A DNA stretch of 64,000 nucleotides, from the NCBI GenBank assembly GCA_032622095.1, contig CP136061.1, positions 6,460,734-6,524,733 on the forward strand. The letters are read 5' to 3'. The position numbers and the translations under genes were made by a program. Below are positions 1 through 64,000 of the stretch, one piece after another. This stretch comes from Siphonodentalium dalli. Lineage: Eukaryota > Mollusca > Scaphopoda > Gadilida > Siphonodentaliidae. Numbering within the stretch: the first letter of the stretch is position 1; every line of letters starts with the position of its first letter. The notes below the pieces were generated by a model. The model had not been told where the DNA came from and did not search any database. It was given only the letters and a program-made list of their open reading frames with translations.

Positions 1-400
1 CCATCCCAAAAGATGGGGGGAATACTGGATTACATGCATCTATCTGTCCGTCCGTCCGTGCATGCTTCCATTCGTCCGCTCATATATCTCAACCATGGGT
101 GATCGGATCTCAGTGAAATTTGGTATGCAGGTTTGTCATCAGGAGGGCTTTCAAAGTAGGGTTCATTGATGTTTTTTCAGATTTTCTGTTCAAGAGTTAT
201 CCCTCTTTGTTTATCTGAATATGTTGGATTTCTGTCCGTCTGCTCATATATCTCAACTATGGGTTATTGGATCTCAATGAAATTTGTTATATAGCTTTAA
301 CATCATTAGGGCTTTCAAAAGATGTTACATTGACGGTGTTCACATTTTCCTTTCAAGAGTTATCCCTCTTTCTTTATCTGAAAATGCTGGAGTTCCATCA
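1..400. repeat. Tandem-core dispersed repeat, two ~160-bp units, with hairpin and CCGT-rich end
   Basis: Two diverged units (about 84-232 and 246-393) share phrases such as ATATCTCAACCATGGGT, CTCAGTGAAATTTG and AAGAGTTATCCCTCTTT. The stretch opens with a short hairpin (CCATCCC...GGGG) and a TCCGTCCGTCCG tract. The reverse-orientation family recurs at 48640-48835 and 18045-18815. No coding content. Confidence 0.7.
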
Positions 401-450
401 GCCGTTCGTTAAAATTGTCAAGTAAATCGTTCATCACAAGCCACCTTTGC

Positions 451-916
451 ATATATGTGACCCGCCATATCAAATCCAGTGGTAAGTCGGGATTTTATTA
501 CCCTGTGCCAATGCATTCTCTTATATATGCGAGTCGACCATAGGTCGCCTCGCATATATAAGAGAATGCATTGGCCTAACAATTTTTTATCATTTTTTTT
601 AAATAAATGTTTCCTAACAATTTTTAGGACATAAAATAAAAAACATCCATTACCCTGCAGGGAGCCCCACACATATATAGAAGCATATAGAAGAGTGTTG
701 TATGCTCATGTTGTCTGGGGCTCTGTATGGGTGAAATTATAAAATTGTTAAAGAATACAAGAAAAAATTATTAAAATTGTAAAAAATTGTTAGGCCAATG
801 CATTCTCTTATATATGCGAGGCGACCTATGGTCGACTCGCATATATAAGAGAATGCATTGGCACGGTAAAAAAATCCCGACTTACGACTGGATTTGATAT
901 GGCGGGTCACATATAT
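451..916. mobile_element. Double-hairpin MITE (family A core) with GACCCGCCATAT termini
   Basis: The ends are inverted copies: ATATATGTGACCCGCC at the left, GGCGGGTCACATATAT at the right. Inside each arm lies a second palindrome, GCATTCTCTTATATATGCGAG...CTCGCATATATAAGAGAATGC, with centre TCGACCATAGGTCG. The spacer has another inverted pair (GAGCCCCACACA / GGGGCTCTGT). No ORF, so a non-autonomous fold-back element. Confidence 0.85.
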
Positions 917-1261
917 TGAACCTAACTGTAATTTTGGCACTTGGAATGACTTGATAAAACAATAAAACAGGAATTATTCGATAAATTTTTAGGTACTGAG
1001 GAATCTGACTTTGTATATTATTAATATCATGATCTTGTGAGAACTTGTGTTGTGGCCTGGTCAGTCCTGTGATCGGCCAGCATTGAGGACCGCAGTGGAA
1101 ATAAGTGAGCTTTGGCTTGCTTTCCTGTGGGCTCCTTGATGGCAACAGATCGCATGACTTGTCATACTGAGAATATTCATGTGTATATTTCTCCTCTACT
1201 TCTGTATCTATCTCCATCTTTTAATGTCTTACTTATCTCCTGTTATCTTACTAGTATCTAG
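917..1261. other. Unassigned intergenic DNA
   Basis: No gene, repeat array or RNA recognised. Confidence 0.5.
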
Positions 1262-1488
1262 CAACATGACAGTCCTGTTGAGGGAGGAGGGTGGCATATG
1301 TAGACAGCCCTGTTAAGGGAGGAGGGTGGGGTATGTAGACAGCCCTGTTGATGGAGGAGGGTGGGGTATGTAGACAGCCCTGTTGAGGGAGGAGGGTGGG
1401 GTATGACCGTATGTAGACAGCCATTTTGAGGGAGGAGGGTGGGGTATGTTGACAGCCCTATTGAGGAGGAGTGTGGGGTATGCAGTGC
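1262..1488. repeat. Minisatellite, ~36-bp unit, about 6-7 copies
   Basis: Tandem copies of GAGGGAGGAGGGTGGGGT followed by ATGTAGACAGCCCTGTT. The last two copies carry small insertions. G-rich on the + strand. The antisense reading frames here are low-complexity by-products. Confidence 0.9.
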
Positions 1489-1574
1489 AGGTTGGTTATC
1501 ATATATCATATATTGTGTGGAATATGTTGCACGTCTGTCAAAATGGGAGGCCAAATTCACATTTATTAATAATT

Positions 1575-2290
1575 GTGCTTCAGCGCAATCCAATTGCGCT
1601 GAAAATTCATTTGCGCTTCAGCACAATTAATTTTATATATATGGCTAACCTCCCCCCAGTAAATTAATGAATAAATCCAATACAAAATCAATTGCGCTCA
1701 AGCGCAATTATTTTCCCCATATATGGCTAACTCTGAGTTAATAAATAAATCCAATGCAAAATTAATTGTACTGATAATTTTCCTATTATCAGGTTAACCC
1801 CCAGTTCAGGGGTGTAAGCTTATAACAATAATTATGCTTCAGTGCAATTGAATTGCGCTGAAGCGCTATTTATATGAATCAGGCTGGATTGTGCTTTATA
1901 TCTTATGTACATTGTATATGGCTAAACCCCTCCCATTAAATTAATGAAGAAATCCAATTCAAATTCAATTTCGATCAAGCGCAATTATTTTCCCCATATA
2001 TGGCTAACCCAGAGTTAATAAATAAATCCAATACAAAATTAATTGCGCTGAAGTGCAATTCAATTGCGCTGAAGTGCAATTATTTTCCTATTATCAGGTT
2101 AACCCCCTGTTCAGGGGTGTAAGCTTATAACAATAATTGTGCTTCAGTGCAATTGAATTGCGCTGAAGCGCAATTTATATGAATCAGGCTGGATTGTGCT
2201 GAAGCCCAATTGAATTGCACTGTTCAAAGCACAATTGGATTGCACTGAAGCGCAATTGAATTGTGCTGAAGCGAAACTATTAATAAATGT
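1575..2290. repeat. Palindrome-rich repeat block (TTGCGCTGAAGCGCAATT motif)
   Basis: The palindromic word AATTGCGCTGAAGCGCAATT and near copies occur more than ten times. They sit in a ~306-bp duplicated segment: CCTATTATCAGGTTAACC...GGTGTAAGCTTATAACAATAATT appears near 1781 and again near 2087. Looks like fold-back repeat accumulation. No gene. Confidence 0.8.
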
Positions 2291-3178
2291 TAATTTGGCC
2301 TCCCATATGTCTATGGTCTAAGTCATCACATTCCCGATGTTCATCAAGGAATACATTCAAAAGAGGCTCCTGGATCACTTTTCCATTTTAGAGTTATCCA
2401 TCTTTATCCATAAATAATGTTTTTCTAGAAATCTCAACAATGGGTTGTCGGATTGCAATGAAATTTGGTGTGCATGTTTACCCTCAACGTGCTCTCAGAA
2501 GAGATTACATTGTTTTTATTCGGGGCTTCAATTCTAGATTTATTTTTCTTATCTGTAATTTGTAAAAAGTTGATGACATGAACAGCTGACATGAAAGGAT
2601 TAAAAACAAATCAGACATATCAATTTGAATAATAAATTAGATAATAAATTAATAATTCTCCGCTTAAAGTAATGAAATCAAGTCACGAGAAGAACTGGTA
2701 ACGAATAATATGGTTAGGGTGTTAGGGTCGTTCATTAGAAAATGGTACGTGAATATTAAAGTACGGAACTTCAAACCCAAAACATATCGCGTATTTTCGA
2801 CCTATCGGAAAATTTAAAATTTTCTCTCGACGAAAGGAATCTTTAATCGGTATTTTATAGCGAATACAAATTATCACAGATCTATAGTATTAACATATAC
2901 GAATAAATTGACATGGATGTCATTACTTGTGGTTTTCAGCATCGAGATGTAGTCGTGGAAAAGTAAATTTGAATCAGACATTTGAAATTGTCAATTTCAA
3001 TTTTCATTATTGATTGTGTCATTACTGTCAACGCCAAAAAAACATTGAAAAAGAGCAGACCACGACCTGTGAATTTAGTGACCGGATTGTTTTAAAACGT
3101 ATTCCCATTCTGAATCCAAAACATGAATTCTTTTTAAATGACATTGAGTAAAATTTTAAAAGAAGTTATGACTATGAG
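2291..3178. other. Unassigned AT-rich intergenic DNA
   Basis: 2380-2560 resembles the dispersed tandem-core repeat family (GAAATTTGGTGTGCATG). Nothing else recognised. Confidence 0.5.
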
Positions 3179-3794
3179 GGGTGCGACGATTTGCAGTAGG
3201 TCCCTATTTGCGGAGGTCACTTTGCGGAGGACCCCCGAATTCGCGGTGGTCCCCTAAAATGGGCATAATATGTTGATTTTAATGAGGGAACGGGTGCGTT
3301 TATGTCAATTGATACGTATTTTAAACAAATAACGACACGATCATCATAATAATGGTTTGTTCTATCAATTATATATGCGCCGAGTTCACTTGGTGCAAAT
3401 CAAAGTTTATCAAACGGCGATAAATATTCACTATATAGATCTATATGTCCTCGTATGCCAGAAGGACTCCTTAAATTAATTTGTGAATAAGATGAATATT
3501 TATTAGATGTTATTAATTATAACTTAATATAAGTCAATCAAATAATATTATTCATTAGCTAGCGCCTATATATATACACTCCCGGAGATTGCTGCGCGGG
3601 TGTCCTGATCTCGCAAATTAAATCGCGGAGGTCCCCTAAAATGGGCATAATATGTTGATTTTATTGACATATACGCACCCGTTCCCTCATAAAAATCAAC
3701 ATATTTCTCCCATTTTAGGGGATCTCCCCGAATTCGGGGGGACCTCCGCAAAGTGACCTCCGCAAATAGGGACCTACTGCAAATCGTCACACCG
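3179..3794. mobile_element. Mutator-like MITE with ~125-bp TIRs and 9-bp target duplication
   Basis: The left end (GGGTGCGACGATTTGCAG) is inverted at the right end (CTGCAAATCGTCACACC), and the arms stay complementary for about 125 bp. The flanks carry GACTATGAG at 3170-3178 and 3795-3803, a perfect 9-bp duplication typical of Mutator-like elements. A third partial copy of the arm lies at about 3628-3675. No transposase ORF. Confidence 0.85.
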
Positions 3795-4383
3795 GACTAT
3801 GAGCGATTGAATTTTTGGAATTTCCTGTATTTTCTGGAGTTGAAAATTTTTGCCTCCAGTCACGCTAATGGGGTCATTGTCGTAACGTTTTATACATAAA
3901 TGCACACCATTCTCAGTCAGTGCGAGATTGAAATGTTGCCGTAAATAATTGCCGTCTGCTTCAATTCATAACTATTTTTCTTCCGAAGTTCTGATAAAGT
4001 CATTCTTTTATCACAATGACGAAACTGCAATAAATTTGATCATCGGTCACATATTGATCTTAATAATTAAACAAGGACCGAAAGAACTACGTACCTTATG
4101 CTTGTTTGATCAATGAACGGAAGAAAATGAACTTACAAAAAAATATCAACAGGTATGTGCATTTATGTATAAAACTCCACGACAGTGACTCCTGCGAGTC
4201 CTGGCACGTGACACTACGCGAGACTGTTGTGCATTTATGTATACAGAAATGCACACAGTGTGCATCAATGTATAAAACACTAGCAGGTTAGCCCGCCACT
4301 GGCGGCATTCGTCCAATGGCTTTGGTCGATCCATTAATTTTAGTTTTTCAATGTAACCCCGTACAGGACCGGGCTACTCAAAA

Positions 4384-4590
4384 ACCAAATTTCAAGTCGA
4401 TAGCTCCACCCGTTTCCGAGATCTGGTCTGCGCATGCGCGAATCTGGCGTCACACGGGCTCGGCGACCCGATAAAATTCGTATCCGGGTCAAGATACATT
4501 CACATACCAAATTTCAAGTCGATAGCTCCACCCGTTTCCGATATCTCGTCTGCGCATGCGCTGCACGGGCGTCGCACGGGCTCGCCAATA
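4384..4590. repeat. Two direct repeats, 122 bp apart, each with an NRF1-like palindrome
   Basis: ACCAAATTTCAAGTCGATAG followed by CTCCACCCGTTTCCGA starts at 4384 and 4506. Each copy is followed by TGCGCATGCGC (4429 and 4551), which matches the NRF1 half-site pair. It could be part of a dispersed element rather than a promoter; no gene is seen downstream. Confidence 0.6.
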
Positions 4591-4599
4591 CGACAGCGA

Positions 4600-5017
4600 C
4601 GACCACCTGGTCAAACTACACTCACGTAGGCCTACCAAGTTTCGTCCCGATCGGTCGAGGTGTTGGTATCTGATGCAAAAGACGAAATTGTGAGTGTTGG
4701 TCAATAGTCCCCGCCGTGAACCTCATCGTCGCAAAGAGCGGACAGTCAATTAACCCCGTTGTGAACCTCAATCACCAACGCGACGTAAACATGTGTTGCG
4801 TTCTAAAAATAGGAAAGCACTTTCTCTCTGCATAATTCTGCAGATGCTAATAACGTTGCTCCCCGTATGTTGTTGATATTTACGGCTTGGGGGCTATTTT
4901 CTTATTTAGCAAGTTTGAGCTCAATCGGTTAGAGTCTATAAACACTCATATATATGACACTTCCCGTAGGTAGCAAGTTTGAGCTCAATCGGCATTCCCT
5001 GGAATTTCCCGTAGATT
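4600..5017. other. Unassigned, CpG-containing intergenic DNA
   Basis: Contains short repeats of AGCAAGTTTGAGCTCAATCGG (about 4908 and 4970, again near 5388). No coding exon recognised. Confidence 0.4.
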
Positions 5018-5152
5018 GGCAGATTCCAGTAGCTTTATAACGGTATATCTGGGGAGAAATCTGATGCTATATTCGTGATTATCTGGGATGATTTCGGTAT
5101 ATACCAAAGGTATATACTGTAAAAACAGAGCGCGCCATCCGTGCTCGCAGGG
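5018..5152. repeat. Dispersed repeat, copy 1 (partner at 45287-45421)
   Basis: About 135 bp beginning GGCAGATTCCAGTAGCTT and ending GTGCTCGCAGG, nearly identical to 45287-45421. Both contain the inverted pair GGTATATACC around AAA. Family unknown. Confidence 0.85.
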
Positions 5153-5429
5153 AATAAATTTCGAGCGATAACGTTTGCGTTCCCGTATAACTCTGCAGAT
5201 GCGAATAACGTTGAATGGGAAAAAGACGCTCTTTATAGAGATGCGTCAAAAACAAACGCTCATTAAATAATCACTTGATTAACCCCCGCCGTGCCTATGC
5301 AGTGATTTGAGATTGGAGAACGGGTGCTCTGAGCTTCTCTAAACCGCGACCACGTTCGTGTCGGTGGGATTTGACACTTACATAGGAAGTTTGAGCTCAA
5401 TCTTTACACGCGTTTTGGATTCTATGAAG

Positions 5430-5433
<4 letters not shown>

Positions 5434-5461
<28 letters not shown>
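5434..5461. repeat. (CA)n microsatellite
   Basis: Uninterrupted AC/CA dinucleotides, about 14 repeats, followed by a short AT run. Confidence 0.95.
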
Positions 5462-5467
<6 letters not shown>

Positions 5468-6054
5468 CGAAGTCTCAAAATATATAGTATAGATTACAAC
5501 AACGACCCCATTAGCTCCAGCACAGGGGTCTGTAACACGCTCCGCTGTCCGCCCCCTTTTGCGCTGCCCATATATGCCGCTTCTATATACGCGCCTGCTT
5601 CACGCTAATGGTAGTATAATAGACACAAGGGGAACTGTAGAAATTCACCTTTTTTACCATCGCTCGGCAATCGGACAAATTTAGCCCATTCACCCTGGGC
5701 AGTAATGCTAACGATATAGCCACAGATGTATCGGCGAAGAATTCATCTTTCAATCAATACCACAAACTCCCATCAGAACCATTCATATACATACTAGTAG
5801 CATTTGATAAATTTCTAACCACCGAATATTGTCTCCGGAGAGCGTAAATTTCCAGTTTGATCCGTCTCAAAAAACAATGGCGGATATGTTCCTCTAAATT
5901 CACACCCGCACGGCTTACTATAATTAAAACTCGGTCAAACGATCAACTAAACATCTAGCGTTCATGGATTTCTTGTCGGCTAATAATTTATTTACTCATA
6001 CAAATCAACACATCGTCATTAAACAATTTCTATAGAGGAGATATCTGTCGATAA
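5462..6054. other. Unassigned intergenic DNA
   Basis: No gene, array or RNA recognised. Confidence 0.5.
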
Positions 6055-6251
6055 TTCCAACTTTTTTTCATTTTTTGTTTACGATCCGCCGCAGCTTCTC
6101 ATTTTAATATTCATTACGACCTGACCTCGATTCTAATACTGAGCGGTGATTGACTGTTTCTACTATGGCAGGCGTGGAAAGGTCAGGTCGTAATGAATAT
6201 TAAAATGAGACGCTGCGGTGAATCGTAAAAAAAAATGAAAAAAAGTTGGAA
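6055..6251. mobile_element. Fold-back MITE, ~72-bp inverted arms
   Basis: The left arm TTCCAACTTTTTTTCATTT...GACCTGACCT is inverted in the right arm AGGTCAGGTCGTAATG...AAAGTTGGAA around a ~50-bp spacer. It ends at GTTGGAA. No ORF and no clear target duplication. Confidence 0.8.
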
Positions 6252-6589
6252 TGATATTCAAGTCAAGGTAATTTTTTATCATATTCTGATATGGGTGGTG
6301 GCAGAAAAGGATTAATAAAGTAAGAACACAGACATGTTTTGAATCAAATTTATTTATTTTATTGTGGGTATATAAATGGACGCAATTTGATATTTGGGTG
6401 CCTTTCTTATCTTTCCAGTGATCACCAGAGTGAAAAATGGTCGTTTTTCAGATTTCTGCTCTGAAACAAGTCCTGTGTTCATTATCCCCATAAAACAATT
6501 TAGAAACATAAAGAATGTGATACGACAGCTTATTGGCCACAGGGGCAGTCCAATTAAATAAAACCAAACTTCAAATGTAGCTTCACTTC

Positions 6590-6870
6590 AGTGTGACCTA
6601 TAGATGGGAGCTACTGGTATAAATTTTTTCCGAATTTTGTTGAAAACATGGTCACCAGCAGCCATCTTTGATTTCAAATTTGAATCCATCGCGCACTCTA
6701 TAGCCCGTATTTATGGCTGGATCATTTTTTTATTTTGCTAGCATGATTGTGATCACCTGTAGATGGGAGCTATCAAATTTGAACGATTTTCGATGAAAGA
6801 CATGGCTGCCAGCAGCCATTTTGAATTTTACTCTTTGCATGACCAAATACTTTGGCACACCCTACAGACC
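6590..6870. repeat. Dispersed tandem-core repeat (GCAGCCAT motif family)
   Basis: Two diverged units with ATAGATGGGAGCTAC and CAGCAGCCATCTTTGATTT wording. The same family is at 15955-16560, 21540-21890, 27890-29290 and 40750-41425. Confidence 0.65.
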
Positions 6871-7361
6871 ACATCCCTTGAGCACTAACTTCATATGGAT
6901 CTTCGTGGTGACCTCTAGTTTGCTTTCCTTTTTCTTTATCATTCTATTCATTGCTCAGCAAACAATTAACTCCTTACCAAGTTGAGCTACAGTGTCCTTG
7001 ACACTTTCATTGTGTTTGAATTCAGTCATCGGGCTAAGGCCTACTGGTATCTGCACACTTGTTGTGATATTTGACGTAAACTCGGTCTCATGTGTGGCAA
7101 AATTATAGCATGTTATGTGTAACAGAACGAGAGAGAGAGAAGTGCAGGAGTCGCACAAAAATTTGCCAGCCGGTCACCCATCCGAGACTAATCAAGCTAG
7201 ACATGAAAGACCAAGAGATCTACCGGTACTAGACAACTTGTACAGAAAAGTCATTAGTCTTCTATATTTACACCGCATGATCACTACGTACATCGGTATA
7301 AATTTAATTCATTGTGTCGTTTTCAGTGTAGTGCTAATACTGTTTATTGGTGCATTGGGAT

Positions 7362-7955
7362 CAGGGTCTGCGCTGGACCGAAATTTACTTTTGCCAAATA
7401 ATTTGCCAAATGAAAATATTTTTTGCCAAATTCTATTAGAACTTTGCCAAATATTATCCCTGATAGTATCATTTTATTGAGTTTCATTTTTCGACATTCG
7501 CGGTTTGAATGACGTTTGATATCGATAGGAAAGCAGTTCGTTAGTTATACTCGCATCTCTATTGTGGTTTATCATACAACAATAAACCAATCACCGAACA
7601 ATAAAATGTTAGAAGAGTTGCTTCATCAAAAGGGAACATCACAAGAGGATTAGCTATGTAAACACCACCACCACACTAAATACTGGTAATCCAGCCACCC
7701 ATCGATAATTTTACCAGATTTTAACTGGATCTTATAATGGAGGTGTTAACTTTTCTGAAACCATATAAACACCACTAATATGATTCTATTGTAATAGTTT
7801 CCTAAAATTAATGGTATTGATTGACCGATATTTTTCAACTATATTGAGGAATTAAAAAGTGACTTGCCAAAACTTTTGCCAAATGAAAATATTTTTTGCC
7901 AAATGTGAATTATTTTTGCCATTGGCAAATTTGGCAAGTGGCAGCGCGAACCCTG
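7362..7955. mobile_element. hAT-type MITE with perfect 8-bp target duplication
   Basis: It begins CAGGGTCTGCGCTG and ends CAGCGCGAACCCTG. ATTGGGAT lies directly outside at both ends (7354-7361 and 7956-7963). Subterminal TTTGCCAAAT and TTGGCAAA words recur near both ends, as is common for transposase-binding regions of hAT elements. 594 bp, no transposase. Confidence 0.9.
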
Positions 7956-7963
7956 ATTGGGAT

Positions 7964-8885
7964 CTATTAGAACCCCCACCCAATTTGTCCAGGATTTTTT
8001 TTGCTGAATCTGTGACACCACGGTAGGCAGGCCTTAATATTCCCCACAACTCACGGGTCAAATCATGACCCCACCTGACCTTGACCTTCAAAATGGACAA
8101 TTCAAGGTCAAATCGCGCAATTCGCCAAAAAAGCAGAGGGGAAACAACCCGGACGAAGTCGGGTCCACCTTCTAGTCATATATAAATTCATTTACCATGT
8201 CTTACATACGATACTCTTATACATGTATAGCACTCTTCGTCATCTAAGACAGTGACAACATAATTGTATTTACCTACGAGATAACTCATCGCTGGCTTCA
8301 GGGATGAAACACTAATAAATTCCATCCCAGTTGCTGACTACGATTTACCTGGTAGTAGCCTTATATCGGTAACATGTTTCAGCATCATATGACCCGATAT
8401 TGGTTGAACCATTACTCATACATACGTAAAATATCATCTACTATCGGCAAAACATCAAATCCCATGTTGGCATACAGCCATGATACGGGATGGAATTACC
8501 CTTTGGTTTTCGGCAGTGAACGTGTTAAAGTGATGTGAAACACTCCGGTAATGATCAAATATAAATGGAAAATAATCTTGTTCAAATTAGTAATATTTAC
8601 AAATATCATATCCAAGTTGACAACACACACCGTCATTCTTATATATTAATAAAATGCAGTGACTCTTGATGGCGAAACGTTTTCGTTAGTTTATCGCCAA
8701 TATATGCGTCCCGAATCGAGTAGTATATATTTACATCTGAGCATAGTTCAGACGATGTTTTCTATGTAGTGGTACGGTCGATTTGCTTCAGATTTTCGGC
8801 GATGTTAGTAGAATGGTACATTCCTTCAGTTGGCATAGCGCCTGAATACTAACTTATCAGTTTCACGCACCCGAACAAGTATATA
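7964..8885. other. Unassigned intergenic DNA
   Basis: 8020-8165 resembles a dispersed repeat (CAAGGTCA words, GACGAAGTCGGGTCC). The rest shows no gene or array. Confidence 0.45.
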
Positions 8886-9411
8886 ATATGTGACCCGCCA
8901 TATCAAATCCAGTCGTAAGTCGGGATTTTTTTACCCTGTGCCCAATGCATTCTCTTATATATGCGAGTCGACCATAGGTCGCCTCGCATATATAAGAGAA
9001 AGCATTGGTCTAACAATTTTTTATCATTTTTTTAAAATAAATGTTTCTTACAATTTTTAGGACATAAAATAAAAAACATCCATTACCCTGCAGGGAGCCC
9101 CACACATACTAGTATATAGAAGCATATATAAGAGTGTTGTCTGCTCATGTTTGTCTGGGGCTCTGTATGGGTGAAATTATAAAATTGTTAAAGAATACAA
9201 GAAAAAATTATTAAAATTGTAAAAAATTGTTAGGCCAATGCAATCTCTTATATATGCGAGGCGACCTATGGTCGACTCACATATATAAGAGAATGCATTG
9301 GCACAGGGTAACCCATAGAGAGCCCCACACAGCCTGGAGCAGACGACACTATTTAGTGCATGCTTCCATCTGTGTGAGGCTCCCTGTGGGTTATAAGGTG
9401 GGTCATATATG
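8886..9411. mobile_element. Double-hairpin MITE (family A core), second GACCCGCCATAT copy
   Basis: Same structure as 451-916: the left end ATATGTGACCCGCCATAT, then both hairpin modules. The right end (GGTGGGTCATATAT) is diverged. An extra hairpin lies at about 9309-9393 (AACCCATAGAGAGCCCCACA / TGTGTGAGGCTCCCTGTGGG). Confidence 0.8.
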
Positions 9412-9621
9412 TCTTTAAGGATATTTTTGTGTTCAAATTTCACAACGTCGAAAATTGGTGACTGAGTCACTAGAATACTTATATCTTCTCAACAGTCATA
9501 TTTATATTGTGACGGGATCGGTATCTTTTTGTTATTGAGTTATGTAGGTGAAGGAAACGATGAATTATTACTTCTATGTTAGTCATTTTGCTGCCACTTT
9601 CGAGCAAATTATGATAGATTC

Positions 9622-10832
9622 CAGGCCCTGTGTTTAGTGTGCCTGTCATTTGCAGAATGAGGTCCCCAGACGGTGAATTTAGTGATGCTATCCCACATAG
9701 TGGGTTAACATCACTAAATTCACCCTCGGGGAACATCATTCTGCTTAGGCCTGGTAAGTTTCTTCATTATCAGATTTCTATAGAAAATTCTTCACATAGA
9801 TTATATTTCTTTTTTAGTTTAGTTTCTCGATATCCTCAAATTGGCAGATGACACATGCCATAATTGAGGTTCCCAATTGGTGTACATCACAATATTCAGC
9901 ATTTGATAACTTCATTCTGAGTCTATGGCCCGTTTTATACGTCGAGCCAGACACGGGTCGCGCCAGCCTAATTTGTGTGAAAATGACAAAGTCCAAGATA
10001 GCGCGACTGGAGCACGACGTATAATACCAACTGGCGCGTAAGAATTTCTCTGGCACGACCCGACGTGCTACACATCTGGGGCTCGACGCTGTTTTATACG
10101 ACGTGCTATACACGGGTCGCGCTAAGATGATTCAGGGAAAACCATTCCCCCATTTCGGACCCCTTTGGCGGAGAGCATGCTCAATTTGAAGTTTTTGGTG
10201 TCATTACGTTATCTCTTGAGTCATCCCAGCACGACCCGTGTCTGGCACATCGTATAAAACAGCGTCGGGCCACAGACATGCTAACTCTTGGCCGTTGTAA
10301 ATATACATTGAAGGCAATTGTACGGTACTATGGGGACATGCATGTATCGACTGACAAGCGACGTTTCGCGAAAGTTGGGAATAATATATTGCAGAGATAT
10401 ATATTCGAAGGTTCAAGGGAAATGAATGACAAGATCCCGATTTTGAAACCAACGAAAGCGTAAATTATGAGATTCATGCACTGTATAGAGGGCCAGTTTA
10501 TAGTGCATTGTCAGAGGACACTATCGCGGAAATTATTATAGCAATTTGTATCAGAAATGCAAAAAAATTCTTCGAAATATACGATTACAGCACGTGTCAG
10601 CTGGCTCGACGTATAAATCAAACAAACGTAACACGAGCCAGAGACGCGCCAATGTCGAGCAAGGAAAAGATAGCGCGACCCGTGTTTGGCGCGACGTATA
10701 AAACGGGCCTTAGTCTCCCATAGCATATGAGGCCATGCAGAACGAGGTCCCCAGAGTGATAGAATCACTAAATTCACCCTCTGTCCAGAGGGTGAATTTA
10801 GGCAAATGACAGACTGAATTCAGGCTTGCCTG
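9622..10832. mobile_element. Double-hairpin MITE family B, interrupted by another element
   Basis: A left hairpin at 9652-9744 (GCAGAATGAGGTCCCCAGA ... CATTCTGC) and a degraded right hairpin from 10737 flank a spacer. The spacer is split by an insertion at 9927-10709. The uninterrupted spacer seen at 49085-49172 reads through this point, so it acts as an empty-site paralogue. Confidence 0.75.
9927..10709. mobile_element. TIR element (GGCCCGTTTTATACGTCG) with a nested second inverted pair
   Basis: The left end GGCCCGTTTTATACG is inverted at the right end CGTATAAAACGGGCC. Similarity continues through ACACGGGTCGCGC / GCGCGACCCGTG (~37 bp). A second, diverged inverted pair of the same terminal sequence bounds 10080-10271 inside it. 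No transposase; superfamily unknown. Confidence 0.8.
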
Positions 10833-11417
10833 TGTTTTCTCATTAGGTTTGTAGTCTTGGTGTATTGAATAGTTGCTATCCCAATAACTCGTCTCAGATA
10901 TTGCAAACAAAATCTGGATATCAAACCGAGTCGAGGAACCCACCCATCAAAGCTAGGAGTGATCAGATATTGATGTTTGAAATCTATTATTTTAATTTTA
11001 AGTGGCCCAGTAAACTGTCGACGAGAAGAACTGATCTGACCAGATAGCGGATGATGATAGATAACTCTAAAATCCAGTGGCTTTTTTGTGTCAGATATTT
11101 TGACAACTGGCAAATTTCGTTGAACAAAAGTTGATAAATAGCAGGTTTTGGGCAATTTTATACTATAGTTGACTGTGGTTAGCATTATTTTTGGGCAATT
11201 AATCGATTCTGATAACTGAAGCAGCATTTCAAAAAATTTTGTTGTTGTTGGAATCTGATGATATGGGGACCGTCGAATCGGATTGAGTACCTTTAATCAA
11301 TATACATTTAAATGGAATCATAGCTCAACTCTATTTCATTGAATATATGTTTTTAGTAGATTATTTCCATCAGTTTTGGATTTAAGTTTTGCATCAGGGT
11401 GCTTGAATTCAAAGTGC
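10833..11417. other. Unassigned intergenic DNA
   Basis: No supported gene, array or RNA. Confidence 0.5.
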
Positions 11418-14400
11418 GCAAATTTAAAACAGCGCAAAAAAATAATATGCAGCGAATTTAAATACTAGTAAGGTAGGTGAACAAACGATGAATGCCCACT
11501 TCGATGTGAGACATATTGATTTCATTTTCCAGCAAATAATGACATATTAGTAGGTTCCCCACCCCTTGGACCCGTCAATTGAAAATTGAGGTTGTGAGAG
11601 CACCCTGTCTCCGGGAAAAGAAATAAAAAACTTGACCCCAGGAGCCAGCCTAGAGGATGACTTGGAGGAGGACTAGCCTAGAGGATGACCTGGGAGACAT
11701 CTTCTCTCTAAAATGTGCCACTTCTCCCTACGTTTGTCCTGGGGAGAAGTTGCTTCTCTCTCATAAACCAGTATTCATATGTCCCAACAGCATATTTGAA
11801 GTATATTTATTAATTATAATGGTGTTCTTACTCACTAAAATGGTTTTATAAATAGGTCCTTGTTTTGCATAATACTTTTTGGATCATAGAAGAGTGATAT
11901 TGGGGTGTAAATTGAACTTCAGCCTTTCTCACTTCTCCCTAATAACAGTCCGCTTCTCCATAATAACAGAAGTGACTTCTCCCAAGTCATCCTCTAGGCT
12001 GGTCATCTCCCAAGTCATCCTCTAGACTGGTCCTCTCCCAAGTCATCCTCTAGGCTGGTCCTCTCCCAAGTCATCCTCTAGGCTGGTCCTCTCCCAATTT
12101 AAGTCATTCTCTAGGCTGGTCCTCTCCCAAGTCATCCTCTAGGCTGGTCCTCTCCCAAGTCATCCTCTAGGCTGGTGCTCTCCCAAGTCATCCTCTAGGC
12201 TGGTCCTCTCCCAAGTCATCCTCTAGGCTGGTCCTCTCCCAAGTCATTCTCTAGGCTGGTCCTCTCCCAAGTCATCCTCTAGGCTGGTGCTCTCCCAAGT
12301 CATCCTCTAGGCTGGTGCTCTCCCAAGTCATCCTCTAGGCTGGTCCTCTCCCAAGTCATTCTCTAGGCTGGTCCTCTCCCAAGTCATCCTCTAGGCTGGT
12401 GCTCTCCCAAGTCATCCTCTAGGCTGGTGCTCTCCCAAGTCATCCTCTAGGCTGGTCCTCTCCCAAGTCATTCTCTAGGCTGGTCCTCTCCCAAGTCATC
12501 CTCTAGGCTGGTCCTCTCCCAAGTCATCCTCTAGGCTGGTCCTCTCCCAATTTAAGTCATTCTCTAGGCTGGTCCTCTCCCAAGTCATCCTCTAGGCTGG
12601 TCCTCTCCCAAGTCATCCTCTAGGCTGGTGCTCTCCCAAGTCATCCTCTAGGCTGGTGCTCTCCCAAGTCATCCTCTAGGCTGGTCCTCTCCCAAGTCAT
12701 TCTCTAGGCTGGTCCTCTCCCAAGTCATCCTCTAGGCTGGTCCTCTCCCAAGTCATCCTCTAGGCTGGTCCTCTCCCAATTTAAGTCATTCTCTAGGCTG
12801 GTCCTCTCCCAAGTCATCCTCTAGGCTGGTCCTCTCCCAAGTCATCCTCTAGGCTGGTCCTCTCCCAAGTCATCCTCTAGGCTGGTCCTCTCCCAAGTCA
12901 TCCTCTAGGCTGGTCCTCTCCCAAGTCATCCTCTAGGCTGGTCCTCTCCCAAGTCATCCTCTAGGCTGGTCCTCTCCCAAGTCATTCTCTAGGCTGGTCC
13001 TCTCCCAAGTCATCCTCTAGGCTGGTGCTCTCCCAAGTCATCCTCTAGGCTGGTCCTCTCCCAAGTCATCCTCCAGGCTGGTCCTCTCCCAAGTCATCCT
13101 CTAGGCTGGTCCTCTCCCAAGTCATCCTCTAGGCTGGTCCTCTCCCAAGTCATCCTCTAGGCTGGTCCTCTCCCAAGTCATCCTCTAGGCTGGTCCTCTC
13201 CCAAGTCATCCTCTAGGCTGGTCCTCTCCCAAGTCATCCTCCAGGCTGGTCCTCTCCCAAGTCATCCTCTAGGCTGGTCCTCTCCCAAGTCATCCTCTAG
13301 GCTGGTCCTCTCCCAAGTCATCCTCTAGGCTGGTCCTCTCCCAAGTCATCCTCTAGGCTGGTCCTCTCCCAAGTCATCCTCTAGGCTGGTCCTCTCCCAA
13401 GTCATCCTCTAGGCTGGTCCTCTCCCAAGTCATCCTCTAGGCTGGTCCTCTCCCAAGTCATTCTCTAGGCTGGTCCTCTCCCAAGTCATCCTCTAGGCTG
13501 GTGCTCTCCCAAGTCATCCTCTAGGCTGGTCCTCTCCCAAGTCATCCTCCAGGCTGGTCCTCTCCCAAGTCATCCTCTAGGCTGGTCCTCTCCCAAGTCA
13601 TCCTCTAGGCTGGTCCTCTCCCAAGTCATCCTCTAGGCTGGTCCTCTCCCAAGTCATCCTCTAGGCTGGTCCTCTCCCAAGTCATCCTCTAGGCTGGTCC
13701 TCTCACAAGTCATCCTCTAGGCTGGTTCTCTCCCAAGTCATCCTCTAGGCTGGTCCTCTCCCAAGTCATCCTCTAGGCTGGTCCTCTCCCAAGTCATCCT
13801 CTAGGCTGGTCCTCTCCCAAGTCATCCTCTAGGCTGGTCCTCTCCCAAGTCATCCCCCAGGCTGGTCCTCTCCCAAGTCATCCTCTAGGCTGGTCCTCTC
13901 CTAAGTCATCCTCTAGGCTGGTCCTCTCCCAATTTAAGTCATCCTCTAGGCTGGTCCTCTCCCAAGTCATCATCTAGGCTGGTGCTCTCCCAAGTCATCC
14001 TCTAGGCTGGTCCTCTCCCAATTTAAGTCATCCTCTAGGCTGGTGCTCTCCCAAGTCATCCTCTAGGCTGGTGCTCTCCCAAGTCATCCTCTAGGCTGGT
14101 CCTCTCCCAAGTCATCCTCTAGGCTGGTCCTCTCCCAAGTCATCCTCTAGGCTGGTCCTCTCCCAAGTCATCCTCTAGGCTGGTCCTCTCCCAAGTCATC
14201 CTCTAGGCTGGTCCTCTCCCAAGTCATCCTCTAGGCTGGTGCTCTCCCAAGTCATCCTCTAGGTCCTGTTTCCAAAGTCATTTTCTAGGCAGGTTCCTGT
14301 CTCCCAAGTGAGGCCAAGTTTTCTTTTCCAGGCGACAGGGTGCTCTCACACTCTAAAATTTGTTCAATTGATGGTACCAGGGTCGAGGACATACTAGTAT

Positions 14401-14525
14401 GTCATTATTTGCTGGAAAATGGCATAAATATTTCTCACATCGAAGTGGGTGTTAATGTATACTTCACCTACCTTACTCATATTTAAACTTACGGCATATT
14501 ATTTTTTGATCAGTTTTAAATTTGC
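11418..14525. mobile_element. TIR element with ~215-bp arms enclosing a 28-bp minisatellite
   Basis: The left arm (about 11418-11634) is inverted in the right arm (about 14315-14525). Shared words include GCAAATTTAAAAC, AAATAATATGC, AGTAAGGTAGGTGAA, CCCACTTCGATGTGAGA, TTTTCCAGCAAATAATGACATA, TCAATTGA, TGTGAGAGCACCCTGTC and GGAAAAGAAA. Between them is the array at 11976-14266. Two minisatellite units in the opposite direction sit near the left arm (11645-11705), so the unit itself is part of the inverted structure. No transposase ORF. Confidence 0.85.
11976..14266. repeat. 28-bp minisatellite, about 80 copies
   Basis: The unit is GTCATCCTCTAGGCTGG + TCCTCTCCCAA. Variants: TGCTCTCCC, ATTCTCTAGG, CCTCCAGG, and a 33-bp form with an added TTTAA (CCCAATTTAAGTC). 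The variants recur in blocks, which suggests expansion by multi-unit duplication. Units decay to 14310. Confidence 0.97.
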
Positions 14526-14831
14526 TATCCTTTTGCTAGTCTTTGCCTTGTTCACTTTTTTGATGATGCTCATATGTGATTATGTGTGTAAGCATTTATT
14601 AAAGCAATTTATTCTTAAACTTTTGGTTTCTACATTAACCCTGATATTTATTGATGATATTGCCTAAACTATAGTACTCCCCGAGAGCTTTCCAATGAAT
14701 GGCAACAAGCCATATTTCTGACTAAATCCTGAAAAATTACCCATAATTCTGCTGTGGTTAAGGAGTCAATTATTCAGGGTTTACTGTAGGTCAATACATA
14801 CGTTAAATACTTTTATATACCCAAGCTTATA
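14526..14831. other. Unassigned intergenic DNA
   Basis: AT-rich. A phrase near 14697-14775 (CTGAAAAATTACCCATAATTCTG) recurs at 41445-41500, so part is a dispersed repeat. Confidence 0.45.
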
Positions 14832-15180
14832 AATAGTGTGGTTGACATTTGCAGTAAGAAGTCCCCAGAAGGTGAATTTAGTGACGCTATCCTGCACAGT
14901 GGGCTATCATCACTATATTCACCCTCTGGAGAGTGGAGACCTCATTCTGCTTGGGCCTCATCTTCTGTTCGTTTCTATATCCCCTAATTTGCAGAAGATA
15001 AAATGCATAATCGAGGTTACTAATGAATGAACGTCACCAACTTAAAACTGGGGGAACTTATCTGATCTGATCTTAGGTCTCCCATATCAGTTGAGGCCTA
15101 AGCAGAATGAAGTTCCCAGAGGTTGAGTTTGGTGATGCTAGCCCACCATGTGAGATAGTATCACTAAATTCACCCTCTGC
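14832..15180. mobile_element. Double-hairpin MITE family B, copy 2
   Basis: A left hairpin at about 14850-14960, then a spacer (CCCCTAATTTGCAGAAGATA...) close to that at 47037-47130, then the first part of a right hairpin from about 15100. The right end stops at CACCCTCTGC, so this copy is truncated. Confidence 0.8.
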
Positions 15181-15332
15181 CAAACACTATATCCATGCTT
15201 ATGTATACAATAGAAAGATATATTCATTTTTAAAGTCACAGAAATTAGAAAAGTCGGGGACTGATTTTTCTTCAGCGTGGAACAAACTGTACAATAAAAT
15301 ATGTCCCTTGTTAGTCTATTCAGGATAGTCAG

Positions 15333-15934
15333 CAGGGTTTCCGCTAGGGATTGGGGGAATGTGGCCGTATTTTGGAAGCACATACCAGGCGCCCTGTTGG
15401 GAGATATTTATCACTGAAAAGTAGCCATTTCCTTGCACTTGAGACAACAAGCAGGAACATTGAAGCTTCGTATAGAAACCAAATTAGTTACGCCATGAGC
15501 AGAGCTCATTGTCACGTGTTAACGTTCTTCATGCCTGCTTTCTTTGTATTTTGTTCACAGTACCGATCAAAACAATTTGTTGTAACAATCAAAAGCCATT
15601 CCTCAGACGGAGATGACCTCATGCTGGATTCGTATAATGGATAATTTTGTATTAATTTCATAGGGAATAACTATTAAACATTCACCCGACAAAGCGTCAC
15701 CCAGGATGGTGTAGACAACTGTGCACGTGATCCGCGCTACTGAATATGTCTTGTTCAGGCACCAAGTGTAGGATTCCTTGCAATCTGTTAATCATCAGTG
15801 TCAGTGATTGCTCGTCCTGTGTAAAAAGGGGGCTGAGCTAGGTCTGTGGCAATTTTGTGGCAAATATTAAGTCAAGGTTGGGGAGGGGAATGAGGCCGCT
15901 GGACGGCCGGCCTGCCATTGTAGCGGAAACCCTG
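15333..15934. mobile_element. TIR element, 14-bp CAGGGTTTCCGCTA ends
   Basis: CAGGGTTTCCGCTA at 15333 is perfectly inverted as TAGCGGAAACCCTG ending at 15934. The CAGGG start is hAT-like, but the flanks show no 8-bp duplication. No transposase found. A similar terminus occurs at 29798. Confidence 0.7.
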
Positions 15935-15954
15935 GTAGGGTGTGCCAAATGATT

Positions 15955-16560
15955 TAGTCATCAAACGAGTAAAATCTTTTTGAAATTTACAGGCATGTTT
16001 AGGATTACTTTTAGATAGCTCCCATCAAGAGGTGATCCTAAACATGGCTGTTTTCCAAATGATTCTCCAATAAATGTGGGCTGCAAGGTGTGCCAATGAA
16101 TTAAAATGTGAAATCCAAGATGGCTGCTGGCGGCCATATTTTTAACGAATGTTGGAAAAGAATTGATGGCTCCCATCCAAAGGTCACCCCAAAGATCCAT
16201 ATAAAGTTTGGTGATGATCAGATAAGAATTGTGGCCTGTAGGTGTGCTGAAAGAAAACGTTGGATTGATGCACACATTCTCAAATGAACAACGGACATCA
16301 ACCCATGGCCATAGCTCAAACTTGACTGACAGTGAGGCCACATCACTCATACAATCATCACCAAATTTGATATCGGGGTGACTTCTGGATGGGAGCTATT
16401 AATTTTTAACGAATTTTGTTGGAAAATATGGCCATCAGCAGCCGTCTTTGATTTTACTTTTGAATCCATTGAAACACCCTGCCGTCCACATTTATTGGAA
16501 AAATGTTTCAAATGAAAAGTTTGATCTATCACAATACTAAAACTTTTTGACTTTCCTTAT
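15955..16560. repeat. Dispersed tandem-core repeat (GCAGCCAT family)
   Basis: Several ~150-170 bp diverged units with GATGGGAGCTAT and TGGCCATCAGCAGCC wording, in mixed orientation. No coding content. Confidence 0.6.
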
Positions 16561-16621
16561 TTTTTTTATCAATTAACGCATCTCCATGTTGAGCTACAGT
16601 GTCATTGACACTTCCATTTAT

Positions 16622-16795
16622 ATTGGCCTAACATTCCAATCTCTACCAATTTTAATAATTTTTTCTTGTATTCTTTAACAATTTTATAATTTCACCCATA
16701 CAGAGCCCCAGACAAATATGAGCAGACGACACTCTGCTATATGCTTCTATATATGTGTGGGGCTCCCTGCAGGGTAATGGATGTTTTATATTTTA
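16622..16795. mobile_element. Fragment of family A MITE spacer, inverted
   Basis: Reverse of the 451-916 spacer: GGCCTAACA..., AATTTCACCCATACAGAGCC and GTGTGGGGCTCCCTGCAGGG occur in order. The hairpin modules are missing. Confidence 0.75.
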
Positions 16796-17305
16796 TGTTT
16801 CGTGATATAGTTCTTTGGTTCTTGTGGGACTTTCCAAACTTAAGGTATGAAATTACATAAATTTTGTTCTAGATTTTGTGTTCTTAATAAGGGCATCCAA
16901 CATGTTTTCTTAATATCGCCGAAGTCCACAAAATGTGGGTAAACTGTCATCTTACTAGGGCCCTGCGAATCGGGCATTTTCATTTTGAATCGAATCTCGA
17001 ATATCACTTGACTGAGTGGCTGTAACGGTATTAATTTACTAACTTCGTAACAACGATAAGTGATCGTCGGTATATAATGTACATATTACCCATTAATGAA
17101 TTAAATTTGCATTTACACAATTAAGTGCACATTCTTTGTGGCTATCTCTGCTATAGAATATCGAAAAGGTATCATAAGCAATAATGAAGTCAGTAAGCAT
17201 TCACGTAGCTGAAGTTCGACATATATATTAAATTTTAGCTAGATCAGTTTAGGCCTAAAAAAAAAAGACGTTTGTTTCCGCTAACCCGACCGACCCTATT
17301 TTTTT

Positions 17306-17384
17306 TTTGTTGCAATGGCAATAAAAAGTTTAGGGTCGGGGGGTTACCCCGACCCTAAACTTTTTATTGCCATTGCAACAAAAC
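17306..17384. repeat. Near-perfect ~36-bp stem hairpin
   Basis: TTGTTGCAATGGCAAT...TTTAGGGTCGGGG is followed after ~6 bases by CCCCGACCCTAAAC...ATTGCCATTGCAACAA. This is an internal palindrome of the 17251-19486 element. Confidence 0.9.
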
Positions 17385-18044
17385 AAAAATCGGACCAAAA
17401 TAAAAAAATTTAGGTCCCAATTCATATCATAACAAGTTGCAAAACATTAATATATTTATATATATTGCCATAAGAAATTTAAGTTTACAAAAAGATTTAA
17501 GTTTAACAGTTGGAATCATACCGTACTGTAAAGTATGTTTGGCTTTATCTAGCTTTCATCTGTGAAAACTTCAAATAGTTAGAGTTCAGGTTTGTTATCA
17601 TTCAGCCTTCAGACTTCAGTATTTCAATCAAATACAGTACAGGAACATTAACAATTTGATCAAATCAACCTGGTTATCAGGTGGGATATCATAATACCAA
17701 ATGAAAAATTAACATAGAGATTAGTACTATAAATAGTAATTACTATACTATAAATAGTAATTACTAACTTAATAGACATTGTTTCTGTACTACATGTAGT
17801 ATATTATGTATGTGTCTCACTTGAATTTTATAAAATAGCCTATTATATGAATTAGAGTGATAATGGTAAGTCTCATTTCAAGCAGGATAATCATAGTCCA
17901 TTGAACCAAAAGATATCTGACAATATCTTATAAGCATTTCCAATCCATACAGATAAAACAAGAGATCGACTGTCGTCCGGTGCATACCCTCTTAGCGCAT
18001 ACCGCCTGATGTGGGCATATCTATAACTTATGATTGCTATACTC

Positions 18045-18815
18045 AGACAGATGGACCCAAAAAATCAGCATTTTCATATAAACAAAGATGAATAACTATA
18101 AAACAAAAAACAAAAACAGTTGAATGTGCCATTAAATGTCCTCATAGTGGTGAACATCCATACAAAATTTCATTGAGATCTGAGCATTACTGTTCAAGTT
18201 ATGACCTCAGAACCGACGTCAGATGGACCAAACAGCCAACATTTCCAGAAAAACAAAGATGAATAACTCTAGAATGGAAAAGCGGAACAGAACAATGGAA
18301 CACTCTATTGAATGTCCTCATAGTAGTGAACATATGTACCAAATTTCATTGAGATCCCAGCACAACTGTTGAAGTTACGACATGAACAGACACCAGACGG
18401 ACCAAAAAGCCAATATTTCCAGATAAACAAAGATGTATAAGTCTAGAATGGAAAATTCGAACAAAACGATGGAACTCTATTTTTAATGTCCTTATAGTAG
18501 TGAACATCCATACCAATTTTTATTGAGATCCCAGCACAACTGTTGAAGTTACGACATGAACAGACCCCAGACAGACCAAAATGCCAACATTTCCAGATAA
18601 ACAAAGATGAAACACTCTAGAATGGAGAATCCGAACAAAACGATGGAACCCTCTATTTAATGTCCTCATAGTAGTGAACATCCATACCTAATTTCATTGA
18701 GATCCGAGTACTACTGTTCAAGTTATGACATGAACAGACATCGGACGGACGTATGGACAGACGCACGGACGGACAGGTGCAAAACAGTACACCCCCCTTT
18801 TTTTTTTAAAAGGGG
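18045..18815. repeat. Four ~175-bp tandem units ending in a GGACGG tract and a terminal hairpin
   Basis: Units share AACAAAGATGAATAACTCTA, CCTCATAGTAGTGAACATCC and ATTTCATTGAGATCC. After the last unit come GGACGGAC repeats and a short hairpin (ACACCCCCCTTTT...AAAAGGGGTAT). The architecture resembles Helentron/HINE or mollusc pearl-type elements (inference). Confidence 0.75.
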
Positions 18816-18960
18816 TATAAAAAAATTCCAAAGTTATGTTTGAGAAACTTGATCAAATTGACCTCTCAGTAAAATTCAAAATACTGACTCTGCCCTAGAT
18901 TAGCTCTAAATGCAATGGATTTTCACAAATTTTCCAGGGTGAGAACCCCCACCATCAGCA

Positions 18961-18976
18961 GGGGGGGGGGGGGGGG
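18961..18976 (+). repeat. Poly-G run (16 G)
   Basis: Uninterrupted G homopolymer; length is likely variable. Confidence 0.9.
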
Positions 18977-19700
18977 TCACCCCTACCAAACCTTCCTCCG
19001 CTCAGGCCTTCAGGTTATGCCATTGGCATATCATTGCCCAAAAACAGGTGTCCTAAAAAAATACCTAGATCCTTCACTGAATGTGGAGGAGAAGGTGGTG
19101 TTCTGAAGCCATCATTAAGAGATCGGTACAAGACGGTCACTCCAATATGTGAACAGTGCAGTGGTGCTGGACTGACTCCAGTTGTCGCCAGACCATATGG
19201 GAAATATTAGGATTATCAAAGACTATATTAGTATATAGACTAGTATATATGTAAATATTAAAGCATATGTAAGATTGAATTGGAGTTTATAGTTTCTCTG
19301 TCATCTGGGTTAACATGATTGGGGCTTAGAAGTGCATAGTTTGGGTTATTGACAAGTATTATACAGTTATTTTTAAAGATACTGAAAAAAAAAAGTTAAC
19401 CAAAAAAAAAAAGTTAAGCCTACCTACCTACCCTAATTTTTTTCAGCTCGTTAGCGGAAACAAACGTATTTTTTTGTTAGGCCTTAGCGAAAAAGCAATG
19501 TTGTCCATTGCCGTAAGAGAATAGAACTGGTGCCAGTGTTTCGATACAATTTGAATCAAGACAGCCAATTTCAAATCAAATTGAATCAGATGAAATATTC
19601 CGAATCGCATCAAATCGATTCGAAGGCCCCTAGATCTTACCGAGTCATCAAGGGAGGTAAACCCTGCATGGAGTTTGCTAACATTCATCCTTTATTATTG

Positions 19701-19703
19701 CAG
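19701..19703 (+). promoter_or_regulatory. Possible 3' splice acceptor before the ZCRB1 start exon
   Basis: TTTATTATTGCAG precedes 19704. If used, the start exon would be 19704-19987 with a 171-nt leader and an upstream non-coding exon not located here. No transcript evidence, so tentative. Confidence 0.25.
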
Positions 19704-19842
19704 ATACACAAGTTGACGTTTGAGAATACACTGTTTAGAGCAGCATTTATTCACATCAAATCACCGGTATGGGATGATCGTACGCTGTACCGCTGTCACT
19801 GAGATAGAGAAACATTTTTATATGAAGTTTAGAGTGTAAAGA

Positions 19843-19872
19843 ATGAGTGGAGGTTACTCAGATCACATGTGA
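19843..19872 (+). other. Nine-codon upstream ORF in the ZCRB1 leader
   Basis: ATG at 19843 encodes MSGGYSDHM and stops at 19870-19872, two bases before the ZCRB1 ATG and in another frame. Its first four residues equal those of ZCRB1 because ATGAGTGGAGGTT is duplicated 32 bp apart. If transcription starts upstream it could damp or channel initiation by termination-reinitiation (inference). Confidence 0.5.
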
Positions 19873-19874
19873 GG

Positions 19875-19987
19875 ATGAGTGGAGGTTTAGCACCGAGTCG
19901 GAGCACCATTTACGTCTCCAATTTACCATTCTCACTCACCAACAATGACATCCATAAAATCTTCGCCAAATATGGGAAGGTTGTCAA
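19875..19987 (+). CDS. ZCRB1: ZCRB1 coding exon 1 (residues 1-37 plus two bases of codon 38)
   Basis: ATG in context GAGGATGAG opens MSGGLAPS, the conserved family N-terminus, so this start is preferred over the ATG at 19843. It holds RNP2 (IYVSNL) and the first RRM helix, ending in KYGKVV. It ends AA before donor GTAAGT (phase 2); Lys38 is completed by the first base of exon 2. Confidence 0.95.
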
Positions 19988-22900
19988 GTAAGTATGATTG
20001 AAGAATAAAAATAAAATGCTGTAGATCTATGATCCCATCTACCCATTTTTATGTGTACCCATACCATAGTACGGTACACATAGTGTCAACGTCCGGATTG
20101 ACCACTCGTCGTTCGTCCATCTGTCTGTCGCGCCTTCTGTCCGTCCATAGACACTTCACGTGTAATGCGATAACTCAAACATTTTCTATCCAATCAAAAC
20201 CAAATTTTTTATATGGGTTTCCCAAAATACAGATCGAATTCGAATTTGGGTTTGATCCGAGATTTGGTTACAGAGTTATGGCCCTTTTTCGACACATTCT
20301 GCCATAACTCAAACATTTTTTATCTGATAGGGAACCAAATTTGGTATGTGAGTGTCACAGCCCAAAATACAGATCGCGTTCGAATATGGGTTTGATCCAA
20401 TTTATTTTAAAGGAGTTATGACCCTTTTTCGAGAAAAAAAATCCGATGCTATAACCGAAGTATTTTGTGTCCGATTGTTTTCATATTTGATATGCAACCC
20501 TCACCTGTATAGTTTTTGGTATTGATTGGTTGATCAGTTTAGAAAATAATTAACCCTTCACACACATGCTATCCAAAGCAATAAGTTGAACATATTTCTT
20601 CTGATCTGCCTCATATTGCTTACATAGGTTTTTCTTAGCATGTTCTTCATCTGTATGGTTTTTGGTATTGTTTAATTAAGTCTTTTTAATCTTATGTTTA
20701 CTTAGAATTCACCCAAGCTGCTATGACTTAAAACATTTTTCATCTGATCAACACCAAATTTGGTATATGAATTTATCACCCCTATATACAGATCGAGATC
20801 GAATATGGATTTGATCCGCTATATTTTAACAGAGTTATTGTCCTTTATAATTCAAGTAATTAATACCTCTTTGCTGCTGTGAATTTGAAGAGAACATTTC
20901 ACACAGACCAGATGTGTTATTGAAATGAGTTATTTATTGCTATGGACATTAGATACTACATGCTAAGTCTGACAGTAGTGGCTGGCAGGCTTTGTTTATC
21001 ATATGTCAAACTGTGATTGATGACTCTCTGGTCTAGTTATGTTTTCTGTTTGGGTAAGATTAACCACATACTATCCGATTTGATAACTCAAATATTTCCA
21101 TTGATAATGTTTATAGTTCTTGGCATAGTTTATGATAACACACCCCTAACCTGCATAGTGAGGGTCATTTGGTTTATTTGCTTAAAAATATTAACATCCT
21201 CCACCAATCCTATTGACACAATGTGATAAGTAAATATTCTTCACATGATCACTATATAAAGTGTGAATTGTTGAAACTTTTGCATGCATGAAAAGTTTGG
21301 TGTAAGGATTTATAAAAATAGCTAATCGTTATCGCCAAGGTATGGGTTAAACATCTGCCTATAATGATCGGCTTCTCGTTTACCAGAGTTATGGTCCTTT
21401 TATTTTTAGCTCAACTTGACAAAGTCAAGTTTGTTAACTTCTGCTATTGCTTAAACATTTAAACTTTCTACATTCAAGGTATTTAGGTACATGTAAGGTA
21501 TTACATTATCCCATTATTTTTGAATTTCATTAAAAAACAGGGCCTTTTTGGATTTTACTGTTTGCATGAATAAACACCATACAGGTCACATCTCTCATGC
21601 TATCACCAAACTTCATATGGATCTTCGGGGTGACCTCTAGATGGGAGCTTACCATTTTTTACGAATTGTGTTAAAAACATGGCCACTGACGGCCATATTG
21701 GATTTCAGATTTGATTCCATTGGCAAACCATGCAGCCCACAATTATTGGCGAAATGTTTTGAAAATTTACAGGCATGTTTGGGATCACCTCTAGATGGGA
21801 GCTATTGAATTTGAACGATTTCTGATATAAAAAAAACTAGGCCGCTGGCAACCATCTTGGATTTTACTCTTTGCATGACTTTGATTTTGATACCCCCCAC
21901 TCTCGGAGAGAATGGGGGTATACTGGATTGACAACATCCATCCATCCAGACATTTATCTGCCCATTGTACCATCTGTCCGACCATCCGTCCGTCTGGGTA
22001 GATATATCAATCACCAGTTGTCAGATCTGAATCTGTATATGGTTGTTCACTACTATGAGGGCATTCAACGGAGTATTCAATCGTTTTTTCCAGATTTTCC
22101 ATTCTAGAGTTATTATGCCCCCGATCTCCGATGGAGATTTGGGGGTATATAGTGGAGCCCTCCTTCCATCCTTCCGTCCGTCGTACCGTCCGTCCGTACG
22201 AACGTTTCAACTCATAACTTTGGTTTCGCTAACTCAATTCAGTTGATCTTTGGTATGCTAATAGACCAGCCGGGGGACAAGATTTCCCCATAACTGCGGT
22301 TTCGTCAGCCCATTTTTTCCAGAGTTACGCCCCTTTTTGGACTTAGAAAATTCAGTTTTCTGTGGCATACGAACGTTTCAACTCATAACTTTGGTTTCGC
22401 TAATTCAATTCAGTTGATCTATGGTATGCCAATAGACCAGCCGGGGGGACAAGATTTCCCCATAGCCGTGGTTTCGTCCGCCCATTTTTTCCAGAGTTAC
22501 GCCCCTTTTTGGACTTAGAAAATTCAGGTTTTCTGCTACTTTTTTTGGTTTCCAGATTATAACTTGATTTTGGATTGTTTATTTGCAAAACCCGTTTTTT
22601 TGTGTCTTACCAATATCGCAATACAGGTCATGGTAAAATTTCGGTTCAATCAGGTTCAATCGGATTATTTTTGTGAGAGTTATGACCCTTTTCGACTTAA
22701 AAATTCAGTTTTTTTTTTTAGAAAATTCAGTTTTCCTTCTATTGTGGCACCAGACCAAATTTGAAGCTAATATAGAACAACATTCGTACTAAATACTCAT
22801 GAATAGCATAACTTTACAAAGTGCCATTTAATAAGTATTTGCACAAAAATAAGAAAAATCCTCTCTGATTGTACAGTCGGGGGCGTTACCTCCGCCCAGC

Positions 22901-25900
22901 GGTGCATTTGTTCATTTTTGTTTAGCTGGAAATGTTGTTTTTTTTGTCCGGATGAGCAGATATAATACTTCCACCACCAGTTGAAGAATCTGAATGAAAT
23001 TTGTTATGGATGTTCACTACTACAAGGGCAATCAATTGAGTGTTCAATCGTTTTATTGAATGTTCAAACATTTTTCTTCTTCCGGTTTTCCATCCTAGAG
23101 TTAATCATCTTTTTTGATTTGGAAGTGTTGGCTTTTTGTCCATATCTCCACCACCAGTTGACGGATATCAATGAAATTTGGTATGGATGGTCACTATTAT
23201 GATGGCAATCAATTGAGTGTTCAATCGTTTTGTTCATGTTTTCCATTCTACAGTTATTTATCTTGTTTATATCAAATCATTGACATCACATTGGTATGTG
23301 GCTGGATTCGCTGTCCACGATTCCGGGATTTGTCCCATGATTCTCATGAAACTTATGGACCCATTTTGACTTTGATACCCATCATTATTCACGAATTAAA
23401 ACAAACATTTATATTATGTAAATGGCTTGTCCACGTGGTTTGAGTAATTTTTTTAAGTCTTTAAGTTTCTTTTTGCAGGGTGACTATCATGAAAGATAAA
23501 GATCAGAGAAAAAGTAAAGGTGTGGCGTTTATATTGTTCCTGGATAAAAATGATGCATACAAAGCGTGTCAAGCACTTAACAATACAGAGGTTAGTTTAA
23601 AGAGTAAAGGTGTGGCATTTATGTTCAATAGGAATGATGCATACATCCAAGGTTTCCATTACTACGGCTCAGCGTCCGTGTAACAGCCTCATTCCCCACG
23701 CTGATGATATGTTTGAGACATACATGTACCTAAAGTCAATAGCAATCTATCGTAAAAAGAAACTGACTGCAACGGGAGTTTGAGGGTTAAACAGAATACT
23801 GGTGAAAAAATGGGTCAATTCAGCACAGTATGTTACCGGTACAGTGTAACCCTGAGAACTAAAAGCGTTTGATGTGCGGTCAAATAGAGATGTTAATTGT
23901 AATTGTATACCGTGTAATACACATATGAAAATGTCGCGGGTAACATCAAAGATTGCCGAACTGCTGAGTATGGATATTTTGTGCACGGGATTTCTGTGGA
24001 TGAAACTACTCATGCTCAGAGATCCCATGCAAAACATATCCCCAATATGGAGATAAAGTCAAAGTAAGGTCAATAATAGTTTCATTATCCCGCATGAGGC
24101 CCCCAAGCACAAACGCATACACAACGATGCACATGTTCACATTTCCCCGGCAAAACTCAATTATATTTCATAACACGGGGGCTAAACTCTATTTATAGCA
24201 GTGGTCCTAACTATAGTTGTTGGACTAATGCAGACTATTGAACACGCTACGTGTTCCGAGTTTGAACGATTTCGATACCATTCATACTACGCCGCTATAA
24301 ATATCTTCTGACGTCACAGCACACAAATAGATTTACGATTGACAGAATATATCCTTTCGGTTTCATTTTCATGGAAGCTACCTGTTGACATTTTTGGATA
24401 TAGTTAATTCAATCCCCCTTGCTTGGCATTATTGGTTAATGCATAGACGCTTTTTAGTGTTTAAATATACCTGTCGGTGTCGGAATCTTATAAATTTGTA
24501 AGCACTGTAACTCGTAGCTTGTTCATTTATGTAGTCTTCAATCAGACGGCGGTCTCACGTACGTAATTTCATGATCAATGCTCTGGATACCATCAACATA
24601 ATTATTGCGCACCCACGGAAATTATCAACTTGCGTAATATACATGTACATAGCTTTGGGTTGCTTTAGGAGTATTTCAGGTGCAAGAAATGACTACTTTT
24701 CAGTGACAAATACAGAAATTTCCTCTCGATGGCAGGCCTGGCAATATGGTGCGAGCGATTTTCATCGCCCGCGCAATTTCAATTTGGCGTGGGCGATATA
24801 TCGCTTGCGCAACATTCACTACCCAACATACTTTTGCAGTCGTAATTTTGATGAGTTATTCGTTTGAAAACATATAAGGCAACGCGACATCGCATCTTTG
24901 AAGCAGGAGACACATGCTATGTTAACAGTCGGCTGCCACCGGTATATCTAATTAGGTCAAACCATGCTACACACCCGTCACCAGTGACAGACTGACGATT
25001 ACATGACCTAACTGTGAACGTGCAGTGCTACCCACAAATCATACCTTACCTACAAGGTAGTTTGATGAGCGCTGTTGACAGCGATGGGTGGGGCTGCGAA
25101 GGAATCCGCCAATCGCGCAACAGTGCTCGCTGACATGTAAACAAATGAGGTGAATGAAGTGACGAAAACAAAGAATAAATATCGCGATATCGTGCTATTA
25201 ATTACATGAAATGAGTGATTTATACATAGCACGGATGGGTTATGAGATGATACAAACATAGAAGTGATTTAATTGATGATATGTACGGAATAATGTATGT
25301 TTTGACGCGATAGAGTGGACGAAATTTCACAAATGTACGGAAGCCGCGAATGTACCGATGGATTATATAGATAAAAGTAAGGAACAAATAAATGCATGAT
25401 ATAATGATTGATTCTGGTTAGGTAACTTGGTCACTCAGGTATAAAGAAACAAACACAAACATATCATGTACATGTATGTACAATATATGCATGGCATAAT
25501 GATTGATTCTGGTTAACTTATACAATAATATCTTAACATGATGTCACCTCATACATGTATTATACAGTGTAACAGCATGTAATATATGATATAAATATAT
25601 TATAATGATTGATTGATTCTGGTTAACCATTAGGTCACTTGGATCAGGCATAAAGGAACAAACACAACAATACCATATATGCAAGACATGGTATAACATT
25701 TATAAAAGTACTTTATTAAACATTAATAAGTTATACAACATTCATTTCACAATTAACATATGATTATAAATTAATTAAATTTAAATATTATCACTTACCA
25801 CATAATAAGTTATATGCAATATGACATATGTCAGTTTACTTGTATTTCATATGTTACAACATAAATACCCCATAAAACAGAAATTGCCCCTGCAAAATAT

Positions 25901-28900
25901 TTTAGCCCCTGCAAAGTATTTTGGCGAGGGCGAATTTTAGCCCCTGCAGATTTTTCATAAGGCCAGCACTGCGATGGGACAAACCATTGTTGTCCCATCG
26001 CGTTATATATTTGCCCAATACGGCCTCATTTATTTTCCCCTGGTGGAAACCCTGATACATCGTCGCCATCCATCCGTGGACACGAATTTGTCCGGAGTTT
26101 ATCTCAGTCGTTTCTTAATCAAAGATTTGTGGTGTATGAGTTCACCTGACCATTACCTAGAATGAGTTCGCAAGCCAGGTCCGGCCGGATATTTTTACCG
26201 GTGTTATTGGACTTTGTTTATTATTTTTGTTGAATTTACCCAATAGCAAATAGACGTCACAGGGCTCATTTCCACAAATCTCAAAGATATTTGGTATATG
26301 AGTTCACATGACCAGTATCTAGAACGAGTTCGCAAACCAGGTCCGGCCGGATATTTTCAGCAGAGTTATTGGACTTTGTTTATTTTTGAGTGTGCAAATG
26401 GACGACGTCACAGGGCTCATTTCCACAAATGTCAACGGATTAAAAACATTTTTGGTATATTCGTTCCCATGACCAGTACCTAAAATGAGTCTGCAAGCCA
26501 GGCTTTTTGACAAAATCCCACCTCTTTGTTTAGCACATACTGAGAACGCAACCATTATTGAGAATGCACTTCCCCAACTGCACTATTCGGTGGGGGATAC
26601 CGCCGTCTGCGACTGCTTGTTTTAACTTAATGTTTACTGACATGTAAAACATCTTAGTGTTTTTAAAAACACAGGGGGTATCCTAGGTCCCATTGGGACA
26701 GTCACACCTGTAGTTTCATATGTTTTATATAGTTTCTGGGGTATAAAATAATAAATATGACTCAAAGACACTTGTCTGGAAATGCTTCTATCAATTACTA
26801 TACAATTTATATTGATATTTTCTTATATACCGCGATAATCAATTGAGACATATTTTCGTTACTATTTTAGATAGAGTTATCCCGCATGCTATGCTCTGAA
26901 TTAACGCGAGCCGTAAAATGTCCCAAATTGATTGTACGTGTATATTATACCAGAAAATATGAAATAAAATCAATATTAATTGATAAAAGGGTTTACAGAC
27001 AAGTGTCTTCGAGTCATATTTATTATTTTATACCCCAGAAAAAATTGAAGCAAAATAAATATTAATTGATAAGAAGCTTTCCTAGACAGGTGCCTTCGAT
27101 TCAAATTTATTACATTTACAGAAACTACATAAAATTTGTTTGGACGAGATAAGCTATCATTTACATTAGCGAAGAAAAATGGGTGGTATACTGGTTTGAC
27201 TTTGTCCCTATATTCTGTCCCTATACCCCAGAAACTATATAAAACATGAAACTAGACGTGTGACTTGTTATAGGAAGAGATAGACCATATATAACTTGTT
27301 CATTTCAGATGTTTGACAGAACCATTAAATGTAAAATTGCTAAAGACAATGGAAGAGCAGCGGATTTCATAAGGAGGAAGGAGTATAAAGATAAAACGAG
27401 ATGTTATGAATGTGGTGAATCTGGACATCTCAGCTATCAATGTCCGAAGAATCTACTGGGCGATCGTGAACCACCGAAAAAGAAAGAAAAGAAGAGAAAA
27501 AAGAAAGATGGCGAATTATCAGATGAAGAAGAGTAAGTTTGATTGTCTTAAATAACACTCCTATATGGAGCCCCACACAGACCCGAACAGACGGCAGTCA
27601 TCAGTGCATTGTTCTCTCTTTATGGGGCTCCATAAGGGTTATATAACACTCCTATATGGAGCCTCACACAAGACCCGAACATACGGCAGTTATCAGTGCA
27701 TTGTTCTCTCTGTCTGGGGCTCCATAAGGGTTATATAACACTCCCACATGGAGCCTCACACAAGACCCGAACAGACGGCAGTTATCAGTGCATTGTTCTC
27801 TCTTTATGGGGCTCCATATGGGTTAATGACATATCTCAAGATATTAAGATACTAGTTAGCTTTACTTTGTAAAGTTTGAGCTATTGCCTACTGTTTGTCT
27901 GATCATCATGAAATTTGTCATGGATGTTAATATTAACATGTAGATGGGAACGAGTCACTTTGGGCGGATCGGCCATAAAACATGGCCGCTGGCAGCCATC
28001 TTGGTTTTATTCTTTTCCATGACTAAATCGTTAGGCACGGGCTACAGGTCATACCTTTTGTCGGATCATTATGAAATTTGTCATGGGCATTGACATGTAG
28101 ATAGGAACAGGTCATTTTGGGGTCATTTGGCAAAAAAACATGGCCATCTTGGATTTCAAAATTCAATCCATTAGCACAGGCTACGTCAGGCCATATTGTT
28201 TGTCTGATCATCATGAAATTTGTCCTTTATGTTAATATTGACATATAGATGGGAACAAGTCATTTTGGGGTAATTCGGCCTTAAAACATGGCCACCAGTG
28301 GCCATCTTGGATTTTACTCTTTGCATGACTAAATCCTTTTGCCTGGGCTACAGGTCGTACCTTTGGTTAGATCATCATGAAATTTGTCATGCTGTTGACA
28401 TTGACATGTAGATGGGAACGAGTCATTTTGGGGTCATTCAGCAAAAAAACATGGCCACCAGCAGCCATCTTGGAATTCAAAATTAAATCCATTAGCACGG
28501 GCTACAGGCCGGAGTTTTCGTCTGATCATCATGAATTTTGTCATTGATGTTAATATTGATGTAGATGGGAACGAGTCATTTTGGGGTCAATCGGCCATAA
28601 AACATGGCTGGCAGCAGCCATCTTGGATTTTAATCTTTGCATGACTAAATACTTTGGCATGAACTACAGGTCATACCTTTGGTCGGATCATTATGAAATT
28701 TCTCATGGCTGTTGACATTGACATGTAGATGGAAAATGAGTCATTTTGGGGTCATTCGGCAAAAAATAAAAATGGCGCCAGCAGTCATCTTGGATTTCAA
28801 AATTCAATTAGCACGGGCTACAGGCCAAACTTTTCGCCTGATCATCATGAAATTTGTATTGATGTTAATATTGACATGTAGATGGGAACGATTCATTTTG

Positions 28901-31900
28901 GCGTCATTCAGTCATAAAACATGGCCGCTGACAGCCATCTTGGATTTTACTCATTGCATTACAAAATCCTTTGGCACTGGCTACAAGTCGTAGCTTTGGC
29001 CGATCATTATGAAATTTATCATGGCTGTAGATGGGAACGAGTCATTTTGGGGTCATTCATAAAACATGTCCACTGGCAGCCATCTTGGATTTTACTCTTT
29101 GCATGACTAAATCCTTTGGTACACCCAACAGTCCACTTCCCTCAGCCGATAATCACCAAACTTCATATTAATCTTGATATTGATCTAGTAGATGGAATCT
29201 ATCAAATGTTTTTGAATTTTATTCGAAAAACATAGTCGCCAGCAACCATCTTGAATTTTACTTTATATATATATCTCTTCATGTTGACACTTTCATTTAT
29301 TATATTTTCATTACTTTTTCTGCTAAAATAAAAATCGTAAAAATAATCCTCCGCATCTCACTGGAGGAGAATCTTTGTTCGTCACTGAGGACAGTTAACT
29401 ATATATAGAGAACAAGTGCGATGAGATATCATGTCTGTTAATTATTGTCTACAGTTTATATATAGAGGATCTCCAATGAGTTTTTGATATCTTGGCCCGT
29501 GAAATAAAACGGTACTCCCAGATTGGCCAATTACTTATACAAGGGGATACTAATGGCAGGACAGGGGGACTGGCAGATTATCCTCGGAACGAGGCGAACA
29601 GACATCCCATAAATAAACGGTGTAATGTTGATAAAACAATAAACAGCAGGGGGAGGGATTTAATTGATATATGTATTGACTCGGATATGCGAATCGCCAA
29701 TGGCTGAACGACAGGTGACATTACAGGAAAGTTCACATCATTCCAGCCAAACGGGTCATCGGTTGTTGATTATGTGATATACAGTGATCCCCTTTACCAG
29801 GGTTTCCGCTAGGGGGTAGGGGAATGGGGCCTGTTTGTAGATAGGGGAAAACACGAACACCTGCTTCGAAAATTTAGAAAAGTGCAACACTAGAAATGCA
29901 TTGTCCAGCACGCCCAGAACGCGAATTACGATTATAATTATGGTATGTATACATTCTCAAAATTAAAACAAGAAATGTAACAATTTACATCGTTTATGTG
30001 ATACAACAGTCAGTCAATTAACCACATTATTGTGATTGAACTGAGTGAAATAAAAACGAACTTTTAACTGAGACTAGCTTCAGATTAATTTTTTTATTTC
30101 CGGTGGGTAGAATAATTAAATGTACTATGATATTTCGTACCAGTTAAAATTCAACTATACTCTTCGCATGAGGAGGTGCCTCGCCAAGTCATCAAGGGAA
30201 GTTCATGACCAACAGTAACATTCACTCGTCTTTTAAAAATTAATTTGATCTACGAACACTGGTTTAAAAAGCTTGGAACTATTTTGTTGTCGCATTCAAT
30301 CATTTGGGGGTCGCACAATTGAAATTACCTCGAGAGAATTGCTGCTATCGGCGGGAAAGTGTTAGCTATGATGCTTCATTGGGCGGGGGGGTCACACAAT
30401 TGAAATTGACTCGAGAGTATTGCTATCGGCGGGAAAGATATATACTTGATAACCAACGAAGCTATGACGCTTCATTGGTAGAGTTACGTCACAAATATCG
30501 CATTCGCATCGTACACAAAATATATTGTTTCCGGCTATATATTACGAATCGATATACTGAGGGTTTTACGGTTACACGAAATTCCAGGGTTTTCAAGGAG
30601 TTTGCATTAAAACAAGGGGTTCAAGGGCCCACGTGGAGCCTTTAACGATACATTCAGATCACTGTCAGTGCTGGTACACATTAAATGTTAATACGACTCT
30701 AGCAACAGTAGATCAAAGTGTCACAATCGAACTCACACAATTACCAGAAAGCTTCATTTTCAAGATGCATTTCAACATATAGATATTCAAAACAATATAC
30801 AGGAACTAATGTGTTCAGAAATCTCAGATCCAGAAATAATGCAATGTAAAGTGAATGCTATATTTCATGTTGCCACTTCTCGTTCATTCAAATTGCGGAA
30901 ACAAAGCTGCATGACTAAGATTCGTGTCAAACATAAACCGTGGTTCGATCGCGCATGTTATGAGATGAAACAACAGTTGAAGCTTTGTGCATGGGAACTT
31001 AATGCTCAGCACTGTGATCCAGTCGTCCGGGAAAATTATTTTTCGCCAAAAATGTCAATATAAAAAACTCATAAAAAGGAAACGTGGTGATTATCGGAGT
31101 AATATATATGGGCAACTGGTACACATGCAAAACAATAAGCCGAAGGAATACTGGTCGCTAGTTAAACCATTGGATCGCGAGTCCTCTAATTCAAATAAAA
31201 TGTCGCAATCAGTTAGCCCCGATGAACTCTACGAACACTTTAAAAATCTCGGACAGACAACGGACGACACCGGTGACCCTTTCTCTGATAACATCCATGG
31301 CCAGGTATCTGACATGGAACAAAATATCTCCTCCAATAATCACCTTGATTATGACATATCTACAGAAGAAGTTGAAAAAGCATTGCATAATTTAATAATC
31401 GGAAAATCAGCTTTTGGCCCTGACAACATTAAAGCAGAAATGCTGAAAGCTTCTAAAGTATATACTCTCCCACTGTTAACACGTCTTTTTAATTTGGTTC
31501 TCAGTAAGGGACATATACCTAGCAAATGGACTGAAGGCATAATTGTTGCTATTCCAAAATGTAATAATGCAAATTCCCCGGACCAGATACGGGGTCTGAC
31601 ATTAACTAGTGTTCTTGGGAAAATGTATGCCAGCATTCTTCTTGGGTGTCTAGACGAATACTTAAACGAAATGGAGGTTCCTTCCGAATATCAGTGTGGC
31701 TTCAGAAAGAATTACAGGACCACAGACAATTTATTTATTTTAAAATGTTTAATTGAAAAACTTATACAGGTAAATGATGGCAAAAAATTATACACATGCT
31801 TTGTGGACTTCAAAAAGGCATTCGACAGTATCTGGCGAGAAGGATTATTATATAAACTATTAAATCTAGGAATTGGTGGGAAACATCTATATGTGCTTGA

Positions 31901-34900
31901 AAGAAATAATAACCTGCTATTCTTCAAGGTTAAAAATTAATGGAAATTCTCTTACTGCACCCATAAACAGCCAAATCGGCTTAATGCAAGGAAATAACCT
32001 TAGCCCTTTATTATTCAATATTTTCGTAGATGGTCTAGCAGAAGAACTAATAGCCGACGACATGCATGCGCCTTGCATAGATAATTTTAAAGTACCGTGT
32101 TTACTGTACGCTGACGATCTCGTATTAACTTCGGAGTCACAAGACGGCTTGCAAAAAATGTTGACTCAACTGAACATTTTTTGTACGCGGTGGAAACTAA
32201 CTGTGAACAAAAATAAGACCAAAATTTGATTTTTAACAAAAGTGGAAAAAAACTAAAACCCAATCCTTTTCAAATTGGTACTCATACGTTGGAAACGACA
32301 CAACAATATACATATCTTGGGTTGAAAATAGCGGGCGTCTGGCACTTTCTCACATGCATTAAACGATTTAAAGATTAGAGCATCGAGCGCTCATTTTTCA
32401 CTACAAAGAACATGTGACGACTCGGCGCCCATTGATGTCACGTGCAAACTTTTTGATTCTTGTGTAAAACCAATATTGACTTATGGGTCTGAAATATGGG
32501 GTGACTATTCAGAAAGCCGCAAGGAAAATCCCATCGAAAAAATTCCGCACACAATTTTGTAAACAAAGTTTGGGATTATTTAGGAACACATCTAATATGG
32601 CTGTACTAGCCGAAATGGGTAGATTTCCGATCTATATCAAAATATATCAATGTATTAAGGAACATGATACTCTATTGGCTTCGAGCAAACACCTTTGTGT
32701 GAGAAACGATTGGTGTATAAATGTTTAAAATTGTTTTTCTTGTGATGTGGATAATGAGTGGTTACAGTGTATTAAAAATAACTTATATAAATATGGATTT
32801 GGGTACGTGTGGGAATCACCAAAATCGGTCAACATAGATACTTTTGGGGAGAAATTTCAATCCCGATTACAAGACCATTTCCGACAATCATGGAGGCACC
32901 TTGATATAAAAGGTGCATGTGCAGAAAATAGTAAATTAGAATTTATGGGAAAATCAAAACAGATTTTGAAACAAGGGCTTCTTATTTAACAATGTTATCT
33001 CGAAATTAAAGACGTCCAATATCAAAACTTGTTACAAGCTCGCACAAGCTCGAAATAGAAATAGGCAGAAAAGTGAAACCTAATCCAATCCCCGTAGAGG
33101 AACGAACTTGCAAACAATGTAGTCATAATATGCCCGCTAAAGATAAACCTATCGAAGATGAGTCTCACTTTTTATTACACTGCCCTAAGTACCACAATCC
33201 TAGGCAAGTCTTTAGCAGTTACGCGAAGAATGTGATATCAAATTACGATGTGTTAGACGAGCGCCAAAAGCTTCAAGAAATATTCAAATCTAATGATAAA
33301 CAACTGAGCAGAGCTCTAAGTAAATATTTAATTGAAGCCGAAATATTACGACAATAACACTGTAATCACTCAGCACAAATATTCTATTTTATTTGCATGT
33401 TTATGTATATATATATTTTTGTTTTTCTCTCTTTGCCATATCCTGTATCCGTATAGCGATTGCGCAATAAAGTATCTATCTATCTATCTATCTATGTTGA
33501 GATATAAGATTATATGAAACGAGTTTGATAAATTTGATTCACAACGAGTCATAGATAAGTTGTCAGAGAAATAGATGACTTCTCAAATAATATTGTGGTA
33601 TTAGGAATTTTTTTTGTTGGTTAATTGAGCAAGGAGTTCTCCAAATTTGACCTGGTGACCTCATTTTAACAAATCTGATTGTGAGTCACCTAGGGAACAT
33701 CCACACCAAATATGAACCCATTCAGTCTTATTTCTGGAGAAGATCTTAAAGAATTGTAGATGGATGGACGGACGAAGAGTGATGACTATAGCTCCACCGG
33801 AGACTTCGTCTCAGGTGACCTAAAAAGTGCCCAGTGACGTTGTTTGCATTTTCTATTCTAGAGTTATCCTTCTTTAGATTTTATTTTTGTCCTGCCCATG
33901 TTTTAATATTCTCAACGTCTTGTTGATTTTATTTTCTGGTTTTATAGGAACAGTAACGATGAAGAGGTGGGAGAGGATACATCTATGGATTCCTTATCTG
34001 CAGCCATTAACTATCAGGTAAATCTATCATTCTATGGATTCTCTATCGGCAGCCATTAACTATCAGGTACATCTATCATGGGGTAGGGCCTTTCCATGGG
34101 GCCTACAATGTAGATTTGCGCAGATATCAAACTGGAAAATGAAGTTCCAGGTTTTGGAAACTCATTGGAAAAAAAATTACCGTTTTTTTTTGTGAAAATG
34201 GAGAATACTGGAATACATTTAAGCAAACACGATGCCAAGTCACATAGTAAGAAACACGCTGCCAAACATGCTGCCAAAGTCAAATAGAAAAAAACACACT
34301 GCCAAAGTCAAATAGAATAAAAGGTCAGCCCACCACAGTGTTCCCCGACAACGTGGCAAGTCGATGCCGCTTTGTTAAAGAAATTTTAAAAAATGTTGAA
34401 ATGTTCTAAGTCGAAACGGTTAATATACCGGTAACTTAATAACTCCATAAACAAAAATTTTTGTCACCTATATACATGTTGCACATCTCCAATATGTGGG
34501 TAACAATACTCTGAAGTTTCAAATATCTACGTTCAGAAATTTTCTGTCAAAAAGGGTTAATAACTCCGTAAAAAATAATTTTTCCGTCATCAATATAAAT
34601 GTTGCACATCTTCAATATATGGGCAACAATATTCTGAAGTTTCAAATCTCTAGGATGAAAACTGTAGGAGGAGTTGATTACACCATGAAGGTACCCTCAT
34701 ACTGAAAATTATAAAAAATGTTTAAATTTTCTGTCAAAAAGGGTTAATAACTCGGTCAAAAAATAATTTTTCTGTCATCTATATACATGTTGCACATCTT
34801 CAATATATGGGCAACAATGTTCTGAAGTTTCAAATGTCTGGAATGTTGGGGGACAAAATAACACACTGCCAAAGTCAAATAGAAAAAACACGCTGCCAAA

Positions 34901-35549
34901 GTTTCAATTAGAAACAAACATGCTGTGAAAGTCAAATAGAAAAAAAAACACGCTGCCAAAGTCAAATAGAAAAAAATGTGGTCTAATAATGACTAAGAAT
35001 TGTTTGTCATTATAGTTTCCATATACATGTGTTCTGTTAACTCTTTTGCTGCCACACCGCCACATGGACATACCCACAGTTCCAAGTAGAGGGCAGAAAG
35101 AGCACACCAGAGTTGGGGGCAGAAAGAGAACACAGGATTAGGGGGCAGAAAGAACACACCGGATTAGGGGGCAGAAATAGCACACGGAGTAGTGGGGCAG
35201 AAAGAGCACACCAGATTGGGGGAGGGGGGCAGAAAGAACACACCAGAGTTGGGGGGGGGGGAAAGAGCACACCAGAGTTGGGGGCAGAAAAAGAGCAGCG
35301 GATTAGGGGGGGGGGCAGAAAGAGCACACCAGATATGGGGCTGAAAGAGCACACCAGACTGGGGGGGGGGGGGTAGAAAGAACACACCAAGTCATGATTT
35401 TTTTCTGTTTACTTTTTCAGTATCATAAGATGTCCGAAGCTTCAGGGAGTGGATATGTTCCGTATTACAGCGGTGATCTATCAGAGCCGAAGAAAAAGAA
35501 ATACAAGAAAGACTCGTACTTCAGTGATGAAGAGGAGCTCGACGGCTGA
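19875..35549 (+). CDS. ZCRB1: ZCRB1: zinc finger CCHC-type and RNA-binding motif protein 1 (five coding exons)
   Basis: Exons 19875-19987, 23479-23590, 27309-27532, 33948-34017 and 35421-35549 total 648 nt: 215 residues plus stop, against 217 in human ZCRB1. The known protein is the U11/U12-31K component of the minor-spliceosome U11/U12 di-snRNP in the nucleus. Seen here: an N-terminal RRM with RNP2 IYVSNL (12-17) and RNP1 KGVAFILF (51-58); a CCHC zinc knuckle C107-C110-H115-C120; a lysine-rich stretch (132-141); an acidic linker; and the family's C-terminal SDEEEL ending. All introns are GT-AG, with donors GTAAGT, GTTAGT, GTAAGT and GTAAAT, so U2-type. Introns are 3491, 3718, 6415 and 1403 bp and full of repeats. 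Exon edges are repeatedly duplicated nearby (19843, 23603, 34031, 35550 on). The frame is intact, so the gene looks functional. Identification is by recalled family sequence, and the order and junction phases fit throughout. Confidence 0.96.
20080..20850. repeat. Dispersed tandem-core repeat, ~150-bp units
   Basis: Units share CATAACTCAAACATTTT, ACCAAATTTGGTAT, AAATACAGATCG and GAGTTATGGCCCTTTTTCG, next to CTGTCCGTCC. No gene. Confidence 0.7.
20851..21539. other. Unassigned intronic DNA
   Basis: AT-rich. A TAGCTCAACTTGACAAAGTCAAG hairpin-like start of another dispersed repeat lies near 21416. No exon seen. Confidence 0.4.
21540..21890. repeat. Dispersed tandem-core repeat (GCAGCCAT family), copy in intron 1
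   Basis: Two units: CTTCATATGGATCTTCG, GACCTCTAGATGGGAGC and CAACCATCTTGGATTTTACTC, as at 6590-6870. Confidence 0.65.
21885..22120. repeat. Hairpin plus CCGT-tract end of a tandem-core repeat, with one core unit
   Basis: Hairpin GATACCCCCCACTC...GAATGGGGGTATACTGG, then CCATCCATCC/CCGTCCGTC tract, then one inverted core unit (CACTACTATGAGGGCATTCAA). This is the mirror image of the 18045-18815 end. Confidence 0.7.
22118..22535. repeat. Hairpin, CCGTCCGT tract and two 171-bp tandem units
   Basis: Hairpin ATGCCCCCGATCTCC...GGAGATTTGGGGGTAT, a CCGTCCGT tract, then units starting TACGAACGTTTCAACTCATA at 22197 and 22368. Units also share AATAGACCAGCCGGGG and TTCCAGAGTTACGCCCC. Confidence 0.8.
22960..23260. 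repeat. Two diverged ~170-bp units in intron 1
   Basis: CCACCACCAGTTGA, GAAATTTGGTATGGATG and GGCAATCAATTGAGTGTTC occur twice, about 170 bp apart. Inverted relatives of the core at 18045-18815. Confidence 0.7.
23479..23590 (+). CDS. ZCRB1: ZCRB1 coding exon 2 (completes codon 38; residues 39-75)
   Basis: Acceptor CTTTTTGCAG; the first base completes Lys38, then [20 protein letters not shown], carrying RNP1. It ends NNTE at donor GTTAGT in phase 0. A diverged copy of its middle lies downstream at 23603-23646. Confidence 0.95.
23603..23646 (+). pseudogene. Partial in-frame duplicate of ZCRB1 exon 2 in intron 2
   Basis: AGTAAAGGTGTGGC...AATGATGCATACA repeats exon 2 (23513 on) exactly 90 bp later with a few changes and a small deletion. 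It reads [15 protein letters not shown] in frame with exon 2; read-through of the donor meets no stop until 23681-23683. No splice acceptor or donor of its own, so an exon echo rather than an exon. Confidence 0.75.
24733..25971. mobile_element. Possible hAT-like element in intron 2
   Basis: The left end CAGGCCTGGC and the inverse of the right end (CAGTGCTGGC) match at 8 of 10. CGATGG lies outside both ends. Three diverged internal repeats (TAATGATTGATTCTGGTTA at about 25402, 25496 and 25602). The short flank match leaves this uncertain. Confidence 0.4.
25971..26001. repeat. Perfect 12-bp stem hairpin
   Basis: GCGATGGGACAA, 7-base loop, TTGTCCCATCGC. Confidence 0.8.
26120..26515. repeat. Tandem-core repeat, ~150-160 bp, three partial units
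   Basis: Units share TATGAGTTCACATGACCA, GAGTTCGCAAACCAGGTCC, GGCCGGATATTTT and CACAGGGCTCATTTCCAC. Confidence 0.75.
26701..27264. mobile_element. TIR element with ~45-bp ends, 44 bp before ZCRB1 exon 3
   Basis: The left end GTCACACCTGTAGTTTCAT...GTTTCTGGGGTATA is inverted at the right end TATACCCCAGAAAC...ATGAAACTAGACGTGTGAC. An inner inverted pair (AAAATAATAAATATGACTC) adds to the fold. A related copy, split by another MITE, lies at about 38232-39262. Confidence 0.75.
27309..27532 (+). CDS. ZCRB1: ZCRB1 coding exon 3 (residues 76-149 plus two bases)
   Basis: Acceptor TTCATTTCAG, donor GTAAGT, phase 0 in and phase 2 out. Encodes the end of the RRM ([20 protein letters not shown]), the CCHC knuckle [14 protein letters not shown] and the [10 protein letters not shown] basic stretch leading into acidic residues. 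This is the most conserved exon and secures the gene identity. Confidence 0.96.
27553..27825 (+). repeat. Three ~91-bp tandem units, each a hairpin, right after exon 3
   Basis: Each unit runs TAACACTCC...GGAGCCCCACA...GGGGCTCCATAAGGGTTA, so GGAGCCCCA pairs with TGGGGCTCC. The same stem words occur in the family A MITE spacer (GAGCCCCACACA, GGGGCTC), pointing to origin from a MITE module. Confidence 0.9.
27890..29290. repeat. Tandem-core repeat array, ~150-170 bp units, about 8 copies
   Basis: Units share ATCATCATGAAATTTGTCATG, TTGACATGTAGATGGGAACG, AGTCATTTTGGGGTCATT, AAACATGGCC and CAGCCATCTTGGATTTTACTC. Near its start TAGCTTTACTTTGTAAAG-TTTGAGCTATT forms a small hairpin. Same family as 40750-41425. 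Confidence 0.85.
29492..29797 (+). pseudogene. Endonuclease fragment (EEP-type) of the non-LTR element
   Basis: Encodes [13 protein letters not shown], the GD-N catalytic signature of exonuclease-endonuclease-phosphatase domains, then [18 protein letters not shown], a stop at 29705-29707, and [12 protein letters not shown]. The DYVI motif is normal upstream of the terminal SDH. Disrupted by the insertion at 29798. Confidence 0.8.
29798..30575. mobile_element. Insertion splitting the endonuclease region
   Basis: It begins CAGGGTTTCCGCTAGGGG, as at 15333, but no matching right terminus is seen. A duplicated segment (AATTGAAATTACCTCGAGAG... / AATTGAAATTGACTCGAGAG) is inside, 30318-30437. The right border is approximate: coding similarity resumes near 30580. 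Confidence 0.55.
30576..30790 (+). pseudogene. End of the endonuclease domain of the non-LTR element
   Basis: After a shift, CATTCAGATCACTGT encodes HSDHC, the conserved terminal SDH of EEP nucleases, followed by a linker to the stop after FNI. Frame differs from the first fragment. Confidence 0.65.
30809..32229 (+). pseudogene. Reverse transcriptase region, frameshifted
   Basis: Three overlapping frames carry one RT. A pre-RT linker is followed (about 31110 on) by [53 protein letters not shown] and [16 protein letters not shown]. After a frameshift near 31870 come [19 protein letters not shown] and the catalytic LLYADDLVL. Motif order is that of non-LTR RTs. Retains YADD but cannot give one polypeptide. 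Confidence 0.92.
32230..33357 (+). pseudogene. C-terminal part of the non-LTR ORF2 with Cys/His segment
   Basis: Segments in several frames (32483-32728, 32747-32989, 33073-33357) show the thumb/RNase H-less tail common to these elements. The last has ERTCKQCS...[11 protein letters not shown], a CxxC...HxxxC zinc-binding pattern. Stops and shifts separate the pieces. Confidence 0.8.
33473..33496 (+). repeat. (TATC)6 tail of the retrotransposon
   Basis: Lies right after AATAAAG; marks the element's 3' end. Confidence 0.9.
33497..33947. other. Rest of intron 3
   Basis: 33640-33830 is a dispersed repeat end with GGATGGACGGACG and a hairpin (CACCGGAGACTTCGTCTCAGGTG-like). Nothing else seen. Confidence 0.5.
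33948..34017 (+). CDS. ZCRB1: ZCRB1 coding exon 4 (completes codon 150; residues 151-173)
   Basis: Acceptor TTTTATAG; the first base completes Glu150. Encodes [23 protein letters not shown], matching the family's acidic linker and SLSQAI-like helix. Donor GTAAAT in phase 0. Its last 36 bases plus the donor are tandemly duplicated downstream. Confidence 0.93.
34031..34079 (+). repeat. Tandem duplicate of exon 4 end with second 5' splice site
   Basis: A 49-bp unit (33982-34030) covering TCTATGGATTC...CAGCCATTAACTATCAG and the donor is repeated at once with 4 differences; the second donor is GTACAT. Use of donor 2 would add 49 nt, shift frame and meet TAA at 34057-34059. Confidence 0.93.
34200..34990. 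repeat. Mixed tandem repeats: CTGCCAAAGTCAAATAGAAA units and ~150-bp units
   Basis: Copies of AACACGCTGCCAAAGTCAAA at 34248-34320 and 34860-34975 flank three units with GGGTTAATAACTCCGT, ATACATGTTGCACATCTTC and TCTGAAGTTTCAAAT (about 34425, 34555, 34740). The ~150-bp unit recurs at 48230-48400. Confidence 0.8.
35091..35388 (+). repeat. G-rich minisatellite, ~28-bp unit, ~11 copies
   Basis: The unit is GGGGGCAGAAAGAGCACACCAG + ATT/AGTTG. G runs of 4-12 recur in every unit, so the transcript and coding strand could form G-quadruplexes. Ends about 32 bp before exon 5. Confidence 0.92.
35421..35549 (+). CDS. ZCRB1: ZCRB1 terminal coding exon 5 (residues 174-215)
   Basis: Acceptor ACTTTTTCAG, phase 0. 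Encodes [20 protein letters not shown]...[18 protein letters not shown] and stops at TGA 35547-35549. The human family end is [14 protein letters not shown], so the C-terminus is complete. Its last codons are the seed of the minisatellite that follows. Confidence 0.95.
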   Translation, partial: YHKMSEASGSGYVPYYSGDLSEPKKKKYKKDSYFSDEEELDG

Positions 35550-36052
35550 CCAACGATGATGTAGGGATGAGGAGCTCGACGGCTGATCAACGATGATGTA
35601 GGGATGAGGAGCTCGACAGCTGACCAACGATGATGTAGGGATGAGGAGCTCGACGGCTGACCAACGATGATGTAGGGATGAGGGAGACGATGATGAGGAG
35701 CTCGATGGCTGATCAACGATGATGTAGGGATGAGGGAGACGATGATGAGGAGCTCGATGGCTGATCAACGATGATGTAGGGATGAGGGAGACGATGAGGA
35801 GGAGCTCGACGGCTGATCAACGATGATGTAGGGATGAGGGAGACGATGATGAGGAGCTCGATGGCTGACCAACGATGATGTAGGGATGAGGGAGACGATG
35901 AGGAGGAGCTCGACGGCTGATCAACGATGATGTAGGGATGAGGGAGACGATGATGAGGAGCTCGATGGCTGACCAACGATGATGTAGGGATGAGGGAGAC
36001 GATGAGGAGGAGCTCGACGGCTGACCAACGATGATGTAGGGATGAGGGTGAC
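35529..36052 (+). repeat. Minisatellite grown from the ZCRB1 stop-codon region, 37- and 52-bp units, 11 copies
   Basis: Unit GAGGAGCTCGACGGCTGA + CCAACGATGATGTAGGGAT; the first four are short, the later ones add GAGGGAGACGATGA. Unit 1 contains the real ELDG-stop; every later unit keeps GAGCTCGA-(C/T)GGCTGA in the 3' UTR. Two alternating long variants (GATGATGAGG / GATGAGGAGG) show pairwise expansion. Confidence 0.95.
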
Positions 36053-36228
36053 TTCCGGACAAGGAACTGGACATACAGATGTACGGATTATAACAAAGTC
36101 CTCAGAAATTTTAGGGGGACAATAACAGGACAAAATGAGAATTACAGATCGTCGACTGATCAGCGCAGTGTTACTAAGATCAGAGATCGATAAGCACGAT
36201 TATTTTGGTTTTGGATTTTGCATTTATT

Positions 36229-36376
36229 ATTTTTAGATGGGGTGGATAAAATTAGCAGGGGTGAATGTATGGTATATGTCTGTTTAACGGAAACATCACT
36301 ATTTTTTTTAGATGGGGTCGATAAAATTAGTAGGGGCGGATGTCTGGACTATGTCGGGTTAATGGAAACATCATTA
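36229..36376. repeat. Two ~75-bp tandem units
   Basis: TTTTTAGATGGGGT-GATAAAATTAG and GGAAACATCA recur at about 36229 and 36305. Confidence 0.75.
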
Positions 36377-36424
36377 TTTTTGTTTAGGCCTAGGGACAGG
36401 CCTGAGTATATTGTACCGGACATC

Positions 36425-36518
36425 TGCAGAATGAGGTCCCCAGAGGGTGAATTTAGTGATGCTACATCACAAAGCAGGCTAGCATCACAAAATGAACCTT
36501 CTGGGGACCTCATTCTGC
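36425..36518. mobile_element. Family B hairpin (solo)
   Basis: GCAGAATGAGGTCCCCAGAG...GATGCTA and its inverse ending CATTCTGC, spacer ~12 bp. The second hairpin is not seen downstream, so partial. Confidence 0.85.
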
Positions 36519-37108
36519 TTTGGCCTCATCTTCTTTGGGAAGTATCTTTATTATCAAATTAACAAGTTTTTTTCTTTCTCATTTTTGGAAAGTTATTAAT
36601 AATGAAAATAAGAACACGGTAAAGCTATTTTTGCATGTACTTGTTAATATTTGTTTTATAGACTTCTATTTTATTTCACATGAACCCACTTTGATGGCTT
36701 TGTGTCCCTTTAAATAAGAAAGAACATTGTTGTATTAAATGTATAAAAGAGACGTGTTATGTTATTCATTATCAGGCATGGTATTGGGTTATCCCTCTTA
36801 GTACCCGCATGCCAACAGTATGTATGATACTAAATTGATTTCCTCTGTCCAAAGCAATTACCAATCAACAATGTAATGGGGTATGCAATTCATTTATTTA
36901 CAAAATGGTTGGAAGGTCAATAGGTTCGTAGAAGACGTTTCGAGGTAAACATTAATTGAATACCCGGGAAATGTTTTATGATTATAAGAAGAAAAAGAAG
37001 CGATTTCAGTTCACAAGAGTCACCTAAATAATGTACTTTTGAACCTGGAACCTTTACCGACTATGTATGAAATATATTGTTAAGGGACAAAGAAATATAT
37101 TTCCTGTA
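36519..37108. other. Unassigned; possible ZCRB1 3' UTR end
   Basis: No AATAAA follows the stop on the + strand up to here; the variant ATTAAA occurs at 36734-36739. No coding content. Confidence 0.35.
36734..36739 (+). terminator. Weak candidate poly(A) signal (ATTAAA)
   Basis: First variant signal noticed downstream of ZCRB1; would imply a ~1.2 kb 3' UTR including the minisatellite. No downstream GU element checked. Confidence 0.2.
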
Positions 37109-37112
37109 TTAA

Positions 37113-37354
37113 CCCTTTGAGTGCCAGGTCGATTTTTGTATCAACCCATATACCCTGTGCCAATGCATTCTCTTATATATGCGAGTCGACCATAGGTTGC
37201 CTCGCATATATAAGAGAATGCATTGGCCTAACATTTTTTTTTTTTTTTTTTTTTAAACAATTTTTTACAATTTTAATAATTTATTCTTATATTCTTTAAC
37301 AGACTTATTTTGTAGGTTTAGGGCCGATGAGATCGACCCCTGGCACTCAAAGGG
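37113..37354. mobile_element. piggyBac-style MITE with family A left hairpin
   Basis: TTAA (37109-37112 and 37355-37358) flanks CCCTTTGAGTGCCAGG at the left and CCTGGCACTCAAAGGG at the right: TTAA duplication plus CCC ends as in piggyBac. Inside is one full GCATTCTCTTATATATGCGAG hairpin and a T-rich spacer. Confidence 0.88.
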
Positions 37355-37499
37355 TTAAAGATGCTCTATCTCTTCCTATAACAAGTTTTATATAGGAACA
37401 ATAAGTAACGAACTCTTTGCAGAAACTTTCCACCATTACGTCGACTAAGGAGCTGAACATTAATGACTTGAGTCTCTAATTATGTTCTGTATTTGTAGC

Positions 37500-37930
37500 T
37501 GTTACATCCTAGTGACCAAGGCTGGCTTTTACAGGACGGGATCGAGTAGATCCATAATTTTTCCAGGAAGTTTTTTTTGCCGACGGTGTGCCAAGTGTAG
37601 TGTCATCCCTGGTCATGACATTACGAGAGGAGCAGAGGTACGAAGTTAGTCCAGTACGCATTTTTTCAAATTTTGTCTGAGACTCTTTGGCTTCTGGAAT
37701 CTTTCTCAGATCACTGATCGTGGCATCGATGATTGATTTGTGATGCCCATTGTACTGGGAATGCAGATGGCGACACAAAGTCCGACCGATATTTTGTCGG
37801 ATTTGAACCCTCGACCGTGTCGAAGGTGTAGCTCAGAGGTCGGCCCACAAACCAACTGAGCTGACCACAACTGTGTTATACCGTTGATAAAGGCTGTGAT
37901 GGCCGAAAGCTTCGGCAAACAGTTTGTTAC
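37500..37930 (-). mobile_element. tRNA-type SINE (antisense copy)
   Basis: On the - strand GGTCAGCTCAGTTGGTT (box A region, 37848-37865) is followed by GGGTTCAAATCCG (box B, 37798-37810), the pol III promoter pair of a tRNA-derived head, then a body running to about 37500. The D-loop and anticodon arms fold poorly, so not a tRNA gene. Confidence 0.65.
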
Positions 37931-37963
37931 TTTTTGTTCCTGTTATGCTGACGAGTCCCTTAA

Positions 37964-38196
37964 CCCTTTGAGTGCCAGGGGCCGATCTCATCGGCCCTAA
38001 ACCAACAAAATAAGTCTGTTAAAGAATATAAGAATAAATTATTAAAATTGTAAAAAATTGTAAAAAAAAAAATATTGTTAGGCCAATGCATTCTCTTATA
38101 TATGCGAGGCGACCTATGGTCGACTCGCATATATAAGAGAATGCATTGGCACAGGGTATATGGGTTGATACAAAAATCGACCTGGCACTCAAAGGG
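37964..38196. mobile_element. piggyBac-style MITE with family A right hairpin, opposite orientation
   Basis: TTAA at 37960-37963 and 38197-38200; ends CCCTTTGAGTGCCAGG / CCTGGCACTCAAAGGG. Inverted relative to 37113-37354 and carrying the same hairpin. The pair encloses the SINE. Confidence 0.88.
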
Positions 38197-38231
38197 TTAA
38201 TATATATGGACCTGCTATTATTAAGTTTTAT

Positions 38232-39262
38232 TTAGTTTCATATGTTTTATATAGATTTTTTATATTATAAGATTCCTGGGTATAAAATAATAAAGACACC
38301 TGTTCGGAAATGCTTCTATCAATTTATATTGATTTTATTTCGAATTTTTTGATACACAAAACATGTACATACTTTTACCTAATATATTTCATTTACCTTA
38401 TCATTATGTTGAAATTAAATTGTTGTTAAATTTAGCTTATATAATACAATAACCGAAGATAAACTGAAACATTTGCCCTTTTATCCGCTAAAAAAATTTC
38501 ACACTGGTTATATTTCGAGTGACTGCGTGGCAATACGTTCTGGGCATGTGAATTATTACTTCTGGTAGAAACCTCTTATGGACGACCACCTGTCATTGGC
38601 AAAATGGGTGGTCGTTCATAACAGGTTTCACTGTAATATACATAGAAACTATCTGGGATATTTTATAGCTCGTGTTCGTTCGGATTGTATCATGCGGGAT
38701 AACTCTGTCTAAAATTCTAAAAACAGTCACGAAAAAATATCCCACTTGATTATCGCATTATATAAGAAAATATTGATATAAAATCAATTTAACCCTTTAC
38801 CCAACAAAACGGCCAAAAACGCCCAAATAAAGCTTCAACAGCCTAAAATATCTTCGGTCTGTCTCAATAACACCATACAAATATGGATATCATTGGAACC
38901 GGTTCATTGACCACATTGTGATGGTTACAGTTATGCCCTGTGCCAATGCATTCTCTTATATATGCGAGTCGACCATAGGTCGCCTCGCAAATATAAGAGG
39001 CATAATTTTTTCTTGCATTTTTTAACAATTTTTATAATATTTTTCTACATTCTTTGACAATTTTATCATTTTTAATATGTGTTAAGCCAATGCATTCTCT
39101 TATATATGCGAGGCGACCTATGGTCAACTCGCATATATAAGAGAATGCATTGGCACAGGGCCGTTCTGTTGGGTAAAGGGTTTAATTGATAGAAGTGAAT
39201 CCGGACAGGGGTCTTCACTTCGATTCATATTGATTATTTTATACCCCGGAAACAATATAAAA
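38232..39262. mobile_element. Copy of the 26701-27264 element, split by another MITE
   Basis: Left TTTCATATGTTTTATATAG and GGTATAAAATAATAAA; right ATTGATTATTTTATACCCC and ATATAAAACGTAACAAGAGG. Interrupted at TTAA by 38793-39181; the intact copy reads AATCAATATTAATTGATA at that place. Confidence 0.6.
38793..39181. mobile_element. TTAA-flanked MITE with CCCTTTACCCAACA ends and both family A hairpins
   Basis: Ends CCCTTTACCCAACA-AAACGG and CCGTTCTGTTGGGTAAAGGG; TTAA at 38789-38792 and 39182-39185. Contains a left hairpin (decayed) and intact right hairpin GCATTCTC...CCTATGGTC...GAGAATGC. Different termini from 37113 but the same core. Confidence 0.82.
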
Positions 39263-39349
39263 CGTAACAAGAGGTGTGCACTCGAGTGCTAGCATACCCA
39301 CACCGTGGCAAATCCAACACGCATTATCCGTAAACCCAACAAAAAAGAT

Positions 39350-39855
39350 TTTTAACTTTAAAGAAAAATTCGGACTAAATATATCGATTTGGTGTCACAA
39401 GATTCTTGTACAGAAAAAATTATTCAAATTGGTTCATATTTGTTAAAGTTATTGTCGGACATAATTTTCTAAGTCAAAATAAGTTGAAAATGAAATGTAA
39501 TATTACGAAAAACAGTCTGAGCCAATCCCTAGCCGTATAGAGAGGGTATTGTGAGAAGCATGTATACCAAAAATTATTGAAATCGGTTCATATTTGTTAA
39601 AGTTATTAAGTCGGACAGAATTTTCTAAGTCGAAAATTAGGCGTAACTTAAAAAAAAAAAAGTCTGACCAAACCACAATTAGCATCATGCGGAGAGGCAG
39701 TCCCAAGGAGATTGCATACAAAAAATTATTGAAATCGGTTCATAGTTTTTCGAGTCACGAGGTCGGACGGACGGATGGACTGACGGAGAAAGGGTGACGG
39801 ACGACAGACGCAGTCAATCCAGTATACTCCCCATTTTCTTCGAAAGTGGGGATAT
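39350..39855. repeat. Tandem-core repeat, three ~130-150 bp units with GGACGG tract and hairpin end
   Basis: Units share AAAAATTATT(C/G)AAATCGGTTCATA and GTTAAAGTTATT-GTCGGAC; then GGTCGGACGGACGGATGG and hairpin TATACTCCCCATTTTC...GAAAGTGGGGATATA. Confidence 0.8.
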
Positions 39856-40584
39856 AATTAGGAAGAGATAGACCATCAAATTAGTCTTAAGGTTCCCAGT
39901 AAGAATGATCTATATTAGGAAACGGACTATGAATCAACTGCGACATGGCTCTCTCTGTAACCAGGTCAGGCCCATCCTGAATTCCACTATTAAAGCGGTA
40001 TACGACCATAACATATTCATGTGTCCTTTATTTGTGTCGGGAATAGAAGACGGCACATACCAGTGCACAGCCAAATGTCACTCATAACAATATCGCAGCG
40101 AATGAAAAGTCTTGACAAAATTTGTTGTGCAATCTTTTGCCCCAGCATTGTTATTCAATAATATTACTAATATATGCCTTTCTAAATGATAATAACAGAA
40201 TGACTCAAACGCTTATTCATAACAATACTTAAACTAATTGAATGCTAATTGAGTTGCTTATCATGTGCCGTCATGATTAATCATTCTGGACAAAATATAT
40301 GTATGACACTGAATTAGTACGACACTGATTTAAAATAATTTGGGTGTCATGATTTTGGATCAAATTCACGTAATGGTCAGATACTACTGTAATAGTGGAA
40401 TTCAGGATGTGCCTGACCTGGTGACGTATTTGTCACTTTTCATTCATGATATCTTAGCCACTGGTTGTCAGATCTTTTTTGTCTATCTCAGCCATGGCTT
40501 ACAGAATCTTGATGAAATTAGGCATTCATGTTCACCATCACAAAGGCTTTCAATGAAAGCCTGAATTTAGTGTGCCGGTCATTT
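39856..40584. other. Unassigned intergenic DNA
   Basis: No gene recognised; 40440-40560 resembles the start of a dispersed repeat (AGATCTTTTTTGTC, GAAATTAGGCATTCATG). Confidence 0.4.
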
Positions 40585-40670
40585 GCAGATTGAGGTCCCC
40601 AGAGGGTAAATCGCTATCCCACATAGAAGGCTAGCATCACTAAATTCACCCTCTGGGGACCTCATTCTGC
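40585..40670. mobile_element. Family B hairpin (solo)
   Basis: GCAGATTGAGGTCCCCAGAGG...CTCTGGGGACCTCATTCTGC with left tail TAGTGTGCCGGTCATTT as in other copies. Confidence 0.85.
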
Positions 40671-40749
40671 TTAGGCCTCATCTTCTCTGGAAATTTTCTT
40701 TTTTGTCAAATTTCTATAGAAACTTCTTCACACAGATTTTATTTCTTTT

Positions 40750-41425
40750 TAGCTCAACTTTACTTGTAAAGTTTGAGCTATTGCCATGGGTTGGTATCTG
40801 TCGCCCCTGTGCATGTGTGGTTAAGTCTGTCAACAATTTCCATTAGCACGGGCTACAGGTCGTACCTTTGGTCGGATCGTTCTGAAATTTGTCATGGCTG
40901 TTAACATTGACATGTAGATGGGAACGAGTCATTTTGGGGGCCATTCTGCCATAAAACATGGCTGCTGGCAGCCATCTTGGATTTTACTCTTTACATGACT
41001 AAATCCTTTGGCATGGGCTACAGGTCACACCTTTGGTCGGATCATCATGAAATTTGTCATGGCTGTTAACATTGACATGTAGATGGGAATGAGTCATTTT
41101 GGGGTCATTTGGCCGCTGGCAGCCATCTTGGATTTTACTCTTTGCATGACTAAATCCTTTGGCATGGGCTAGAGGTGGTATCTTTGGTCGGATCATCACG
41201 GAATTTGTCATGGCTGTTGACATTGACATGTAGATGGGAATGTTTATTTTTGGGTCATTCGGCCATAAAACTTGGCCACCAGCAGCCATCTTGGATTTTT
41301 CTCTTTGCATGACTAAATCCTTTGGCATGGGCTGGAGGTTATACCTTTGGTCGGATCATTATGAAATTTGTCATGGACGTTGACATGTAGATGGGAAAGA
41401 GTCACTTTGGGGTCATTCGGCAAAA
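40750..41425. repeat. Tandem-core repeat (GCAGCCAT family), ~4 units
   Basis: Opens with the small hairpin GCTCAACTTTAC-TTGTAAAGTTTGAGC, then units as in 27890-29290. Confidence 0.85.
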
Positions 41426-41584
41426 AAAAAAATTTCTGACTAAATCCTGAAAAGTTACCCATAATTCTGCTGTGGTTAAGGAGTCGATTGTTTAGAGCAT
41501 TACTGTATGCCCACGTTAGACGGTACCTGGTGACAGCCCAACTCTTGTTGTGATTGTGACATAAACCCAGACCTACTTATTTAA

Positions 41585-41834
41585 CCCTTTAATGATGGGA
41601 GCTGCGCTGGTGCAGCATTAGAAGACCCTGTGCCAGTGCATACTCTGATGTATGTGAGCCTCCCATAGGAAGTTGTGCATATATAAGAGAATGCACTGGC
41701 TTATAAGATCAAGGTGAATATTGTTAGGCCAATGTATTCTCTTATATATGTGAGGCTCCCAATGGGAGCTTCCTGAAATTTTGCAAAAACCCTGTGCCAT
41801 TGCAAAATTTCAGGAAGCTCCAGTCATTATATGG
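41585..41834. mobile_element. TTAA-flanked MITE, family A variant (GAGCTGCG ends)
   Basis: TTAA at 41581 and 41835; left CCCTTTAATGATGGGAGCTG. Both hairpin modules are present but diverged (GTGCATACTCTG..., TGTATTCTCTTATATATGTGAGG) with centre CTCCCA(T/A)(A/T)GG(A/G)AG instead of GACCATAGGTC. Confidence 0.75.
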
Positions 41835-42008
41835 TTAAGATCAAGAGTAATAGTGGATAAACAAAGAAACAGAACAAACAATTAATGAAACATTCTAATT
41901 TTCTATAACAAATATCACATAATTTAACAAAAATTATTCTTAGTTCAATATGATTAATGACTCTGGTTACCAAATTTTCCACAGAACTCCCCAAGATTTT
42001 CATATTAA

Positions 42009-42157
42009 CCCTTTCATGACTGGAGCTGCGATGGTGCAGCATTTAAGATCTTGTGCCAGTGCATTCTCTTATAGGGAGCCTCGCATATATAAAACAGTGC
42101 ACTGGCTTACCAGGTCAAGGTAAATAGTGTTAGGTCATTGTAATCTCTTATATAGGC
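42009..42157. mobile_element. Left part of a family A variant MITE, interrupted by a hAT element
   Basis: TTAA 42005-42008, CCCTTTCATGACTGGAGCTG, then the left hairpin GTGCATTCTCTTATA...TATATAAAACAGTGCAC and start of the right hairpin, cut at 42157 by the hAT insertion. The remainder is not found after 43183. Confidence 0.75.
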
Positions 42158-43175
42158 CAGGGTTGGGGTAATCGTAATCAAAGTAATTGACTACAAAATT
42201 TAGAGTAATCATGACATGTTGTGATTACAAGTAATCGTAATTGATTACTTTCAAATGTACCTGTAATCATGATTACATTTTGATTACTTTTACTAAAATA
42301 TCCATATGGATGGATATTGGATACTCATAGTCTCACACTGTAGTAATGTGGAGTGTGCACAGATACAAACAACATATCAGAAAGTTAGTACAATTTTTTC
42401 ATGTGTTGTGTTAGTGGTACACTGTGTACATTCTGGCAGTGGACACAGATAACACACAATTGCTGAAATGTTGAATACAGAAAGTATGGCAATAAACTTA
42501 TGATACAGACAATGAAATGTTCTAATATGAATAAAATAGGCTAGCCAACTTCAATTAGGATTAAATATTATTGAGAATGCTGCAGACAATGACTGTAGAG
42601 TCACTGGTACAATAGGGCTAATTAACTGAACAAAGCAGGTGTGATGTACATCAGTAGACCTAATTAGCTGGGTTGTCATTTACTGCATGCACTCATGGAG
42701 TTAAGCCTCAATTAATCCTCATCAGGATATGGCAAATTAAAAAATATATTAAAAATATATTTACATAAATAAATACACATAAAACATAATATATTCCCAA
42801 TAAGTTGGTGCACAACTTCATGGTGAAACCTCACCAATACATGTAAATATAAAAAGTCTATGTGTTTATTGATTGCTTCTTTCTATTGTTTCAGTCGTTT
42901 CTTGTTTCCAAGTTATGTAGTGATGTTTTTTTTATTCAACCAAATTTGATATTTTTATTTGATTTATATTGTTATTTATTCCTATGCGATCAAAATGGTT
43001 GGAAACTAACAATTTTAATAAGATGTAATCGAAACGTAATCCATTAAATTTACTAAAGTAATTGTAATCGTAATCAATTACATTGGAACAAATGCAATCA
43101 GTAATCGTAATCATGTAAATCAAAAGTAATTGTAATCATAATCGATTACATTGGCATGTGATCGCCCCAACCCTG
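42158..43175. mobile_element. hAT-type element, 1018 bp, with perfect 8-bp duplication
   Basis: Ends CAGGGTTGGGG / CCCCAACCCTG; ATATAGGC at 42150-42157 and 43176-43183. Both subterminal regions are packed with GTAATC/GATTAC words (more than ten per side, both strands). The middle is AT-rich with no transposase. Confidence 0.95.
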
Positions 43176-43183
43176 ATATAGGC

Positions 43184-43642
43184 GTGGCCAGGTGTGAAAA
43201 TTGATGAACGGAACCCAATTCGAACTTGACCTGTATTTTGTGCTAGTAACCCCACATACCATATTTCAGTTCAGACTTACTAAAGTTATCATCCGGAAAC
43301 AAAACAAGCAGACGGACGGAAAAATAACATAATAGGATTTTGCTTTTTTAAATGGGCGTATAAAAATAAGATGACTTTAACGGGAGTATAAAATAAGATG
43401 ACTGTCTTTAGAAGATTTCACATCAAGAAACTGGTAGAGTTTTTGGACAGCACTGTATTCCTTTTAAATGAGAAACACTACTATCATTTCAAATTAACTT
43501 TGATCACGTTAGATCCCAGGAGAAAACTGTAAGCGGAGTGTAATAATTTGAATGTCGCTGTCACGTTATTCATGTGGGATTTCATGTTAATAAAGTGACA
43601 TGGGCTCCGCGGGTCTCTCCTCCACTATTACTCAAACACGTT
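43184..43642. other. Unassigned intergenic DNA
   Basis: 43300-43372 is a dispersed repeat end (GACGGACGGAAAAAT, TTTAAATGGGCGTATAAAA). No gene. Confidence 0.45.
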
Positions 43643-43646
43643 TTAA

Positions 43647-44409
43647 CCCTTGGATGACGGCAGCTGTGTTGGTGCACCATTAAAGATCCTGTGCCAGTGA
43701 ATTCTCTTATATATTCCGAGTCTCCCATAGGAAGCGTCACATATATAATTGCTTTATTTATATCCCCTCCTCAATTTTGTTTATTCGGATATCTTTTAAT
43801 GTAAACTTTTTTTTCATGCCTTGACTGTCAAATAACATTTCAATGACCCATTAATCAGTCAATGTTTATTAAATTGGATAATCTATTAATCTATTAATCA
43901 CCTTGTATTATATAAGATAGGATAATGCTTCAATATCTATAACTGTCCCCTCCTCAATGAAGCGTCACATACATGTATATAATTGCTTTATTTATATCCC
44001 CTCTTCAATTTTGTTTATTCGGATATCTTTTAATGTAAACTTTTTTTTCATGCCTTGACTGTCAAATAACATTTCAATGACCCATTAATCAGTCAATGTT
44101 TATTAAATTGGATAATCTATTAATCTATTAATTATATAAGATAGAATAATGCTTAAATATCTAGAACTGTCCCTTCCTCAATTTTTTTTTATTAAAGACC
44201 CTGTGCCAGTGCATTCTATTATATATGCGAGTCTCCCAAAGGGAGCCTTGCATATATAAGAGAATGCACTGCTTACAAGATCAAGGTAAATATTGTTAGG
44301 TCAATGCATTCTTATATATGCGAGGTGCCCTATGGGCGACTCACATATATAAGAGAATGCATTGGCACAGGGTTTTCGAAAAAATCAGGAAGCTCCTGTC
44401 ATGGAAGGG
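43647..44409. mobile_element. TTAA-flanked family A variant MITE enlarged by an internal duplication
   Basis: TTAA at 43643-43646 and 44410-44413; CCCTTGGATGACGGCAGCTG at left, AGGAAGCTCCTGTCATGGAAGGG at right. The left hairpin is cut near 43745; a ~233-bp segment (ATTGCTTTATTTATATCCCC on) is then present twice before complete left and right hairpins at about 44200-44370. Confidence 0.8.
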
Positions 44410-44639
44410 TTAATCATCAAATTACATTTCAATGATCCATTAATCGTCTATTTTTATCACATTGGACAATCTAAATCACCTTGTATTATATAAGATAGGA
44501 TACTGCTTCAATATCGAGAACTGTCCATGACCATTTATGTTAGGAAGAATAAAATATAAAAAATAAATCCGCCCTCCCACCCCATTTTTCTGAAAAAGTT
44601 GGATGTAAATCGGGCAATTTATTTATATTGGTCATATAC

Positions 44640-44695
44640 AAGAGAATACACTGGCTTACAATATTGTTAGGCCAATGTATTCTCTTATATATGCA
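44640..44695. mobile_element. Family A fragment
   Basis: CAAGAGAATACACTGGCTTACA...GTTAGGCCAATGTATTCTCTTATATATGC only. Confidence 0.75.
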
Positions 44696-44836
44696 AAATA
44701 CACTTGTGTGCTCAATGAACAATGCAAAAATATTGTAATTATAATGAAAATTAATTTATGACTGGAGTCATAAATTCATTTTCATTATAATTATCGTTTG
44801 TTTGCATCATTCATAGAGCATACAAGTGTATTTTTC
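44694..44836. repeat. Fold-back palindrome, ~70-bp arms
   Basis: AAAATACACTTGTGTGCTC...TTATAATGAAAA is inverted as TTTTCATTATAA...GAGCATACAAGTGTATTTT, almost no loop (TATGACTGGAGTCATA at the centre). Confidence 0.88.
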
Positions 44837-44858
44837 ACTTTTTGTATAAAAAGAGATG

Positions 44859-44962
44859 GTCTCTACTCTCATAAATGGTCGGAGGTCTCTACTCTCATAA
44901 ATGGTCGGAGGTCTCTACTCTCATAAATGGTCGGATGTCTCTACTCTCATAAATGGTCGGAT
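44859..44962. repeat. 26-bp minisatellite, four copies
   Basis: GTCTCTACTCTCATAAATGG + TCGGAG/T. Confidence 0.95.
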
Positions 44963-45085
44963 TTACCCCTTTGAGCCCCTTTTGCAGTATTATATAGATA
45001 ATAAATCAGAATATGGTATCGAGTGCTGTTATATATCTATCTGATTCTATTTTGATATTTGTATTGTATTTGGTAGACTAATATT

Positions 45086-45229
45086 ATCCATCATGACCAG
45101 GGGTGTGGGATGGAAAAATCTCACCCGAGGGGCCAGATATTTGGGCCGGACACGAGGCTTGCCGAGTGTCCGGACCAAATATCTGGCCCCGAGAGATTTT
45201 TCCATGCCACACCCCAGGTCATGATGGAT
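45086..45229. repeat. Long hairpin, ~65-bp arms, GC-richer
   Basis: ATCCATCATGACCAGGGG...GGCCAGATATTTGG...CCGGACAC pairs with GTGTCCGG...CCAAATATCTGGCC...CAGGTCATGATGGAT. Loop GAGGCTTGCCGA. Probably a fold-back element. Confidence 0.88.
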
Positions 45230-45286
45230 CATTTTTCTCCCAACCCAAATAGCCTCATTCCGATTTTTTGTTTTATACCAATCAAT

Positions 45287-45421
45287 GGCAGATTCCAGTA
45301 GCTTTATAACGGTATATCTGGGGAGAAATCTGATGCTATATTCGTGATTATCTGGGATGATTTCGGTATATACCAAAGGTATATACTGTAAAAACAAACC
45401 GCGTCATCTGTGCTCGCGGGG
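45287..45421. repeat. Dispersed repeat, copy 2 (partner at 5018-5152)
   Basis: Starts GGCAGATTCCAGTAGC and ends GCTCGCGGGG; differs from copy 1 at only a few positions near the end. Directly follows the hairpin at 45086-45229. Confidence 0.85.
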
Positions 45422-46166
45422 TTAATACGTTAGAGTGAAATTGACATGGTCTTGTTGAAATCGACATCATACGTCACAAAGTTGCACCTGCACATTATTC
45501 CGAAAAACGCGCGTATTGATATGAAGTATAAACAAATAGACTAATCGATTTTGTCATGGGAAATGCCCATATTGGTACCATTAGAAAAGGAAACATGTGA
45601 ATATATGACATACACATGTTAGTTAGTCACGATCGATGATTTATTGCAACGATGACAACTATTCGAATGTGGAACTATTTAGTTCGTCATTTGTGAATCG
45701 GCTATTGTTTACTAGTTACGAAATGTGCATGCCAGTTTCTCTTTGGAGGCCTTCTGTTTTTTATGGAATGTGTTCGCATAATTAGTTGCTTATATTGCAT
45801 GTTGTGCAACTTTGCATCTGCAAGTGAAGTTATGTTGAAGGTTCTTCGTGATTAACATGTTCGAAGCTTATCTCCATGTGTATTAGCGTCCACGAATTCG
45901 TCCGTATTTATTTACTTGAAATGCGAAGCGTAACTGGTTGGTAGCCATTGTTTTAGTTCACACAACACATGATGACGGATTGTTAAGTTAGCTCTTAATT
46001 AAACAAGTAAAGCAGTCACGTGGGTGGGGTGAGATAGATGGTCACGTGTTATGTGAGACAGGGAAATCTCACCCAGCTATCTCACACGGGCTGCCTGTGC
46101 TAAAGTGTGTAGTGGGTGGGAGAAATCATTATCTTGATATTGCCTTCAATAAATCTTCAATCTTCA
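45422..46166. other. Unassigned; may include the distal IMMP2L 3' UTR
   Basis: Two CACGTG sites (46017, 46043) and an inverted pair GGTGAGATAGAT / AGCTATCTCAC at 46028-46083. No exon seen. Confidence 0.4.
45907..45912 (-). terminator. Candidate poly(A) signal AATAAA for IMMP2L
   Basis: TTTATT on + reads AATAAA on -, about 0.8 kb after the IMMP2L stop. Another lies at 45640-45645. Unverified. Confidence 0.25.
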
Positions 46167-46667
46167 GTTGCATCACTGTCCATATCACGTTGGTGAGGAT
46201 TTACGGGCCTGATTCATTTGTATCACTTTCCATATCACGTGTGTGAGGATATATGGACCTGTATGACTTGTACCACTGTCCATATCACAGGCGTGAGGAT
46301 ATATGGGCCTGAATGAGTTGTATCACTGTCCATATCACGTGTGTGAAGATATATGGGCCTGAATGAGTTGTATCACTGTCCATATCACGTGTGTGAGGAT
46401 ATATGGACCTGTATGACTTGTATCACTGTCCATATCACAGGCGTGAGGATATATGGGCCTGAATGAGTTGTATCACTGTCCATATCACGTGTGTGAGGAT
46501 ATATGGGCCTGAATGAGTTGTACCACTGTCCATATCACGTGTGTGAGGATATATGGACCTGTATGAGTTGTACCACTGTCCATATCACAGGCGTGAGGAT
46601 ATATGGGCCTGAATGAGTTGTATCACTGTCCATATCACGTGCGTGAGGATATATTGGCCTGATTGAC
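46167..46667. repeat. 50-bp minisatellite, ten copies, 55 bp after the IMMP2L stop
   Basis: Unit TTGTATCACTGTCCATATCA + CGTGTGTGAGGATATATGGG + CCTGAATGAG. Three variant types alternate; six of the ten units keep the palindromic E-box core CACGTG. It lies in the probable 3' UTR of IMMP2L. Confidence 0.93.
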
Positions 46668-46721
46668 ATTTCATCTATTTTACCACTTAAGTCACTGAGT
46701 AGATCTAGATTTGAGCCTACA

Positions 46722-46850
46722 TCAATCGGGAAGTGACGACTCTTCGTTAACAAGCCTTTCTGAGCCCCGTCCTTCAATCTCAATTCTTTTCCATCTGTTC
46801 GGAGGCCACACTATGTGCGTTGCCTTGGCAACTATCATTCCCCTGGACAC
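46722..46850 (-). CDS. IMMP2L: IMMP2L terminal coding exon
   Basis: On -, acceptor CTTCATTACAG then GTG TCC AGG: VSRGMIVAKATHIVWPPNRW, then KRIEIEGRGSERLVNEESSLPD and TGA (46724-46722). 42 residues. The conserved core is ATHIVWPPNRW; the tail is variable in the family. Confidence 0.92.
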   Translation of the reverse strand: MSRGMIVAKATHIVWPPNRWKRIEIEGRGSERLVNEESSLPD

Positions 46851-49403
46851 CTGTAATGAAGAATTATTTCAATCTGAAAACAGATAGCAAAAATAGAAGT
46901 AACACTTAACCAAGCGGGCTAGCATCACCAAATTCACCCTCTGGTGACCTCATTCTGCTTAGGCCTCATCTTCTGGGAAATATATATACAGTATCAAATT
47001 AACATTGTTTTTAGTTTTCCCTTCTGGGAAGTTTCTATATCCCCTAATTTGCAGGAGATAAAATGCATAATCGAGGTGCCCAATGGGTGAACATCATCAA
47101 CTTCAACTGGGGAACTTCAATCTGATCCTAGGTCTGCCATAGCAGTTGAGGGCCTAAGCAGAATGAGGTTCCAAGAGGGTGAATTTAGTGATGATAGCCC
47201 ACTAAATTCACCCTCTGGGGACCTCATTCTGCAACTGACAGATACACTATTTGCAGGCTTGGTAACACATAATAATCTGTTAACCCTTTCATGACAGGAG
47301 CTTCCTGAATGTTTTTGACAACCCTGTGCCAATGCATTCTCTTACCATAGGTCGCCTTGCATATATAAGAGAATACATTGGCCAAACAAATTTTATATTA
47401 TTTTTTATAATTGTTAAAAAATGAAAGAAAAAAGAAAAAAATGATAACAAATTATGTAAGAATGTAAGAAATAATTAAAAAAAATTATAAAATTGTTAAA
47501 GAAAAAATTATAAAAATTGTTATAGAATGTATTAAACAAAAAATATAAAAAATAATATAAATTGTTAAATAATGAATGAAAAAACAATTAAAATTATAAA
47601 AATTGTTAATCAATGTAAGAAAAATTTATAAAAAATGATAAAAAATAGTTTGGTCAATGCATGCTCTTCTATATGCGAGGCCACCTATGGTCAGACTAGC
47701 ATATATAAGAGTATGCATTGAAACGGGTCTTTAATGTTGTGCCAGCCAGCTCCCATCATGAAAGGTTTAAGTTTATGACAAATGAGAGGCCGATCACAAT
47801 CGGCAGATGTTTAACCCATACCTTGGCGATAGCGATTAGCTATAACTGATAATTTGTTAAAGATATGATCACAGGAATCCATATATCAGTACCCAACTTG
47901 AAATCAAAAGCTCAAATAATTTGTCTTAAGAAGGGTTAAAGTATTTGGGGGTGGGGAGGAGTAGTTTTAAATCTCATAACTCTGTCCCTATTCACGCAAG
48001 GACATCTCACTGTGAGATCCAACAGTTTAGTGATTTCGGAATATATGTTTAGGAGTTTAAGTTAACTCATTGGAAGCCAAAGTGATAAACCCCTTTCTCT
48101 GCCACTATTGACCTGCCAAATATTCAATAATTCGTTCACTTCTAAAGATAAATAAAAGGTCAGCTGACCACAGTGTCCCCCGAAAACGTGGCAAGTCGAT
48201 GCCACTTTGTTGAAGAAATAATTTTTTGTTGTTGAAAAGTCGAAAAGGGTTAATAACTCCGTCAAAAAATAATTTTTCCTTCATCAATATACATGTTGCA
48301 CATCTTCAATATATGGGTAATAATACTCTGAAGTTTCAAATCTCTGGGATGAAATCTGTGGGAGGAGATGATTACATCATGAAGGTACTCAAAAGTGTGA
48401 CGGACGAACGGACGGTGCAACGGACGGACGGACGGAGCCCGTTTCTATAGTCCCCCAAATATAATTTTTTCGGGGGACAATTATAATTTGTTGACAAGCC
48501 AGACTGCTTAGAACAACATACATGCATGGGATTCCATCTCATATTTAATTTGTATTTTAATTTAAATATGGGCAGGTCGGAAACCAAATTGTGAAAAAAA
48601 AATGTGATGAACAAACAAATTACTGGACAATTTCTAACGAACGACGGAGGGAAATCCAACATTTTCAGATAAAGAAAGAGGGATAACTCTTGAACGGAAA
48701 AGTGAACAATGTCAATGGACCCTCTTTTGAAAGCCCTCATGATGGTATACCTGCATACCAAATTTCATTGAGATCCGATAACCCATGGTTGAAATATAAG
48801 AGCGGACGGACGGAAACCAACATTTTTAGATAAAGAGGGATAACTTTCTGTTATTCACACCCTCATCTTCAAGATAAATGCCACAGTGTATAGTGATGAG
48901 GTTAGAGAAATGCCACAGTGTATAATGATGAGCTTTCTGTTATTCACACCCTCAGCTTCAAGATAAATGCCACAGTGTATAGTGATGAGGTTAGAGAAAT
49001 GCCTCAGTGTATAATGATGAGCTTTCTGTTATTCACACCCTCAGCTTCAAGATAAATGCCAGTGAATTGTGTATTTTATATAATGTGACACATAATTGAG
49101 GTTCCCAATCACAATATTCACCATTTGGGAACTTCAATCCGAGTCCATGTCTCTCATAGCAGATGAGGCAATGCAGAATGAGGTCCTCAGAGGGGGGAAT
49201 TTGGTGATGCTAGCCCGCTGTGCAGAATAGCATCACTAAATTCACCCTCTGGGGACCTCATTCTGCAAATGACAGACACACTATTTCAAGGCTTGCTCAC
49301 CGGACCAAAATGGTTGCTATCCATGCTGGACTTATGCTGGTCGCCCTCCACCCAGCAGTGTCCTTCCGGTACATCGATCACATCTCGATGTTCATTAACA
49401 GGT
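46722..49403 (-). CDS. IMMP2L: IMMP2L: mitochondrial inner membrane protease subunit 2, 3' part (two exons)
   Basis: Minus-strand exons 49301-49403 and 46722-46850 join in phase 0 to encode the last 76 residues. In the family this is a signal-peptidase-I-like (S26) serine protease of the inner mitochondrial membrane that trims intermembrane-space sorting signals. Seen: VPEGHCWVEGD followed by SSMDSNHFGP, the conserved box E of S26 proteases (GD...S-DS--FG), then ATHIVWPPNRW, as in vertebrate IMMP2L (ATHILWPPERW), and a stop. The catalytic Ser and Lys are encoded further 5' and are not in view; upstream exons should lie at higher coordinates, probably beyond the satellite. Convergent with ZCRB1, 11.2 kb between stops. 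The WVEGD and WPP-RW wording favours IMMP2L over IMMP1L. Confidence 0.9.
46912..47258. mobile_element. Double-hairpin MITE family B, copy with both hairpins
   Basis: A left half-hairpin to 46957, the spacer CCCCTAATTTGCAGGAGATA..., a right hairpin at about 47158-47232 and right tail CAACTGACAGATACACTATTTGC. The spacer matches 14966-15098. Confidence 0.85.
47284..47766. mobile_element. TTAA-flanked MITE with family A core and long AT spacer
   Basis: TTAA 47280-47283 and 47767-47770; CCCTTTCATGACAGGAGCT at left, AGCTCCCATCATGAAAGG at right. A left hairpin (deleted centre CTTACCATAGGTCGCC) and right hairpin frame a ~300-bp spacer of AAATTGTTAAA/ATGTAAGAAA repeats. Confidence 0.82.
47771..48229. 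other. Unassigned intronic DNA
   Basis: Nothing recognised apart from dispersed repeat similarity after 48150 (GGTCAGC...ACAGTGTCCCCCGA, also at 34320). Confidence 0.4.
48230..48480. repeat. Tandem-core repeat unit, GGACGG tract and terminal hairpin
   Basis: Same unit as 34425-34850, then ACGGACGGACGGACGGAG and hairpin TCCCCCAAATAT...TTTTTCGGGGGACA. Confidence 0.8.
48640..48835. repeat. Inverted relative of the 1-400 repeat
   Basis: AGATAAAGAAAGAGGGATAAC, CCTCTTTTGAAAGCCCTCATG, CAAATTTCATTGAGATCCGA, then GCGGACGGACGG. Confidence 0.75.
48844..49060. repeat. 89-bp tandem repeat, ~2.4 copies
   Basis: CTTTCTGTTATTCACACCC at 48844, 48933 and 49022; each full unit has an inner duplication of ATGCCACAGTGTATA-TGATGAG. 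Confidence 0.92.
49085..49292. mobile_element. Family B MITE, right half, abutting IMMP2L exon
   Basis: Spacer (AATTGAGGTTCCCAATCACA...), hairpin 49173-49266 and tail CAAATGACAGACACACTATTTCAAGGCTTG. Its tail ends about 6-9 bp from the exon's splice donor at 49300. Confidence 0.85.
49301..49403 (-). CDS. IMMP2L: IMMP2L penultimate coding exon
   Basis: On -, acceptor CACTTTTCAG, one base completing the previous codon, then 34 codons PVNEHRDVIDVPEGHCWVEG and DQHKSSMDSNHFGP, donor GTGAGC. Holds the S26 box E. The + strand frame across it is a shadow. Confidence 0.93.
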
Positions 49404-49998
49404 CTGAAAAGTGAAAAATTCACTCAATTTTAATGATCAGAGAAAACTATGATCCAGTCCCAGGTGGGACAAAATTGAACTGATTTGTGATGAATATCGT
49501 CTTTTCAAGCGATGTGTGAGGTTTATTTTCATCCTGTGTTCTGACTAAGTTTTATGATGAAGACATCATATCGGATACTTCACTATATATATGTCTTAAA
49601 CATCTTGTCTTGCAGTATATCATTCCCACAATGAATTTCTCAAGTTAAATTATATTGCATGTGTATATATGTCTTAATGTATATATATATATTGTACCAT
49701 AATGGTCTCCATATTTGGAGGAATAAACATATCTCTCTCTCTCCCATATAAAATAATAACATGGAATACAGCCTTGTCCAAGTGTATTGATACTTATTTG
49801 TTTTCCAAAATTTTAATATAAATGGTTACACAATCAAAGCAAAGTTTGTCCACCTTCCTATTTTAAAGAGAATAGTAAGTTGTTTATCCAACAATTTATT
49901 TAATTTATATCACTTTTCTGCTGTGCAAAATGACACATTTTGTTCGTTCACAGATTGGGAAACTGAAAGTGACCGGAACACTGTTGTCGCTTATAATA
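49404..49998. other. Unassigned DNA, probably IMMP2L intron
   Basis: AGGAATAAACATATCTCTCTCTCTC at 49715-49744 looks like a poly(A) signal plus microsatellite tail of a retroelement (weak). No IMMP2L exon found on the - strand. Confidence 0.4.
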
Positions 49999-52900
49999 TA
50001 TGACTCACTGTGTCTCCATCTAACATTGTGTAAACCGTATGGTGATTTGTACTGATTCTTACAGGTGATAATTGTGTGAATGTAGAGGGTGTATGATTAT
50101 CAGTATGTATGACTCACTGGACTGTGTCCCCATCTAACATCGTGTAAACCGTATGGTGATTTGTACTGATTCTTACAGGTGATAATTGTGTGACTATAGA
50201 GGGTGTATGATTATCAGTATGTATGAATCACTGGACAGTGTCCCCATCTAACATTGTGTAAACTGTATGGTGATTTGTACTGATTCTTACAGGTGATAAT
50301 TGTGTGACTGTAGAGGGTGTATGATTATCAGTATGTAACTCACTGGACAGTGTCCCCATCTAACATTACAAACCGTATGGTGATTTGTACTGATTCTTAC
50401 AGGTGATAATTGTGTGAATGTAGAGGGTGTATGATTATCAGTATGTAACTCACTGGACAGTGTCCCCTTCTAACATTGTGTAAACCGTATGGTGATTTGT
50501 ACTGATTCTTACAGGTGATAATTGTGTGACTATAGAGGGTGTATGATTATCAGTATGTATGACTCACTGGACAGTGTCCCCATCTAACATAGTGTAAACT
50601 GTATGGTGATTTGTACTGATTCTTACAGGTGATAATTGTGTGACTGTAGAGGGTGTATGATTATCAGTATGTATGACTCACTGGACAGTGTCCCCATCTA
50701 ACATCGTGTAAACCGTATGGTGATTTGTACTGATTCTTACAGGTGATAATTGTGTGAATGTAGAGGGTGTATGATTATCAGTATGTATGACTCACTGGAC
50801 AGTGTCCCCATCTAACATTGTGTAAACCGTATGGTGATTTGTACTGATTCTTACAGGTGATAATTGTGTGACTGTAGAGGGTGTATGATTATCAGTATGT
50901 ATGAATCACTGGACAGTGTCCCCATCTAACATCGTGTAAACCGTATGGTGATTTGTACTGATTCTTACAGGTGATAATTGTGTAACTGTAGAGGGTGTAT
51001 GATTATCAGTATGTATGACTCACTGTACAGTGTCCCCATCTAACATTGTGTAAACCGTATGGTGATTTGTACTGATTCTTACAGGTGATAATTGTGTGAC
51101 TGTAGAGGGTGTATGATTATCAGTATGTAACTCACTGGACAGTGTCCCCATCTAACATAGTGTAAACCGTATGGTGATTTGTACTGATTCTTATAGGTGA
51201 TAATTGTGTGACTGTAGAGGGTGTATGATTATCAGTATGTATGAATCACTGGACTGTGTCTCCATCTAACATAGTGTAAACCGTATGGTGATTTGTACTG
51301 ATTCTTACAGGCGATAATTGTGTGACTGTAGAGGGTGTATGATTATCAGTATGTATGACTCACTGGACAGTGTCCCCATCTAACATCGTGTAAACCGCAT
51401 GGTGATTTGTACTGATTCTTACAGGCGATAATTGTGTGACTGTAGAGGGTGTATGATTATCAGTATGTATGACTCACTGTACAGTGTCCCCATCTAACAT
51501 TGTGTAAACCGTATGGTGATTTGTACTGATTCTTACAGGTGATAATTGTGTGAATGTAGAGGGTGTATGATTATCAGTATGTAACTCACTGGACAGTGTC
51601 CCCATCTAACATCGTGTAAACTGTATGGTGATTTGTACTGATTCTTACAGGTGATAATTGTGTGACTGTAGAGGGTGTATGATTATCAGTATGTAACTCA
51701 CTGGACAGTGTCCCCATCTAACATTGTGTAAACCGTATGGTGATTTGTACTGATTCTTACAGGCGCTAAGTGTGTGACTATAGAGGGTGTATGATTATCA
51801 GTATGTATGACTCACTGGACTGTGTCCCCATCTAACATTGTGTAAACCGTATGGTGATTTGTACTGATTCTTACAGGCGCTAAGTGTGTGACTATAGAGG
51901 GTGTATGATTATCAGTATGTAACTCACTGGACTGTGTCCCCATCTAACATTGTGTAAACCGTATGGTGATTTGTACTGATTCTTACAGGCGCTAAGTGTG
52001 TGACTATAGAGGGTGTATGATTATCAGTATGTATGACTCACTGGACAGTGTCCCCATCTAACATCGTGTAAACCGTATGGTGATTTGTACTGATTCTTAC
52101 AGGTGATAATTGTGTGACTGTAGAGGGTGTATGATTATCAGTATGTATGACTCACTGGACTATGTCCCCATCTAACATCGTGTAAACTGTATGGTGATTT
52201 GTACTGATTCTTACAGGTGATAATTGTGTGACTGTAGAGGGTGTATGATTATCAGTATGTATGACTCACTGGACTGTGTCCCCATCTAACATAGTGTAAA
52301 CTGTATGGTGATTTGTACTGATTCTTACAGGCGATAATTGTGTGACTATAGATGGTGTATGATTATCGGTATGTATGACTCACTGGACAGTGTCCCCATC
52401 TATCGTGTAAACCGTATGGTGATTTGTACTGATTCTTACAGGTGATAATTGTGTGAATGTAGAGGGTGTATGATTATCAGTATGTATGACTCACTGGACA
52501 GTGTCCCCATCTAACATCGTGTAAACTGTATGGTGATTTGTATGATTCTTATAGGTGATAATTGTGTGACTGTAGAGGGTGTATGATTATCAGTATGTAT
52601 GAATCACTGGACAGTGTCTCCATCTAACATAGTGTAAACCGTATGGTGATTTGTACTGATTCTTACAGGCGATAATTGTGTGACTGTAGAGGGTGTATGA
52701 TTATCAGTATGTATGACTCACTGGACAGTGTCCCCATCTAACATTGTGTAACTGTATGGTGATTTGTACTGATTCTTACAGGCGATAATTGTGTGACTGT
52801 AGAGGGTGTATGATTATCAGTATGTATGACTCACTGGACAGTGTCCCCATCTAACATTGTGTAAACCGTATGGTGATTTGTACTGATTCTTACAGGCGAT

Positions 52901-55900
52901 AATTGTGTGACTGTAGAGGGTGTATGATTATCAGTATGTATGACTCACTGGACAGTGTCCCCATCTAACATCGTGTAAACCGTATGGTGATTTGTACTGA
53001 TTCTTACAGGTGATAATTGTGTGAATGTAGAGGGTGTATGACTATCAGTATGTATAACTCACTGTACAGTGTCCCCATCTAACATTGTGTAAACCGTATG
53101 GTGATTTGTACTGATTCTTACAGGTGATAATTGTGTGAATGTAGAAGGTGTATGATTATCAGTATGTAACTCACTGGACTGTGTCCCCATCTAACATTGT
53201 GTAAACCGTATGGTGATTTGTACTGATTCTTACAGGTGATAATTGTGAGACTATAGAGGGTGTATGATTATCAGTATGTATGAATCACTGGACTGTGTCC
53301 CCATCTAACATTGTGTAAACCGTATGGTGATTTGTACTGATTCTTACAGGTGATAATTGTGTGACTATAGAGGGTGTATGATTATCAGTATGTATGAATC
53401 ACTGGACTGTGTCCCCATCTAACATAATGTAAACTGTATGGTGATTTGTACTGATTCTTACAGGTGATAATTGTGAGACTATAGAGGGTGTATGATTATC
53501 AGTATGTATGAATCACTGGACTGTGTCCCCATCTAACATAATGTAAACTGTATGGTGATTTGTACTGATTCTTACAGGTGATAATTGTGAGACTATAGAG
53601 GGTGTATGATTATCAGTATGTATGAATCACTGGACTGTGTCCCCATCTAACATTGTGTAAACCGTATGGTGATTTGTACTGATTCTTACAGGTGATAATT
53701 GTGAGACTATAGAGGGTGTATGATTATCAGTATGTATGAATCACTGGACTGTGTCCCCATCTAACATTGTGTAAACTGTATGGTGATTTGTACTGATTCT
53801 TATAGGCGATAATTGTGTGACTATAGAGGGTGTATGATTATCAGTATGTATGACTCACTGGACAGTGTCCCCATCTAACATCGTGTAAACAGTATGTTGA
53901 TTTGTACTGATTCTTACAGGTGCTAATTGTGTGACTATAGAGGGTGTATGATTATCAGTATGTATGACTCACTGTACTGTGTCCCCATCTAACATTGTGT
54001 AAACCGTATGGTGATTTGTACTGATTCTTACAGGTGATAATTGTGTGACTATAGAGGGTGTATGATTATCAGTATGTATGACTCACTGGACAGTGTCCCC
54101 ATCTAACATTGTGTAAACTGTATGGTGATTTGTACTGATTCTTACAGGTGATAATTGTGCGACTATAGAGGGTGTATGATTATCAGTATGTATGACTCAC
54201 TGGACAGTGTCCCCATCTAACATCGTGTAAACCGTATGGTGATTTGTACTGATTCTTACAGGTGATAATTGTGTGACTGTAGAGGGTGTATGATTATCAG
54301 TATGTATGACTCACTGGACAGTGTCCCCATCTAACATCGTGTAAACTGTATGGTGATTTGTATGATTCTTATAGGTGATAATTGTGTGACTATAGAGGGT
54401 GTATGATTATCAGTATGTATGACTCACTGGACAGTGTCCCCATCTAACATCGTGTAAACAGTATGTTGATTTGTACTGATTCTTACAGGTGCTAATTGTG
54501 TGACTATAGAGGGTGTATGATTATCAGTATGTATGACTCACTGTACTGTGTCCCCATCTAACATTGTGTAAACCGTATGGTGATTTGTACTGATTCTTAC
54601 AGGTGATAATTGTGTGACTATAGAGGGTGTATGATTATCAGTATGTATGACTCACTGGACAGTGTCCCCATCTAACATTGTGTAAACTGTATGGTGATTT
54701 GTACTGATTCTTACAGGTGATAATTGTGCGACTATAGAGGGTGTATGATTATCAGTATGTATGACTCACTGGACAGTGTCCCCATCTAACATCGTGTAAA
54801 CCGTATGGTGATTTGTACTGATTCTTACAGGTGATAATTGTGTGACTGTAGAGGGTGTATGATTATCAGTATGTATGACTCACTGGACTATGTCCCCATC
54901 TAACATCGTGTAAACTGTATGGTGATTTGTACTGATTCTTACAGGTGATAATTGTGTGACTGTAGAGGGTGTATGATTATCAGTATGTATGACTCACTGG
55001 ACAGTGTCCCCATCTAACATCGTGTAAACCGTATGGTCATTTGTACTGATTCTTACAGGTGATAATTGTGTGACTGTAGAGGGTGTATGATTATCAGTAT
55101 GTATGACTCACTGGACTATGTCCCCATCTAACATCGTGTAAACTGTATGGTGATTTGTACTGATTCTTACAGGTGATAATTGTGTGACTGTAGAGGGTGT
55201 ATGATTATCAGTATGTATGACTCACTGGACTGTGTCCCCATCTAACATAGTGTAAACTGTATGGTGATTTGTACTGATTCTTACAGGTGATAATTGTGCG
55301 ACTATAGAGGGTGTATGATTATCAGTATGTATGACTCACTGGACAGTGTCCCCATCTAACATCGTGTAAACCGTATGGTGATTTGTACTGATTCTTACAG
55401 GTGATAATTGTGTGACTGTAGAGGGTGTATGATTATCAGTATGTATGACTCACTGGACAGTGTCCCCATCTAACATCGTGTAAACTGTATGGTGATTTGT
55501 ATGATTCTTATAGGTGATAATTGTGTGACTATAGAGGGTGTATGATTATCAGTATGTATGACTCACTGGACAGTGTCCCCATCTAACATCGTGTAAACAG
55601 TATGTTGATTTGTACTGATTCTTACAGGTGCTAATTGTGTGACTATAGAGGGTGTATGATTATCAGTATGTATGACTCACTGTACTGTGTCCCCATCTAA
55701 CATTGTGTAAACCGTATGGTGATTTGTACTGATTCTTACAGGTGATAATTGTGTGACTATAGAGGGTGTATGATTATCAGTATGTATGACTCACTGGACA
55801 GTGTCCCCATCTAACATTGTGTAAACTGTATGGTGATTTGTACTGATTCTTACAGGTGATAATTGTGCGACTATAGAGGGTGTATGATTATCAGTATGTA

Positions 55901-58900
55901 TGACTCACTGGACAGTGTCCCCATCTAACATCGTGTAAACCGTATGGTGATTTGTACTGATTCTTACAGGTGATAATTGTGTGACTGTAGAGGGTGTATG
56001 ATTATCAGTATGTATGACTCACTGGACTATGTCCCCATCTAACATCGTGTAAACTGTATGGTGATTTGTACTGATTCTTACAGGTGATAATTGTGTGACT
56101 GTAGAGGGTGTATGATTATCAGTATGTATGACTCACTGGACAGTGTCCCCATCTAACATCGTGTAAACCGTATGGTCATTTGTACTGATTCTTACAGGTG
56201 ATAATTGTGTGACTGTAGAGGGTGTATGATTATCAGTATGTATGACTCACTGGACTATGTCCCCATCTAACATCGTGTAAACTGTATGGTGATTTGTACT
56301 GATTCTTACAGGTGATAATTGTGTGACTGTAGAGGGTGTATGATTATCAGTATGTATGACTCACTGGACTGTGTCCCCATCTAACATAGTGTAAACTGTA
56401 TGGTGATTTGTACTGATTCTTACAGGCGATAATTGTGTGACTATAGATGGTGTATGATTATCGGTATGTATGACTCACTGGACAGTGTCCCCATCTATCG
56501 TGTAAACCGTATGGTGATTTGTACTGATTCTTACAGGTGATAATTGTGTGAATGTAGAGGGTGTATGATTATCAGTATGTATGACTCACTGGACTATGTC
56601 CCCATCTAACATCGTGTAAACTGTATGGTGATTTGTACTGATTCTTACAGGTGATAATTGTGTGACTGTAGAGGGTGTATGATTATCAGTATGTATGACT
56701 CACTGGACTATGTCCCCATCTAACATCGTGTAAACTGTATGGTGATTTGTACTGATTCTTACAGGTGATAATTGTGTGACTGTAGAGGGTGTATGATTAT
56801 CAGTATGTATGACTCACTGGACTGTGTCCCCATCTAACATAGTGTAAACTGTATGGTGATTTGTACTGATTCTTACAGGCGATAATTGTGTGACTATAGA
56901 TGGTGTATGATTATCGGTATGTATGACTCACTGGACAGTGTCCCCATCTAACATTGTGTAAACTGTATGGTGATTTGTACTGATTCTTACAGGTGATAAT
57001 TGTGCGACTATAGAGGGTGTATGATTATCAGTATGTATGACTCACTGGACAGTGTCCCCATCTAACATCGTGTAAACCGTATGGTGATTTGTACTGATTC
57101 TTACAGGTGATAATTGTGTGACTGTAGAGGGTGTATGATTATCAGTATGTATGACTCACTGGACTATGTCCCCATCTAACATCGTGTAAACTGTATGGTG
57201 ATTTGTACTGATTCTTACAGGTGATAATTGTGTGACTGTAGAGGGTGTATGATTATCAGTATGTATGACTCACTGGACAGTGTCCCCATCTAACATCGTG
57301 TAAACCGTATGGTCATTTGTACTGATTCTTACAGGTGATAATTGTGTGACTGTAGAGGGTGTATGATTATCAGTATGTATGACTCACTGGACTATGTCCC
57401 CATCTAACATCGTGTAAACTGTATGGTGATTTGTACTGATTCTTACAGGTGATAATTGTGTGACTGTAGAGGGTGTATGATTATCAGTATGTATGACTCA
57501 CTGGACTGTGTCCCCATCTAACATAGTGTAAACTGTATGGTGATTTGTACTGATTCTTACAGGCGATAATTGTGTGACTATAGATGGTGTATGATTATCG
57601 GTATGTATGACTCACTGGACAGTGTCCCCATCTATCGTGTAAACCGTATGGTGATTTGTACTGATTCTTACAGGTGATAATTGTGTGAATGTAGAGGGTG
57701 TATGATTATCAGTATGTATGACTCACTGGACTATGTCCCCATCTAACATCGTGTAAACTGTATGGTGATTTGTACTGATTCTTACAGGTGATAATTGTGT
57801 GACTGTAGAGGGTGTATGATTATCAGTATGTATGACTCACTGGACTATGTCCCCATCTAACATCGTGTAAACTGTATGGTGATTTGTACTGATTCTTACA
57901 GGTGATAATTGTGTGACTGTAGAGGGTGTATGATTATCAGTATGTATGACTCACTGGACTGTGTCCCCATCTAACATAGTGTAAACTGTATGGTGATTTG
58001 TACTGATTCTTACAGGCGATAATTGTGTGACTATAGATGGTGTATGATTATCGGTATGTATGACTCACTGGACAGTGTCCCCATCTATCGTGTAAACCGT
58101 ATGGTGATTTGTACTGATTCTTACAGGTGATAATTGTGTGAATGTAGAGGGTGTATGATTATCAGTATGTATGACTCACTGGACAGTGTCCCCATCTAAC
58201 ATCGTGTAAACTGTATGGTGATTTGTATGATTCTTATAGGTGATAATTGTGTGACTGTAGAGGGTGTATGATTATCAGTATGTATGAATCACTGGACAGT
58301 GTCTCCATCTAACATAGCGTAAACCGTATGGTGATTTGTACTGATTCTTACAGGCGATAATTGTGTGACTGTAGAGGGTGTATGATTATCAGTATGTATG
58401 ACTCACTGGACAGTGTCCCCATCTAACATTGTGTAAACTGTATGGTGATTTGTACTGATTCTTACAGGCGATAATTGTGTGACTGTAGAGGGTGTATGAT
58501 TATCAGTATGTATGACTCACTGGACAGTGTCCCCATCTAACATCGTGTAAACCGTATGGTGATTTGTACTGATTCTTACAGGCAATAATTGTGTGACTGT
58601 AGAGGGTGTATGATTATCAGTATGTATGACTCACTGGACAGTGTCCCCATCTGACATCGTGTAAACCGTATGGTGATTTGTACTGATTCTTACAGGTGAT
58701 AATTGTGTGAATGTAGAGGGTGTATGACTATCAGTATGTATAACTCACTGTACAGTGTCCCCATCTAACATTGTGTAAACCGTATGGTGATTTGTACTGA
58801 TTCTTACAGGTGATAATTGTGTGAATGTAGAAGGTGTATGATTATCAGTATGTAACTCACTGGACTGTGTCCCCATCTAACATTGTGTAAACCGTATGGT

Positions 58901-61900
58901 GATTTGTACTGATTCTTACAGGTGATAATTGTGAGACTATAGAGGGTGTATGATTATCAGTATGTATGAATCACTGGACTGTGTCCCCATCTAACATTGT
59001 GTAAACCGTATGGTGATTTGTACTGATTCTTACAGGTGATAATTGTGTGACTATAGAGGGTGTATGATTATCAGTATGTATGAATCACTGGACTGTGTCC
59101 CCATCTAACATAATGTAAACTGTATGGTGATTTGTACTGATTCTTACAGGTGATAATTGTGAGACTATAGAGGGTGTATGATTATCAGTATGTATGAATC
59201 ACTGGACTGTGTCCCCATCTAACATAATGTAAACTGTATGGTGATTTGTACTGATTCTTACAGGTGATAATTGTGAGACTATAGAGGGTGTATGATTATC
59301 AGTATGTATGAATCACTGGACTGTGTCCCCATCTAACATTGTGTAAACCGTATGGTGATTTGTACTGATTCTTACAGGTGATAATTGTGAGACTATAGAG
59401 GGTGTATGATTATCAGTATGTATGAATCACTGGACTGTGTCCCCATCTAACATTGTGTAAACTGTATGGTGATTTGTACTGATTCTTATAGGCGATAATT
59501 GTGTGACTATAGAGGGTGTATGATTATCAGTATGTATGACTCACTGGACAGTGTCCCCATCTAACATCGTGTAAACAGTATGTTGATTTGTACTGATTCT
59601 TACAGGTGCTAATTGTGTGACTATAGAGGGTGTATGATTATCAGTATGTATGACTCACTGTACTGTGTCCCCATCTAACATTGTGTAAACCGTATGGTGA
59701 TTTGTACTGATTCTTACAGGTGATAATTGTGTGACTATAGAGGGTGTATGATTATCAGTATGTATGACTCACTGGACAGTGTCCCCATCTAACATTGTGT
59801 AAACTGTATGGTGATTTGTACTGATTCTTACAGGTGATAATTGTGCGACTATAGAGGGTGTATGATTATCAGTATGTATGACTCACTGGACAGTGTCCCC
59901 ATCTAACATCGTGTAAACCGTATGGTGATTTGTACTGATTCTTACAGGTGATAATTGTGTGACTGTAGAGGGTGTATGATTATCAGTATGTATGACTCAC
60001 TGGACAGTGTCCCCATCTAACATCGTGTAAACTGTATGGTGATTTGTATGATTCTTATAGGTGATAATTGTGTGACTATAGAGGGTGTATGATTATCAGT
60101 ATGTATGACTCACTGGACAGTGTCCCCATCTAACATCGTGTAAACAGTATGTTGATTTGTACTGATTCTTACAGGTGCTAATTGTGTGACTATAGAGGGT
60201 GTATGATTATCAGTATGTATGACTCACTGTACTGTGTCCCCATCTAACATTGTGTAAACCGTATGGTGATTTGTACTGATTCTTACAGGTGATAATTGTG
60301 TGACTATAGAGGGTGTATGATTATCAGTATGTATGACTCACTGGACAGTGTCCCCATCTAACATTGTGTAAACTGTATGGTGATTTGTACTGATTCTTAC
60401 AGGTGATAATTGTGCGACTATAGAGGGTGTATGATTATCAGTATGTATGACTCACTGGACAGTGTCCCCATCTAACATCGTGTAAACCGTATGGTGATTT
60501 GTACTGATTCTTACAGGTGATAATTGTGTGACTGTAGAGGGTGTATGATTATCAGTATGTATGACTCACTGGACTATGTCCCCATCTAACATCGTGTAAA
60601 CTGTATGGTGATTTGTACTGATTCTTACAGGTGATAATTGTGTGACTGTAGAGGGTGTATGATTATCAGTATGTATGACTCACTGGACAGTGTCCCCATC
60701 TAACATCGTGTAAACCGTATGGTCATTTGTACTGATTCTTGCAGGTGATAATTGTGTGACTGTAGAGGGTGTATGATTATCAGTATGTATGACTCACTGG
60801 ACTATGTCCCCATCTAACATCGTGTAAACTGTATGGTGATTTGTACTGATTCTTACAGGTGATAATTGTGTGACTGTAGAGGGTGTATGATTATCAGTAT
60901 GTATGACTCACTGGACTGTGTCCCCATCTAACATAGTGTAAACTGTATGGTGATTTGTACTGATTCTTACAGGCGATAATTGTGTGACTATAGATGGTGT
61001 ATGATTATCGGTATGTATGACTCACTGGACAGTGTCCCCATCTATCGTGTAAACCGTATGGTGATTTGTACTGATTCTTACAGGTGATAATTGTGTGAAT
61101 GTAGAGGGTGTATGATTATCAGTATGTATGACTCACTGGACTATGTCCCCATCTAACATCGTGTAAACTGTATGGTGATTTGTACTGATTCTTACAGGTG
61201 ATAATTGTGTGACTGTAGAGGGTGTATGATTATCAGTATGTATGACTCACTGGACTATGTCCCCATCTAACATCGTGTAAACTGTATGGTGATTTGTACT
61301 GATTCTTACAGGTGATAATTGTGTGACTGTAGAGGGTGTATGATTATCAGTATGTATGACTCACTGGACTGTGTCCCCATCTAACATAGTGTAAACTGTA
61401 TGGTGATTTGTACTGATTCTTACAGGCGATAATTGTGTGACTATAGATGGTGTATGATTATCGGTATGTATGACTCACTGGACAGTGTCCCCATCTATCG
61501 TGTAAACCGTATGGTGATTTGTACTGATTCTTACAGGTGATAATTGTGTGAATGTAGAGGGTGTATGATTATCAGTATGTATGACTCACTGGACAGTGTC
61601 CCCATCTAACATAGTGTAAACTGTATGGTGATTTGTATGATTCTTATAGGTGATAATTGTGTGACTGTAGAGGGTGTATGATTATCAGTATGTATGAATC
61701 ACTGGACAGTGTCTCCATCTAACATAGCGTAAACCGTATGGTGATTTGTACTGATTCTTACAGGCGATAATTGTGTGACTGTAGAGGGTGTATGATTATC
61801 AGTATGTATGACTCACTGGACAGTGTCCCCATCTAACATTGTGTAAACTGTATGGTGATTTGTACTGATTCTTACAGGCGATAATTGTGTGACTGTAGAG

Positions 61901-64000
61901 GGTGTATGATTATCAGTATGTATGACTCACTGGACAGTGTCCCCATCTAACATCGTGTAAACCGTATGGTGATTTGTACTGATTCTTACAGGCAATAATT
62001 GTGTGACTGTAGAGGGTGTATGATTATCAGTATGTATGACTCACTGGACAGTGTCCCCATCTGACATCGTGTAAACCGTATGGTGATTTGTACTGATTCT
62101 TACAGGTGATAATTGTGTGAATGTAGAGGGTGTATGACTATCAGTATGTATAACTCACTGTACAGTGTCCCCATCTAACATTGTGTAAACCGTATGGTGA
62201 TTTGTACTGATTCTTACAGGTGATAATTGTGTGAATGTAGAAGGTGTATGATTATCAGTATGTAACTCACTGGACTGTGTCCCCATCTAACATTGTGTAA
62301 ACCGTATGGTGATTTGTACTGATTCTTACAGGTGATAATTGTGAGACTATAGAGGGTGTATGATTATCAGTATGTATGAATCACTGGACTGTGTCCCCAT
62401 CTAACATTGTGTAAACCGTATGGTGATTTGTACTGATTCTTACAGGTGATAATTGTGTGACTATAGAGGGTGTATGATTATCAGTATGTATGAATCACTG
62501 GACTGTGTCCCCATCTAACATAATGTAAACTGTATGGTGATTTGTACTGATTCTTACAGGTGATAATTGTGAGACTATAGAGGGTGTATGATTATCAGTA
62601 TGTATGAATCACTGGACTGTGTCCCCATCTAACATAATGTAAACTGTATGGTGATTTGTACTGATTCTTACAGGTGATAATTGTGAGACTATAGAGGGTG
62701 TATGATTATCAGTATGTATGAATCACTGGACTGTGTCCCCATCTAACATTGTGTAAACCGTATGGTGATTTGTACTGATTCTTACAGGTGATAATTGTGA
62801 GACTATAGAGGGTGTATGATTATCAGTATGTATGAATCACTGGACTGTGTCCCCATCTAACATAATGTAAACTGTATGGTGATTTGTACTGATTCTTACA
62901 GGTGATAATTGTGAGACTATAGAGGGTGTATGATTATCAGTATGTATGACTCACTGGACTGTGTCCCCATCTAACATTGTGTAAACTGTATGGTGATTTG
63001 TACTGATTCTTATAGGCGATAATTGTGTGACTATAGAGGGTGTATGATTATCAGTATGTATGACTCACTGGACAGTGTCCCCATCTAACATCGTGTAAAC
63101 AGTATGTTGATTTGTACTGATTCTTACAGGTGCTAATTGTGTGACTATAGAGGGTGTATGATTATCAGTATGTATGACTCACTGTACTGTGTCCCCATCT
63201 AACATTGTGTAAACCATATGGTGATTTGTACTGATTCTTACAGGTGATAATTGTGTGACTATAGAGGGTGTATGATTATCAGTATGTATGACTCACTGGA
63301 CAGTGTCCCCATCTAACATTGTGTAAACTGTATGGTGATTTGTACTGATTCTTACAGGTGATAATTGTGCGACTATAGAGGGTGTATGATTATCAGTATG
63401 TATGACTCACTGGACAGTGTCCCCATCTAACATCGTGTAAACTGTATGGTGATTTGTACTGATTCTTACAGGTGATAATTGTGCGACTATAGAGGGTGTA
63501 TGATTATCAGTATGTATGACTCACTGGACAGTGTCCCCATCTAACATCGTGTAAACCAGTATGGTGATTTGTACTGATTCTTACAGGTGATAATTGTGTG
63601 ACTGTAGAGGGTGTATGATTATCAGTATGTATGACTCACTGGACAGTGTCCCCATCTAACATCGTGTAAACCGTATGGTGATTTGTACTGATTCTTACGG
63701 GCGCTAATTGTATGAATGTAGAGGGTGTATGATTATCGGTATGTAACTCACTGTACAGTGTCCCCATCTAACATCGTGTAAACCGTATGGTGATTTGTAC
63801 TGATTCTTACAGGTGATAATTGTGTGACTGTAGAGGGTGTATGAGTATCAGTATGTATGACTCACTGGACAGTGTCCCCATCTAACATTGTGTAAACCGT
63901 ATGGTGATTTGTACTGATTCTTACAGGTGATAATTGTGTGACTGTAGAGGGTGTATGATTATCAGTATGTAACTCACTGGACAGTGTCCCCATCTAACAT
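49999..64000. repeat. ~114-bp satellite array, ~123 copies, continuing past the window
   Basis: Unit begins TATGACTCACTGGACAGTG and runs through TCCCCATCTAACATCGTGT, AAACCGTATGGTGATTTG, TACTGATTCTTACAGGTG, ATAATTGTGTGACTGTAGAG and GGTGTATGATTATCAGTATG. A 110-bp form lacks 4 bases (TATGTAACTCAC). Marker variants recur at fixed spacing: TTTGTATGATTCTTATAGG, ATGGTCATTTG, CATCTATCGTG, ATGACTATCAG. Spacings cluster at about 1,137-1,140 bp (10 units) and exactly 3,410 bp (30 units; e.g. 57630/61040, 58084/61494, 58721/62131). Stops occur in all frames. Probably inside an IMMP2L intron. Confidence 0.97.

Follow-up and report, generated by a model that had tools for sequence, protein, structure and literature searches.

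A hairpin cassette carried by MITE families with unrelated termini in the scaphopod Siphonodentalium dalli

The interiors of MITEs are customarily viewed as filler that is bound to one parent transposon. The window, the whole stretch of 64,000 nucleotides from Siphonodentalium dalli that was analysed, raises the question of how one interior comes to stand under several different transposon ends. The original prediction held that a module of two inverted hairpins recurs at about ten places under distinct outer termini, either through capture between MITEs or as a core that is transposable in its own right and lands in TTAA elements. As a whole, this interpretation is partly supported by the analysis presented here.

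Each of the ten places indeed holds an 80-bp hairpin unit with the layout CCCTGTGCC-stem-GGCCTAAC, and all 20 hairpin matches in the window lie inside them. The first 33 bases of the unit have 123,995 exact matches (62,106 + 61,889) in the 2.23-Gb genome, whereas the reversed 33-mer used as a control has none (0 + 0). Folding z-scores are -13.0 and -14.5 for two young-form hairpins of the window and -9.9 for a hairpin of family T4. These counts and folding scores rule out a chance origin of the unit. Full core copies consist of two 80-bp palindromic hairpins in inverted order with an AT-rich spacer between them. The predicted core bounds had to be redrawn, as the full double core runs from CCCTGTGCC to GGCACAGGG and GGCCTAAC forms the inner edge of each hairpin. 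An Rfam search of the window gave no match at gathering level, and a 22-base core arm had 0 matches in the viral_contigs and genome_contigs collections, from which the window's own records are perhaps excluded.

Four MITE families whose termini are unrelated carry the unit. T1, T2 and T4 begin with TTAA followed by CCCTTT, T3 begins with GTGACCCGCC, and the distinct outer ends were found where they had been predicted; those of T1, T2 and T4 have TTAA, and those of T3 lack it. The T3 element at 457-910 has the full double core, with hairpins at 501-580 (forward) and 789-864 (reverse) and ATAT at 453-456 and 911-914. In the second T3 element (8890-9411), the hairpins lie at 8934-9014 (forward) and 9229-9308 (reverse), and the right side consists of a second hairpin M2 (9309-9393) and a short T3-like tip (9397-9411), not a full T3 terminus. 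The presence of two hairpins per module does not extend to the two T1 elements, in which a single hairpin is paired with the T1-specific right end. One is on the forward strand (37109-37358, hairpin 37153-37232) and has 40 scored genome copies of 92-100% identity; the other has the opposite orientation (37960-38200, reverse strand, hairpin 38077-38156), and each is flanked by two TTAA. The T2 element at 38789-39185 has TTAA at 38789-38792 and 39182-39185 (the right one with an extra T), a shortened hairpin at 38936-38999 and a further one at 39081-39160. T4 is represented by an element at 41581-41838 (hairpins 41626-41703 and 41723-41765, with an extra CCCTGTGCC remnant at 41790) and by one with a long AT-rich spacer at 47280-47770 (hairpins 47322-47387 and 47648-47720). 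Three further predicted places depart from the simple module, namely the left part of a T4 element (42005-42161) that is broken by a hAT-like insertion at 42158-43175, a T4 element with an internal duplication (43643-44413) and three hairpin matches (43688-43748, 44199-44271, 44295-44372), and a core fragment of inner hairpin halves alone (44633-44694). In the window, hairpins of T4 show greater divergence (79-91% identity for matches of at least 43 bp) and mostly have another loop.

The termini of T1, T2 and T4 are alignable over CCCTTT alone, and T3 lacks even this motif. The CCCTTT tip, which agrees with the piggyBac-type CC[C/T]T, is found at T1 and T2 ends and at most T4 ones, and is preceded by TTAA, the piggyBac-type duplication, in 29/34 T1, 41/45 T2 and 11/14 T4 cases. 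At T3 sites TTAA was found in 0/23, and an identical 4-bp AT-rich repeat (ATAT, AAAT, TATT or ATTT) stands on both sides in 21/23, a count that leaves out one copy with an altered right tip (L062); because ATAT is self-complementary, only 7 of the 23 cases are informative, of which 5 agree and 2 disagree. The transposase class of T3 is read from its target duplication alone. This difference between TTAA and a 4-bp AT-rich duplication suggests that the cassette probably crosses transposase classes.

The consensus hairpin is identical at bases 1-75 of 80 in T1 (n=23), T2a (41), T2b (33) and T3 (75), and a single 76-base haplotype is common to 13 T3, 10 T1 and 5 T2 rows among 102. Sharing of the module among MITEs with different termini is therefore upheld, and full agreement between core and terminus histories, the outcome named beforehand as contradicting it, is excluded because unalignable termini stand beside a core consensus without a difference over 75 bases. 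Resolution in the core tree itself is poor, with a star on 1 of 63 inner branches, and monophyly of T3 is not rejected (p-AU 0.273). Loop forms differ between T4 and the other families: an old loop occurs at 16/28 T4 ends and 0/205 T1-T3 ends, and a young loop (TCGACCATAGGTCG) at 2/28 and 193/205, respectively. Family assignments were often made by eye and segmental duplicates were removed in part (duplicate pairs include L022/L026, L033/L047, L035/L046, L037/L044 and L159/L160). L093 seems to duplicate the T3 copy in the window itself.

The joins between core and termini are sharp. In a sample picked for an exact outer arm (C1), 88 of 94 classified ends belong to one of six terminus types, and in each type the join lies at the same base of the core; among 24 hairpins picked otherwise, the first base is 1 in 14 and 2 or 3 in 5. 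Host sequence at the junctions ends in CATATA, AGAAGGG, GTTATG, TTTTTTTA, AAAGA or CAAAAA, and these ends have no duplication in common. A second, unrelated palindrome also forms the interior under the T1 terminus, at 6,703 exact end junctions. T1 with the core has roughly 33,000 exact ends when its share in a sample from 6 Mb of one chromosome is coarsely extrapolated (20/75 sampled exact ends x 123,995). The proposed check for empty sites, made with the joined T1 palindrome, gave 0 matches at up to three mismatches, and a later pattern search found one collapsed coreless T1-type element (L113). T1 left ends without CC next have 80 matches; among the 20 loci inspected by eye, the core is damaged in 8 and reduced to its spacer in 1 (L123), the other palindrome stands in 6 and other sequence in 4, and the remaining one is the collapsed element. 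T2 right ends without CC next gave 20 matches, of which by eye 18 retain core remains and 2 (L141, L151) none, and a pattern for candidate coreless T3 termini gave 62 matches.

We consider it probable that the core is a passenger hairpin cassette of MITEs, oldest probably in T4, that was captured by few founders and amplified by the transposases of its host families. T4-type piggyBac (TTAA) MITEs were probably its earliest carriers, as the loop forms may indicate. The later core form with loop TCGACCATAGGTCG would then have entered the interior of T1, T2 and T3 founders in at least three rare events, and each chimera would have been amplified by an enzyme that recognises its outer terminus, presumably piggyBac-type for the TTAA families and one yielding a 4-bp AT-rich duplication for T3. 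Capture may have occurred while gaps made by the transposase were repaired, through a template switch into an existing copy and not through transposition of the core; the sharp core edge counts against random template switching. The genome has 128 matches to the piggyBac transposase domain, many with open frames. At 16 inspected loci, half of them ~4 kb and half 6 kb long, piggyBac-like TTAA tips are present and a T1 or T4 tip in none; T2 may be linked to them by one tip similarity (13/14 bases, L175), and no autonomous element was connected to T1, T3 or T4. Long T1 copies were considered as an autonomous element and rejected, as three stretches of ~9 kb showed the non-autonomous T1 form of ~470 bp.

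If the core were, or had once been, an independent transposon whose CCCT tips (CCCTGTGCC/GGCACAGGG) resemble those of piggyBac, its insertion into the T1-T4 founders would account for the sharp CCCT edge in every host and for 324 sites in the genome at which TTAA directly precedes the core. Of 31 distinct loci of this kind, 19 represent variants of known hosts, and the other 12 lack a recognised outer terminus. Three of these 12 (L159, L166, L195) are TTAA-ended on both sides, with the core edge at one end and a T4 tip at the other, as expected if the core edge served as a tip, but a CCCT-CCCT deletion accounts for them equally well, and TTAA on both core edges occurs in 0/31. Moreover, C-Y, a context excluding known hosts, precedes 30 of 123,995 cores, whereas about 1/10 is expected for free insertion, and of 20 of these 30 judged by eye, 10 were T3, 3 T2 and 1 T4, with no left terminus recognised in the other 6. 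As the host junctions also differ without a uniform target duplication at the core ends, we regard the predicted self-transposable core as unlikely. Descent of T1-T4 from one ancestor with change in the termini only could draw on the TTAA and CCCTTT common to T1, T2 and T4. However, CCCTTT likewise follows TTAA next to several different piggyBac transposase genes, the termini past this motif and the tip and duplication of T3 do not fit with an identical core, and the T1 terminus bears a second interior; simple divergence from a single ancestor is refuted, and we give this descent hardly any credence.

It is also conceivable, if rather improbable, that the cassette is a transposase-independent amplification aid, acting through a host factor or through an influence of the hairpin on replication or repair, so that a MITE acquiring it turns high-copy and selection, not chance capture, explains its spread. 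The high copy number of one cassette in several unrelated families and the greater abundance of T1 with the core than with the other palindrome favour this; yet the T1 comparison is one extrapolated, age-confounded pair, and high copy number itself biases which families are seen. Private non-CpG changes, moreover, are about equal in terminus and hairpin in T2a (4/560 and 14/2016) and T2b (47/1458 and 29/930) and not clearly fewer in the T3 hairpin (9/1438 and 10/2736). A pooled test leans to a slower hairpin (non-CpG p 0.0012, CpG p 0.032), the non-CpG signal mainly because the more diverged T2b set contributes many terminus sites. Slower hairpin evolution, hinted at early, was dropped once private changes were counted. 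The earlier terminus-hairpin difference in T2a and T3 partly reflected shared subfamily variants.

The passenger cassette has a close precedent in the coral CMITEs, contrary to the expectation that no named family has such an architecture. The Acropora CMITE families I-VI (interior 75 bp, elements ~100 bp, about 1,600 copies) are described as having different CCCTTT... TIRs and TTAA round one conserved interior without established origin, with tandem arrays and nested variants (PMC2872659), and the families here resemble them in these respects, different TIRs round one conserved interior among them. This likeness concerns architecture, the coral interior being printed there in a figure only; unlike the CMITEs so described, the cassette comprises 80-bp hairpins, usually paired, with 123,995 exact arms, and one host family, T3, differs in its tip and in having a 4-bp AT-rich duplication. 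Piggybac-type (TTAA) MITEs share the TTAA duplication and CCCT tips with T1, T2 and T4, but differ from T3 in both, and here the interior is common to several families. In Galileo of Drosophila mojavensis, chimeric copies combine the TIRs of one subfamily with the interior of another, for which exchange among copies was proposed; terminus and interior of different origin are combined here as well, although in Galileo the subfamilies belong to a single transposon and their long TIRs are homologous (PMC3573991), and the termini here are unrelated.

The novelty in S. dalli lies in the scale, in the sharpness of the cassette edge and in the probable sharing across classes: a single interior, at very high copy, is enclosed by termini that probably belong to two transposase classes, and two interiors occur with one terminus. 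These findings suggest that small MITE families exchange interiors, and they warn that unrelated families can be merged when MITEs are grouped by their interiors. The natural pairs found here make testable a question raised by the coral CMITEs, namely the role of a conserved interior in transposition.

The palindromic 80-bp hairpin core shared by the MITE families T1 to T4 is real, large and well defined. It had been predicted as one double-hairpin core under at least four transposon termini in about ten places of the window (C1:6460734-6524733 of a 2.23-Gb genome in nine contigs). An 80-bp hairpin query returned 20 matches, none outside the ten places so predicted, and the termini likewise lay where the original prediction had put them. 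The full core consists of a hairpin, an AT-rich spacer and an inverted hairpin (CCCTGTGCC...GGCACAGGG), with AT-rich units around TTCTTTAACAATTTT common to the spacers by eye. Two folded hairpins of the young form (loop TCGACCATAGGTCG) reached -55.1 kcal/mol (z -13.0 and -14.5), and one folded T4 hairpin -42.5 kcal/mol (z -9.9). The first 33 bases of the hairpin occur exactly 62,106 + 61,889 times in the genome, and the reversed pattern 0 + 0 times. Among the matches listed in this 33-mer search, regular spacing places core copies in large tandem arrays at about 0.73-0.92 Mb of C1, at intervals of about 14.55 kb (four matches) and, in a run spanning 0.831-0.921 Mb, of about 11.17 kb. The window itself carries a 114-bp satellite with strong strand asymmetry (50010-64000, about 123 copies reaching the window end) and a 28-bp minisatellite (11978-14263, about 81 copies) located in its most GC-rich stretch.

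Around this core the termini differ in sequence and layout. The T3 element at 457-910 (454 bp) is bounded on each side by a 44-bp inverted terminus. In the T2 element (388 bp without TTAA), one side of 20 bp leads to AGAAGGG (or AGAACGG) and the other, of about 143 bp, to GTTATG. T1 elements of 242 and 233 bp without TTAA have a single hairpin between a left end of about 40 bp and a right end specific to T1, and T1 also occurs in a longer form of about 470 bp; the two sides of T4 differ and have the tip alone in common. The T4 element 42009 contains within its hairpin an insertion of about 1 kb (42158-43175) with ends CAGGGTTGGGGT/CCCCAACCCTG, flanked on each side by the 8-bp repeat ATATAGGC, which we take from its motif to be hAT-like. 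Sixty loci were fetched from the first 100 listed 33-mer matches, all on C1 at 0.1-5.9 Mb, and 94 of their hairpin ends had enough flank to be classified: T2b 21, T1 20, T2a 20, T3 19, T4A 5, T4B 3 and other 6, the last from four loci that are apparently two duplicated pairs. The 75 exact ends divide into T2 33, T1 20, T3 14, T4 4 and other 4. Because loci were picked by the exact outer arm, the precision of the core edge is partly conditioned. The 24 hairpins lacking the exact 33-mer start at base 1 (14), at bases 2-3 (5) or further in (5).

The families also differ in their target sites. In the sample, TTAA precedes the tip in 29/34 T1, 41/45 T2 and 11/14 T4 cases. For T3 we examined 23 copies (20 out of the 40 best matches plus L024, L035 and L037); the same 4 bp flank both sides in 21 (ATAT 16, AAAT 3, TATT 1, ATTT 1), and TTAA occurs in none of the 23. 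Shifting the tip by 1 or 2 bases left just 0-4/23 identical flanks, and shuffled partners averaged 13.1 identical, with a maximum of 20 in 500. As ATAT is self-complementary, a direct repeat is demonstrable in seven cases only, of which five agree with it and two disagree. We infer another transposase class for T3 than for the TTAA families.

Bases 1-75 of the consensus hairpin are the same in T1 (n=23), T2a (41), T2b (33) and T3 (75), sets in which some duplicates remain; T2a deviates at base 76 and T2b at base 80. Among 102 hairpins placed in a tree, 66 of them different, one 76-base haplotype occupies 28 rows (13 T3, 10 T1, 5 T2). This tree requires 21 host changes, with a possible minimum of 3 and 43.7 under shuffled labels, and hairpins therefore cluster partially by host; its resolution is poor (stars on 1/63 inner branches), and the test does not reject a single T3 clade (p-AU 0.273). 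Before the split by family, the hairpin seemed to have a lower raw divergence than the terminus. Private non-CpG changes number 9/1438 in the terminus vs 10/2736 in the hairpin for T3, 4/560 vs 14/2016 for T2a and 47/1458 vs 29/930 for T2b; the pooled non-CpG p of 0.0012 stems from unequal family weights, and a difference persists at pooled CpG sites, 10/302 vs 7/632 (p 0.032). After this per-family count, the claim that the hairpin evolves more slowly than the terminus was withdrawn.

On the question of whether the core moves by itself, thirty cores are preceded by C-Y, a context that rules out the consensus of every known host; by base composition, free insertion would yield C-Y at about a tenth of copies. 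There are 324 sites where the core directly follows TTAA. We read 32 such loci, 31 of them distinct (for L188, L191 and L195, inspection by eye replaced a loose script label), and found variants of T3 (13), T2 (2) and T4 (4), with a recognised outer terminus absent in 12; in three of these 12 (L159, L166, L195) the far end is a T4 tip followed by TTAA. Because outer tip and core both start with CCCT, a microhomology deletion yields the same product as a core edge that serves as a cryptic tip. The joined T1 palindrome had no matches.

Interiors swap as well as termini. An unrelated palindromic interior, TTCCTTGATCATTTTTC..., is joined to the T1 terminus in 6/20 fetched loci (L118, L122, L124, L127, L128, L132), with 6,703 exact 37-base junctions. 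In the 8886 element the right terminus is for the most part replaced by a second hairpin module, M2 (9309-9393, TTAACCCATAGAGAGCCCCACACAG...), which directly follows the T3 right end in 4/4 fetched copies (L196-L199). Exact TTAA copies of its 25-mer TTAACCCATAGAGAGCCCCACACAG lie ≤25 Mb from a chromosome end in 79/99 cases (20% expected). At 27548-27825, three 92-bp hairpin units in tandem are M2-like by eye.

PF13843 gave 128 matches from the 116 candidates that were scored out of 649, and the frames of many matches are open. Candidate tips at TTAACCCTTT sites are present in five of eight 6-kb transposase loci: ...ATCTGC (L168, L172), ...CGACGG (L173), ...AGCGTT (L174) and ...ACCCATCA (L175), the last matching 13/14 bases of the T2 tip. 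An end at TTAACACGTTGAGTGCCGG is common to L065 and L072. None of the transposase loci read could be linked to T1, T3 or T4. The sole window ORF of at least 150 aa (317 aa, 30987-31940) is by eye a candidate reverse transcriptase fragment.

In the loop survey (ends in loci up to L175 plus the window), the young loop TCGACCATAGGTCG occurs in 193/205 T1-T3 ends and the old loop TCTCCCATAGGGAG in 0/205; of the 28 T4 ends, 16 carry the old loop, 2 the young and 10 neither. With the old loop confined to T4 among these ends and the greatest divergence in T4 hairpins, the data of this one genome fit T4 as the older holder of the core.

Our literature search, with subscription papers mostly outside its coverage, found no report of one MITE interior beneath termini with different duplications. 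Galileo includes copies with the TIRs of one subfamily around the interior of another (PMC3573991). The shared core is CMITE-like and has a close precedent: coral CMITEs, in about 1,600 copies, have differing TIRs, TTAA and a common conserved interior of unknown origin, and their authors suggest a part for it in transposition as well as cross-mobilisation by various piggyBacs (PMC2872659). T3 exceeds this precedent, as its tip lacks CCCT and its sites lack TTAA; therefore, a scheme in which piggyBac enzymes act on CC[C/T]T and the interior would leave some carriers of the core unexplained.
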